From: Nothopassalora personata
Lineage: Eukaryota > Ascomycota > Dothideomycetes > Mycosphaerellales > Mycosphaerellaceae
DNA: 64,000 nucleotides
Direction of reading: 5' to 3'
Assembly (NCBI GenBank): GCA_033816765.1
Contig: CM066295.1
Location: forward strand, 372,001 to 436,000
The notes under the pieces were generated by a model. The model was not told the DNA's origin, did no database searches, and saw nothing but the letters and a program-made list of their open reading frames with translations. The position numbers were made by a program, and so were the translations under genes. Positions within the stretch are counted from its first letter, which is position 1. Each line of letters starts with the position of its first letter. Positions 1-64,000 of this stretch are shown piece after piece.

Positions 1-2770
1 ACTCTTTAAAGAGGAGAGAGGTAAGGACGCCCTTCCTAAGCACCGCCTATAGGATTATAAGATTAATATTTAGCTAGGGAAAGAGCCTCTATAGGAACCC
101 CTATATTAAATGTCTAAGAAAGAGCTATAGACCCTACGAGAATAGCTAAAGGAGAAGCTAGCTAAAGGATAGATAAGAAGATCTACCTTAAGTATAGGAA
201 CTCTATATATGTTCGTTCTAAAAGCAAACGGGAAGTTGCGACTCGTATGAGACTATAGGAAGTTAAACGAGATTACAATTAAGAACCGATACCCGCTACC
301 TAACATTAAAGAAGCATAAGATAGATTAACCGGATTAGACTAGTATATAAAGATTAACCTACGAGATGCCTTCTACGCTATACGAATAGTAGAAGGAGAA
401 GAATAGAAAACCGCCTGTAGGATAAGATATAGACTCTACGAATTCTTAGTTATACTAATAGGATTAACTGACGTATCCGCATCCTACTAGGACCTTATTA
501 ACAAAACACTTAGAGACCTACTTAACGTATACTTTATCGCCTATATAGACGATATACTAGTCTATACGAAAGGATCCCTATAGAAATATGTAAAGCAGGT
601 CTAGGATATATTTAAACGGCTTACGCGTTTAGGGTTTAAAACGGCACCCGAGAAATACGAATTCTATAAGGAAGAAGTTAAATTCTTAGGGTTTATTATT
701 AGTATAATAGGAGTAATAATCGACCCTACGAAAACATAGTTAATTAGAGAATAGCTAGAACTAAAAACAGTTAAGGACGTATAATTATTCCTTAGACTAG
801 CAAACTATAACCGGAAATTTATTAAGGACTATTTAAAGATAGTAGCACTAATAACGATACTTACGAGAAAAGACATTAACTAGAAATAGGGAAAGGAATA
901 ATCTAATACGTTTAATCGACTTAAGGAACAATACGCTTTAGCCCCTACGCTTCGACTATTCGATAGTAGTAAGGAAGTCTATATCGAGACCGACGCGTCT
1001 AATATAGCAATAGGCGTATATCTAATATAGACATATAATAGAAAAAGACACCTAGTAGCCTATTACTCCCGGAAAATAACTATAGCGGAACAGAACTACG
1101 ATATCTATAATAAAGAGCTTCTAGCTATTATTACCGCTATATAAGATTAGAGAGTATATATCGAGGGCCTACTAAAGTTAACGATTCTTTCTAACTATAA
1201 GAATCTTACGTACTTTACAACGACAAAAGAACTTACCCGAAGGCAAGCCCGCTAGTCGGAGCTACTAGGATAGTATAAGTTTAAGATTAAATATACTCTA
1301 GGAAGAGAAAACGTCTACGCCGACGCGCTAAGCTAAAGAAGCGACTATATAGAAGGAAAAGAACTAGTGTAATATAAGATACTAAGAACGAGCCCCGACG
1401 GAAGACTTAGTATAAACATAAGAGAATTTAATAACATCGTACGAATCCTAAACGATAAGGAAGAACAATTCCCTATATCGTAAGGAAGATATTAAGTACC
1501 GAAGGAACGAGAAGAAGAGTATATACGTTAACATTACGACGAGCCGATATATAGACATCCTAGAACGATAAAAACAATAGACCTTATATAAGGTAGCTTC
1601 TTATTCCTATAAATAAGATAGAAGGTATTACTCTATATTAAACAATGCGTACACTGCTAATAAAACAAAGCTACGAGGCGTACGAAATACGGTTACCTAT
1701 AGTTTAGGACACTACCGACGAAACTATAGGACGAAGTTATAATAGACTTTATTACGAAACTCCTACCGTCGAGAGATTAAGTTACGAAACAACTATACGA
1801 TATAATACTAGTTATAGTTAATAGACTCACGAAATACGTATACTTCATTCCTACATTAGAGACATATAATAATATAGAATAGCTTAGATACCTTATACTA
1901 GATAGACTTATCCAATACTACGGATTCCCTTAAGCATTTATAATAGATAGAGACAAGTTATTTATATTAAACTACTATAAAACGCTTATAGGAACGATTA
2001 GAATTAAATATAAGCTATCGATGACGTACTATCTAGAAACTAACGGATAAACTAAACGGATAAATTAAACGCTAGAGTAATACCTACGACATTATATTAA
2101 CTACGTATAAGACAACTAGGCTTCGCTACTACTAATAGCGTAGATCACACTAAACAACTATAAATCGGAGACAACTTTAACGACACTATTTTATGCAAAC
2201 TTTAGTAAAGATCCTAACCTATTCGGAACACCTAGATCCTACCTATAGGCTAAAAGAGCAATCGTAACGACGGATACTCTTAAGGAAGTGCATAAAGAAA
2301 TACGTAAGGCGATCGAAGATATATAACAAAAACTATCTCGATAATAGTAGGACACGAGAAAAATAGTACCTCTACTAAAAAAGGGGGATAAGGTCTATCT
2401 CCTTACTAAAAATCTAAGAACAAGAAGATAGACTAAAAAGTAAGATTATATTAAGGTCGGACTATTTTTTATCGATAAAGTTATAGGACTAGTTAACTAT
2501 CGCCTACGACTACTACCTAACGCGAAAATCTACCTAGTCTTCTATATCTTAAAGTTAGAACCCGCGGACGCTAGAACACCTTACTAAGAGAGCTTCTATT
2601 TCGAGCCGGAAGTAGAAGATAAATTTGAAGTCGAAAAGATCCTAGATAAGAAGGGTTAGAGATACCTTATTGAATAGAAAGGATACGACGATTAGAAAAT
2701 ACCTAGGAACTAAAAGAAAATCTACGTAACTATTAGTAGAAGATCTAGGAATACTATAAAAAGAAAACTA
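1..2770 (+). pseudogene. Ty3-A pol remnant: RT, RNase H, integrase, chromodomain
   Basis: Frames read through many TAG/TAA codons that were probably CAG/CAA/TGG. The reverse transcriptase spans roughly 60-720, with the catalytic YIDDILVY box at 542-565. RNase H follows with a TDAS motif near 985-999. The integrase has a His-rich N-terminal zinc region from about 1530 and a catalytic-core aspartate near 1745. A chromodomain ends the frame at about 2626-2730; its remnant GYDD with two former Trp codons now TAG is typical of chromoviruses. The Ty3/gypsy order RT-RNaseH-INT-chromodomain is directly readable. The gag and protease are left of the window. Confidence 0.9.
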
Positions 2771-2772
2771 GT

Positions 2773-2816
2773 AGTATAGGAAACTAATATATACGAGTAT
2801 ATTAGTTTCCTATACT
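2773..2816. repeat. Perfect 19-bp hairpin just after the Ty3-A pol end
   Basis: Arms 2773-2791 and 2798-2816 are exact reverse complements around a 6-nt loop (TACGAG). It lies about 40 bp past the chromodomain and 6 bp before a tRNA-like sequence. Perfect pairing in otherwise RIP-scarred DNA suggests either recent origin or symmetrical mutation. It could form a hairpin in RNA of either strand. No function is shown. Confidence 0.8.
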
Positions 2817-2821
2817 AAATT

Positions 2822-2944
2822 AGCTAAGATAGGGATTAAACCTACGACCTCGGGATACCGTTAATAAACTATTACCTAAGGGCAAAGCAAATTTAATAAT
2901 ACGTAGGAAACGCCCTAATACTCTAACTACTAAGCTACCTAGCT
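2822..2944 (-). pseudogene. tRNA-derived sequence (tRNA pseudogene) in the Ty3-A 3' region
   Basis: Read on the minus strand, the first and last seven bases pair 7/7 (one G-U) as an acceptor stem. An A-box-like D arm (TAGCTTAGTAGTTAGAG) and a B-box-like T arm (GTAGG TTTAATC CCTAT) are present; both look like RIPed forms of the consensus (CA to TA). The middle is about 60 nt instead of a normal anticodon arm, so a functional tRNA is unlikely. A related sequence lies at the matching place in Ty3-B (20088-20161), again antisense to pol, so it is part of the element family and not a host tRNA gene. Confidence 0.45.
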
Positions 2945-2980
2945 AGACTCAATAAAGGGATAGGAACTTATAGAAAATAT

Positions 2981-3360
2981 ATCCCTTACGACGACGTAGA
3001 AAAATCGATAAACGCGCTTATCCGCTAGAAGGACCGGAAGGCGAGGAAGCCGCTATAGCCTCCTCTAAAGTCGGATATAACTAGAGAGCGTTATCCGGGA
3101 TTAGTAAAAGATCCTCCTACGAAGGAATTAGTATATAGAAAACACCCTCTAATTCCTCCGGACTTCCTTTAGGAACGGCCGTCTACGGAGAGCGTCTTTA
3201 CGCGGCGGACGGTATAAGTACTATCGTTACTACGATAGGAAACTAAGTCTCTCTATTACGAAGCCTATATAGCGGCTAGGAACGAAAGCCGTACGAAACG
3301 AAATAAGATAAGATACGCGCGCCTCCTACGATACAACTAAGCGACCGATATATAAAACAT
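2981..3360 (+). pseudogene. Unrecognised relic reading frame downstream of Ty3-A pol
   Basis: The + frame with codons at 2996, 2999 and so on gives a protein-like, proline- and charge-rich stretch of about 120 codons, broken by a few TAG/TAA that fit CAG-to-TAG changes. It begins near IPYDDVEKSINALIR. I do not recognise the family. It lies between the tRNA-like sequence and the antisense gene of Ty3-A. It could be a second, sense accessory frame or a captured fragment. Confidence 0.3.
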
Positions 3361-4033
3361 AATATACGATACGATACGATACGACGGCTACAACTAAGCA
3401 ATGCTACCGCTTTCTAGTACACTCCCTTAAACCGGCTACTTAAACCGCGATAGAACGGCGTAGTAACCCGTTTCTAGAGCACCCCTCCGAGAGAAGAGAC
3501 TTAGTAGCCTTAGTTTCTTAGATAGAGGGCGTAAGGGGCACCTATACGTATTAGGGGCACGTAAAGACAAGCACCTACGTACCTAACTGTCCGGAAAGGA
3601 TACGAGTAGGAGAGACGTAAGGGAACAGTAGTGTTTTACATTTTGCAATATACGGGTTACGTACCTAGGGCTTAGCGGATTTCGAGGGCAATTTTACGAA
3701 AGTAAGAAATAATAACGAGCCTACCGTAAGGCGTACGGTAAAGGCGAGTAATACTACGTCCGGGGTAGTATGTTAATAAGCAATATAAGATAAGAAAGAT
3801 AACCGGATACTACGACGTTCGTCCGATCTTTATAGCTATAAAGGAGTACGAGCTTTAGCCGGCGCTCGTAAGGCGAGAAGGCCTCCCTAATATCTCGAAG
3901 AACGAACTATTTATACTCTTAAGAGGTTTTTCTTAGCCGTAGGGCTTTTCCTCTTATCTCAAAATTTTAGTAGAGTAATCTACCCGTATTATATAGTCTT
4001 AGACTTATATAGTACGTTAATAGAAAAATCAAT
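3361..4033. other. Gene-free internal stretch of Ty3-A
   Basis: I see no convincing protein frame or RNA in this stretch. It keeps a few CpA-containing bases (3570-3660) but is otherwise RIP-like. It holds several short CG-rich repeats of the ACGATACGATACGA type at about 3365-3385. Confidence 0.4.
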
Positions 4034-4420
4034 TAATTAAATCCCTTTAGGAACGAGAAGGTACGACGAAGGCGCGGATAGAGTATCGACGCCCGTACTT
4101 AAGAAACTCTAAAGATCCTTAAAGTCCTTCGATATCGCCTTCTCCTCCCGATCCTTAGTAATACGAAGTTATTTCCGAAGACGATACACTTTTAACATTA
4201 CCTCGGTTACCTTCTCTTTAGCCTTATCGAGCTCGCGCTTTAGCTTTCGACGCTAATTACGGAACCTCTTCTACTTAGTCTAAGTAATAGTAATATTATA
4301 CTTAATACCCTTATAAACATACTCTAAACAATACCTAAAGCGTATATCTACTATATACCGCGGACTCTTCTTCCCCTTAGGTACCCGGGCCTTTTAATAA
4401 GTAGAATAAGGGGACGGCAT
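4034..4420 (-). pseudogene. Antisense accessory gene remnant of Ty3-A (Cys-rich motif plus coiled coil)
   Basis: Reading leftward from an ATG at 4418-4420, the frame runs about 125 codons with stops only at positions that fit Q/W-to-stop RIP. It shows a degraded Cys cluster (several Cys now Tyr), including C-L-E-Y...KGIKY, equivalent to CX2CX6C. A charged heptad-rich segment follows (about 4110-4260), including the block KLKRELDKAKEKVTEV. The layout matches the antisense frames of Ty3-B, Ty3-C and N1. It starts 23 bp from where Ty3-F inserted; its promoter side continues at 18828. The function is unknown; a DNA- or RNA-binding regulator is an inference from the Cys pattern. Confidence 0.6.
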
Positions 4421-4443
4421 TTCGCGACCTTCGGACTCGATAC

Positions 4444-4834
4444 TATTAACGACTGATTAGTTGTGTTAACCTTAGGTTTAGTTGTGTCGACCTTAGGTTT
4501 AGAGGGGGGGGTTCCTTAGGTCTAACTTGCCCCTATTTCATTTAGGTTTAATTAGACATTTAGGTAAGCTAGCGGGACTAGTATAGCTGTTAAGATATAT
4601 ACTACGCAGTTGAGCATTGTAAGCGTAGCATTAAGGCAATAATTCAATTCATACCTCTCGAGTAGAGGGCATAGGGGTTTAGGTCCGCTAATCCTCTTGT
4701 TTTATCCGGCTACTACGCTACTCGTTACGTGACCTAATTTCACGGTCCCGGGACCGGCAAATACCTCTGCTTACATAAGCGCCGCTCTACACCACCATAA
4801 CTTAGACAGGCCTACACAGGGTGGTTAGTAGACA
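4444..4834 (+). repeat. 5' LTR of Ty3-F
   Basis: About 390 bp, nearly the same as 18435-18827 apart from scattered C/T and G/A differences and a G-run length change. It has a run of 8 G near 4503-4510, and a palindromic CGGTCCCGGGACCG core at 4743-4756 that recurs twice inside the element and once in the other LTR. Confidence 0.85.
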
Positions 4835-4914
4835 TTATTTTAGTAGTTAATAAGGGGGGGTATTAAGTATACACCTGGTAGCGTATTAGCATCTAGTTTG
4901 TAAGGTTAAAATCA

Positions 4915-5075
4915 CGGTTTAAGGTCTAAGGTTTACGGTTAAGGTCATTACTTAAGGTTAAGGTTTAAGGTTAAGGTTTAAGGTTAAGGTTCAAGGTTAA
5001 GGTTCACGGTTAAGGTCGACTAAGGTCGAAAACACTTAAGGTCTAAGGTATTTAGCAACAATCACGGTTACAAGG
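4915..5075. repeat. Degenerate 6-7 bp tandem repeat (TTAAGG-type) in the Ty3-F leader
   Basis: Many consecutive variants of AAGGTT/AAGGTTT/AAGGTC lie between the 5' LTR and the first frame. It resembles a telomere-type array but is TTAAGG and not TTAGGG, and it is interstitial within a retrotransposon leader. It probably arose by slippage. Confidence 0.7.
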
Positions 5076-5198
5076 TCCTATTAAGTAACAACTAGTATTA
5101 GCACATTCTAGAGTAAGTACTACGTAACAATAGATACGGCTACATTACTAGAAAAACTTAGCACCTTTACCGATATAGGTAGAGGCTACGAACAGCCT

Positions 5199-8040
5199 AT
5201 GAACCCCACGAAAATAGAAGGGGTCTATAGGGATTCTGTCCCTTATAAGGGGATAGAGGAATCGGAGGAAGGGGAAACACCTAAATCCAGTAAGGAAGGG
5301 AGAAGCGGAACTAGCGCCGCTAAATTGGGTATAGGTGTAGGAACGAATAGTACAATTGGAATAGATACTATAACTGCCTTCTTTAGACGATTGGTAGTAG
5401 CAATAGAAAACGCTAGCCCTCGCTTTCTACCTCTAGGAGGTGCTAAGAATCCGTTCTTTAATAGCACTAATGCTACTAAGTTCTAGGAGCGGTTTAGCGA
5501 CCTAATGGACTAGTATCCGCCTCGGGCATCCATTAAGAAGGATGATTTCTAAGGTAGGTTTAAGCGCAATTGCGAAACTACTATCCGGCGCGTGGTTATA
5601 AGGCTACCTAGGTGGCTCACTAACAAGGCACGTTTTAGGAGGGCGTTCTTATTAGAGTTCTTAAGGTTTAACGCCTACTCGATATTAGGGAGTCGGGAAT
5701 ATCTTAAGGAGATTATTAGGGCGTAGTAAGGCAAGAGGCCTAAAGAACAAGATATAAAGGAATTCATCCGCCTGTTTGTATCCTTAAGTGACCTAATTAA
5801 ACCTAAGGATTTAGATAACGGCTCCCGGAGTCGCCTCCTCCTTTAGGGATTGCTAGAGGGAGTCGCGAAAGCAGTCTATAAGGCTTACGGGCTTTACCTA
5901 AAGTAACCTAAGAAGTTTAGGGACTGTTAGAGGATCCTCGATGAAGCTGCTAGCATCGTAGATAGTAAGGAGGGATAGAAAGCTATATATACAGATTTCC
6001 CTCTTACTTTACCTTAGCTACACCGCTTAGTCGTGAAGTAAATGCCGCGCCTTAAGCCTAAGATTAACACGCTTAAGAAGGCCACTTCTAGGACTGTTAT
6101 TAATAATGACCTTATCTAGAAGGTAGCTAAAATGAGCATACGTGTATACTAGCGCGGTCGCGTCGCGGACGCGGGTGCCTTCTACCCGAGCGAGAATTAA
6201 CGCTCTATATAACCGGAGAGGCACGACCTAGACACTAAACTGTAGGTTTACGTAATATAGCGTCCCCTATCGTAGAATCGCGAACAGTCTAAAGCGATAG
6301 ATAGTTATTACTATAACTATAGCAGTTCAAAGTACTAGGCTAGTAACTGTAGGGCGATAAGGTCCTTAATATCTCGGGGCTACGTATACCTCGCCCCAAA
6401 TAACTAGTAGTATCTAGGGAAAGAAGGCGATCCGCGTCCTACTAAGTTCAACTTTCGGAGGGACTATAGTAAACCGAAACTGCTCTATATACTCCCTCTA
6501 CTCGAAGAACATTATAGGCCGATCGAGTTTAATAACTAGTATAAGATTTCTGCACTACGTAAGCAATGGATAGGTAGGGACTATACTAGGGTAATAAAGG
6601 TTACGCCTCCTAATTATTCTAAGCCCCCTCCTAACTTTAGGCATTTAATAGAGTATAGCCCTTAGGACGTACGGTCTAGCTAAATAGAGAAGGCTACTAG
6701 TATATATTAGGTCTTATTCGGAGAAAGTGAAGTGGAGTAGGCGGTCGACTTAGGCGAGCTTAACGAGGTATCTACCTATCCTATACAGTCTAACAAAGTG
6801 AAAGGGAAGGCACCCGTAGGCATTCTAAAGAATCCGCACCCGAGAACCCGGTCCTTAGCCTAGGATCTACGAGCCCGAGCTAAGGCTACTAAGAAAGTTC
6901 GCCTACAATTAGAATAGGAGATCCGGTAAGCTAAGATTAACCAGTAGGAGGTTGAAATGATTAATAAAGTCAGTACTCAAATAAGCAAAACTTAATCATT
7001 AGCTAAATCTAGGGTAACCCTAGGAAGGGGAAATAATACCTAAGTGAACAGATTAGGGAACGATGCTAATAAAGGACTGCCTAAGGATATGCCTATTAGT
7101 CTCGTAAACGCCCCCTTCGCATAAAGGAAGCGTATACAGAATGCTAAGACTATAAGGATTAACAACTACGTCCGACAATATAGTTTAGCTAGTAATAGCC
7201 CGGTTACAAAGGAAGAGGGTATTATCTACTAGATTGATTAGATCCTCTAGATAACGTTTCCTAATGTAAACGCCTAAGATTAGTTTCGATATAGTCGCTA
7301 GTTCGAGGCTGCCCTCTTCGGTCGCGTTACTAATACCCCCGCTCTTTAGGAGAAGCTCGCTACAGTACGACGCCTTATAGAAAAGGACCCTAAGGTTCGC
7401 ACTAGACAAGTAGTTACCTATAAAGATAAACCTAAGTATAATAAGGAGGTCTTCCGCGAAGATAGTTAGGCCTAGTATATCGGAGTGTATTTAACTATGC
7501 TTTACTCTAAAGGAGCGGTCCCTACTACTAAGCTCTATAAGGACGTTAAGAAAATCGGGCTCTCTAGTGTCCTTAACAACTTTGCTATAGTCCCTAGTCC
7601 TTAGGTAGTAGCGGAGTTTGGGATAAATAAGGACTAGATTAGGTACCTAATTAACGAGGGTTCTAAGGTGAATATTATCGGCTAGAGGAACGCTTATAGA
7701 TTTAGGTTACCGGTAATGTCGAGTGCTTAGCTTACCTTTCGAGGTGCTAGAGGGCGGGCCTAGTTTAAAGGTGTTATAGGCAATTTGGATGTTTAGGTAT
7801 TTAGGGTTCACTACTAAATAGACATGTTCATCTTCTCGGATCTAAACTCACTAACAATCCTAGGACGTCCGTAGGCCCGCAAGGTGCGACTTACTACCCG
7901 TAACTGCAATGATAGTTTATGGGAGGGGACTATTACTAGCCGCAAAGGTGAAAGTGTCATGTTTACTACCCTAGTTAGCTCGGATAGGTGTAAGACCCTT
8001 TAAGAACTATTAAAAGCGTCGGGAAATGGAAGGGTAGGTT
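5199..8040 (+). pseudogene. Ty3-F first frame: gag and aspartic-protease remnant
   Basis: An ATG at 5199 opens a frame whose first 95 codons are intact (Ser/Thr/Gly-rich start). It then continues through RIP stops over 5490-7000 as a gag-like, Arg/Lys-rich protein. A second part (about 7180-8010) includes a protease-like region: VNIIG near 7670, and an FSDLNSLTILGRP stretch near 7830-7870 with the ILG that follows the flap in retroviral-type proteases. No zinc knuckle was recognised. The 74-codon minus frame at 7185-7409 and the 65-codon minus frame at 6027-6224 are shadows. Confidence 0.6.
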
Positions 8041-8132
8041 AAGTTACGGCGCTCAACCCACCGATTTGCTAAAGCCGGATTTAATAAAATTAGTAAGGTT
8101 CTCGCACTATCTCGGAAAACCCTCGGACTTTA

Positions 8133-8158
8133 ATTTACCGGTCCCGGGACCGGTAAAT
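8133..8158. repeat. 26-bp perfect palindrome between the first and second frames of Ty3-F
   Basis: The left half is ATTTACCGGTCCC and the right half is its exact reverse complement. Near-identical copies are at 14404-14429 (between the second and third frames, one mismatch) and in each LTR (cores 4743-4756 and 18736-18749). The CpG-rich core survived RIP. The regular placement between frames suggests a promoter/insulator-type or protein-binding site, but this is inference. Confidence 0.85.
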
Positions 8159-9612
8159 AGCTATAGTAAGGAAAACGGATACGACTACGACACGACGCAT
8201 CTATAGGACGATACGACGCATCTATAGGAACCCGGCAAGGCTCTAACGCCTAGCAACCATTTAGCTCACTTATTAGGATTGCTTAGGACTGCTAGAGTAA
8301 AGGAACGAGTTATAGAAATTGGAACAGGCGCGTTTAAGGGAGATTCTATTACTAACGTTTATTTAGTTTAAGGGGATTAGCCTTCCGAGATCCTAAGGCA
8401 ATCTACATTAAATGCTTAGGCACGAAAGTAATAAGTAGGCTAACATATAGCTAATATTAGGATGCCGTAGGTCTTTACGATGTATAAGCGTAAGGCGGAT
8501 AAGAAGAAGCTAGTAGACGCGAGCGTTTACGAACGCCTAGAATCACGAGTTAAGGGAGATATAGAATAGAAGCGTAGGGCACTGTACCTAGAATCTAAGA
8601 TGCCTAAAGGACAAGGTCCGTTCGATAGGAAGTACTTAACTAAGAAATTCTTAAGTATTAAGCGAGGTAGCCGAATCACTCTAGAACGACTTACCTTAAT
8701 TAAGGTTAGCATTAAGCTATTACTAATGGAAAGGGCCTTATTCGATAAGATGCTCTATAACCGGGAGGCAGTCCTCGCTTAGGATTTTAGTTACATAAGG
8801 CAAATTAGGCACGACGTCGTGCTACCTTAGAAGGTTAACACGGTCCCTTATAGGCTATAGTAGGCACGCCCTATCCGGTTGTACCTAAGTCTTGAGGCAA
8901 TCGTTAAGCGCATAATTAGAGCCCGGATTAAGAATAATATCCTAGAATACTTATAAGGGGCATACTCTAATAGCTAGTTCCTAGTCGTAAAGAAGGTTAA
9001 TGCCTCTAGAAGCAATATGCTATATCGGTTAATTAACTTAGCTATGCTCCTAAACGAGGTTACTATGCGCGATGCTAACATTCCACCGGACACGGATAGC
9101 TTCTTAGAGGATTTTACCGGTTGCCGAGTCGCTTTACTTATAGACCTGTTTTTAGGTTATAATTAGATCACTTTAGATGAGTCCTACCGGGACTTAACAG
9201 CCTTTATGACCCCTCTTAGCCTAGTACGCAACACGACTCTACCTTAAGGGGCTACTAATTCGGTTACTTAGTTCGTGTGTACGGTAACAAAGATTCTACT
9301 TAATTATATCTCGCATCGAGCAAAGCCGTTTCTCGATAATATCGGTATTAAGGGACTAACTAAGGACTATAGGAATGCCGAAGTAGAGCCTAGGCTAAGG
9401 AGATAGGTCGTTAAGCACATCGTCTCCCTAGATCTAGTTCTTGCTAACCTAAAGAGAGCTAGTGCGGTAGTTGCTAGAGGTAAATCCTAATGGTTATATA
9501 AAAAGCTTAAGATTGTTAGGTACGTTACTAGCCCGGATAGTCGCTATCCTAACCTAAAGGTTGTAGCTAAGATCCTAGACTAGCCTACGCCTACCTATAT
9601 TAAGGAGGTCCG

Positions 9613-9947
9613 TGTTGCGGTTGGGCCTTGTCCCTCGTCACGTGGGTGGCCTAGGAAGTGTCGATCCTCGATATGTCTCTAAAGTAGTGTGAACGAGAGT
9701 TCACTACAAGGTTGCAACTTAACACAAGAGTGTTGATTTGAGTTGAGCACGAGGCTCCTATCTACTCGTAAAGAAGCGTCGTCTATATAGTGCCATGTCT
9801 TGGCGTGACTGATCTGAGTCGCTCAGCCTCAGTCTCGATCTGAGTCGTTCAGCCTCAGTCTCGATCTGAGTCGTCCACCCTCAGTCCTGCTGCCTCGCAG
9901 CCTGCATGAGCCCTTGTTGTTCGTAGCGAATGGACGTGTCCGTAACA
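9613..9947 (-). repeat. 3' LTR of N1
   Basis: It contains a 26-bp unit repeated three times (9811-9836, 9837-9862, 9863-9888; the third is diverged), beginning GATCTGAGTCG. A TATATA box reads on the minus strand near 9784-9789. It is identical on reading to 11693-12027. Read on +, an ATG at 9930 opens into the antisense gene, but that start lies inside the LTR and is not conserved in related elements. Confidence 0.95.
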
Positions 9948-9962
9948 CCACCTCCCTCCTCT
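9948..9962 (-). promoter_or_regulatory. N1 polypurine tract
   Basis: On the minus strand the bases just before the 3' LTR read AGAGGAGGGAGGTGG, the plus-strand DNA primer expected for an element transcribed leftward. This confirms that gag is the sense strand and that the 10050-10633 gene is antisense. Confidence 0.85.
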
Positions 9963-10049
9963 AGGATCAATGTCCCTATTGATCACGTGTCGTTGTCTTA
10001 TATAATCAATGCCCCTCCTTCGTTTCCTAACTTCCCCAAGTTTCAAAGG

Positions 10050-10633
10050 ATGTCTTCCAAATCTACCCTTTCTCGCAAGGCTCTTGTTGCTCGTATCCTA
10101 GCGGATTCGTGGCCTGCTCTTGTTCCTTGTGATACTTGTCGTCGTCTGAAACGGTCCTGCCAATACTCTTCCGATCTAAGGATGTCGTCGTCTTGTGCCC
10201 ACTGCGTCCGCACAGGCAGGTCCTGCGTCACCACCTCCTGGGAGGCGCTTGACCGAACAGCGGAGGAACTAGCCGCCAGGCTGGAAACGGATCGAAAAGC
10301 CCGTGACTCCCTGCTTGAACAGCTCGCCGCGCTCCAGTCCCGTATCACGAGAAACGAGCGAGTTCTCTCTGAGAACAGCCGCCGCGCGGACGAGAAATTG
10401 CGGTGCATGGCGCAAGAGGTGTCGGAGGAGGATGGTGACCCCTCTACTCTCGAGGAGCTGGAGGCCAACCTCCAGTCTGCCGGCGTCGGGTCTCCGTTCT
10501 CGTGGTCGGGTCCTTCGGGTGATTCCTCGGGTCACATGGTCGGGTAAGTTGTCCAGTATCCAGTAGTCATTTGTCCATGCCGTAATGTTGACTTCTATGT
10601 CCTAGGTCATCAAATCAAGAAGCCGCTGTTTGA
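10050..10633 (+). CDS. N1 antisense accessory gene: CX2CX6C-X11-CX2CX6C protein with coiled coil, two exons
   Basis: Exon 1 is 10050-10543 and exon 2 is 10606-10633. The intron (10544-10605, 62 nt) has GTAAGT, a TTGAC branch-type site and CTAG. Splicing replaces an immediate stop with nine more codons, giving 173 aa. C27, C30, C37, C49, C52 and C59 form two CX2CX6C halves, a layout like fungal Zn2Cys6 clusters but symmetrical. Residues about 66-130 are a charged coiled coil. The tail is Ser/Gly/Pro-rich. The start at 10050 (MSSK) is preferred over 9930 because 9930 lies in the LTR and Ty3-B starts MSSSS at the same place. A TATATAAT box is at 9999-10006. It is convergent with gag, 27 bp apart. 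It belongs to a family of repeated, uncharacterised ascomycete proteins; a regulatory or nucleic-acid-binding role is inference. Confidence 0.75.
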
Positions 10634-10660
10634 TGCCTTGCTGTCCTCAGGTTGTTTCTG

Positions 10661-11653
10661 CTAGGCAGATTTCGAGAAGAAGTTCTCGCATTCCTGGTAT
10701 GCATTCTCTTCGCGAATCATTGCGTTGAACTCGCGGCTAACCATGTTCTTTTTCTTGCAGTTCCTTGCAAAATGGCCTTGCTCGCCACATACGTAGCAGG
10801 TGGAACCTTTGCTCTTCAGCCCCCTTCCTGTCCTACGTTCCGTTACGTCCAATTCCATTGGGTCTCCGTAACCATTAGGGTCCTGACTTCTGGCCTTGAA
10901 GCCCCCTCTTCCGCCCGCGGCGGGTCTCTGGTATCCAGGCTGTACGAATCGGTCGTATCTCAAATCCTGGAGCCTTTCGTCGATTTCCTTTGCTACCTTA
11001 ATCATCGCCCCTAGCGTAACGACGCTGGCGTTTCGGGATAGCTCAGCTTTGACATTGTCCTTTAGTCCGAGGTAGAATTGCGATCGCAGTGCTGCGTCGT
11101 TCCATTCCAGGTCGGCGGCATATCCTTGGAACTCTGAGGCGTATAGCGCTACAGAAGTGGTCTGTCGAAGTTGTCGGATATGTCGGTCGGCGTATACCTC
11201 CTCGTTAGGTATCCCGTATAGATCATCGAGTTTCGTCTCAAACTCGTCGTAGTCGTGAAAAATTTTTCGAGTCTCCGTTTTCGGTGTTTCCCCCTCACCC
11301 TGGTTATGGAGCCAGTCCTTGAGGTATGGTCGGAATCCTCTAGCTGCTTTTCCACGTAGGAAGGATGCGGCGTACAAGACCTTGCTGGCCTCGCCTTGAA
11401 ACTGGTGTGCGTTGAAGTGAAGGTACAACTGAACCTGCAGTTGAAAAGCCTCCAGTTTGTCCTTAGTCCCGTCGAACGTCTCCGGCGTGGACACCTTAGG
11501 TGCACGGTGGTGGTCCAATGGGTTCAGCATGCCCATAGGAGTGTTGTTGTTCTTGCTGCTTCCTGTAATCGACATTTCGCTCATTCGTTCCGTGATGCCA
11601 GTTGACTGTGGCTGTTGTCGTGACGGACTCCGGGTAGCGTCTCTCCCAGACAT
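10661..11653 (-). CDS. gag: N1 gag polyprotein (nucleocapsid with CCHC zinc knuckle)
   Basis: An intact 330-aa frame from ATG 11651-11653. The N-terminus is Ser/Gln-rich. A capsid-type region (about residues 45-215) has the Ty3 gag features TPETFDGTKDKLEAF, then SFLRGKAARGF. A CCHC knuckle CX2CX4HX4C spans residues 286-299 (CYVCGEQGHFARNC). It would form the virus-like particle and package RNA. It starts 40 bp inside the 5' LTR. Nothing encodes protease or polymerase behind it, so the frame ends where pol would normally begin. No RIP stops are present. Confidence 0.92.
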   Translation of the reverse strand: MSGRDATRSPSRQQPQSTGITERMSEMSITGSSKNNNTPMGMLNPLDHHRAPKVSTPETFDGTKDKLEAFQLQVQLYLHFNAHQFQGEASKVLYAASFLRGKAARGFRPYLKDWLHNQGEGETPKTETRKIFHDYDEFETKLDDLYGIPNEEVYADRHIRQLRQTTSVALYASEFQGYAADLEWNDAALRSQFYLGLKDNVKAELSRNASVVTLGAMIKVAKEIDERLQDLRYDRFVQPGYQRPAAGGRGGFKARSQDPNGYGDPMELDVTERRTGRGLKSKGSTCYVCGEQGHFARNCKKKNMVSREFNAMIREENAYQECENFFSKSA

Positions 11654-11681
11654 ATAATCGATAGCACTCCCCGCGGCTTTT

Positions 11682-11692
11682 GGTGCTCAAAG
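11682..11692 (-). promoter_or_regulatory. N1 primer-binding region, self-complementary to the 5' end of its own RNA
   Basis: On the minus strand the LTR end (CAACA) is followed by CT then TTGAGCAC (11690-11683). This is not the TGG that starts a tRNA-primed site. The same octamer is on the opposite strand in the LTR at 11823-11830, so the RNA would contain GTGCTCAA there, starting 39 nt downstream of the TATATA box (11864-11869). This matches Tf1-type self-priming, where the first bases of the mRNA fold back on the site next to the LTR. Confidence 0.55.
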
Positions 11693-12027
11693 TGTTGCGG
11701 TTGGGCCTTGTCCCTCGTCACGTGGGTGGCCTAGGAAGTGTCGATCCTCGATATGTCTCTAAAGTAGTGTGAACGAGAGTTCACTACAAGGTTGCAACTT
11801 AACACAAGAGTGTTGATTTGAGTTGAGCACGAGGCTCCTATCTACTCGTAAAGAAGCGTCGTCTATATAGTGCCATGTCTTGGCGTGACTGATCTGAGTC
11901 GCTCAGCCTCAGTCTCGATCTGAGTCGTTCAGCCTCAGTCTCGATCTGAGTCGTCCACCCTCAGTCCTGCTGCCTCGCAGCCTGCATGAGCCCTTGTTGT
12001 TCGTAGCGAATGGACGTGTCCGTAACA
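11693..12027 (-). repeat. 5' LTR of N1 (promoter LTR)
   Basis: The same as the 3' LTR, including the three 26-bp repeats (11891-11968), which lie upstream of the minus-strand TATA box (11864-11869) where enhancer repeats would be expected. Transcription would start near 11830 and run left into gag. Confidence 0.95.
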
Positions 12028-14275
12028 GTCCGTACCTATGTAGGGCTGTGTATGTACTTCCGGATATAGATCCCCTAGTTCGTTATTATCGCTCGACTAA
12101 TGTATAAGCTACTAAAGAAGGACGCCGAGTTCACCTAGACAGAAAATAAGCAGTTCTTAAAAGAAGAGGTTACTAGATACCTTATATAGGCTCTAGCCTT
12201 AGTTACCCTCTACTACTCCTCTAGTACTAGGTCTATCTTTATCTTAGTTGATGCTAGCGGCACTAGATAGGGATGTATCGTTTCTTAAGAATTAATAGAC
12301 AGTACTCGACGGCGTTACCCGGTGCGGTATAAGAGTAGAATCTAGAACGCGTTAGAATCTAGATATAATGCTAGTAAGCGGGAATGCCTTAGGGTCCTTA
12401 AGGGGCTTAAGAAGATCTAAAGATATATCACTAGCGTTGATTTTATCCTTAAGGTTAATACTAAGACACTTATATCGTAACTTAACCGGCCGGCTTCGGA
12501 CCTACCTAACTCGGCAATAGCCCGGTAGGTCGCATAGATTAGGCTATTTACATTCGAAGTAAAGCACGTTACGGGAGCTAGGTATACTAGCCTAGATGCC
12601 CTGTCTCGTAGGCCCTCTACACCTTAGGAACCTAGGGAAGCTAACGAAGACGAAGTCAACTAGATGATTAATGATAAGCTATTCGGGTACCCGGAGCCGG
12701 TCGATACCTATCCAGTTAAAATCTAGAAAACACGATATCTCGGGGACTAATATTCTAAAAGCTCTTAGCAACTTACTTAGGTTATAGAAACTAGGACCCG
12801 GCCCGATAGTGTTACCCGTACTAAGTACCGGCGACTAGTAAAGAAGAGCGTTAATTTCTTTATCCGAGACTAATTGCTATTCTTCTAGAAGCGCCGAGGA
12901 GTACCGTTGTAACTTGTAATTAACGATAATAAGGCTTAGAAGGAGATCGTTATAGAATGCTATAAAAGACACGGTCATCGTAGCGCTAAGGCCGTGTATA
13001 ACCTTATTTCCGATCGGTATTACTAGGACGGGTGCTTCGCCGATGTCTCTACGTAGGTTCGAAGTTGTGCTCCTTATAGGTTTCGCGAAGGTAACTAGCG
13101 CGCTAGTAAGCTTCACTTATCGAGCCCTTAGGTCATTAGTGAGAAGTAGTACTCGGACCCCGTCTAGGTGCATAAAAATGGATACCTCCTAGTTACGCGC
13201 GAAGCACTTAGTAACTAGATCGAGGCTAGAGTAACGAGGGCACCTCCTAGCTCTAAGACGGTTACTAAGTTTCTATACGAAGATGTCTTCTATAGGCACG
13301 GCTACTATGCTAAAATTGTGCTTAATAACGCTACGGTTTATGCGGCTAAGGTTAAGCGGTTACTCGTAGGGCTTAGTATTCGAAGGATCCGAATATTACC
13401 GTACTATCCGCAGTCTAATGCTCCGGTCGAGGCTAGATACCGTCCGATTCTTATAGCGTTAGTAAAGCTTATAAGGAACACATACCGCGGATAGGAGTAA
13501 TGGGTACCCGCTATGTTATAGGCTAATAGGACCACGACCTGTCGTACTACTAGAATAACGCTAGCTTAGGTCCTATATAGCTATCGCACGATTCTACCAA
13601 TTGAGGTTAAGCACCCGACGTAGGCGAATTACTAATAGGGATCGGTAAGAACGACTAAGGACCTACTTGCTATACGTGCGCGTTAACTCTAGGCTCGAGA
13701 CCTTAGTTTAGAAGAGCTACATACTCAAAGGAAGCGACTAAGAGAACTTAGTAAGGACTACTTTAATTCTTACCGGAATGTTAACTCTATTAGTTTCTAG
13801 AAGGGCGACCTTATTATAAGATTCGACAAGCTATATAAGGATGACTTCTTACGCAAGATCGGTTACCGATAGTAAGGTCTATATCGGGTGTCTAGTGTCT
13901 CTAGGGAGTTTAGTACCTATATTCTTAAGGAACTTAATAGTACGCTAATAAAGGGTGTTTAGGCACGAGAAAACCTTAAGCTAGTTCTAGAGCTTCGCCC
14001 GGATAACATAGGAGTACTAAACTTGGATAATAGGACCGATCTCGTAATAGGGGAGGGAGAAGTCGCTAATAGCGTCGCTAATAGCGAAGACAGTAGTAAT
14101 TCGAACGAGATCGAGCCTATCGCCGACGAAGACGTGCTACCTGTAGGAGTTAATAAAAAGGGATCGTATCCTAAACCGGAATCTAAGAAGCTATAGGTTA
14201 GGCCTTATAACCTTTCTATAGCCAAAATTTTATAGTTCAGTAGGATCGAGGCTAAGAACTAATTAGTTAGTAATA

Positions 14276-14929
14276 GCGTATAGAGTTCACTTTCCTTAGG
14301 CATGTGTTGCACATGCCCTTTAGTTTATTAAGCCGATTCGGTTATCTAGACTTTACTTTATGGGGTGTTCTTACCTTAGTTAGACCTTAGTTAGTGGAGT
14401 CACATTTACGGGTCCCGGGACCGGTAAATCGGATCACGTGATAGCGTGGCATACCCCTACCGAATGCTTACCTAGGTAGTTACTAGCACTGGTTTTCGGT
14501 TACATGCAGGGTCATCGGACCTTTAGTGTAACCTCAATGGCACTACTCTTACTACTTATAAGACCGGTCTCGGCGCTACTACCTTATAACGGTTATAGGG
14601 ATATACGCTAAGAGGCATACTTAAGCGTAGCTCTCTACCTACTACTTCCTCTCTTTTTCTTTAAACACTAATACTATCACTAGAGCTACTAATACATCTA
14701 TCTACTACTATACACATTAGACGGTTCTTTAGCCTCTCTCTCTCTTTACGACCTTAACCTTCTTTAAAGCCCCTACCCTAACACTAAGCTTTTAAAGCTT
14801 ACTATTACTCTAGAGTAGCACTACGAGATAGCTAGCTCTTACGATCTTACTAATAGCGAATCCTAGTTATTATAGCTTTAGCTAGTCTATCGTTACGCTC
14901 GGCTAGCTCGAGTATAGCGCTTACTAGTA
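14276..14929. other. Inter-frame region of Ty3-F with palindromes
   Basis: It has no frame that I trust. At 14299-14319 a short inverted repeat (GGCATGTG...CACATGCC) occurs, and at 14404-14429 the third copy of the element's 26-bp palindrome (one mismatch). It keeps clearly more CpA/TpG than the coding parts (14400-14560), then a CT-rich stretch (14640-14670) as in fungal promoters. This looks like a separate promoter for the third frame; inference only. Confidence 0.45.
14404..14429. repeat. Palindrome copy between second and third Ty3-F frames
   Basis: 25 of 26 positions fit the palindrome at 8133-8158; the left arm has ACG-GG where the other has ACC-GG. A CACGTG E-box-like palindrome follows at 14435-14440. 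Confidence 0.85.
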
Positions 14930-17780
14930 CTATTACTAGGCTTACCCGCCTACCTTAGACCTTATTCGAGTCCCTTCGCCTACCGGACAACGTTAAGTAT
15001 GTCCTTACTAACACAAACACGCCGAAGTCTGCCGCTAATGTTATGTTCCGAGAGCTTAGTCCTTAGAAGCGGGTCGAGGTGTTAAAGGACTTCTATAAGG
15101 GCTTCGAGAAGGTGTTCGAAGACTACTCCGTCTAGGTTAACCTGTTTTTCGAGGAAGTTGAGAGCGGCATAGGTAAGAGCTACTAGGATGAATTCCTTAG
15201 TAATAAGAAGCTCGATGTCTTATTTCCTATCGTCGGCAAGATTCGTAAGACCGGTTTAGAGATTCGTAACCGAGAGAAGACTCTTCGAGCTACGCTTACC
15301 CGCCACTAGCCATAGTAGATAGATAATAAGATTCTTAATCGACGCGTCATCTCCGAGCTTTGTAGTACTAACAGCGGGCGCCGCTAGTTCACGGCCTTCA
15401 TTAATAAGTACCTAGATTATAGTAGGGCTATTAGTAGAATTTAGAGGGTACTAATCTAGCGTATAAGGATCGGCCGCAAGGGTATAGATCGTAAGCGAAT
15501 TCTAGAGCCTAGTAATCTTACCCGGTACGATAGGGAGGCTAAAGCACGCAGTATTAATCCGTAGTCGGCTAAGAGTAGGGAGATTATTAGAAGACACCGC
15601 CTAGCCGTCTATAAGGATAGCCTTCTATACTTCATAGAGGGTACTATTACTAAGAAGTCCGCGTCCCCGGAGGATAGCATAGCTTAACCTAGACCATCTA
15701 GCTAATAACAGCCTTAGCTACGTTAGCTACCGGGTAGTAAAGGTAAAGGACGTGTAAAGAGTACTACGCTAACTCTACTAGCCTCTACCTAGCCTATAGT
15801 CCTATCGAGAGGCGGTCGTAAGTCGAGTCGACTTAAGTAGCTCCGCATAGGCGAGAGTATAGGTAAGGGCATAACTACGCCTACTCGATCCTCGCCTAAC
15901 CGAACGCTAGATAGCGCACCTATACGCGAGGGCAGTCCGCTAGGTACACCGGTTAGCACCCTACGATCCACTCCGGCCCTAACTAAGAATAGCAATCTAA
16001 TACTTACTATGTTACCTTCGGCTATAATTAGGGATATATTAGTCTTTAAGGATTAGATCCTATAAGAAGACGAGGCCCTCCGGGTTAAGCGCGCTAACTG
16101 CACCTATAATGAGCGGTACTGTAGCATTAAGTTTAGAAACTCGATTAATGTAGATAGCATTAACTAGCTACCTAAGTACCGGATAGCGGGCCTTAAGATA
16201 CTCGAATATGCTGTCTCGGACGTTCTTAAGAGGGATAGTAAGGTTAGCGCTGTAATATGCAATTAGCATGTTGGAGATTTCTACTATAAGGCCCTCTACT
16301 TCGTTACGAATCCCGGTATTACCGCTAATACCCTATGTGAGCGCGCTTTTAAGGTCTAAGACTAGCTCTTTAAAGGTAAGAGTTTTTTAGCTATTAAGGT
16401 GAAGAATGGGTCGTAGTTTCGCCCTAATAAGCGTAGTTAGAAGACTATTAACCCGCTTAGCTGCCTCCGTGTTCGAGGTAAAGTCGGTACTACGAGTAGC
16501 ATCGTTACGTATGCTAACTACAACTAGATCCTCGACAAATTCGGCATTAATAAAGCTAACTAAGCCGATCTTAATAGTACCGGTACCTACATTAATAGCA
16601 ACATGCTATACTAGTATAATAACGCTAAACTAGTACCGCGGGTTAAATTAGTTAGAGAAATGATAAGTCGAGAATTCGACGTGTACCGATGGCACTTACG
16701 AGAATTAAACAAGGTTAGTAACGGCGGCGTCTACTAGAACATGTAGTATTCTCTAAGCTAATAGATTATGCGACAAGACCCCGGGCTATAGCTCTTATAA
16801 GTAGCGCTGTACCCTTAACACTATACTCGGTTTATCTTCTTCCCTAGGCCTACGATTTTTAGCTTTAATAGGGCTTATTAGGGGGGTAACGCGAACACTA
16901 TAGTGCAGCATACTAGGGTCGACTTAAACCTCGAAATTGAAAACTACTAGACTAGTAACCGGCTTAATATGCTGTACTCTCTTAACTTAGAGGGCACTAG
17001 TGGGCCGGAGTTTTTATACGGTTTTTATAAGAAAGGGAATACTAGAGAGTTCATCTAGTAGTGCTAGATTAACGACTACATAGAAGACGGCCAATTTAAG
17101 CGTTTCTTCTCGGTTAGGGTCTAGAATTACCTAAGTAAGAACAGCATTAGCTAGTTTAGAGAGGACCTAAGCGCTAGGTAAATGCGGGTAACTACTATAG
17201 GCGTTCTAATAAGGCAGGCCGTACATAAGAGGACACTGCGTTAGATTAACCCTTACTTTGTCGAGATCCGCGACGATAACTATCTTAAACTCTAGAGAAG
17301 CTAGAGCATGCACTAGGTAATAGACCTCTATCGTAACTTTAAGACGCTAAGTGAGAGTGCTATAGGATTTAAGTATCGACGCCTAGTACCCGGCTATCCT
17401 TTTCCTACGGCCGTACACCTTAGTAGTATTAGCCCTCTATCTAATGCCCTAGCGGGTTTAAAGTCTTAGAACGATAACGAAGTCATCCTTAATGCTAGAA
17501 GGTAGCTTAATGCTACGGTCCGCCTAGACTCGGAGCTCTTCTATAAGAAGATACATAATTGGCGCGTCCGAGCTATGAAATTAATAGATAAGTAGCTTAG
17601 CTTAGTTACTACTCTCGAGCAGATATGCTTTATAAGCGAAGGGCGTAATAAGAGCTTCTTCCGTAACTACTATAGGAACTTTACTAACTAGCTACTTAGG
17701 GACGCGTCTAGTGAGACTAGTGTTAGCTACGACAACGAGTAGGTCTAGACAAAGGAGTTGTGTGAGACTAAGTAGAACTG
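14930..17780 (+). pseudogene. Ty3-F third frame: large sense gene of unknown function between pol and 3' LTR
   Basis: About 950 codons can be followed in one + frame across many TAG/TAA, with recognisable protein texture throughout, for example VEVLKDFYKGFEKVFEDYSV near 15080 and LNMLYSLNLEGTSGPEFLYG near 16960. The start is unclear because the frame is lost upstream of about 14930. It is rich in charged residues and I see no signal peptide, membrane segment, zinc knuckle or known catalytic motif, so it does not look like an envelope protein in spite of its position. I do not recognise it. The small + open piece at 16406-16633 is in a different frame. Confidence 0.5.
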
Positions 17781-17844
17781 AGTGGTTAGTGTAGGTCTAT
17801 AGGCTCCTAGTTTCTAGTTGATTTCCGGCTACAGCTGTAGCCTA

Positions 17845-17948
17845 TAGGATTCTAGTCCTAATTCTAGTTCTAATTCTAGTTCTAATTCTAGTCCTAATTC
17901 TAGTTCTGATTCTAGTTCTGATTCTAGTTCTAATTCTAGTTCTAATGC
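17845..17948 (+). repeat. 12-bp minisatellite just after the third Ty3-F frame
   Basis: About eight variants of AATTCTAGTTCT in tandem, differing only at the C/T and A/G positions that RIP changes. It may have coded a Ser/Asn repeat tail. Confidence 0.8.
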
Positions 17949-18420
17949 TTCGGGTACAGGTGCTTCTAGTCCTTAGATCTTACTTGTTTCTTATAGTTAC
18001 TTATCTTCCCTTAACTCACCTTCTAGCTACGCGGTGGATTCGTCTTTAGATTTATCAGGTTGCTAGTACTGACGCTCACTTGTCTCATAAATAGCGTTTA
18101 CGTTATTCGACTATCTAGCCCGCTCTATTAATACTAACATAGCTGTCTATTCCCTCGCTAGTTTCGTAGCATACGTTAGTGTAGTACGACGGATGCGAGT
18201 TGCGGTTATTAACGTCATTATCACGGTCTCTATTAGAAGGATCCTTTCGATCTTTATAAACTGTCGCTAGTAGGCCCTAGGACTGCCTAACATCTTATAT
18301 GTTAAGCTAAATAGTAGGGTGAGCTACTATGCTACTATAAGACCACCTTAGCTTATAGCGACTAATTAAGCTATCTATAATGCCCGGGCTTACTGCTTTA
18401 GAACCTAAGGACAGGTTCGT

Positions 18421-18827
18421 AATAGGGGAGGATATATTAACGACTAATTAGTTGTATTAACCTTAGGTTTAGTTATGTCGACCTTAGGTTTAGAGGGGGG
18501 GGGGTTCCTTAGGTCTAACTTGCCCCTATTTCATTTAGGTTTAATTAGACATTTAGGTAAGCTAGTGGGACTAGTATAGCTATTAAGATATATACTGCGC
18601 AGTTGAGCATTGTAAGCGTAGCATTAAGGCAACAATTCAATTTATACCTCTCGAGTAGAGGGTATAGGGGTTTAGGTCCGCTAATCCTCTTGTTTTATCC
18701 GGCTACTACGCTACTCGTTACGTGACCTGATTTTACGGTCCCGGGACCGGTAAATACCTCTACTTACATAAGCGCCGCTCCACACTACTACAACTTAGAC
18801 AGGCCTACATAGGGTGGTTAGTAGCCA
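18421..18827 (+). repeat. Polypurine tract and 3' LTR of Ty3-F
   Basis: The tract AATAGGGGAGGATA (18421-18434) abuts the LTR (18435-18827). The LTR copy matches 4444-4834 with RIP-type differences on both sides. Its palindrome core is at 18736-18749. Confidence 0.85.
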
Positions 18828-18999
18828 TTAATACCTAGCGCTTAACGTTCGCGACGCTCCTAACGGGTTAGCTACTCGCTACTTATAGTTAAGAAAAGGG
18901 AGAGGAAAGTATACTAAGAACGAGAAAACTCGGGACGAGTTTTAGCGGAGAGGGGGATAGTATTACGGTTTGGATTAAAGGACTACGTAAAGACGTAGT
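18828..18999 (+). repeat. Ty3-A polypurine tract and first 39 bp of its 3' LTR
   Basis: From 18828 the sequence is Ty3-A again, upstream of its antisense gene. The tract (18944-18960, AGCGGAGAGGGGGATAG) is followed by TATTACGG, the RIPed LTR start. The LTR is cut at 18999 by Ty3-B; 18995-18999 is the GTAGT target duplication. Confidence 0.8.
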
Positions 19000-19408
19000 T
19001 GTTATTGTCTCGTTCTAGGGCTAGTCTTAAAAGAGAGATAAGTTAAGTTACGTGGCGGTATTATTCTTTAGAGAGGCTAAAGTAAACTAAGCGAAGATAA
19101 ATAATAGGAATAAGAGTTGTATTCCAATTAGTGAGATAGTAACATAAGTTGAACGCATTAGAACCATAAGGGTTTCTTAGCGTTCCTAAATATAAAGGAG
19201 ATAGAGCGTTGCTCTCCGTGCTCTCTATGCTCTCTATGCTCTCTCGAGATTACTAAGATTAACGAGATTAAGGAGATCACTTTAGTTGTTCTCTCGGTTC
19301 CTTAGTTTCATTCCTACGGGCGAGAGAGCACTTCTCGGGCGGAAGCGCCCACCAATTGTAGAGGTCTAATTAGTTAGCTTCCTTTAGCCCTAGATTAGAA
19401 CCGTAACA
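19000..19408 (-). repeat. 3' LTR of Ty3-B
   Basis: It contains a CTCTCTATG direct repeat near 19222-19240 and the block TTAGCGTTCCTAAATATAAAGG that is shared with the LTRs of Ty3-A and Ty3-C and holds the minus-strand TATA box. Confidence 0.95.
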
Positions 19409-19483
19409 CCATCCCCCTTTTAGCCTAGCTCTATCCTAGAGCTTTATAAGTTATGTTATACTTCCTTTTCCTATCTCGTAACG

Positions 19484-20060
19484 ATGTCTTCTTCTTCCTA
19501 ATCTAAATCTACCGCTCGCCGTAAGAAGAAAGCCTAGTAGATCTTCCGTAACGGCAATACCGCGATGCGTCCGTGTAATTCTTATTAAAAGGAGGGCCGT
19601 ATATGTAAGGTGCACATCTTATCTAGTCGCTATTCTAAGTGCTAGTAGCGGAATCTAAAGAGTTACAATACGAGGGTAACCGAGGGCGAGTAGAAGCGCT
19701 TATCGCTTTAGCGGAAGAAATTGTTATAGGAACTAGATACCGCGAAGAGGATTCTTAGTGAAAGGTAGGATGCCTTAATAGAAGCGTATATAAAGGAAAT
19801 GCGCCTTCGTAAGCAATTAGATACGGTTAATTAGAAGGTTACGGAGGGTCGTTCGTTAGAAGATCGGTTATTACTAGACGAGGATCCAGGGGCGTAGGAG
19901 TACGCTATAGTAGACGCGGATCCTAGTGCTCCTAATCTGTCCTTGTCTCCTTAGACCTAGAGTGCTATCGAAGGTCTTCCGGACGACTTCTAGCTTTCTC
20001 CTTCTAGCGAGACGGTGCCGTCGGTAGCTTAGCCGTCTTCTTCGTAAGGGTATTTATTTA
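19484..20060 (+). pseudogene. Antisense accessory gene of Ty3-B
   Basis: From ATG 19484 (MSSSS) a + frame of about 190 codons carries only RIP-type stops. It preserves PCNSC...C, then S-R-Y-S-K-C...Y; that is CX2CX6C-X8-CX2CX6C with two Cys turned to Tyr (TGT/TGC to TAT/TAC). A long coiled coil follows (about 19690-19860; includes KKLL-ELDTAKRILSER, with one stop), then an acidic part and a Ser/Pro-rich tail. Its order and place match the N1 gene. A possible 3' intron begins GTAAGG at 20045, but I cannot confirm it. Confidence 0.7.
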
Positions 20061-20087
20061 TAAGTTGTGCCCCTATTCTTATTGATC

Positions 20088-20161
20088 GGCTAGGTAGCTT
20101 AGTAGTAGAGCGTAAGCTGTCTACACTCTTAAGGTCGTAGGTTCGATTCCTATTCCAGTCG
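20088..20161 (+). pseudogene. tRNA-like sequence in the Ty3-B 3' region
   Basis: A 74-nt span with an acceptor stem (6/7 pairs), a D arm (GCTT/GAGC), an A box (TAGCTTAGTAGTAGAG) and a strong T arm with B box GGTTCGATTCC. The middle contains CTCTTAA, which looks like a Lys(CTT) anticodon loop, but the matching stem is missing, so it is best seen as a tRNA pseudogene. Antisense to pol, as in Ty3-A. Confidence 0.5.
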
Positions 20162-20239
20162 TCCGTTTACTTAAAAGTTACCATGTCTTATAGTGTAGTT
20201 ACTTCTAAGTAAGCGCCGTTTTGATATTCCCGAATCTTC

Positions 20240-23200
20240 TACTAACAATTTCGTAGGTTTTCTTTTAGTCCCTAGGTATTTTCTAATTCGTCGTATCCCT
20301 TCTATTTAATAAGGTATCGCTAACCCTTTTTATCTAGGATTTTTTCGACTTTAAATTTGTTTTCTACTTCTAGCTCGAAATGGAAGCTCTCTTAGTAAGG
20401 TGTTCTAGCGTCTACGGGTTCTAGCTTAGAGATATAGAAGACTAGGTGGATTTTTGCGTTAGGTGGTAGTCGTAGTCGATAGTTAACTAGTCCTACGACT
20501 TTGTCGATTAAAAATGGTCCGACCTTAACGTAATCTAGTTTTTTGGTCTGTCTTCTTATTCTTAAGTTTTTTGTAAGGAGATAGACCTTATCCCCCTCTT
20601 TTAGTAGAGGTGCCATTTTTCTCGTGTCCTACCGTTGTTAAGACAGTTTTCGTTATGCATCTTCGATCGCCTTACGTGTTTCTTTATGCACTTCCTTAAG
20701 AGTATCCGTCGTCACGATTGCTCTCTCAGCTTATGGATGGGATCTAGGTGTTCCGAATAGGTTAGGATCTTTACTAAAGTTCGCATAAAATAGCGTCGTT
20801 AAAGTTGTCTCCGATTTGTAGTTGGTTAGTGCAATCTACGCTATTAGTAGTAATGAAACCCAGTTGTCTTATACATAGTTAATATAGTGTCGTAGGTATT
20901 GTTCTAGCGTTTAATTCATCCTTTCGGTTTGTCCGTCTATCTCCGGATGATATACTATTAATAGCTTGTGTTTGATTCCGATTGTTCCTATAAGCGTCTT
21001 CTAGTAATTTAATGTGAATAGCTTATCTCTGTCCGTTATAAACGCTTAAGGGAATCCGTAGTATCGGATAAGTCTATCTAGTACGAGGTATCCGAGCTGC
21101 TCTACATTGTATGTCTCTAATGTAGGAATGAAGTATACGTATTTCGTAAGTCTATTAACCATAACTAGTATTATGTCGTATAGTTGTTCCGTAACTTAAT
21201 CTCTTAACGGTAGGAGTTTCGTAATAAAGTCTATTATGACTTCGTCCCATGGTTTCGTCGGTAGTGTCCTAAACTGTAGGTGACCGTATTTTACATGTCT
21301 CGTAGCCTTGTTTCGTTAGTAGTGTACGCATTGTTTACTATAGCGTAACACCTTAAGTCTTATCTATGGAAATGAGAAACTGCGTTATATTAGGTCTATT
21401 GTTTTTAAAGTTCTAGGGTGCCTATATATTAGTCCGTCGTAATATTGTCGTATACATTCTTCTTCTCGATCCTTTAGTACTTAGTATTTTCCTTACGATA
21501 TAGGGAATTGTTCGTTCCTGTCGCCTAATATCCGTACGATGTTGTTAAATTCTCTTATGTTAGTACTAAGGCTTCCGTCGGGGTTCGTCTTTAATATTTT
21601 GTGTTACACTGGTTCTTTTCCTTCTATATAGTCGCTTCTTCGGCTTAGCGCGTCGGCGCGGCTATTCTCTCGTCCTAGAGTATATTTAATTTCGAACTTA
21701 TACTATCCTAGCAGCTCCGACTAGCGGGCTTGCCTTCGAGTAAGTTCTTTCGTCGTCGTGAAGTACGTAAGATTCTTATAGATAGAAAGAATCGTTAACT
21801 TCGGTAGGCCCTCGATATATACTCTCTAATGTTATATAGTAGCAACAATGGCTAGAAGCTCTTTATTATGGATGTCGTAGTTCTATTCCGCTATGGTTAT
21901 TTTCCGGGAGTAATAGGCTACTAGGTGTCTCTACCCGTCGTGTGTCTATGTTATACACGCGCCTATTGCTATATTAGACGTATCGGTCTCGATGTGGACT
22001 TCCTTGCTACTATCGAATAGTCGAAGCGTAGGAGCTGAAGCGCATTGTTCCTTAAGTTTCTTAAACGCTTTAATCTGTTCCTTTCCCTATTTCTAAGTGA
22101 CGTCTTTTCTCGTAAGCATCGTTATTAGTACTGCTATTTTTGCGTAGTCCTTAATGAATTTCCGGTTGTAGTTCGCTAGTCTAAGGAATAATTGTACGTC
22201 CTTAACTGTTTTCGGTTCTAGCCATTCTCTAATTAACTATGTCTTCGTAGGGTCGATCGTTATCCCTATAGTACTAATAATAAAGCCTAAGAATTTAACT
22301 TCTTTCTTATGGAATTCGCATTTCTCGGGTGCCGTCTTGAATCCTAAACGTGTAAGTCGTTCGAAGACGTCCTAAACTTGTTTTATATGTTCCTATAGGG
22401 ATCCTTTTATGTAGACTAGTATGTCGTCTATATAGGCAATAACGTATACGTCGAGTAGGTCTCTAAGTGTTTCGTTAACAAGGTCCTAGCAGGATACGGG
22501 TGCGTTAGTTAATCCTATTAGCATAACTAAGAATTCGTAGAGTCCGTATCTTGTCCTAAAAGCGGTCTTCTATTCTTCTCCTTCCGCTATTCGTATAGCG
22601 TAGAAGGTATCTCGTAGGTTAATCTTCGTATACTAGTCTAGTCCGGTTAATCTGTCTTATGCTTCTTCGATGTTAGGTAGCGGGTATCGGTTCTTAATCG
22701 TAATCTCGTTTAACTTCCTATAGTCTTATACGAGTTGTAACTTCCCGTTTACTTTTAGAACGAACATACATAGAGTTCCTATACTTAAGATGGATCTTCT
22801 TATCTATCCTTTAGCTAGCTTCTCCTTTAGCCATTCTCGTAGGGTCTATAGCTCTTTCTTAGACATTTAATATAGGGGTCCCTATAGAGGCTCTTTCCCT
22901 AGCTAAATGTTAATCTTGTGATCCTATAGGCGGTACTTAGGTAAGGCGGTTTTACCTCTCTCCTCTTTAAAGAGTCGCGACCACTTACGATACTCCTTAG
23001 GAATACTTAACTCTAAGATATTAGTATTCTTCGATAGTGCGTTACTTCTATCACTTCTAGTAACTTCATAACCCGGCGGCCCTACGCTAGTATCTATCCC
23101 GGTCGAAGGCGGTTCTTCTATCCTTCTGTTCGGCGTAAGCTATATCTCGTTTAGCTATTTCCTTGCCTTATCTACTAGTAAACGCTACTACTACGTAGGC

Positions 23201-23700
23201 TGAATGTCGATAACGCAATCGCATTCCCTAAATGTAAGTACTCCTCTTCTCTAGTCGATTACTAGATTGTGCTTTCTTAACTAAGGCATACCTAATACTA
23301 TGTTATAACTAGCTATATTAGTGACATCTAAGGTAATATTCTCGTGGTGCTATTAGATAGCCAGTGGCAATGGTATCGTCTCTTATTCTACGCTAGGTAA
23401 CGATAATCCGTTTACCGCGATTAACTCGTAACCCTATTCCTTCTTTAGGGTAGCTAACCCGTTTCTTCTTATAAAAGACTCGGAGATAAAATTCCCCGCT
23501 ACTCCTAAGTCGATCATAACACTAGTTTTATGTCCGTTAACGATTGCTTATATTTAGAAAACTGTGTTTAATGTCGATACGTAAGCCTAAGTATTGCATA
23601 ACTCCCTCCGGTCGCTTATTCCTAGGGAGCTAATCCTTTTCCCGAATAGTATATAGCTCGCTATACTTCGTGCCTAGAGGCTTCGGCTAGAACCTATAGC
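20240..23700 (-). pseudogene. Ty3-B pol: protease, RT, RNase H, integrase, GPY/F, chromodomain
   Basis: Read leftward: protease region near 23480-23100, RT about 22920-22260 with YIDDILVY intact at 22434-22411, RNase H about 22020-21640, integrase about 21550-20640, GPY/F linker inside the open 74-codon frame 20616-20392 (KVGPFLI...NYRLRLP), and chromodomain about 20420-20250. Stops are of RIP type. This is the best complete reference copy in the window for the A/B/C family. Confidence 0.88.
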
Positions 23701-25637
23701 CCGTTGCCCTATGTCTATACTTGTAATCTATTGCGTTCCTAGATCTTTTACGTTTCTAAGTAGAGAGCCCGTACGTGCTATACTACTGTTCGTAGTTCGT
23801 TTAAGACGAAAGTTCCTACTAGTGTTTAGTACCCGGTACCTGTTATTCGGCTTCCTATAGGTAGTTGTTCTATAATGGCGGTTGCTAGGTTTTCGGTTGT
23901 TTCTATAAGTGGGTATCCCTAGGCTATACCTCGTAGGGTGTCGAGTGTCTTGTTAAACTCAATGGAATGTAGCTTCCTTCGTCTACCTATCTTAGGTAGG
24001 AATTCCTCGTGCCTTCTTTATAGGTAGATGATTATGTCGTATAGCCTCTTAGGTGCATCTACCGTGAAGGTAAGTTGTTCGTTGTCGTCGTTAGTGTCGC
24101 TCTCTTCTCCTTCGGAGGAATCTTCTTCGCTTAATTCTTCCGGATCCTATTCTTCCTCGATGGTATCTAGCCCGGTGGTTTCTTAACTTTCTTCCTATGG
24201 TTCTAGTAACTATAATCCGTTCTATCCTAGGTCCTGATTTTCTTTGTCGCTTCTATCTTCGTTAAAGTAGGATTCGTCGATGTCTACTTCTCTAAGCGTA
24301 GCGTTTTGCCTATGCGTCGCTCCTAGGGTTCCTCGTGGTTACTAAGGCTAATACCCTACGCCTAACTTCGCGGCGTAGTAGATTTAACACGAGTCTTAGT
24401 AACAGAATCGCTAATAAAGGCTTCTATAACCATTTCGAGACTCTAATTCGATCTCGTAGTCGGCTCTTCGTGTCATTATGTTAAACTGTCGTAGTTGGTT
24501 CTTCGCATTAAATGGAATGACTACTATTTGCTGCCTATGGTATCCTCCTCGTCCTTCTAAGGGGTCTAGGAGAGGCGTCGTGCTTCTATTGCTAGCTCTC
24601 TCCTCTACTCTCCGAGTATAGTCGGTATCTCCTCGAGACCTAACGCTACTCTTAGATTTACTAGTTCGGGGTTGTATTATATTAAACTGCTCGCGGCGCA
24701 CTATATTCTTACCGCGGCAATCCCGCGCTATGTAGCCTTCCTTACTATAGGTATAGTATGTGAGTTTTCCTTTTCCTTTAAAGGGCTTTCCGTAGCCCCT
24801 ACTCTTAACGATCTTCCGTCCTCGTTAGGTAACGTCCAGTTCCATTGGTTGTAGTCTATAGTAGGGTTGGCTTTATCGTAAGAATTCTCCCTTCGTAACA
24901 TATCCTCCTAAGGGTCTACGGTCCGGAGCATATCCTACTATTCCTCCTACTTTAGAGTCGTATTTCTTTTCCTAGTGTCGTTCCTAGAGCTAGTTATCGA
25001 TGTTGATCGACGCCTTTATTAGCTCTTCGAGGTTAGTAATCTATCCCCCGTGTCTTATTAACTCGTCCTTAACGGAGTCTTTAAGTCCACGTCGGAATAT
25101 AGTCATTAACGCCGTCTAGTCCTATCTAGTGATTTGTCCGTATTCTTCGAATTTGGCGGTATACTCTAAAGCAGACGTCTTCTGTTTTAGGTGTTAAATG
25201 ATTCGTATAGCCTATTAGACTTCGTTCGAGGTTCTAAAGATTAACTTCATCTTTTCTTTAAAAAGGGTGTAGCTCCTAAACATTCTAGTAGGGTCTAATC
25301 GTCCTATACCTTTAAGGTATTCCTTAAGGTAAGGTTTAATCTAGTTCTACGCACTTCCGCGAAGGTACGTAATAGCGAAGATAGTTCTTTTATCGGCATC
25401 GACTAGGTTAAACATAAGGTACATATCTATCTAATTAATCCAGTCGTCGAACTTAGCTCTATCTCTATAGAAGAGGTCTAGCTTAGTAGCCTTAACGTCG
25501 TTCTTCCTTAGGGTAGGCTCGTCATCGTTATTAGACTTATCGTCCTTCGTAGTAGTCTATTATAGTGGCGCACGGCGGATGCTTCCTACTTCGCTAGGGG
25601 CGGGTGTTCCCCTACTAGCTGCTTAAGTAGCGCTCAT
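23701..25637 (-). pseudogene. Ty3-B gag
   Basis: Begins at ATG 25637 (MSAT), 18 bp inside the 5' LTR. The capsid-type region follows, with a degraded zinc knuckle at about 24750-24700: two of the first Cys and the His now read Tyr, while KEG and IARDC remain. Behind it lies an acidic Glu/Asp/Ser linker (about 24170-24080). The open frame 24701-24411 is an internal piece of gag and not a separate gene. Confidence 0.75.
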
Positions 25638-25644
25638 CCTAAGG

Positions 25645-26063
25645 GCGTTTAAAGTGTTATTGTCTCGTTCTAGGGCTAGTCTTAAAAGAGAGATAAGTTA
25701 AGTCACGTAGCGGTATTATTCTTTAGAGAGGCTGAAGTAAACTAAGCGAAGATGAATGATAGGAATAAGAGTTGTATTCCAATTAGTGAGATAGTAATAT
25801 GAGTTAAACGCATTAGAACCATAAGGGTTTCTTAGCGTTCCTAAATATAAAGGAGATAGAGCGTTGCTCTCCGTGCTCTCTATGCTCTCTATGCTCTCTC
25901 GAGATTACTAAGATTAACGAGATTAAGGAGATCACTTTAGTTGTTCTCTCGGTTCCTTAGTTTCATTCCTACGGGCGAGAGAGCACTTCTCGGGCGGAAG
26001 CGCCCACCAATTGTAGAGGTCTAATTAGTTAGCTTCCTTCAGCCCCAGATTAGAACCGTAACA
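25645..26063 (-). repeat. 5' LTR of Ty3-B and adjacent self-priming site
   Basis: LTR 25655-26063. Next to it on the minus strand: CT then TTAAACGC (25652-25645). The same octamer is in the LTR on the other strand (25804-25811), so the RNA would start at or near GCGTTTAA, 38 nt downstream of a TATATTTA box (25849-25842). Confidence 0.75.
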
Positions 26064-26491
26064 GTAGTATAAGGAAGAAGACTAAGAAATAAGGACTAAT
26101 CGCTAAAGAAGAAAGAGGGTCGCTAAGCCCTAATTACGTACACGACCGTAGGCTTCGTATATAGTCGTAGACGACCGTAGTAATAGTATATAGTCGAATA
26201 GGACTAGACGACTAGACGACCGGTCGTGTAGACGGTTAGACATCTACTACGAGCTAGTATAAGAGTCTCCTTTATATTTAGGAACGCTAAGAATCCCTTA
26301 TGGTTTCGATGCGTTTAACTTACTATTTAATCTTACTGTTTAGAATATAACCTTACCCGACTATTGCCTTACTACTACTTTAGACTACTCTCCCTTCTAC
26401 TCCTACTTGACGAGAATAAATCTCGATCGAACGAAGGTTACCTAACTCGTTAGTTAACTTAGTAAGATTATAGGTTTAACTAAACCTAACA
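26064..26491 (+). repeat. Second part of the Ty3-A 3' LTR
   Basis: Begins with the duplicated GTAGT (26064-26068) and continues to the LTR end ...CTAAACCTAACA at 26491. It aligns with the Ty3-C LTR through the TTTATATTTAGGAACGCTAAG block and the GCGTTTAACTTACTATTT block. Confidence 0.85.
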
Positions 26492-26496
26492 TATCG

Positions 26497-27210
26497 TTAG
26501 CTACTATAATATCCCTATAACTAGAGAAGAGCTAGTAGTTCTAGCCTCGCGTATTAAAAGTACCGAGCGCTAAGGTAGTAGTAGAGGGTACAACTACGAG
26601 TAGTATATTCGTTATAAGCGCGAAGCTAAGGGCGGACATAAGCGGGTTAATCGCCTAAAGTAATAGAAGTTAAGTTAAGTACCGGGCGCCTCGGGTACGA
26701 GTTAGTAGCGAGACGCTAGTAGCTCGCCTATAACTAGCTAGAAGTCGAGGGTAGAATACTACGGCTACGGTAAGAAGGGTTATATTAGGATAGAGTACTA
26801 AAGTAGACACCTATAGAGGGAACGTAATACGTAAGCAGTTCGTAGGTTAGAGACTATAGAGGCTTTAACTAAGAAGGGTAAATAGGGAAAAGGTAGAGGA
26901 CTAGGTAAGGGTTACTCCTAAGTCTAGGTTCCTATATAGATACCTTAAGGTAAGTTAATACAAGTCTAGCGCCTTACTTACGAGGTATAGTCGAGACGTA
27001 TAATAGCTTTCGCGAGGCTACGTTTCTCCTAGATAACGGCGTAGATTTAAGCTTAGTATTATATAAGTATATACTCCGTTACTAGATATACCCTATTAGT
27101 AGTACAAAGTTCCTAAGTTTAGAGTTATACGCGTAGGACTAAGGGTATTACTACGGCGTATATACGGTTCGCGTATAACTCGCTAACGATATAGGAGTAG
27201 AGCGCGTAAG
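26497..27210 (+). pseudogene. Ty3-E gag C-terminus and protease start
   Basis: A RIPed CCHC knuckle near 26758-26805 (EYYGYGKKGYIRIEY, Cys and His now Tyr). Protease-type sequence follows to the Ty3-C insertion. Homologous to Ty3-D 42130-41405. Confidence 0.75.
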
Positions 27211-27673
27211 TGTTAGGTTTAGTATAACCTAATAATATTACAAGTTAAGAAGATAAGCTTAATCGGGTTTATTCTCGGGCCGATAGGAAGTTAAGGGAGA
27301 GTAATAAAGCAGTAGCTGTCTTGTCTTATAAAGACTAAGTAGTAGTAAGGTAGAGGTTAGGTTATAGTGTATTCTAAATAGTAATATTAAATAGTAAGTT
27401 AAACGCCTCGAAACTATAAGGGATTCTTAGCGTTCCTAAATACAAAGGAGATTATTATTAATCTGCTCTAATCTATTAATCTATTTTATAGATTATATAG
27501 AGTAATAGATTAGTTAGCGTCGTGCTCTGTTCTAATCTATTAATCTATCTTATAGGTCTTGTAGAGCAATAGATTACTCTATAGTAGCTATACCTTTTTA
27601 GCTATAGTTACGCCTACTTAACTATAGAGGCTCTAATTAGTCGCTAAACATTAGCTTAATCTAACCCGTAACA
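27211..27673 (-). repeat. 3' LTR of Ty3-C
   Basis: A near copy of 51308-51770 and of the joined Ty3-A LTR. The polypurine tract for the minus-strand element follows at 27674-27690 (+ CTATCCCCCTCTTAGC). Confidence 0.92.
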
Positions 27674-27754
27674 CTATCCCCCTCTTAGCTTAGCTCGCTA
27701 CGAGCTTAGGTTATAGTCCTACCGCCTTATCCTATCGTTTTAGTGTTCTCGTTT

Positions 27755-28325
27755 ATGTCTTCCTTAATATGCTAAAGGCTCCTTCCTCCTCGAGTACCTC
27801 TCGTTGTCTTAAGTTAGCCGAAACTATCGATAACTTTAGAGAAATAATAGTACGGTCCTATTCTAACTATCGGGCGCATTTACGGGTATGTAAGGTATAC
27901 GTATTATCGGGGCGGTATAATAAGTGTATTCGTCGAAACATCCGTTATAATATAAAGGTATTACGTTCCGAGTTCGATCGCCTTATTAGTAAGAAGAAGA
28001 AACTACAGCGGTAGATAAAGGAAGCCCGTAAGGCTTAAGAGCGTACTTGCGAGGCCCTAAATACTACGTATATAAAGGAAGAACGGTTACGTAGGTAGAT
28101 AGAGCTCGTAGATTAGAGAGCCGACGAGGCTATTACCGTAGAGTCGGCGAACCTATTAGAGCTAGAGTAGGAGGAGTTAGCGGACTTCTACCTAGCTCCT
28201 AATACTTAGAATCTTCTAGTCGACTAAGGTTATAATGTCTCCTCCGATTTCTAGTTATATAGTCCTCCTCCTCTTTAAGGTTCTTCCGGCGCTAGAAATA
28301 CTCTATTAGAAGTAGCCGGTAGTTC
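27755..28325 (+). pseudogene. Antisense accessory gene of Ty3-C
   Basis: The region from 27769 to 28016 is open for 81 codons and includes RSYSNYRAHLRVCKVYVLSG then NKCIRRNIRYN, i.e. CX2CX6C-X8-CX2CX6C with four Cys turned Tyr. A Lys/Arg/Glu coiled coil (about 27960-28110) and an acidic, Ser/Pro-rich tail follow through RIP stops. An upstream ATG at 27755 (MSS-) matches the starts of the N1 and Ty3-B genes but is out of frame, so a small indel is likely. Antisense to pol, directly inside the 3' LTR. Confidence 0.65.
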
Positions 28326-28329
28326 TTAA

Positions 28330-30155
28330 GGTTTCTTTCTAGTTCCTAGGTATTTTCTAATTTGTCGTATCCTTTCTATTTAATAAGGTATCGCTAACCT
28401 TTCTTATCTAGGATTTTTTCGACTTCGAATTTGTTTTCTACTTCTAGCTCGAAATAGAAGCTTTCCTAGTAGGGTGTTTCGGCGTCTACGGGTTCTAACT
28501 TAGAGATGTAGAAGACTAGGTGGATTTTTACGTTAGGTAGTAGCCGTAGACGGTAGTTAACTAGTCCTATAACTTTATTGATAAAAAATAGTCCGACCTT
28601 AACGTAATCTAGTTTCTTAGTCTATCTTCTTATTCTTAAGTTTTTTATAAGTAGATAGACCCTATCCCCCTCTTTTAGCAGAGGTGCTATTTTTCTCGTG
28701 TCTTGCCGTTATTAAGACAGTCTTTATTATACATCTTCGATCGCCTTACGTGCTTCTTTATGTACTTCCTTAAGAGTGCCCGTCGTTACAATCGCTCTTT
28801 CGGCTTATAGGTAGGATCTAGGTGTTCCGAATAGGTTAGGATCTTTTCTAAAGTTCGTATAAAATAGCGTAGTTGTCTCCGATTCATAGTTGTTTAGTGC
28901 GATCTACGCTATTAGTAGTAATGAAACCTAGTTGTCTTATACGTAGTTAATGTAGTATCGTAGATATTGTTCTAGTGTTTAATTTATCCTCTTGGTTTAT
29001 CCGTCTATTTCTAGATAATATACTATTAATAGCTTATGTCTTATTCCGATCGTTCCTATAAGCGTTTTCTAGTAGTTTAATATAAATAACTTGTCTCTAT
29101 CTATTATAAATGCTTAAGGGAATCCGTAGTATTGAATAAGTCTATCTAGTATAAGGTATCTAAGCTATTCTATATTATTATATGTCTCTAATGTAGGAAT
29201 GAAGTATACGTATTTCGTAAGTCTATTAACCATAACTAGTATTATATCGTATAGTTGTTTCGTAACTTAATCTCTCGACGGTAGGAGTTTTATAATAAAG
29301 TCTATTATAACTTCGTCCTATAGTTTCGTCGGTAGTGTCCTAAACTGTAGGTAACCGTATTTTGTATGTCTCGTAGCCTTATTTCGTTAGTAGTGTACGC
29401 ATTATTTAATGTAGCGTAACACCTTAAGTCTTATCTATAGGGATAAGAAGCTACGCTATATTAGGTCTATTATCTTTAAAGTTCTAGGGTGTCTATAAGT
29501 TAGTCCGTCGTAATGTTATCGTATGCATTCTTCTTCTCGATCCTTTAGTACTTAGTATTTTCCTTACGATATAGGGAATTATTCGTTCTTATCGCCTAAT
29601 ATCCGTACGATATTATTAAATTCTCTAGTGTTAGTACTAAGACTTCCGTCGGGGTTTGTCTTTAGTATTTTGTGTTACACTAGTTCTTTTCCTTCTATAT
29701 AGTCGCTTCTTTAGCTTAGCGCGTCGGGGCGGCTATTCTCTCGTCCTAGAGTATATTTAATTTCGAACTTATACTGTCCTAGTAGCTCCGACTAGCGGGC
29801 TTACCTTCGGGTAAGTTCTTTCGTAGTCGTAAAGTACGTGAGATTCTTATAGATAGAAAGAATCGTTAACTTCGGTAGGCCCTCGATATATACTCTCTAA
29901 TATTATATAGTAGTAATAATAGCTAGAAGCTCTTTATTATAGATGTCGTAGTTCTATTCCGCTATCGTTATTTTCCGGGGGTAATAGGCTACTAGGTGTC
30001 TCTACCTATCGTGTATCTATATTAGATACGCGCCTATTGCTATATTAGACCTATCGGTCTCGATGTAGACTTCCTTACTACTATCGAATAGTCGAAGCGT
30101 AGGGGCTAAAGCGTATTGTTCCTTAAGTTTCTTAAATGCTTTAATCTATTCCTTT
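28330..30155 (-). pseudogene. Ty3-C pol, 3' part: RNase H, integrase, chromodomain
   Basis: Collinear with 20240-22080 of Ty3-B. Chromodomain about 28500-28340, integrase about 29640-28730, RNase H from about 30100 downwards. The rest of pol continues after Cop-1 (35770-35963) and after Ty3-D (43098-43750), where the RT box reads YIDNILVY (about 43262-43239). Confidence 0.85.
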
Positions 30156-30402
30156 TGTAAAGTTAAGACCTTACAGGATACGTAGTTAGCAGCGGAGTGG
30201 AGTAAGAGATTAATCTTCAACTAGCTAATAGCTACAGGGCATGTAGCAATATATTAGGAACCAATGCGTTAATTGTGTTAGATGTCTATCTAAGCTAAAG
30301 GGGAGAGAAGGTGTCTTCCGACAAGCTAAGTTATCGTAGATGCCTTAGGCTATTAGATTATAACCTAACTATTAGCTCCCGTTAAGATGCTACATCTTAA
30401 CA
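30156..30402 (-). repeat. 3' LTR of Cop-1
   Basis: TGTAAAG...CTTAACA, 247 bp. Nearly identical to 35523-35769 and to the solo copy 38034-38280. Confidence 0.93.
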
Positions 30403-33400
30403 CTCCTACTTATCTTACATAGGAGGTCATAGTCTACTCTTCTCCTGTTAGTAGTATTTAAACCTCTATAATAGGTTAAGCTAGCTTACAAACCTCTAGA
30501 AGTGTAGACTAGTCTTTAGCTTTATGAACCTATCTACAACTATCTTAGATGTTAGGGTGTACTTAACAGTAATAAGCCTTCTCCACTAAAGTTTCCTAAC
30601 AGCATTATAGGCAATGTTAATATACTTTAACTTGTTATAAACATGTGCATCCCTTACTAGGGTAAGGGTAGCTTAGTTGTTACCTCTTAATTGGACTAGT
30701 CTTAAGCTTAACATAGTCTCCTAGTTTCTAGTAATCCTTAGTTGATAGGAACAGTCTCCTACTAACTCTAGACAGTCTATCTCCCTTAGTAGTAAAGCTA
30801 GGAATTGGGATTGCTTTGTACATGCATTTATAGCTATGTATTTAGCTTCTATTGTAGATGTTGCTATAGACTTTTGCTTCTTGCTCATCTAGGAGACTAG
30901 TGCCCTATAGAGGAAGAAGACATACCTAAGGATAGAGACTCTGTCTACTTTGTCTATTGTATAATTAGAGTTATAGTATCTAACTAGGCATCCTTCTCTA
31001 TGCCTAGAGAAGACAAGGCTAAGATTAGGATATAACCTTAGATATCTTGTAATCTTCTTTAAAGCCTTTATGTAGTAGGTAGATAGGTCACTTATAAATA
31101 AGCTTATCCTTCCTAGGGCAAAAGCAATGTCTAGCCTTGTAATTGTTGCTAGCTATATCTATGTACTATTAATACTCTAGTACTCTGCCTTGTTACACCT
31201 CTTATCTATGTGGCTTAAAGGTTTAAGAGCCTTATAGCTGTCTATAGGTAAGTGTATAGGTGCTGCCTTCTTATAGTTTATCCCTATCTTAGTAAGGTTG
31301 TCCCTAACAAAGTATCCCTAGTTAAGTTTTAGGATTCCTCTCCTCCTGTCCCTTATAACTCTTATACTAAGGATCTTTTTAGGTTTACTAAGATCTTTGA
31401 TCTTAAAGACTTTGCTAAGTTCTCTTTTGAACTAGAGAACATCTATTAACTTTAGTGTAGCAATTGGAATGTTATCTATATATATAAGAATTATGATCTC
31501 TTTTTCCTTATAAATAAGTAGGCATAGATCTACCTCTAACTGTGTAAATCTAATCTCTCTAAGCTTTGACATATGGAGTTGATTCTAATCTCTAGCTGCT
31601 TGCTTAAGTCTATATAAGCTTTTAAGGATCTTAAATACTATGTTTAGTAGAAGCTTAACTCCTAGTAGTAGTAATATAAAGATGTCTTTATAGAGGGTGC
31701 TTTCTATAAACGTATTATTTACATCCACTTAGTAAAGATAGAGATCCTTCTTATACATAATAGCTATAAACACCCTAAGGGTGTCCTATCTAACTGTAGG
31801 CGCAAATGTCTCTATAAAGTTAATACTAAACTTCTATAAAAAGCCCCTTACAACTAGCCTAGCCTTAAACTTTTTAATGGCTCTACTAATGCTTCTTTTA
31901 ACATTAAAGACCTATCTTAACGTAACTAAGTTTGCTCCTTTTAGTGGAACAGCATTCTCCTAGGTGTTGTTGCTCTATAGAGCATCTAGCTCCTTCTAGA
32001 TTGCTTCCTTCTAAAGGTGTCCCTATTTCTTATTATTTATAGCATCCTTGTAGGACTTTAGAATTAGGATCTCTTGCTTATATACAATAACTTCTACAGT
32101 TGCTACAAAGGCTATCTCCTTAACTTCTTCTAGGAATTTACTATCCTATAGTACTAAATCATCTACTAATTGCATAGCTATAAAGAAAGCTTAGTAGTAA
32201 GTAGTAAGGTTCTCTAAGAGGTCTATTGCTTCTCCTACTTTAGTAGCTAGTTTAGGTATAGGGACTATAGATCTTAGGGCTTTCTATTTCTATTTATAGC
32301 CCTTAACATTATAGTTAGCCCTCCTCTTACTAAGGGATGATCTAAGAGTAGTTACTTGTGTCCTAGTAACATTCTTTTCCTAGAGATCTAGTGAGCTTAT
32401 CTTAATTAGCTTATCGATTTTCTGAAATTCCCCTATATTCTTTAGAGGCTAGGGAAGTTGCACAAACAGCTTTCTTAGCTAGGCTGTTACTAGGCTACTC
32501 TACTAAATGATTGAATAGTGAATAGGTTGCTCTAAGGGTATGTCCTTCCTTAGCCTCCCTAAGGGTCTCCTAGCTAGTGCATTGCTTAATAGATTCAATT
32601 TTGTAACATTAAGATCTATATTACCTCTAGGTTAGTCCTTAAAGAAGTCTATATGTATGTATTGTTTTACAGCTTTTATGTCTAGTTCCTAAAAGAGCTA
32701 GGCCTTAGCTATGTTTTTAACGTATCTAATAAACACTGCTTCTTTGCCTCTATTTATTAGTTTATTACTTCTTGCCTATTAAGGCTGGGATCTTGTGTCT
32801 ATGTAGACAATAGCTTTATATCCCTAAACCTTTAAATGGTTAATAGTTGGCTTAATACTATTAAAGGCTTCATCTAGTAAAACCTTGAACCTATTATAGT
32901 CTAGACCATTTAGTAGTTTGTTCCTTATGTAGGTTTAGGCTTCTAGTGCTTTAGGCTAGAATTTAATTAGTATCTTAGCCTCTTTAAGCATTGCCCTTAT
33001 AGAGTCTTCTAAGGTTTATATTAACCTTTTAACTAGTCTATTTTAGAGCGAGTTGTATGCCTTAGTATGCTCTAGCCTAATTCCTAAATCCTTCTCCTAC
33101 TGCTTAACTAATGCAATAAGTTCCCTTGTATTATTAAGCCTAACTGCTTTTAACTGTGCTAATGATTTCCTCTCTGCCTTAATCTTCTAGTTCTAGAGAG
33201 CAACTAGAGTATCTTCTCTTTTCTTAAGAGGACAGGTCCACTTTTTTCTAGAGAAGTTGTTAACAATCTTAAGCTAGTATTTGAACCCTAGCCTTAATGT
33301 TAGCAGTGGACTACATATGTTAATAGATATAAGGGCAAGTCTTTCAGGTCTTCTCTTAGTAACTTTGCCTTTGTACTTCTTTATCTTTGCTATTAAACAT

Positions 33401-35522
33401 ACTCTACACTAGTAGAAGCTATCCCTAGGAATAGGAATAGGTTCTTTTAAGTCTATTACCTTATAAAGATTCTAGAGCAAGTTCTTCCTAAAGTGTGCAA
33501 ATCTTCTATGCTAAAGCTCCTACTGTTTTAGGTTAGTCTCTAATTTAGCAGTTATAAAGGCATTCTCTATTAGTGGTGCATATAATAAGTGATGTGCCCT
33601 TTCTTATAGTAGAGGAGAAATCTCATTAATGAATGGAACCCCCCTAAGAAGCCTTATCTAGACAATAGTTTAGCTAGAGGGGGATATAAGAGAAAATAAA
33701 GGAGGTTAGACACTAAACTGCTTACTAAACTGGTTCTAAGAAACTAGGTTCACCCCTAGCTTAGGTATAAGTAGAACATCTTCTAAAACAACTTTCCTAC
33801 TAGATCTCCTACTTATCTCTATAGTCCTAATATAAGTGGCTAACAAATGCCTACCTCCTACTTTAATCCATTTCTTCTTTATTAAGGGAGTTATAGATCT
33901 AAAGAGGCAGTTCTAGTTAGTTATATAGGATAAAGCATAAGAATCAAGTAACTACTCTAATAAGGGAAACTTGCCTTAGACTTCTGCAGTTAAGTGAGCT
34001 ACTTTATTATACTTATTATTATTAGATATTGTCTTCTAGGATGAGTTGCATAAGTTAGGTGGCTCTTAGGTAGAGAAACCTTTCCTAGTCTTCCTTGTTT
34101 TAGAGGAAGGAGACTAGGCCTAGTTCTTCTAGAGTAATAGCATGTTAGAGCTAAGTTTCTTCACTATTTTCTTAAGTTCCTCTATAGAGGACTTCTCTCT
34201 TAGTGTTCTTCTTAAAGATAGTAGTAGAGATCTTCTCTTCTTAATATATGTTACATTCTAGGAGGATAGTGCTTAGGAATAAGATCTAAGGACCTTCTTT
34301 ACCTTAGAGAGACTAGGGCAGTCCTTAATGAGATAGTCCTTCTTATAGAGAAGGCAGGAAAGTGATCTTACCTAACCTAAGGGCCTAACCTAGGTGGCTG
34401 CTATACTATACTTAGCCTTAGAGGGATTTAATCTAGCCTCTTGAGCCTTAAGGATCTTTAAGGTCCTTTTATGATCTATCTTTAGCTAAGCTATAATAGT
34501 ATCCCTAGCTACATAGTAGTTAGGTAGCAGTGAGCTTAAAAGCTAGGTTATTCTTACATTAGCTTTCCTATAGTACTGGCCCTCTAGGTCAACATTAGCA
34601 ATCCTCCTTCTAAGAGACACTAGGTGTGCCTATGTAGATCTAATAGTGAACTCTTTACTTATCTTAAAGTTCATAAACTGTTTTATAAGCTTATGTACAT
34701 AGGTTAGTAACACCTAGCTATACTTGTTCTAGAGATGCACCTATATCTTAGCAGCTTTTCTAGATTCGTAAGAGCCCTTAAGCTTAAATTTATCTTCTTC
34801 TATAATCCTACTTAGGATACTAAAGCAGTAAGCTATATTTTGTTTTGTCTATATTAGTACATTAAGAATCTCTTTAATCTTAGTCTCTTCCTAGAGTTTT
34901 AGGTTCTTGCCCTTAATGTTGTTAAATGACACTTCTAATAGGTCATTAATTGCAAAGAATGCTAACTGGCTCTCTATCTTATATCTCTAAAGGTTGAACT
35001 ATCTCTTCTAGTTGTCTCTCCTAAGAATTGGGATTTTAGTTTCCTTCTCTTCTCCTTTCTCTTAGTGTAAATCTATAATGAATTGAATGTAATGAAACAA
35101 GGTGTATATGCTTTAAAGTCGTAGCTTAGGTCCTACTAAGGCTTTTAGTGTAGAATAGTAAGGTTCGTAGGTGTAGATACTAAGGCCTACTTAGTAGGGT
35201 AAAGAAAGAGCGGTGTAGTCTCGGAGCTAGGACACAGGTCTATCTCTCCTAGTAGAGTTCTAAATGACTTACTTAAAGTCCTTCTTAATAGTATCTCGAT
35301 GCAGTTCTGCCTATAGAGTGTCTTTAAGGTATTAGCTTATAGTAAGCCGCATAGAGTCCTTTTCTAGATTACCTATTACTTAGTATTAAACTAAGCTCCT
35401 TAATAGGATAGATAGGGTAGACTTCTACTTCCTAGATGTTTTCTGCTATAATAGCAAGGGATACAAGTAACCTGTACTAATATAGGTTGCTCTTACTCCT
35501 ATATAAACCCGGGCTTATAACC
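30403..35522 (-). pseudogene. Cop-1 gag-pol remnant
   Basis: Approximate blocks from right to left: gag 35100-34300, protease/GAG-pre-integrase 34250-33400, integrase 33400-32650, RT 32450-31350, RNase H 31200-30450. The only open + piece over 60 codons, at 31781-31963, is a shadow. Domain limits are approximate; the RT and RNase H motifs are clear. Confidence 0.75.
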
Positions 35523-35769
35523 TATAAAGTTGAGACCTTACAGGATACGTAGTTAGCAGCGGAGTGGAGTAAGAGATTAATCTTCAACTAGCTAATAGCC
35601 ACAGGGCATGCAGCAATATATTAGGAACCAATGCGTTAATTGTGTTAGATGTCTATCTAAGCTAAAGGGGAGAGAAGGTGTCTTCCGATAAGCTAAGTTA
35701 TCGTAGATGCCTTAGGCTATTAGATCACAACCTAACTGTTAGCTCCCGTTGAGATGCTACATCTTAACA
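35523..35769 (-). repeat. 5' LTR of Cop-1
   Basis: Starts TATAAAG (TG changed to TA) and ends CTTAACA. Flanked on its left by + CCCGGGCTTATAACC, the primer-site complement. Confidence 0.93.
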
Positions 35770-35963
35770 CCTTTCCCTATTTCTAGGTAACGTCTTTTCT
35801 CGTAAGCATCGTTATTAGTACTACTATCTTTACGTAGTCCTTAATAAATTTCCGGTTATAGTTTACTAGTCTAAGGAATAATTATACGTCCTTAACTATT
35901 TTAGTTCTAGCTATTCTCTAATTAACTATGTCTTTATAGGGTCGATCGTTATCCCTATAGTAC

Positions 35964-36161
35964 TATAAGGACCGTAAGGCTATAAGGGGATGTCGTAATA
36001 TATAGTACGCCTACGATCTTCTAATCGTAGATAAACTAAAGCTTAATTTCTTCTATCTACGCTATGCGCGTCTCCTAGTGTACGCATACGCGTTACGTAC
36101 GGTATACTAAGCCGGGCATAGCCGCATTATATATAAGGGTTAGCTATAGGCTACCCTTATA
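35964..36161 (-). repeat. 3' LTR of Ty3-D with polypurine tract at 36162-36176
   Basis: The + strand right after the LTR is ACTACCTCCCCTTCT, so the minus strand has a purine run directly before the LTR. Confidence 0.9.
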
Positions 36162-36589
36162 ACTACCTCCCCTTCTAGGATAAGCTACCCTTAGCTCGCG
36201 GCTTTAGGAGGTTTCTATATAAGTAATCTATCTACTTCTCGTAGATTCCGTTGCTATACGACCCGCCTACGGGTCTCGTACGTGTCGTGATCGTAGTATA
36301 GGTAGGTATAAAGTTATAGTTACCGGGTTAACTAACTCGAGGGTTTAAGAAGCGTACCCTCTCCCTCCTTTTCCTTCTTTTCCCTTATACTACGTTCTCG
36401 TAGCGTACTACACCCGCACTACTAGCGATCTACTAGCTCCTCGCTAGCGACTATCTAGCGACCCGCTAGTACTACTATAGCTTTAGAGGAAGCTATCTAA
36501 GACTAGCTCCGCTAGGAGGCCCTTATAGGGGGCCTATTAGCACTACTAACACTATTACTAGCACTACTAGCATAGATGTCTAGCGCGCT

Positions 36590-37535
36590 CGGCGTACTAG
36601 ATACGCTAGCGAAGCGTAAGTTTAGCGTACTAGGCCGTAGACCCCTAAGTCCTTACTAGCTAGGCGCCTAGGTATAGATATTAAGATATGTATACGTTAT
36701 CTCCCGTACTTTATAGCTAGTAAGTATTCGCTACGCTCTTCGCTTACGATGCGCTTACTAACAGTATAGTAGACGAGTAGGATACGTATAATAGTATTAC
36801 TACCGGCGAGTTACTTAAGAAGTGTAGGCGCTATAGAGACATTAGGCACCCCTACGTTAGTAACACTAGCGTCGCTATCGCGTAGCTAGTAGCTCGCCTA
36901 CGCGCCGCTCGCGCCTAGCGCGATAAGCTTATCTAGGGGCTTAGTGACCCTATTACTAAATGAGAGTAGGATGCTCTAGACTAGTAGTACGAGGTCTACG
37001 CCTAGCTAGGCGAGTAGATCTTAGAGGTAAGTACTACGCCTCGCTAGCGCTCCCTACGCTCGCCGTATACGGCATACTATCGCTCCCTATATAAATCGGC
37101 TAACCTCCTCCTAGGCTAAGAGGCAGTTTAGTACCTATAAGAATAAGCATATGGGCGACACCCGCGTACGCTTCGCCGGCGCCTCTACTACTACTACCCC
37201 CTCCTCCGCCGCCGCTACTACGTCCGTAGTTCTATAGTAAGAGTAGAATAGGGCCCTTAATAGGCTCTTCGAGCTCGGCCGTGCGGTAAGTAATATACGT
37301 GTCGTATACGTGTCCTATGCTAACTATAGTTATAGTTCCTATAGGCTAGAAACATTAATACTACTACGGCCGATAGGGCCTTCTTACTACTAGCCCTACG
37401 GGGCGAGTATAATAAGGAGGATAATAAGGATAATAATAACGAGTAATCGCGCGCTCCGCGTATGTTAGCCGCCTACTACGCGCCTATCTTCTATCTACGT
37501 AGCGCCGTAGCGCGCTCTATAAAAGTTTGTTTTTA
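36590..37535 (+). pseudogene. Antisense accessory gene of Ty3-D, with at least three spliceosomal introns
   Basis: Protein-like exons in one splice-consistent frame: an exon ending LPYFIA (36718); intron 36719-36775 (GTAAGT, TACTAAC, TAG); exon with GELLKKCRRYRDIRHPYVSN and a coiled-coil-like segment; intron 37027-37114 (GTAAGT, CTAAC, CCTAG); exon with MGDTRVRFAGASTTTT; intron 37286-37344 (GTAAGT, GCTAAC, TATAG); final exon with Asn/Asp-rich and hydrophobic parts to about 37530. All introns keep the frame. RIP stops break the exons. The sequence is not obviously like the CX2CX6C frames, though it occupies the same place and strand. Function unknown. Confidence 0.55.
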
Positions 37536-40500
37536 AAATAAATACTCTTCTCTCTACTCTTCTCTCTCCTTACCTCCCTCTCTAATGTTATTACTATCGG
37601 GGGTGTTCGCTTAACTAAGTAAGCGAGCCTTTTAGTCCGATAGAACATACTATAGGTTAGTGTCTTATATATAGGTTATAGCTAAGTTTACTATCGGGGG
37701 TAGAGGTCCTTATATCTAGCTACCGAAGGGTTAAGGCCTAAATGCATAATCTATACCCTTGTTTTAGCGCCTTATACGGCCTTCGTAGGCACCTTATATT
37801 CGACTACTATACGCGTAGCCTTCGCGGATCCTTCCGCCGGCTTATACCGTCTTCGCTAACGTCTTATATTCGGCTACTATACGCGTAGTATTCGCGAGTC
37901 CTTATGCTAGCTCCTAGCTATTATACTCTTCTAGCTAGCCCTTCTATCGTACTAGGTACTACACTTTACCCTTATACTTACGCTTTTATAGTACTACCTC
38001 TACTTTATATTCCCCGTCCTTATTAGCGAGGGCTGTTAAGTTAAGACCTTATAGGATACGTAGTTAGTAGCGGAGTAGAGTAAGAGATTAATCTTCAACT
38101 AGCTAATAGCTACAGGGCATGCAGCAATATATTAGGAACTAATGCGTTAATTGTGTTAGATGTCTATCTAAGCTAAAGGGGAGAGAAGGTGTCTTCCGAT
38201 AAGCTAAGTTATCGTAGATGCCTTAGGCTATTAGATTACAACCTAACTGTTAGTTCCCCTTAAGATACTACATCTTAACAAGGGCTATAGTGCCTCCATC
38301 CTTCTCGCTACCCGTGTACGGCTCGAGGAGGGATATATAGAATACATTATAAATTCTTAAGTCGGCTAGTAGTACTAGGCGGTACGCCTACGAACCGATA
38401 GCGTCGATAATGCGGTACGGTCTAATAAACTTCGGACCTATCTTCTTCTTCGGTAATACTAACCTTAGGTTCTTCGTAGATAATAAGACTATGTTGCCTA
38501 CGCGATAGCTCTTAGCCTTATAAGTCTTATTATAGTAGCGAGTCTAATCGGCTACTACGATTTCCTAACGCTTCGTAAGCGTAGCGCGTATCTCTCGTAT
38601 ACGGTTAACTAAGTCTACCGCTACTAGTACCTCCCCTTCTCGGATCTCGCCTCGAGATCCTATAGGTATTAGGGTAATCTTAGGTCTCTAACTATGCGCT
38701 ATCTCGAATAGGCTTATACGTAGCGTAGGGTAGACGCTATTATTACATGCGAATTTAGTAATAGCTAGCTACTTAGCCTACTCTATCTAGTTCTCGCTAT
38801 AGTAATAACGAAGGTACTGTTCTAAGGTTTAGTTTACCCTCTTAGTCTAGCCGTTAGTCTAAGGGTAGAAAGCTATAGATAGCTTACGCTTTACCTACGC
38901 CTCGAAGTAGAAGTTACTCTAGAACTTACTCGTGAATACTAACCCGCGGTTACTTACTATACCCGCTAGTATACTATAATGCCGCACGACTTCGTCTCGT
39001 AAGATCCTCGTAAGCTCCGCCGCTATATATGTCTTAGTCGTAGGAATATATAAGTTCATTTTAGAGTAGCGGTCGACGCTTACTAGGATCGCATTATACA
39101 CGCATTCTCCTCGCTTACTTAGCGGTAGGTCCGTAATGAAATCTATAGTAATTTCCTACTATAGACCGTCTAGCCTAGGTAGTAGCTATAGCTCGCTGTA
39201 GGGTCGATAGCGCCTCGCCTTCGAGGTCTAACAAGCCCTATAGTTTCTAACATACTCCCTTACTTCCTTACTAAGTAATTCCTACTAGTAATAACGTCGT
39301 AGTAGCTCTTTAGTCTTTACCTTACTAAAGTGCCCTACTAGTAGGTCGTTTTAATGCATATAGAGTAGCTATGCTCTTACTACATAGTTTTCGGGTACTA
39401 TAATTATGTTCCCGCGATAGACTAACCCGTCTTTTATATACTAGTCCTTAGCGTCCCCTTCGCTAGGCGCCTACGATAAGTATGCGACGCACCTATCGTC
39501 TCTCCCCTATACAATTTTTATTAGTAGTGTAAGTAGTTTACCTAGGCCGCCCTACATTATTATAGCGTATACTCTTACTAGTAGCGATCGGGTTCCCTAC
39601 GGCTCGTAGGCTCCTACTACTATTATCGTCGCCTTATCCTACATCTTCTCGTAGGTAGCGGTTACGAGCCTTACTATAGGCTCGTCCCCTCTTAATAGGG
39701 ATTCCTTCTAGAAAGATAGCTTACTTTATAGCGTAGGAAGCGAGTTCGACGTCTACTACGCTACGCGTACGTAGTTACTACGTCGCGATAGTGTATTGGC
39801 TAGGTTACTCTTCCCTAGCCTATACTCTACTACGAAGTCGAAAGATTATAGAAACGTCGCCTATCGAGCTTACCTCCCGTTTAGCTACTTTACTATTATA
39901 AAACCCTATAGGTTCGTATAGTCGACTAGTACCTAAACCGTATACGATGCGCCTTCGAGGTACGGTCGCTAATGCTTAAATGCCTCTACTACTACTAGTA
40001 GCTCTTAGTTATAGGTCTTATAATTGTACTCGGTAGGTATTATCTTACGAGAATAGAAGGCAATTAGATGCTACTTAGTCCTAAATAACTAAGAGATAAT
40101 GCCTATAATCGTAAAACCTAAGGTATCCGTTTTAACCCTCGTACGTAACAAAGGATCGAAGTGCCTTAGGATAGGTGCTCCGAGGAACCTAGCTTTTAGC
40201 TACTAGAACGCTTACTCCTCGTAAGCGGACTATATAAGAGGCCCTTACTTCTTGCTATTCTTACATCCCTTTAGTAGGTCTATTAATAGCTTCGTAATCC
40301 TCGAGTACCCTTCGATAAAGCGCCTGTAGAAGTTATAGAATCCTAGGAAGGATTAAACCTTATAAAAACTCGTAGGCGTAGGCTATTCCTCGATTACGGC
40401 TACCCTACTCCTATCTATCGATACGCCTACAACACTTACGATAAATTCTAGGAACTCGGCATTCTCCTAGAAGAAGCTACACTTCTTTAGGTTCGTAAAT

Positions 40501-42880
40501 AGGGCGAACTTTCGTAGCCTCTCTAGTACCGCGCGTACGGCTCGTACGTACTCCTTACGCGTTACGCTATAGATAAGGATGTTATCTAGGTAGACTACGT
40601 AGATGTTATCTACTAACCTAGTAAGGGCCTTATTAATATACCCCTAAAAGGTAGCTAGTACGTTAGTTAACCTAAAAGGCATAACTAAGTACTCGTAGTA
40701 ACCGTATCGCGTGCGAAACGTAGTCTTCTACTCGTCTCCTTGCTTAATAGGAATACGGTAGTAGGCATCCTATAGGTCGATTATAGTAAAGAGCCTAGCG
40801 CCCTATAGCCTATCTAAGGTCTTACTAATTAGGGGCAGTAGGTTCCGGTTCTTTACTATAATCTCATTTAGGCCTCTATAATCTACATAGAGCCTAAGAG
40901 TACTATTCTTCTTTAGTACAAATAAAATAGGCGTACCCGCCTCGCTTACGGATCGCCTAATCTACCCCTTCTCTATTACTTACGTAAGGTACTCCTTTAA
41001 GGCCTCTAGCTTAGTTAAGGACTAGTAGTATAGCGGCTTAAAAGGGAGTTTCTTTCCTTTAACGAGATTAATCGTATACTTAACCCCGTCGGGCATCTTA
41101 CGCTTTACCTACTTATTAGGTACGTATATATCTCGGAAGTCTATAAATTCTTTAGGCTACGAGGGGCCCTCTCCTTCGGGTACTACTATAGTAATAACCC
41201 GAACACTTATCGCATAAACCTACTTTAAGCTCTCGAGATCCTTAAGGAACTCGCGTACGTTACGTTACTAAATCGTAGGCGTCTCTACACCGTAGTACTA
41301 CTAGTTATCCTTATCGGCCTTTACTATCCAATTACGATGCCGCTAGAGTCTACCTAAAATAACTAACGGCCTACCTATAGGCGCTATATAGTAGATAGCG
41401 TCGCTTACGCGCTCTACTCCTATATCGTTAGCTAGTCGTACGCGAACCGTATAGGCGCCGTAGTAATGCCCCTAGTCCTACGCGTACGACTCTAGATTTA
41501 GAAGCTTTATACTACTAATAGGCTACATCTAGTGTCGGAGTATATACTCGTACGATACTAAGCTTAAATCTATATCGTTATCTAGAAGAAACGTAGCCTC
41601 GCGAAAGCCCTTACGCGTCTCGACGGCGCCTCGTAAGTAACGCGCTAGACTCGTATCGACTTACCTTAAGGGATCTATATAGAAACTCGGACTTAGGAGC
41701 GACCCTTACCTAGTCCTCTATCTTTTCCCTATTCGCCCTTCTTAGTTAAAGCCTCGACAGTTTCTAACCTACGAACCGCTTACGCGTTACGGTCTTTCTA
41801 TAGGTGTCTATTCCGGTACTCCGTCTTATAGTAACCCTTCCTACCGTAGCCGTAGTACTCTACTTTTAACTTCTAGCCGGTTAAAGACGAGCTACCGGCA
41901 TCTCGCTACTAACTCGTACCCGAGGCGCCCGGTACTTAACTCTACTTCTATTACTTTAGGCGATCGGCCCGCTTATATACGCCCTTAGCTTTACGCTTAC
42001 GACGTATATACTACCCGCGGTCGTGCCCTCCGCTACTACCTCGGCGCTCGGTACTTTCGATACGCGAGGCTAGGACTACTAGGTCTTCTCTAGTCGTAGG
42101 CATATTATAGTAGCTAACGATAGCGGACCGTAAGCGAGGCGGAAGCTTCGCTAGTAGGTACCGTATACGTTACGCTTCCGAGTAGTTACCTAACTAGTCC
42201 TCTATAACATCTAGCTTAGTTACGAACTGTCGCGCTATCTAGTTATCCTTCTATCTCGCAACCTCGTACTCTAACATAACGATAAGCACGCGATTTATAG
42301 GATCGGCGTATACGTCTTGGTAGAACTCCTTAAAGTCCTAGTATATATACCCTATAAGGTTAACGGCGCTATAGTTAGTATACTATCGCTCGCTTACCTC
42401 TCCGCTAAGGTACATAACCCTATATAGGACCTTTAATTCGTCTATCGCGTATATAGTGCCTATGAGGGTAAAGATAAGTAAGAGCTCCCGAAGGAATACC
42501 CTTACCTTCCTTATCGAATCCCCTCTAAAAGGCGTCGGCTCTTTTAGACGCGGTCGCGTCGTATACGCTACGGCCGCGCCTCGCACTATAATATTATCGT
42601 TAGTAGTTATAGAGATAGAGGTAGGGGTTGTAGTAGGGAGGTAATCTTCTCTCCTCCCTCCTATACGCTCTAGAGGCGGTGCGCTTATAGCGCGTAAGAT
42701 CTCTAGCCGCTCGATCTCCCGCTATATCTCTTACTCTTTAATCTTAGCCCGTAAGGCCTCTCTTCTCGTAACTAAGGCTATACGACGCGCCTACTACTAT
42801 ACTCTAGGGCTTAGGGGCGGCGTAGGCGACTCGCCGTCGTATACGTCGCGATCGGGCTCTATAGCGTGTATAGATTGTAA
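37536..42880 (-). pseudogene. Ty3-D gag-pol remnant
   Basis: Right to left: gag about 42880-41750 with a RIPed zinc knuckle (about 41870-41820, EYYGYGRKGYYKTEYR); protease about 41690-41370; RT about 41100-40450 with box YLDNILIY at 40592-40569; RNase H about 40200-39880; integrase about 39480-38560; GPY/F about 38500-38380; chromodomain about 38300-37930, interrupted by the solo LTR. The small open frames at 39101-38919 and 42586-42383 are pieces of integrase and gag. Confidence 0.82.
38034..38280. repeat. Solo LTR of Cop-1 family
   Basis: 247 bp, TGTTAAG...CTTAACA, with perfect duplication AGGGC (38029-38033 and 38281-38285). A remnant of a Cop-1 insertion into the Ty3-D chromodomain followed by LTR-LTR recombination. 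Confidence 0.93.
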
Positions 42881-42887
42881 CGAAGGC

Positions 42888-43097
42888 AAGCTTTAGAACT
42901 ATAAGGGCCGTAAGGCTATAAGGGGATGTCGCAATATATAGCACGCCTACGATCTTCTAATCGTAGATAAACTAAAGCTTACTTTCATCTATCTACGCTA
43001 TGCGCGGCTCCTAGTGTACGTATGCGCGTTACGTACGGTATGCTAAGCCGGGTATAGCCGCATTATATGTAAGGGTTAGCTATAGACTACCCTTATA
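42888..43097 (-). repeat. 5' LTR of Ty3-D and adjacent primer site
   Basis: LTR 42900-43097. On the minus strand GTT then CTAAAGCTT (42896-42888) follows the LTR. The same nonamer is on the opposite strand within the LTR (42972-42980), again a self-priming arrangement, weaker because AAGCTT is itself palindromic. Confidence 0.75.
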
Positions 43098-45328
43098 AGT
43101 ACTAATAATAAAGCCTAAGAATTTAACTTCTTTCTTATAGAATTTGTATTTCTCGGGTACTGTCTTAAATCCTAAACGCGTAAGTCGTTCGAATACGTCC
43201 TAGACTTATTTTATGTAATTCTAAAGGGATCCTTTTATATAGACTAATATGTTGTCTATATAAGCGATAACGGATACATCGAGTAGGTCTCTAAGTGTCT
43301 CGTTAATAAGGTCCTAATAGGATGCGGGTGCGTTAGTTAATTCTATTAGTATAACTAAGAATTCGTAAAGTCCTTATCTTATTCTAAAAGCGGTTTTCTA
43401 TTCTTCTCCTTCCGCTATCCGAATAGCGTAGAAGGCATCTCGTAGGTTAATCTTCGTGTACTAGTCTAATCCGGTTAATCTATCTTACGCTTCTTCGATA
43501 TTAGGTAGCGGGTATCGGTTCTTAATCGTAATCTCGTTTAACTTCCTATAGTCTTATACGAGTCGTAACTTCCCGTTTACTTTTAGAACGAACATATATA
43601 GAGTTCCTATACTTAAGGTAGATCTTCTTATCTATCCTTTAGCTAGCTTCTCCTTTAGCTATTCTTGTAGGGTCTATAGCTCTTTCTTAGACATTTAATA
43701 TAGGGGTCCCTATAGAGGCTCTTTCCCTAGCTAAATGTTTATCTTATAGTGCGCGTACGTGTTATACTACGTTACGTAATTTATTTAATATAAATGTTCC
43801 TAACGGTATAAGGTATCCGGTTCCGGTTATTCGGCTCCCTATTGGTAGTCGTTCTATAATAGCGGTTACTAGATTCTCGGTTGTTTCTATAAGTAGGTAT
43901 CTCTAGGCTATGCCTCGTAGGGTGTCGAGTATCTTATTAAACTTAATAGAGTATAGCATTCTTCGTCCGCCTATCTTAGGTAGGAATTCTTCGTACCTTC
44001 TTTATAGGTATACGATTATGTTATATAGCTTCTTAGGTACATTAATCGTAAAGGTTAGTTATTTATTATCGTCGTTAGTATCGCTCTCTTCTCCTTCGGA
44101 GGAATCTTCTTCGCTTAATTCTTCCGAATCCCGGTCTTCCTCGATAGTATCTAGCCCGGTAGTTTCTTAACTTTCTTCCTATAGTTCCGGTAACTACGAT
44201 CCGTTCTACCCTAGGTCTTAGTTTTCCTTATCGCTTCTATCGTCGTTAAAGTAGGATTCGTCGATGTCTACTTCTCGAAGCGTAGCGTTCTACCTATACG
44301 TCGCTCCTAGGGTTCCTCTCGGTTATTAAGGCTAATACCCTACGCCTAATTTTGCGGCGTAGTAAACTTAATACGAGTCTTAGTAATAGAATCGCTAATA
44401 AAGGCTTCTATAACTATTTCAAGATTCGGATTCGATCTCGTAGTCGACCCTTCGTACTATTATATTAAACTGTCGTAGTTAGTTCTTCGTACTAAATAGA
44501 ATAACTACTATTTACTACCTATAGTATCCTCCTCGTCCTTTTAAGGGGTCTAGGAGAGGCGTCCTACTTCTATTACTAGCTCTCTCCCCTACTCTCCGAG
44601 TATAGTCGGTATCTCCTCGAGATCTAACGCTACTCTTAGATTTACTAGTTCGGAGTTGTATTATATTAAACTGTTCGTAGCGTACTATATTCTTACCGCG
44701 GTAGTCCCTTACTAGGTAGCTAGGTTTACTCTATCTATAGTAAGTTTATGTTGCTTTCGAACTCCGGGATGCTCTATTCCCGTTACTATTCCTAATCTTA
44801 CGACCTTTCTCGGTAACGTCGAGCTCTATTAGCTATAGTCCGTAGTACGGTTTATCCCTAGGCTTATTATTATAGTTATCGTAGAAGCCTCTATTACGGT
44901 TATCGTAGCCTAGTATATATCTAGCCTTTCCGGATACCTTAGAGTCGTATTATCGTTCTATAGCTCTCTCGTAGAGCTTATCGTTAAGATTAATCGTAAC
45001 TCTAACGAGGTCGCCTAAGCTATCGATCTTCCGACCGTCCCTTAGTAACTCGTCCTTAATATACTCCTTTAGTCCTCTTTAGTATATAACTTAAAGTGCT
45101 TCGTCGTCCTAATCGGTAAGTTACGTATATTCCTAGAATTTAGTAGTATATTCGGTAGTAGATGTCTTCTAGGTTAAATGCTAAATAACACGAACGGTAG
45201 TAGTAATCTTATTAGAGATACTAAAAACGCTCTTTATAGCATGCTTAAGATAGTTATATAACCTAAAGATTCCGTCGGCATTGTCTTCTCCGTTACTATC
45301 TAGGTATTTCCTAAGGAATAGTTTAACC
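43098..45328 (-). pseudogene. Ty3-C RT start and gag, before Cop-2
   Basis: 43098-43745 aligns with the RT start of Ty3-B. At about 43747 a deletion joins it to the linker and gag part (43750-45328). The rest of gag continues at 51009-51307. The + open frame 43910-44170 is a Ser-rich shadow of the acidic linker. Confidence 0.8.
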
Positions 45329-48300
45329 TGTTAAAAGAGGTATATAAGGGGTATTTAGGCGAGGTAGCGGAAGAATAGTACTATGCTTAGATAGTAGAGA
45401 AGGACATAGTAGGATAGCGTGTATCTATGTACAGTAATACTTACTACCGGTGTGTATATATGTTAGATAGACTGCGTCTAACCTACTAGCTAGCGTTTAG
45501 GCAGTTACGTAATCCGATTATATAAGCCTAGAGTAGTATTGGATTAATACTACTTCCTAGATTACGTAACTATAGTTATATAACTAAAGTAGCCGTCTAC
45601 CTAGACACCTTCTTTTAAGACCGGATAACCTACAATTCTTAATACTCCTACTTAGGTTAGAAGGTCTCTAACAATCCCTATATAAGCTAGAGCTACCTTA
45701 TAAAGTTTTAAAACTACTAGCTATTAAGTAGCTTAGTTAGCCTATTAGTAACTATGTCCTTTATATAGTAGTACTCTACTATAATCTTCCTCTACTACTA
45801 GAGATATCTAATAAAGTTGTATATAACATTAATGTACTTTAACCTTTTATACATATAGGCATCTTTAATAAGTGTTAAAGCTACTTAGTTGTTACCTATA
45901 AGCTTTACTAGTCTTAGCTTATTAATAGTGCTCTTACTTACCTTTATGCTTAGTTAGAATAGACTATCTCTAATAAGCTCTAGGCACCTTATTTCTCTAA
46001 GGACTATAGTAAGAAACTGTAACTACTTCGTAGCTACATTTATAGCTATAAATTTAGCTTCTATTGGTAATGTTGCAATAGACTTCTACTTCCTACTTAT
46101 CTAGGATACTAGTGCTCTATAGAGCATCTATACAAATCCTAGGATTAAGACTCTATCTACCTTATCTATAGCATAATCTAAGTCTAAGTATCCCTAGAGT
46201 AAACATAATCCTCTCCTATATATTAAACTAAGGTCTAGGTATAATCTTAGGTATCTAGTTAGTTTCTTTAATGCCTTTATATGCTACTTTAAGGGATTAG
46301 CAACATATAAGCTAATTCTTCTAAGGGGAAAAGCTAAGTTTAGTCTTATTATTGTTATAGGCTATATCTAGGTACTATTATAGCTCTAGTATTCCTATTT
46401 ATTACACCTCTTATCTATTTTAGCTATAGGCTTTAAGTCCTTATAGCTGTCTATAGGTGATTAGGTTAGAGTAGCCTTCTCTCTATTTATGCTTATTTTA
46501 GTAAGGTTGTTTTAGACATAGTGTCCTTAGTTAAGTTTTAGAGTCCCTTAGGATCTGTCCCTTATAATTCTTATACTAAGGATCTTATTAGGTTCCCTAA
46601 GGTCTTTAATCTTAAAAACCTTTCTAAATTTAGCCTTAAACTACTAAACATCTAATAGCTTTAGAGCTGTAATAGGTATGTTATCTATATAAGTAAGAAC
46701 TATAATGTTTCTCTCTCTATAGATAAGGAGGTATAGATCTACTTATAACTAAGTAAATCTAATCTATTCTAGCTCTGCAACATAGAGCTTATTCTAGTCT
46801 CTAACTACTTACTTAAGTCTATATAAGCTTCTAAGGACCTTAAGGACTATGTTTAGTAGAACCTTAACTCCTAGAGGTAGGATTATATAGATGTCTTTAA
46901 GAAGGCTACTTTTAGTAAAGCATTGTTTATATTAATCTAGTGTATCTTAAGATCCTTCTTATAAACTATAGCTATAAAAACCCTAAGGGTGTTATGTCTA
47001 ATAGTTAGTATAAAGGTCTCTTTAAAGTCTATACTATATTCCTATAAAAAGCCTCTTATAACTAGTCTTACCTTGAACTTTTCAATAGCTCTACTAATTA
47101 TTCTTTTTATATTAAAGACCTACCTAGATGTTACTAAGTTTGTACCCTTTAGTAGTATAACTAGTTCCTAGGTGTTGTTACTTTCTAAGGCAATAAGTTC
47201 TTTCTAGATTGCCTCTTTCTATATGTGTCCCTATTTAGGGTCTCCTACTGCTACCTTATAGGACTTTAGGATTAGCACTTCCTACTAATAGGCTATAGCC
47301 TGCCTAATAGTAGCAAATGTATACTCTTCTACATTATTTAAGATTTCCTTAACCTAGCTTATAGATAGATTGAGATAAAACATCTAAGCAATTAATGCTC
47401 TATAATGCTTAGCCTTATGCTCTAAGTTATATTTATCTTTATCCCCCCTTAACCTCTTATTGCCTACAACTTAAGGTAGCTATTAAGGTAGATTATCTTA
47501 AGTAATCTTATTTCTATTTTCTTTTAGAGCTTCTTCCCTAAACTTCTAGTACTCTCTAATATTCTTTAGAGGTAGGGGAAGATGCATAAACAATAGTTTA
47601 GCTTATAGTAGTAGTTCTAATAACTTAGGCTCCTATAGGGGATATCCGGCCTAGGCTAGATATTTATTAGCCGGCTAAACTCCGGCTTTAGTAGCCTAGG
47701 GATATCTAGCCTAGGCTAGATATTGCATTGGCCTCCTAATAGGATTGCGCTATAGTACTTTATTTAACTAGTTAGTAAAGGTAACACTAAGATTTATATT
47801 ACCCCCCTTCTTATTCTTAAACTAGTTAACTTAGCTATAGGCCTTAATAGTCTTTATGTCTAGCTCCTAGAACAGCTATTGCTTTATAGTATTCTTAGAA
47901 TATCCTATAAATATAGCTTCTTTTCCTCTATTTATTAGTTTGTCTTTTCTTAAGCCTTAAGGTTAGGATCTCGGGTTAATATAGACTATAGCTTTATATC
48001 CCTAGACACGCAAATAGTTAACTGATAGTACCTAGCTAGTAAAGGCTTCTTTAGGGGAAAGAGTAATACTATTAATAATTAGCCTATTTAGTAGTCTGTT
48101 TCTAACTATAGTTTAAGCTTATAGAGCTTTAGGCTAGAACTTAACTAGCATCTTTAAGTCTTTAAGCATAGCTCTTACTATGTTCTCTAAGGCTTAAATT
48201 AACCTTTCTATAGGTCTATTTTAAAGTGAGTTATAGGCATTAGCTAAATCTATCTAAATGCTATACTCCTTCTCCTACTGTTTTAGTAAGGATAGAATCT

Positions 48301-51008
48301 CCCTTGTACTATTACTCCTTACTATAGATAGAAAACATCTTGACTTTATTTCTACCTAAGATTTCCATTCCTACAGAACTGTAGGAGCATTACTCCTAGC
48401 CCTTAGGGGGTATGTCTATTTCTTCCTAGAGAAGTTGTCTATAATCTTAAGCTAGTACTTGTATCCTAGTCTTGAGACTACACCCTAAAATAGCCTATAG
48501 ATATTAATAGAGATAAGGGCTAGCCTTTCTCCTTTTCTCTCTATAGTAGCTCCCTTAAACTTTCTAATATTAATAAGTGAGTATACTTTACAATTATAAT
48601 GTTTAGAGGGAATAGGAATAGGATCTTTCTTATTAGTAACTCTATATAGGTTTCTTAGTAGTCCCTTACTAAGGTGTACATATCTTCTATACTATAGCTC
48701 CTACTAATCTTTAGACTTAGTAGCTGCTATAGTAAACTTATCTATGTCCTAAGATAGCATTGCCTAGGTAAAAGACTTAATCTGTTTAGAGATACTATAG
48801 ATAAATAGAACCCCTCCTTTTATCTTTATCTAGACAACTAGTTTACTAGAAAGGGATTTAAGGGTGAAACTAGGTAGTTAAATAGCAAACTAGTACCGAA
48901 ACTAATTCTATAAAATAAGACTAACTCTAAGACTAGGAACAAACAAGACATTCTCTAAGACAATCTACTTCCTAGAAGGGCCCCCTATTACTACACTCCT
49001 TATATGTGTAGCTTGTAGGAAGCTACCCCTAACCTTAATCTACTTCCTCTATAATAGAGGTTTTAGGGACCTAAAAAGTAAATCTTAGTCGGTTATATAG
49101 GATAAAGTATAAGAGTTAAGTAACTACTCTAAGGAGGGGTACTTGCCTTTAGTTTCGATAGTTAAATAGGTAACCTCATTAACCTTATTATCTTTAGAAG
49201 GTGTTTTACTATCTAATAATAGTAGCTAATCTTCTTAGGTTATATAAGCTCTAGCTAGTTTTCTAGATAAGAACTTCTTCTTATTTATATTCCTTATCTC
49301 TTCTACTATACTCTTAATTACCTCTAGGACGTTATGGATTTTAGGTGATATTAATCTTCTTCTCCTAGGAGGTAATAATTGTCTCTTAGTAATAGAGTAG
49401 TAGGTTCCTCTATTAGTAGTAGGGTATGTACCTCTACTAGGCTTATCCTTATTCCTAACAGCTTGCTTAGTAAAAGAAAGCTTAGGGCATCTTAATATAA
49501 AATGTTTACCTCTATAAAGGTGACAATTTATTCCTCCCTAAAAGCTAGACTTTACTAGCATAGCTATTTCTTAGTAGGTAATATCTAGTCTTAATTTATA
49601 TGCCTCTAGTAGTTGTAGACAATCTTTATATAATAGGCCTAGTTAGGCTAGGATAGTGTTATTAGTTTTAAGATACACCTTAGGCAAGGATTAAAGTAGA
49701 TGCTTTAGCTTTCTTATAGGCTCTTTATAGTAAGCCTCTACTAGATCTACTTTAGCAATCCTTCTTATAAGGTTACTAAGGTAAGCCTAGGCTTGCCTAA
49801 TTGTTATGTCCTCTATTATTTTAAAGTTGATTAGTTCTTAAATAACTGCTATAGCATATGTAGTATAAACCTTACTATACTTTACCTACATCTTGGTCTA
49901 GATTTCCCCGGCTAGCTAGGTCTCTAACACTTTATTAAGGTTATTAGATAAAAGGTAGATAAGAATCTTATATCTAGCCTTTATATTAGCTTTCCTACTA
50001 GCTAGACTATGAATTAATGCATTTAGTCTACTACTAGCAGCTAATAGCTCTAATTTAAAGAGTAGTATAGAGCTATAGGTATATAAGAGTAGCTAGCTAC
50101 TATCTACTACCTAAAGCAAATCTTTAGACTTAAGATGTGTCTTTATGTATATAAACTATAGTCTCTAGTTATCCTTAGCTAGGATAGGTGTAGCCCTCTT
50201 CCTACTAATGTTACTGTTTCTAGATTTAAGCTCTATGTTTCTTTTGTAATATAGGCAGTAGGTCGGCTGCCTATAGAAGGAAAGAACGGTAGGTCGGTCG
50301 GTTAGTAGATATAGATAGGGAGCTATCTATAGGGAAGGGAAAGATTCGACAATTGATATCTAGCCTAAGCTAGATACTGTTAGTAGTGGATCTAAGACTC
50401 TTCAACTCTCTCTTAGTAGAACAATTTTAGTTAATAGAGACTCTCTAGTCTCGATATAACTCTTCCTAGTAAGCTCGCCTACTTTTCTAAGGTATTAACA
50501 TAGGCTCTATAACGTAGGAGTCTAATAGTGTCTCACTAGGCACTTTTACGACTAATATGCACTATTAATCTATAACACTTCCTATATAATGCGGAGGCGG
50601 CCTCTAGTCTACCCTTCCTTTTAATCCCGTAGAGAAATAACTATAATACGACTATACTATAAGGATAGGCTAAACTGTAAAACCCGGGCTTATAACCTAT
50701 TAAAAGAGGTATATAAGGGGTATTTAGGCAAGGTAGCGGAAGGATAGTACTATGCTTAGACAGTAGAGAAGGACATAGTAGGATAGCGTGTATCTATGTA
50801 TAGTATACTACCGGTTTATATGTGTGTTAGATAGACTGCGTCTAACCTACTAGCTAGCGTTTAGGCAGTTACGTAATCCGATTACATAAGCCTAGAGTAG
50901 TGTTAGATTAACACTACTTCCTAGATCACGTAACTATAGTTACATAACTAAAGTAGCCGTCTACCTAGACAACTTCTTTTAAGACCGGATAACCTACAAT
51001 TCTTAACA
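45329..51008 (-). mobile_element. Cop-2: second Ty1/copia family (5680 bp)
   Basis: LTRs at 45329-45644 (316 bp) and 50698-51008 (311 bp), beginning TGTTAAAAGAGG / TATTAAAAGAGG and ending AATA / AACA. Imperfect duplication TAACC (45324-45328) / TAACT (51009-51013), explicable by mutation. Minus-strand copia order with RT box YIDN (46691-46680) and RNase H RK-KSIATLPIEAKFIAI (about 46110-46040). The same primer site GGTTATAAGCCCGGG as Cop-1 is next to the 5' LTR. More strongly RIPed than Cop-1. Confidence 0.9.
45645..50697 (-). pseudogene. Cop-2 gag-pol remnant
   Basis: Right to left: gag about 50250-49550, integrase about 48900-47880, RT about 47650-46550, RNase H about 46450-45700. Short palindromic repeats (47642-47663, 47702-47723, 50356-50377) interrupt it. 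The 60-codon + frame at 46989-47171 is a shadow. Confidence 0.7.
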
Positions 51009-51307
51009 TAACTGAATGCTATACTCATCCTCTTAAGAAGGTAGTAGTAAAGATAGGCTTAAGGTTCTTAGGTATAGAGTTAAATAAGAAGTACATATCT
51101 ATCTAAGAGACCTAAGTGTCGAACTTGTCTCGGTCGCTATAGTAGTATTCTAGCTTACTAACCTTAAGGGTGTCGTTACCTATATAAGTAGCTAAGGTAT
51201 TAATAGCATCGTTCGCGGTCTAAGGTCGTCGGGCTCTACTTACTTTACTAGGGGCGGGTGTTTCCCGTTTACTCTATTGGTCTCCTATCGTAGAGGGCGT
51301 TTAAAGC

Positions 51308-51770
51308 TGTTAGATTTAGTATAACCTAATAATATTATAAGTTAAGAAGACAAGCTTAATCGGGTTTGTTCTCGGGCCGATAGGAAGTTAAGGGAGAGTA
51401 ATAAAGCAGTAGCTGTCTTATCTTATAAAGACTAAGTAGCAGTAAGGTAGAGGTTAGGTTATAGTGTATTCTAAATAGTAATATTGAATAGTAAGTTAAA
51501 CGCCTCGAAACTATAAGGGATTCTTAGCGTTCCTAAATATAAAGGAGATTATTATTAATCTGCTCTAATCTATTAATCTGTTTTATAGATTATATGGAGC
51601 AATAGATTAGTTAGCGTCGTGCTCTATTCTAATCTGTTAATCTTTCTTATAGGTCTCGTAGAGTAACAGATTACTCTATAGTAGCTGTGCCTTTTTAGCT
51701 ATAGTTACGCCTACTTAACTATAGAGGCTCTAATTAGTCGCTAAACATTAGCTTAATCTAACCCGTAATA
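51308..51770 (-). repeat. 5' LTR of Ty3-C; self-priming site at 51304-51296
   Basis: 463 bp. On the minus strand the flank reads TTAAACGCC (51304-51296), and the same nonamer is on the other strand in the LTR (51496-51504), 38 nt from a TATATTTA box (51541-51534). Confidence 0.85.
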
Positions 51771-51775
51771 GTAAG

Positions 51776-53787
51776 CGACGCTATCTACTATATAGCGCCT
51801 ATAGGTAGGCCGTTAGTAATTCTAGGTAGGTCCTAGCGGTATCGTAGTCGGATTATAAAGGCCGATAAGGATAACTAGTAGTTCTACGGTACCGAGACGC
51901 CTACGATTTAGTAGCGTAACGTACGCGAGTTTTTTAAGAATCTTAAAAGCTTAAAGTAGGTATATACAATAAGTATTTAGGTTATTACTATAGTAGTATC
52001 TAAAGTAGAGAGTCCTTTATAGCCTAAAGAGTTTATAGACTTCCGAGATATATACGTACCTAATAAATAGGCGAAGCGTAAGATACCTAAAGGGGTTAAG
52101 TATACAATTAATCTCGTAGAAGGAAAGAAACCCCCCTTTAAGCCGCTATACTACTAGTTCTTAGCTAAGCCAGAGGTCTTAAAGGAACACCTTACGTAAG
52201 TAATAGAGAAGGGATAGATTAGGCGATCCGTAAGCGAGGCGGGTACGCCTATCCTATTCGTACTAAAGAAGAACGGTACTCTTAGGCTCTATATAGATTA
52301 TAGAGGCCTAAATAAGATTATAGTAAAGAACCAATACCTACTACCCCTAATTAGCGAGACATTAGATAGCCTATAGGGCGCGAGGCTCTTTACTATAATA
52401 ACCTAAAGGATACCTACTATCGTATTCCTATTAAGCGAGGAGACGAGTAGAAGACTACGTTTCGTACGCAATATAATTACTATAAGTACCTAGTAATACC
52501 TTTTAGGTTAACTAACGTACTAGCTACATTTTAGGGGTACATTAATAAGGCCCTTACTAGGTTAGTAGATAACATCTACGTAGTCTACCTAGATAACATT
52601 CTTATCTATAGCGTAACGCGTAAGGAGTACGTACGAGCCGTACGCGCGGTACTAGAGAGGCTACGAAAGTTCGCCCTATTTACGAACCTAAAGAAGTGTA
52701 GCTTCTTCTAGGAGAATGCCGAGTTCCTAGAATTTATCGTAAGTGTTGTAGGCGTATCGATAGATAGGAGTAGGGTAGCCGTAATCGAGGAATAGCCTAC
52801 GCCTACGAGTTTTTATAAGGTTTAATCCTTCCTAGGATTCTATAACTTCTATAGGCGCTTTATAGAAGGTACTTAAGGATTACTAAGCTACTAATAGACC
52901 TACTAAAGGGATATAAGAATAGTAAGAAGTAAGGACCCCTTATATAGTCTACTTACGAGGAGTAAGCGTTCTAGTAGCTAAAAGCTAGGTTCCTTAGAGT
53001 ACCTATCCTAAGGTACTTCGACCCTACGTTACGTACGCGGGTTTAAACGGACGCCTCGGGTTTTACGATTATAGGTATTATCTCTTAGCTATTTAGTACT
53101 AAGTAGTATCTAATCGCCTTCTATTCTCGTAAGATAATACCTACTAAGTATAACTACTAGACCTATAACTAGGAACTACTAGTAGTAGTAGAGGTATTTA
53201 AGTATTAGCGACTATACCTCGAAGGCGTATTATATACAGTTTAGGTACTAGTTAACTATATAAACCTATAGGGTTTTATATTAGTAAAGTAGCTAAATAG
53301 GAGGTAAGCTCGATAGGTAACATTCCTACAATCTTTTAACTTTATAGTAGAGTATAGGCTAGGGAAGAGTAACCTAGCCAATACGCTATCGCGACGTAGT
53401 AACTACGTATACGTAGCGTAGTAGACGTTAAACTTACTTCCTACCTTATAAAGTAAGCTATCTTTCTAGAAGGAATCCCTACTTAGAGAGGACGAGCCTA
53501 TAGTAAGGCGCGCGACCGCTACCTACTAGAGAATATAGGATATAATAGCGCGATAGTAGTAGTAGGAGCCTACGAGCCGTAGGGGACCCGATCGCTACCC
53601 GTAAGAGTATATACTATAATAATATAAGGCGGCTTAGGTAAGCTACTCTTACTACTAATAGAAATCGTATAGGGGAGAGACGATAGGTACGTTATATACT
53701 TATCGTAGGCGCCTAGCGAAGGCGACGCTAAGGATTAGTATATAAAGGGCGGATTAGTCTATAGTAGAAACACGATTATAGTAAGAC
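51776..53787 (+). pseudogene. Ty3-E protease end, RT, RNase H and spacer, truncated before integrase
   Basis: Collinear with Ty3-D. RT about 52110-52780 with box YLDNILIY at 52586-52609; RNase H about 53030-53260. A frame gap near 52398 suggests a small deletion. Ends abruptly at the host junction. Confidence 0.82.
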
Positions 53788-55055
53788 GTAATGGGAGACG
53801 AGGACCTGGCAACAATCATGGTGGGCAGACACTAGCAACCCCCAAAGGACGGAGCTAACGTTTCGCAGATGATGCATGCAACGAAAAGATCACCATAACT
53901 CAGATCGTGAAGTCTGAGGCGATGTATGCAAAACAGCCCATCGAAGTGACATGCGATGAAAAAGCTTGGACTCAAGCTTGTGCACACTACTATTCCGTCG
54001 CACACGCAGATCCGAACAATCAAGGAAGTTTAAAGTTCACTTGCGAAGACAACAACATCAGAATCGATCAAAGTTATACTTCCGACTAGTACGACTCCCA
54101 TAACACTATCTGGAGAGATTTCAGAGATAAGGACTATGTGTTCGCTGGTATCAATGGCAAGAATCAGAAGAAGGATCTCGAATGCGACGCAGACGAATGG
54201 CCACCCGCATACTTTGTTCCTGAATCTGGAGTGGGAAAGCCAGAATGGGACCAGAAAATCCGCTGGATTCCGCGAGAAGAGAATCGTGGAGTTGCCACCT
54301 TGTGGAACTCCTTCTGTGCAGATCACGATGGCGGGCAGTATAACGGCCAGAGAGAGCGCGGCCCCAAGAGGAACCCGCGTAACAACAAGATCACGGAAGA
54401 CCTGCACGACTTCAGCACCGTACCCATCAACACCAAGCTGTTGAAAGATGGCAAGCTCCCCAAGTCCAGGACTATCGACGGTGGCAAGGGAACCATTACG
54501 GCCATTTATGACGTCCTGACTTATACTAGAGCTGTGTTCGAAATGCAGTTCAAGTGGTACGATAATACGCCTTCGAGAGACAATAATTAGCTGCTTGAAA
54601 GTAATCCCTGCTGGCCGAGAGACATCGCACCTGATGATCCTGGATTCCTTCTTTTGGGTAATGATCCATGGTACAAAGACCATCCCTTGGCAAGCAACAC
54701 CGTGGCCTCATACGCCAACATACCCAGTAGATCGAGGTTCGACGAAGCAAACGGCGCCCGTGTGCAAAGGGGTCTGCCGCAAGTCGACGACCTCAATGTG
54801 CCTGCTGCAGATTCTCCAGGGGCCAAAGCTCCCAAGACAGCAACCCCACCCGCTGAACGACGGAGACGCCGCGAAAGACTCGAGCTTGTTGGGAGTCGCC
54901 TCGTACTTCGTGACGACGAGCTCAACGTAACACGACCTCTGACAAACGAAGAGATGATAAACAAGGAAGTGTATTGCCGGGCCGGCACGGTTGGCCTTCC
55001 GCTGGTTTTTTCAGAAACAGGCTTGTTTGTGCCTCGGCGACCAAGAAAATCCTAG
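53788..55055 (+). pseudogene. Truncated chitinase-type gene fragment (C-terminal domain) with three nonsense codons
   Basis: One + frame runs from the retroelement junction to TAG at 55053-55055, broken by TAA 53856-53858, TAG 54087-54089 and TAG 54588-54590. Each would be Gln (CAA/CAG) before a C-to-T change, i.e. RIP spreading from the repeats. The 5' end is missing. The central part (DLECDADEWPPAYFV, then REENRGVATLWNSFC, then DHDGGQ) resembles the Cys/Trp-rich C-terminal domain of secreted fungal GH18 chitinase/killer-toxin-like proteins (also NucA/NucB-like). The C-terminus is Arg/Pro-rich. The family call is from memory of the motif and is moderate; pseudogene status is firm. Confidence 0.6.
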
Positions 55056-55360
55056 ACTAGGCACTATTTTTTATTCGAGCCTACTTTTTAGGGGATATCG
55101 CGACGGAGGGTAGATAGCTCGGGGCTATAGTACTCATTGTTGTCGTTCATATCGACATGACGTCTTCGCTGCATCAAACCTCTGTATGGAATATTTGATT
55201 AGAAGCTCATGCATTTCGCCGAGGCCGTTCCGACTCCGATAGTTCTATTCGGCCGAATTCTGACTGCCGAGATGCTACTTCCTCTGCGATGTCGCCGTGC
55301 TACGATAACATTGCGAACGTAAAACTCCGACCGAGCACGAGAGAAGGCTCGGAATCTTCT
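55056..55360. promoter_or_regulatory. Upstream region of the Zn2Cys6 regulator gene
   Basis: No gene. The first part (55060-55130) is AT-rich and RIP-like; the second is normal. CCGAGGCCG at 55219-55227 equals the core of the site shared by the hydrolase and RraA/aminotransferase promoters, so autoregulation is possible. The minus frame over 55199-55549 is a shadow. Confidence 0.4.
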
Positions 55361-57597
55361 ATGACGGTATCCCAAAGCACCATCCGGACGACGGAAGCGC
55401 TGCCTCGCGCCCGAGCTCGGGCTGGCGGTCGGTTGAAGGCGTAAGTGCAGTCGCTGGAGGAGACGTTTCATTCGGGTTCTCGCGTTGATGGCATTGAAGT
55501 TGTCGCCGATGCCACTCGAGAAAGGTCCGATGCAATGGCGGCACCCCATGCGACAGCTGTCGCCGCTCCCGCAAAGAGAACGAGTGCGATTACGCTACGC
55601 CCGAGCGGCGGCGAACGCAGCAGCAGTCAGTGGCCGACTTCGATCAACATGTCGAACCAGCTGTGAACTGATACGTCTGTTGCACAGTGACAGTCGCCGC
55701 TCAGACGATGCACCAGCACAGCATGAGGAAGTCCAAAACCATGACACCAGTGGAGACGGCCCAAGCAGCACACCAGTAATTCATCGCGAAGCCCATCAAC
55801 CACGCGCTTCTCTGACCCGAGATCCTGCACTGCTTCATGGCCCGTGGTTTGTTAACATGGATGTGCCATACACTCCAATCTTGGTCGCCGAGTCATCTGA
55901 CTCTGCCTTTGCAACGCGATTTCGACAGACCATCTCCACTGACCAGCAGGACCATCTGCCCCGGATCGACTTTGTGAGCGACGACGACATCCTTGCACTG
56001 TCAGAGGCGGAGTGCATTTGGCCGAGCCCAGCCCGTGCTCATTTCCTCCTCGACACGGTGCTCAAACGTCTCGGACGCACCTATCATATCCTGTTACGCA
56101 ACGTGGTGCTCGAAGAACTCGAAGCACGCGTTCGTAGCCCGCATTCGACAGACTTGCTGACCAACACCAAGCTCCTGGCCGCGTTCGCGGTAGGCGAACT
56201 TTACGCGACTAGAACAAGGACGGGCAACGATACATTTCCTGGCCTCAGCTATTTTGCAAAAGCTACCAGAATTCTGCAGATTAGCCCCGAGAGGCCAGTG
56301 CTCGGGTTTATCGAAGTCAAACTACTACTTGCAAGTTCCATGTCTTTGAAGTCCCTTTGATCGCACACTGATAACCCGTACTCTGTAGTCTTTTTATTCC
56401 CTCTGCCTAAATCGACGACACTCGGCGTACTCTCTCGCCGGCCAAGCCGTAAGACTTGCAGTTGTGATGGGGCTGCACCTGGAAGTACCACCTGCAGTAT
56501 TGCCTGACCCGGCCTTACGAGAACACAGGCGCCGGCTGTGGTGGACGGCTTATACCTTCGACCGAATGTGGTCATCGAAGTTGGGCTTCCCGCACGCTGT
56601 CTCGGACGACGATGTGACAGTTGACCTTCCATCAGACCACTTGGAGCAGGGCGATACCACAGATTCACTGCATCCATCATTTTTCGCTGCCCGAGTTAGT
56701 CTCGCCAGATCGGCTTCCAGCATCATAACTTCAATATACGGACGGACATCACGAGACACGCGTCTGTCGGAAAAAGTACAATCTGTTTCCAGAGACCTGC
56801 GAGTGTGGATGGACAAGCTTCCAGAAGACTTGAAGATTGATGGCGCAGACCAGTACAGAATGGATCCTAGAGCCTGCTCCTTGCAACTACTATTCAATCA
56901 GGTAAAGTACCACCATCTCCTCTGAGCCGTTCGCACTCATGCCGGTCTGACGTCCGAGAAGCTCCTCATACTTGCAACAAGACCTGTCCTCTTGCATGTG
57001 CTCAAGACTCGCATCGCCAACCCCGACTCCGACATTGGCGTCCATAAATCTGCTTTAGGGCTAGCAGAGGCCTGTGTAACGTGCGCCCGTCACTCCTACA
57101 GCCTTTTGACAGACAAGTGGACCAACGGGTCTCTAATGCTTTTCGATTACTTCGACACTCAATACATCTTCTCGTCTTCGATCATCCTGGCCATCTCCTC
57201 ACTTTGGGAGAGGGAATCGAGTCATCTCGACCAAAACCGGGTAGAATGCATCACACATCTGCTTGCTCAGCTGAAGCAAAATGGGAACCTTCCTGCGGCA
57301 GAGTTTTGTCGGCATATAGATGCCATGCACCCATTAATGGCGGATCTCGAGTCCCGCTTGCGTGCTCAAATGCCACGTTATGCGACAGTGAACGAGCCAC
57401 CGACAGACCACTCTCTCGGGGCAACAGGTCGCAATCATGAGCTTGGGAGCACACAAATGGCTCAAGGCATTACTCTGATGGAGCCCTTTTTTCAGAATCT
57501 TCTAGCGCAGCCCGACGCAGAGCTCCAGTTCATCGACCAAGCGGACTTGCTGGATCTGGATCTTGGGCCACTGTGGCCAGACGTGACAAATTCATAG
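55361..57597 (+). CDS. Zn2Cys6 transcription factor with fungal_trans domain (five exons, 665 aa)
   Basis: Exons 55361-55440, 55500-55625, 55688-56330, 56389-56901, 56962-57597; all join in frame (1998 nt). Introns: 59 nt (GTAAGT...AAG), 62 nt (GTCAGT...CACAG, CTGAT branch), 58 nt (GC-AG type, GCAAGT...CTGATAAC...GTAG), 60 nt (GTAAAG...CTGAC...AAG). C28, C31, C38, C44, C47, C56 give CX2CX6CX5CX2CX8C with the usual basic RKVRCNGG. The middle region carries the fungal_trans signature RRRLWWTAYTFDRMW (from residue 330), then ILATRPVLLHVL. It would bind CGG half-sites as a nuclear dimer. It lies next to, and tail-to-tail with, the aldolase gene and probably controls this cluster (inference). Donor 2 is weak and donor 3 non-canonical, so those two junctions are the least certain. 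Confidence 0.85.
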
Positions 57598-57701
57598 CGT
57601 TGGAAGGTAGCCACCTGAGGACCTTATGACTAGCCAGTCTGCGCTCGCAGATTCCACCAGCATCGGCATTCTCCTACATGTCTGGCATTGATGCAACCGA
57701 C

Positions 57702-58671
57702 TCATGAACGGGCGATTTGGAGCTCAGCAGAATACCAATTTTGAATCGCGCGAACATCGTAGCTCATGGCTACAGCATCAAACGCCTTGAGATGCTCCCT
57801 GCATGCAGTGCCGTCATTCGAAAGCCGAGCAACCCACTTCCCGTGTTGCTTTGCGGCAGCGACGATCTTGTCGATAGCCTCGACGAATGCGTGCTCATCG
57901 CCTTTTGCAGGAACATAGCCGAGAATGGCAAGGGCAAGGTCATTTGGGCCGACGAAAATCATGTCTGAAGTTGTATGAGGCAACGTAAGTAAATACACTC
58001 TGCGGCCACAGACTCAGTTGAAATGACAGCGCCGACTCACCTACGCCAGAAACGGCACAAATCTGATCGACATTCTGCAATCCTGCCTTCGTTTCGATCT
58101 GGACGCACGTGATCAGATTCTTGTTCGCGGTCTTGACATAGGTAGCGACGTCGACATCGTGGGCGATGGCCGCGAACGGAGAGCCTTGACCTCGAAGTCC
58201 ATCCGGAGGGAATTTCGCATGCTCGACAACTGCTCTTGCTTCTTCCGCGGTGTTGATTTGCGGAATAACAATGCCACTTGTGATGATAACGACGTCAGCT
58301 CTTGTTGACGACGAGATCAATGAGGTAAACACATACTGCGCTCCCGCATCCAAAGCACGTTTGATCAAGTCCGGGTGTGTCATGCGAAGCCTAACGAGCG
58401 GCGACACATCCAGCGCCGCGATCGCAGCTGTTGCATTATGCATCGCATCATCGCTGATCTGTCCATGTTCACAATCGATGATGATGCCCTAGAGAGCCAG
58501 TCAATCAGCACGGAGGGCGCTTTGCTTCCTTACACGCTTCTTACGGACATCCACGCCTGTTTGTGCCACTATCTGGGCTAACCGAAAGGAAGGAAGGCCC
58601 ATGAAAGTCATGATAGGTTTCGATCGCGCCCGTAAAGCATTAAGAAGACGCAGACGCGGGTTGAAAGCCAT
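57702..58671 (-). CDS. HpcH/HpaI-type aldolase (four exons, 257 aa)
   Basis: Exons on the minus strand: 58671-58549, 58488-58337, 58276-58041, 57964-57702 (774 nt). Introns 60 nt (GTCCGT...CTCTAG), 60 nt (GTATGT...CACAAG) and 76 nt (GTGAGT...CTTCAG). The second intron is open in frame, so a simple ORF call would wrongly keep 20 extra residues. Catalytic residues of bacterial HpcH (H45, R70, D84, E149, D175) match H49, R74, D88, E153 and D179 at a constant offset of 4, in GVDGIIIDCEHG, PLVRLR, DAGAHG, QIET and VGPNDLA. It should be a metal-dependent class II aldolase cleaving 4-hydroxy-2-oxo acids to pyruvate and an aldehyde. The substrate is unknown. Divergent from the hydrolase gene. Confidence 0.88.
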
Positions 58672-59053
58672 CTTGGTAACGACCGCTGAAATAGATCAGT
58701 AGAGTTTATGTGGAGATGCTAAAGGGAGAAGACATAGAGAAGATGCTATATTGCAGCATCTGGTCAACAGACAAGTCCAAATGCAAAGTCTTGCATGGCG
58801 CCATCAGCCGTGTGATACTCGGCGAGTGCAAGCGACGTCGTATATCGCTCGGCATTGAGAGCCTGAAAGCTCGACGAGAGGCTCGGTGGTACCGCGGAGA
58901 AAGGATCTGGCCGACACCGAGGCCGAGAATCTGATGGAAGGGCTCGCCGAAAGTCAAACGAAGTTTATCCATACTGGAGGCGAACTCAGTATTCCTTTCC
59001 TTAACGACATCAGCATTCCGGTTAAACACCTTGCCATAACTACCACTCCGGCC
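58672..59053. promoter_or_regulatory. Shared promoter of aldolase (-) and hydrolase (+), with conserved CCG-rich site at 58916-58934
   Basis: The site ACCGAGGCCGAGAATCTGA differs in two positions from one at 61781-61799. It ends 120 bp before the hydrolase start; the other ends 123 bp before the aminotransferase start. A CCGAAAGT follows downstream in both. A zinc-cluster regulator is the natural candidate to bind CCG/CGG triplets. The minus frame 58706-59176 is a shadow. Confidence 0.5.
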
Positions 59054-59884
59054 ATGGGAGCAACTTCTGACCGCCTCCACGTCACAGAGCGGTTGGATCT
59101 CGAAGTCGACAATGTTGCCATTTCGCTTGCCATCACGTATCGCCCAGGCCGACTCGACCCCGTGCTCTTTCTGCACGGATTTGGATCAACGAAAGAAGAT
59201 TTTGCCGATTTTCTACTCAAGAGAAGTTTCGACGACCATGCTTTCGTAGCATACGACGCTCCCGGTTGCGGACAATCGACGATCACAGAACATCAACAGT
59301 TGTCCATTCCATTCCTAGTCAGGACCGCAGAGGCAGTATTGGACCATCTCCGCATAGACCGATTCCACCTCGTTGGCCATTCTATGGGTGCTCTTACCGG
59401 GCTCGAGCTATCGCACAAGCATCTTTCGCGTGTGCTGAGCTTTACAAACATCAAAGGCAACCTTTCTCCAGAAGACTGCTTCCTCAGCCGACAAATATTT
59501 GATTATCCAGCATCGGATGACAAACTCTTCTTCCGGGATTTCATCCATCGGACCTTTCGTGCTCCTTTCTATGGCAGCGCAATGTACGCAACAAGTCTGC
59601 AGGTCAAAGCCAGGCCAGAATCTGTCAGGCCGATATTTTCCTCGATGGTAGAGCTCTCCGACGCGGGCGATCTGCTTGACAAATTCCTGGCATTGCCATT
59701 TCCAAAGACTTTCATGTTTGGCGAACAGTACGACTCGCTTTCGTATCTAACGACGCTTGCGAAGGCCGGAGTGACACTCGCCAGGATCGAGGATTGTGGT
59801 CATTTTCCGATGTACTCAAATCCGCCATTGATGTGGCAGTACATAGGAAAGGCAATCACTGAAGGGGAGAAAGGATGTACATAG
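59054..59884 (+). CDS. Alpha/beta-fold hydrolase (276 aa)
   Basis: A single exon. The start ATG 59054 (GGCCATGGG context) is chosen because it leaves about 36 residues before the first core strand and fits the promoter spacing. An in-frame ATG at 58934 would overlap the conserved promoter site. Oxyanion motif LHGFG (residues 40-44), nucleophile elbow GHSMG with S110, acid probably D222 region in FGEQYDS, and H250 in CGHFP. Length and motifs fit C-C or ester hydrolases of the meta-cleavage-product/lactone type. No signal peptide, so cytosolic. It may release an oxo-acid for the neighbouring aldolases (inference). Confidence 0.85.
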   Translation: MGATSDRLHVTERLDLEVDNVAISLAITYRPGRLDPVLFLHGFGSTKEDFADFLLKRSFDDHAFVAYDAPGCGQSTITEHQQLSIPFLVRTAEAVLDHLRIDRFHLVGHSMGALTGLELSHKHLSRVLSFTNIKGNLSPEDCFLSRQIFDYPASDDKLFFRDFIHRTFRAPFYGSAMYATSLQVKARPESVRPIFSSMVELSDAGDLLDKFLALPFPKTFMFGEQYDSLSYLTTLAKAGVTLARIEDCGHFPMYSNPPLMWQYIGKAITEGEKGCT

Positions 59885-60158
59885 TTGAACATTCCCGCAT
59901 GTATGATCTTATCATCCCGATCCTGGCCGATGTATCATATGCCGCTTAGCAGATTTTCGAAGCCTTGTCCTAGCATACTAGCAAAACGTTTGTTCAACAT
60001 GCATAGCACGTTCCCAGTAACGTCGCGCAACCGAGCGTGGGCCAGGTAGCAACCTGCAAAGAAGTTGTTCGACAGGAATGGCACACGTCTTGATAGGAGA
60101 TCGTCAATACAGCGACCGTCGAATGGGTGATGTCTGAAATGACCTGCGAAACCAACTT
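59885..60158. other. Intergenic region between convergent hydrolase and RraA genes
   Basis: 274 bp holding two 3' untranslated regions. Nothing else seen. Confidence 0.6.
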
Positions 60159-61517
60159 CTAATCTCTGCGCTGCAATTGATGATAGTTCAGTTTCTTACG
60201 AGCTTCGGCAATTCCAGCACCCCTAACTAGAAGTTCCCGAATCTTGCTCTCTGCGTCCTCAATCTCCGCAGCTACTCGAGCCACTTCTCGTGCCAACCGA
60301 CGTGGCACAATCACGACACCATTGGCATCAGCGATCACAATGTCACGGTGCTCAACCCGGACTTTTCCAACACTGACGGCCTGACCGACATCTGCCACCT
60401 GAACTCTATCTTTCCCAGTACGCATCCAACGCCCAGCGGAGAAGAGTGGATATCCGTCGGTCAGCGCTTTGTCAACGTCGCGACACACTCCATCGATAAC
60501 GGTACCTGAGATGCCCCTCAAGCCCGCATATTGGGTCATTATATCGCCCCAGACTGTACAGTCTGTACGCCCGCCGTTATCGATGACTACAATGTCGCCT
60601 GCGGCAACATCATCGATGAAGTCGCCAACGCTGCCTGGGGGATCGCTCGCAGGGACATAGCGAACTGTGAAGGCTGGTCCAACGATAGTCTTCTTGTAGT
60701 TGCTGAGCGGCATAATGCCAAAGGCCTGGCCAGGAACGCCCAACTTGTCGAGAGCGTCAGATACAGCCGCAGAGTCGAGACCCTCAAAGAGAGCGCTAGT
60801 CTGTCGCTCCTCGGTCGACATACGGTTCGAGTTCCGCGACGATACGGTAGTGACCGGCTCAATTGAGTTGGCAGACCGGATGGCTTCGAACTGGCTGTCA
60901 TGCATGACTTCGGAAACAGGATGCCCTGCTCGCACTGATTGGATCATAGCATCTTGACGACGCCCGATGCGCTCAGCCAGGTCTAGCACCTCTTCAATCC
61001 GATTTGCCGGCACAAAGACTGTTCCACATCTGTCGGCTATCACAAAATCATCCTGATCGACTGTGACTCCTCGCATCTGGACCGGAGTACCTGCGTCATA
61101 CTGCACCATTCTGTTTCGGGCGCTGATCATGGTGACTCCTCTGCCATAGACCGGAAATCCGATATCTCGACTTCCATCAATGTCTCGACTCATGCCATCA
61201 ACAACAGTACCACGAATATCCTTTCTTTTGGCAGCATTCGCGATGATATCACCCCAGCAAGAAACGCCATCGATACCTCCAGCAATGACGAGGACACGAT
61301 CCTTGGTTTTCGCAGAATCAATCACAGGGGTGATGAGATGCGTTGTGGGAGCTTGATCGGTTTTTGGACCCAATTGTACTGTACTGGCGCGTCCGACGAC
61401 TTTGTGGCAATCCCACAGGGGTAGTAATCCGTATGTTGCTCCTTTCAACTGTAAGAAGTCCAGCGCATCGGACACGGTGTTTGTATCAAGCGCGGAAAGT
61501 CGTTCCAGAGGATCCAT
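60159..61517 (-). CDS. Tandem-domain RraA-like aldolase / HMG-CHA aldolase (452 aa)
   Basis: ATG 61515-61517 is chosen (MDPLERLSALDTNTVSDAL); the frame is open 69 codons further upstream but that part is low-complexity Arg/Ser and untranslated-like. Two complete RraA-type domains: residues about 1-215 and about 240-445, joined by a short Ser/Thr linker. Each has the GG...WGDI loop (80-91 and 315-326) and the DG..RD motif (107-112 and 342-347), whose Arg and Asp are catalytic in 4-hydroxy-4-methyl-2-oxoglutarate / 4-carboxy-4-hydroxy-2-oxoadipate aldolases. Both active sites look intact. Members usually have one domain of about 220-240 aa acting as a ring oligomer, so this is a fusion. Expected product pyruvate. 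No introns are needed. Confidence 0.87.
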   Translation of the reverse strand: MDPLERLSALDTNTVSDALDFLQLKGATYGLLPLWDCHKVVGRASTVQLGPKTDQAPTTHLITPVIDSAKTKDRVLVIAGGIDGVSCWGDIIANAAKRKDIRGTVVDGMSRDIDGSRDIGFPVYGRGVTMISARNRMVQYDAGTPVQMRGVTVDQDDFVIADRCGTVFVPANRIEEVLDLAERIGRRQDAMIQSVRAGHPVSEVMHDSQFEAIRSANSIEPVTTVSSRNSNRMSTEERQTSALFEGLDSAAVSDALDKLGVPGQAFGIMPLSNYKKTIVGPAFTVRYVPASDPPGSVGDFIDDVAAGDIVVIDNGGRTDCTVWGDIMTQYAGLRGISGTVIDGVCRDVDKALTDGYPLFSAGRWMRTGKDRVQVADVGQAVSVGKVRVEHRDIVIADANGVVIVPRRLAREVARVAAEIEDAESKIRELLVRGAGIAEARKKLNYHQLQRRD

Positions 61518-61921
61518 TGTGTTTACGGTGTGATGTGAGGAGCAAGGAGGTAGATGAGAGGTCGATGTCAATTGACTGAACGAGAGCAGATGGTGCAAGC
61601 AACCAGAGGCTATGGGACACTGATCAACGGCTGCTCGCTGGAGGGGCGTCTTTGATAGGCCGTGAACATCAAGCGTTCGCCGACGCCGAAGCCGACGCCG
61701 AGAACACCAACGTCTAAGTGACAAGAAAGACGTTCAACATTTCGGTCCTTGGCAGAGCCTTGGGGCACATGTTGTGTCTGACCGAAGCCGAGAATCCGAA
61801 TATCCGCAGTCTTTGTAGCACCATTGGCCGAACAAATCGCCAACTTGGTCGCCATGTTGACCGACCGAAAGTGAATTGAACAGTTTGCTCCAATCCGCAT
61901 GGCATCTCGCTGCGTTGATAA
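61518..61921. promoter_or_regulatory. Divergent promoter of RraA (-) and aminotransferase (+), with conserved site at 61781-61799
   Basis: Holds ACCGAAGCCGAGAATCCGA, the counterpart of 58916-58934 (17 of 19 identical, same orientation), and a CCG-rich run CGACGCCGAAGCCGACGCCG at 61680-61700. No gene; minus-strand frames here are short and unlike proteins. Confidence 0.5.
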
Positions 61922-63937
61922 ATGTCAAGACCCCAAGAATGTTCTGTCTGGAGCGTTGCCATTCTTTTTGACCTTTCAAACTTCCCTAACCACTTTTCGC
62001 ATGTCTCGTCTCGATCAGACGTGGCCGCTGACGCAGCATTCGCGTTGATAGAGAAGTACAAAGCAGATACGTCACCGCACAAGGTCGATCTCAGTCCGGG
62101 CTTTTATCGTGATGAAGAAGCGAAGCCTTGGACATTTTACCTCAGCAAGCTCAGTCGCTTCTTTCTCGGCTCGGCACCGTTTAGCTCCGATCATCACGGG
62201 ATAGCACGGTTCAGCACCGTTCAGCCAATCGGGTGATTCCGCAGCAGCGAGCCTTAGCGAAGCGTCTAAGATCAAATGGGGCTTGTTTTAGTGCAGCTTA
62301 AAGCTGTGCAGCACCACCACTATATTTCAGTACGCGATAGTAACCGATTACTACGCCCGGCCGAGCTCCTGCAGATTCAAATGATAGCGCCGATAGCAGA
62401 GATTACGACGGCGTCGAGAACGTAACGATCCGATAGCGCGTTATGTACGAAGTACATCCTCGAATGCAAAACCGACTTTATGCAGTTTAAACCAATATTA
62501 GCCAGCGAGCCACCAACGCCTCTTACGAGTACACCACTACCCCCATTCGATTCCTTAGGCTAAATAAGTAAGAGTTGTTAATATTAAAGGCAGTGCATTA
62601 TGTTCGGTAGGCGCGCTAAGACGCGAAGCTAGGTAGATACACAACTATTAAGTCTATTGCATAGCGCGCAATTGTCTGTCGTGCCGTATGCTATACGTAC
62701 ACCTTCCTAGTTGATCGTACGCTTCGCAGTCGTGCTAGTGTAGTCGTGTCGCTATAGTAGAACATTAGTGCGTAACAAGAGCGTCGTCCTGCCGTCGTGT
62801 ATACCTCCTCCTTGCTCTAGGTTGCTATGCCCGCGTAGGCTCCGTAGTGCGCGGCGCGTGTAGACTTCGTAGCATAACCGGAGGGAATCCAATGTAGTCC
62901 TCCTCTTCGTCGCTATTAGGGGCGTTGTTGTCGGCATCGGAGTACTCGTCTAACGATTCTTCTGACTCTACATCTTCGAAGGCGTGTAGTAAGGACTCGT
63001 GTCGCGCGGACAGCGATTGTAGGTGATTATGACAAGCAGACGACGCCATTGTTAATTCAATTAAAAGCGCCGAGCGTGCGCTGTCGAATGCAGTAGTTAT
63101 TAAGGCGGTAGAGTAACGTGGTAATAGAGATGTATACCTTCGAATGTAATAGTGCTTGTTTGTATACAGGGCTGAATTCGTATACACCAAAACAGCCCCA
63201 TTTAGTCTTAGACTCGCTGCGCGAATTGGCGCTCCTAGCCCTCTAATTGGCTGAACGGTGTAGAACCGTGCTTAACGGAGCTGAAGCGAGCTTAAGCGAG
63301 CCTAGCGCGTGCGCTAGGCGAAGCCAAAGCCAATTCCTGCGGCGAGTCTGAGTTTACTGAGGTAATGGACATTACCATCTGTGCAACAGGTACCTTTAAA
63401 CCCTGCCCCGTATCACAGCGACCTTGTACCAACATTTGTAAGGCTGAACAAGCGCTATACAAAGATTCGTCCCGAGACCATGAACACTTGCCTCTGCTCG
63501 GGCATGCACTGCTCCTGAGCAAAGTTCGAGACCTCATCTTCGGCGTGTCGTCGGACCAGTCTGCTAGGATTGCTTCTATCCAAACAATAGCAGGTACAGG
63601 AGCGAACCATCTCGGTGCTCTACTGCTGTCGCAAGCCTGTCGTCCACAAACCGTTTGGATATCGAAACCATCTTGGATCAACCACACGGAGATCTGGAAG
63701 ATCATGGATAACGGCATTCAGCGTCGATCGTATCCGTACTTCGATCCAGAGCGTTTCACGATCGATTACGATGGCATGTTGTCGACTCTGGGTACAGAAG
63801 CCCAGGAAGGCGATGCGGTCATGTTGCATAGCGGCGCACATAATCCAACGCGATTAGATCTAGATAAAGCACAGTGGATAAAAATCGCGGCCTTGTGTGA
63901 GGAGAAGCGCCTCATTCCATTCTTTAACGTTGCCTAG
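61922..63937 (+). pseudogene. Aspartate-aminotransferase-type gene, disrupted by a DNA transposon and 3'-truncated
   Basis: Exon 1, 61922-62136, codes a fold type I aminotransferase N-terminus (AFALIEKYKADTSPHKVDLSPGFYRDEEAKPW). The transposon (62137-63365) sits after the Trp-Thr codons. The frame resumes with the duplicated TGGACATT as PWTLPSVQQ to 63389, then a 53-nt intron (63390-63442, GTACCT...GTAAG, phase 0) and a last piece 63443-63937 (AEQALYKD, SIQTIAGTGANHLGALLL, MLHSGAHNPTRLDL, PFFNVA). It ends where FFxxAYQG should be, cut by another repeat; the PLP lysine part is absent. HNPTG has become HNPTR. About 235 of some 410 residues remain. Non-functional as it stands. Confidence 0.8.
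62137..63365. mobile_element. hAT-like non-autonomous DNA transposon (1229 bp) in the aminotransferase gene
   Basis: Flanked by a perfect 8-bp duplication TGGACATT (62129-62136 and 63366-63373). Ends are inverted repeats: TTACCTCAGCAAGCTCAG on the left and the complement TTACCTCAGTAAACTCAG on the right (16/18). Further inverted similarity continues inside, with GCACGGTT/CACCGTTCAGCCAAT and AAATGGGGCT blocks at about 62190-62300 and 63190-63270. The 8-bp duplication points to the hAT superfamily. No transposase is recognisable. A minus frame of 121 codons (62825-63190) with an acidic Glu/Asp/Ser part lies inside; I do not trust it as a gene. Confidence 0.82.
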
Positions 63938-64000
63938 TATTACGACGTGTAAAAGAGCGCGCTATAGCGGAAAATAGGCCCGAAGTTCGGCCGTCCTATA
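63938..64000. mobile_element. Start of another RIPed LTR element (Ty3-G), running off the window
   Basis: The sequence changes abruptly at TATTACGACG (a RIPed TGTTACG LTR start) to CpG-rich, CpA-poor DNA. It cuts the aminotransferase gene. Only 63 bp are visible. Confidence 0.5.

What the first reader, a model, noticed from the sequence alone, without database searches (positions are those of the whole stretch)
4034..37535. An antisense gene is carried by every Ty3 element here whose 3' region (other than the Ty3-F type) is visible
At the same place (between pol end and 3' LTR) and always opposite to gag-pol, a protein-coding frame is found in Ty3-A (4420-4034 -), N1 (10050-10633 +), Ty3-B (19484-20060 +), Ty3-C (27755-28325 +) and Ty3-D (36590-37535 +). 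Four of them share CX2CX6C-X(8-11)-CX2CX6C plus a coiled coil, seen through RIP as Cys-to-Tyr changes; D differs in sequence. Conservation of place, strand and domain plan over several families argues for selection on an accessory protein, for example a zinc-cluster-like regulator of the element or of host silencing. Accessory frames in fungal Ty3 elements are known in places, but an antisense zinc-cluster-like gene kept across families would be a distinct system.
Basis: partly seen in the sequence, partly recalled or inferred. Interest (0 to 1): 0.88.

Follow-up and report, generated by a model that had tools for sequence, protein, structure and literature searches.

The report
Retrotransposons' antisense zinc-cluster regulator-like gene
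Many fungal jumping elements in this genome carry, on the strand opposite to their own genes, a small gene for what looks like a Gal4-type DNA-binding protein that appears to be swapped between elements together with the control region beside it, which suggests that each element carries its own switch.

Summary
The predicted fold's few ranked neighbours are all Zn2Cys6 DNA-binding domains, at low Z. N1 is a gag-only element. Thirteen such short types share a nearly identical gag but differ in the antisense gene and the adjoining U3; in the six types aligned, TATA-R and (N1 apart) U5 are shared too. U3s hold family-specific repeats (13 of 16 against shuffles; R-U5 controls 0 of 5). Gene and U3 stay paired where checked; in one pair with differing U3 backbones the repeat follows the protein. 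Best reading: an antisense-encoded Zn2Cys6 regulator of its own U3, exchanged as a cassette. Binding and the sign of regulation are inferred. An antisense gene (brtn) in fungal Ty3 elements was known; I found no report of the zinc cluster, cassette or pairing.

The parts
9613..12027 (-). N1: short Ty3-type element, gag-only, identical LTRs, TSD GTCCG (9608-9612 and 12028-12032)
9613..9947 (-). 3' LTR of N1 (in gag sense); the U3 stretch used here (LTR start to TATA box) is 9793-9947
11693..12027 (-). 5' LTR of N1, identical to the 3' LTR
9811..9886 (.). family-specific direct repeats in the N1 U3 (units holding ACTCAGATC and ACTGAGGC), next to the TATA box; second copy at 11891-11966 in the 5' LTR
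9998..10007 (+). TATA-like TTATATAATC about 50 bases before the antisense ATG (seen by eye, not tested)
10050..10543 (+). antisense gene of N1, exon 1: Zn2Cys6-type cluster (CDTC..C, CAHC..C), long predicted helix, acidic tail
10544..10605 (+). predicted intron GTAAGT...TTGAC...TAG; precisely absent in families L049 and L054
10606..10633 (+). predicted exon 2 (..SSNQEAAV stop), in the module shared with other short families
10661..11653 (-). gag of N1 (Retrotrans_gag, CCHC), 98-99% aa identical to the gag of six other short types compared
4130..4456 (-). Ty3-A antisense gene, RIP-decayed
19484..20014 (+). Ty3-B antisense gene, RIP-decayed copy of family F10 (78.5% aa)
20194..25424 (-). Ty3-B gag-pol, F10 type, opposite to the antisense gene
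27775..28179 (+). Ty3-C antisense gene, RIP-decayed; closest to metagenome proteins P0012/P0013 (46-49%)
28298..30154 (-). Ty3-C pol fragment, F10 type

Best explanation
The antisense frame is a genuine gene, spliced in most short families, for a small Zn2Cys6-type DNA-binding protein: N-terminal segment, binuclear-cluster-type domain, helix of about 65 residues (probably a dimerising coiled coil), acidic tail with nearly invariant P and W. I think it binds the family-specific repeats in its own element's U3, which lie in the 5' LTR upstream of the gag(-pol) TATA box and, in the 3' LTR, directly upstream of the antisense gene. It would thereby switch its own family's transcription, more likely as an activator or anti-silencer than as a repressor. 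Regulator plus U3 form one cassette (V). Template switching between co-packaged RNAs joins V to a shared R-U5-gag module (C), with the junction at or near the intron. Shown: coding selection, Cys invariance, antisense place, mosaic structure, U3 repeats, gene-U3 pairing in two families. Inferred: DNA binding, target, sign of regulation, transcription and splicing, mechanism of exchange.
For: Own-genome protein search: 126 matches, 95 of which I grouped into eight multi-copy families; 88 of 95 have no premature stop over the matched stretch, the other 7 are F10 copies (7 of 14) with one TAG. dN/dS 0.040 (95% 0.01-0.08, L049-L054) and 0.086 (0.05-0.14, L047-L050). Six Cys are the only invariant residues in 23 proteins. 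N1 scores 20.9-21.0 bits against the PF00172 cut-off of 21. AlphaFold2 model: block pLDDT 80-91 over the cluster, a short helix right after each CXXC; the seven rows of the VIA list are all Zn2Cys6 domains, Pho7 33 residues at 1.7 A. Mosaic: TATA-R and gag alike (U5 too, N1 apart), U3 and antisense gene not; gag pS 0.005-0.14 against pS 0.66-0.75 for the F3/F4/F6 antisense genes. U3 repeats exceed shuffles in 13 of 16 families, R-U5 controls in 0 of 5. Pairing: 19 of 19 recognisable F3 and 5 of 5 F7. Cluster identity and U3 word content correlate, r 0.47, 0 of 5000 permutations. AAGAGA[GT]C: 6 sites each in L049 and L054 (proteins 97% identical, U3 backbones different), 0 in the other 14. Splice signals in 9 of 13 short types, and a precise intron-less counterpart in two more. 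Last 60 residues net negative in 51 of 54.
Confidence: 0.6

Rival explanations
1. The protein is a repressor or copy-number limiter of its own family: it binds U3 repeats and shuts the element down, so that new V cassettes win because resident repressors do not recognise them, like phage immunity groups.
For: Explains cassette diversity on one gag background and the regulator-operator-like layout with repeats next to both promoters.
Against: The acidic tail with conserved P and W resembles an activation domain (resemblance recalled). Selection to keep a self-repressor in gag-only elements is harder to explain.
Confidence: 0.2
2. The protein acts on the host or on the replication cycle (silencing, nuclear entry, integration-site choice); U3 variation is driven by a host transcription factor or by chance recombination, and the pairing is plain linkage.
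For: Gene and U3 are adjacent. Related motifs (GAGAGCA, TGATCAG) recur in several families. For crapaud of Podospora, U3 diversity was discussed without any such gene (PMC10787394, sections 8 and 12 read).
Against: The motif follows the protein rather than the U3 backbone in L049/L054. A host-factor model does not predict diversity in the antisense protein.
Confidence: 0.15
3. The antisense transcript matters as RNA (double-stranded RNA, small RNAs), not the protein.
For: Antisense transcripts of LTR elements may give small RNAs (discussed in PMC7264820, passages read).
Against: dN/dS 0.04-0.09, changes concentrated at third positions; invariant Cys across 23 proteins.
Confidence: 0.03

Closest known systems
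brtn, antisense gene of Boty-like Ty3 elements (Botrytis, Sclerotinia; Zhao 2011)
   Same: [quoted passage not shown] original not held)
   Different: Whether brtn encodes a Zn2Cys6 protein or pairs with a U3 could not be checked; no such statement in the passages read
VANC proteins of VANDAL transposons (Hosaka 2017, PMC5735166; abstract and section 9 read)
   Same: Element-encoded, sequence-specific protein whose targets often form tandem repeats that vary strongly between related elements
   Different: DNA transposons of plants, DUF1985/DUF287 proteins, hypomethylation shown; here an LTR element, Zn2Cys6 type, antisense, binding unknown
crapaud LTR subfamilies of Podospora (PMC10787394; abstract, sections 8, 12 and passages read)
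   Same: One LTR element with a largely homologous internal region and 14 LTR subfamilies that differ mainly in U3
   Different: Only gag and pol frames are shown; the word antisense does not occur in the main text; no linked regulator proposed in the parts read
Gal4/Leu3/Hap1/Pho7-type Zn2Cys6 transcription factors
   Same: Cysteine pattern, short helix after each CXXC, long helix behind it
   Different: Short proteins (159-240 aa) with no room for a middle homology region (recalled feature), long first spacer in some families, carried by retroelements
Foamy virus Tas, HTLV HBZ (recalled, no call)
   Same: Retroelement-encoded regulator of the own LTR; HBZ is antisense
   Different: Unrelated proteins and hosts
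Plant antisense aORFs (Grande, RIRE2, Retand; PMC7264820, passages read)
   Same: Antisense frame between pol and 3' LTR
   Different: No clear similarity to database proteins described there; function not known

Membership tests
Zn2Cys6 binuclear cluster (PF00172) | Pattern CX2CX6CX5-12CX2CX6-8C (pattern recalled) | tested here: inconclusive
   Six Cys found in 20 of 20 proteins. Of 15 distinct ones 10 have the canonical first spacer of 6 (some with an extra Cys), 5 (F9, L047, L049, L050, L054) have 13 there
Zn2Cys6 binuclear cluster (PF00172) | Pfam gathering score | tested here: inconclusive
   N1 20.9 and 21.0 bits against 21; only 5 of 23 members match at E up to 1
Zn2Cys6 binuclear cluster (PF00172) | Fold | tested here: inconclusive
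   [not shown]
Zn2Cys6 binuclear cluster (PF00172) | Binds two zinc ions and DNA | not testable with these tools
   needs protein chemistry
Ty3/Gypsy (Metaviridae) element | LTRs, gag, pol order PR-RT-RH-IN | tested here: met
   F2 and F10: LTRs identical over 378 and 410 bases, gag with Retrotrans_gag and CCHC, pol with protease, RVT_1, RNase H, Integrase_H2C2 and Chromo in that order; rve core 29.2-30.9 bits, below its cut-off 32.6. N1 and the other short types fetched whole have gag only
brtn of Boty | Antisense gene between pol and 3' LTR | tested here: met
   F2, F10, and B and C of the window
brtn of Boty | Protein homology to BRTN | not tested
   sequence not available here
VANC | DUF1985/DUF287 protein | tested here: inconclusive
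   not among the 4 families listed for N1; for the other members only 25 of 82 families were shown, without these. Used as a works-like comparison only

The most novel reading that the evidence does not exclude
Fungal Ty3 elements evolve like modular regulons: a Zn2Cys6 regulator encoded antisense at the 3' end and its cognate U3 repeat array form a self-recognising cassette that is swapped between gag(-pol) chassis by template switching. It creates many orthogonal transcription groups in one genome and explains why U3s, but not the rest, diversify in fungal LTR elements.
Probability: 0.5. Interest if true: 0.9.

Novelty: new variant of a known kind. Interest (0 to 1): 0.78.

Why it matters
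It would give a function to a class of antisense retroelement genes whose role is described as unknown (PMC7264820), and a candidate answer to the question, left open for crapaud, of why U3 regions of one element diversify (PMC10787394). It also offers a set of natural, possibly orthogonal Zn2Cys6 protein-site pairs that can be tested in yeast.

Tried and rejected
Single-sequence search of the 5.8-billion-protein set with N1: none at E up to 1; alignments found 9 and then 32 proteins, 39 distinct, without genomic context and nearly all unnamed (P0031 is named Elasticomyces elasticus). Foldseek against the PDB: nothing at E up to 10 for either model. D as a member: no match; not pursued further. 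tRNA as primer of F10: rejected by eye, since the sequence behind the 5' LTR is complementary to the element's own R region instead. N1-like RIP-decayed copies as autonomous parents: of six looked at over 3.3-3.6 kb, five have an N1-type gag beside the gene (L007 rearranged) and L008 only a gag fragment, with an F10-type gag fragment on its other side; none shows pol. A viral-contig scan failed for lack of a conserved stretch.

Rows dropped: A2 holds 15 of this genome's proteins and 8 of 9 P proteins (P0009 lacks the first Cys); A3 holds N1 and 34 of 39 P proteins (P0009, P0032, P0033, P0034, P0037 left out as short or partial). One search used 95 of 126 matches. Only 17 of 57 unlinked gag copies were fetched.

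Papers: searches. None of the listings shows a Zn2Cys6 gene antisense in an LTR element; most subscription papers are not held, so absence in print is not shown.

Full report
What is there. The profile of intact antisense proteins finds four places in the window: N1, B, C and A. D does not match. In each of the four, gag or pol lies on the other strand; in A the pol match ends about 1.4 kb before the gene. N1 is a young 2.4-kb element: LTRs identical over their length (together), target-site duplication GTCCG, a 330-aa gag (Retrotrans_gag, CCHC), no pol, and the antisense gene next to its 3' LTR. Six copies of the gene at (rounded) 100% DNA identity and six more at 82-87% lie in the genome.

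Genome-wide picture. Searching the own genome with the N1 protein gives 126 matches. I grouped 95 of them into eight families. By reading, 88 of 95 have no premature stop inside the matched stretch, if the single TAA shown for N1, F3 and F6 copies is the normal stop at the splice donor, as the sequenced representatives show; the other 7 are F10 copies with one TAG. For F7 and F9 the match covers only about residues 3-130. The other 31 matches are mostly RIP-decayed copies and fragments with several stops. The N1 gag finds 121 scored copies (of 1043 candidates) at 98-100% identity. Of these 121, 64 have a listed antisense match within 900 bases: 62 in the expected arrangement, and two flagged 'odd' because my script took the neighbour in a tandem; by the coordinates each of these two also has its own match on the expected side. 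Of the 57 others I fetched 17: 14 have a full antisense six-Cys frame, L063 a shortened one (internal deletion), L059 one that lacks the C-terminal half and is open to the end of the stretch fetched, L057 none. So 16 of 17 keep an open frame over the cluster, in families the N1 query had missed.

Coding selection. Between L049 and L054 215 codons differ at 4, 5 and 49 first, second and third positions, dN/dS 0.040; between L047 and L050 195 codons at 13, 16 and 72, dN/dS 0.086; bootstrap ranges exclude 1. Of 16 pairs run, three are near-identical and uninformative (L058-L062, L050-L055, L048-L056) and the other eleven have dS of 1.5 or more or beyond correction; their ratios run from 0 to 0.39 and carry little weight. 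The frames do not overlap pol in F2 and F10. Across 23 proteins (15 from this genome, 8 from metagenomes) only the six Cys are invariant. In a set of 35, five of the six are invariant and the sixth nearly so, P0031 lacking that stretch.

Mosaic structure. In six short types aligned as they stand, U3 and the antisense gene are 12-89% identical in 75-column windows, mostly below 60%. The TATA/R window is 73-93% in the 5' LTR and 61-93% in the 3' LTR, the gag 91-100%. U5 is 85-100% alike except in N1 (43-56%). Gag pS is 0.005-0.034 among F3, F4, F6, F7, F9 and 0.13-0.14 to N1, while antisense pS is 0.66-0.75 for F3/F4/F6. Common descent without exchange cannot give both. For the other seven short types the gag is known to be 98-99% identical to N1's; their LTRs were looked at, not aligned. 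The thirteen antisense proteins fall into eleven groups at under 70% identity. The autonomous pair shows the same contrast: F2 and F10 pol 82%, gag 79-80%, antisense protein 24-26%. In the window, A, B and C have F10-type pol but three different antisense genes. The drop in identity lies at the 3' end of the antisense gene, where 9 of 13 short types have GTAAGT...TTGACTTCT...TAG and the same tail. F7 and L048 lack the donor. In L049 and L054 a matching C-terminal peptide follows without an intron (SHQESAV against SNQEAAV). This supports a real antisense intron and places the module border there. Template switching between packaged RNAs would produce this pattern (inference); the crapaud authors discuss the same route for U3 (PMC10787394, section 8).

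U3 repeats and pairing. The stretch between LTR start and TATA box holds more repeated 7-mers than 500 shuffles allow (5 or fewer reaching) in 13 of 16 families; F3 (17), F9 (59) and F2 (8) miss. R-U5 of the five families tested shows none. Unit types differ: F4 has 19 sites [AT]CGAGCAG, L049 and L054 have 6 AAGAGA[GT]C each, L047 13 and L050 6 TGATCAG/GCTCAG, L048 4 GGATCTG, N1 5 ACTCAGATC/ACTGAGGC (motifs chosen after looking). Some are shared: TGATCAG/GCTCAG also 4 in F7, 2 each in F9 and L060, 1 in N1; TCGACC/ACGACC 7 each in F6 and L059. Of 40 scored places of the F3 U3 (91 candidates), 19 have a listed antisense gene next to them, all F3; of 40 of the F7 U3 (99 candidates), 5, all F7; the rest are 5' LTRs, solo LTRs or next to unlisted genes. 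Only these two families were checked, and only genes of my eight families could be recognised. Similarity of the cluster and of U3 words correlate over 15 families (r 0.47, 0 of 5000), the tail less (0.35, 5 of 5000); cluster and tail correlate at 0.84; the partial value 0.36 has no test. Linkage alone predicts part of this. The most telling case is L049/L054: proteins 97% identical; over the distal 61 bases of U3, L049 is 80% like F9 (whose protein is 63% identical), L054 is 62% like L058 and 56% like L049 (2 of 200 shuffles reach this); yet both keep a repeat that none of the other 14 families has. One pair, chosen afterwards.

Mechanism. The layout puts U3 repeats upstream of gag in the 5' LTR and upstream of the antisense gene in the 3' LTR. 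A dimeric Zn2Cys6 protein reading short repeats fits. The acidic tail (51 of 54 net negative; L048, P0032 and P0037 not; the set includes partial sequences) and the nearly invariant P and W favour activation or anti-silencing. VANC of VANDAL transposons is the closest working analogue: an element-encoded protein with tandem-repeat targets that vary between related elements (PMC5735166, abstract and section 9). Not shown: expression, binding, sign.

Novelty. [quoted passage not shown] Zhao 2011 not held). No listing among my paper searches shows a Zn2Cys6 antisense gene or its pairing with U3. I rate it as a new variant of a known kind.

Noticed in passing
L046:1790-1863; RIP-decayed copy in window about 20089-20163: tRNA-like sequence (RF00005, 50.6 bits) between antisense gene and pol in F10 elements; ARAGORN reads anticodon CTA, and finds none in the decayed window copy; at least 15 identical copies, similar ones elsewhere such as L069.
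   Followed up: partly
leader between 3' LTR and antisense ATG, e.g. window 9965-9984: Hairpin with loop around TCC; stem sequence differs between families but stays complementary (7-8 bp in 9 of 14 families, 5 bp in the other 5). Of 7 tested against shuffles, F2 and F4 do not stand out, five do (1-10 of 1000).
   Followed up: partly
5' LTR ends of N1, F3, F4, F6, F7, F9, F2, F10: Sequence after the 5' LTR is complementary to 8 bases of the own R region (TTGAGCAC/GTGCTCAA, TTGAACGC/GCGTTCAA), as in self-primed Tf1-type elements (seen by eye; comparison recalled).
   Followed up: no
G000:C12:1355698-1367583: Six short elements in tandem with a 2056-base unit, likely LTR-LTR recombination.
   Followed up: no
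L041; L052 against L049: Number of U3 repeat units differs between the two LTRs of one element and between copies of one family.
   Followed up: no
window 36590-37535: Ty3-D 3' region belongs to another abundant family (40 long matches at 93-100%); whether it ever held an antisense gene is undecided.
   Followed up: partly
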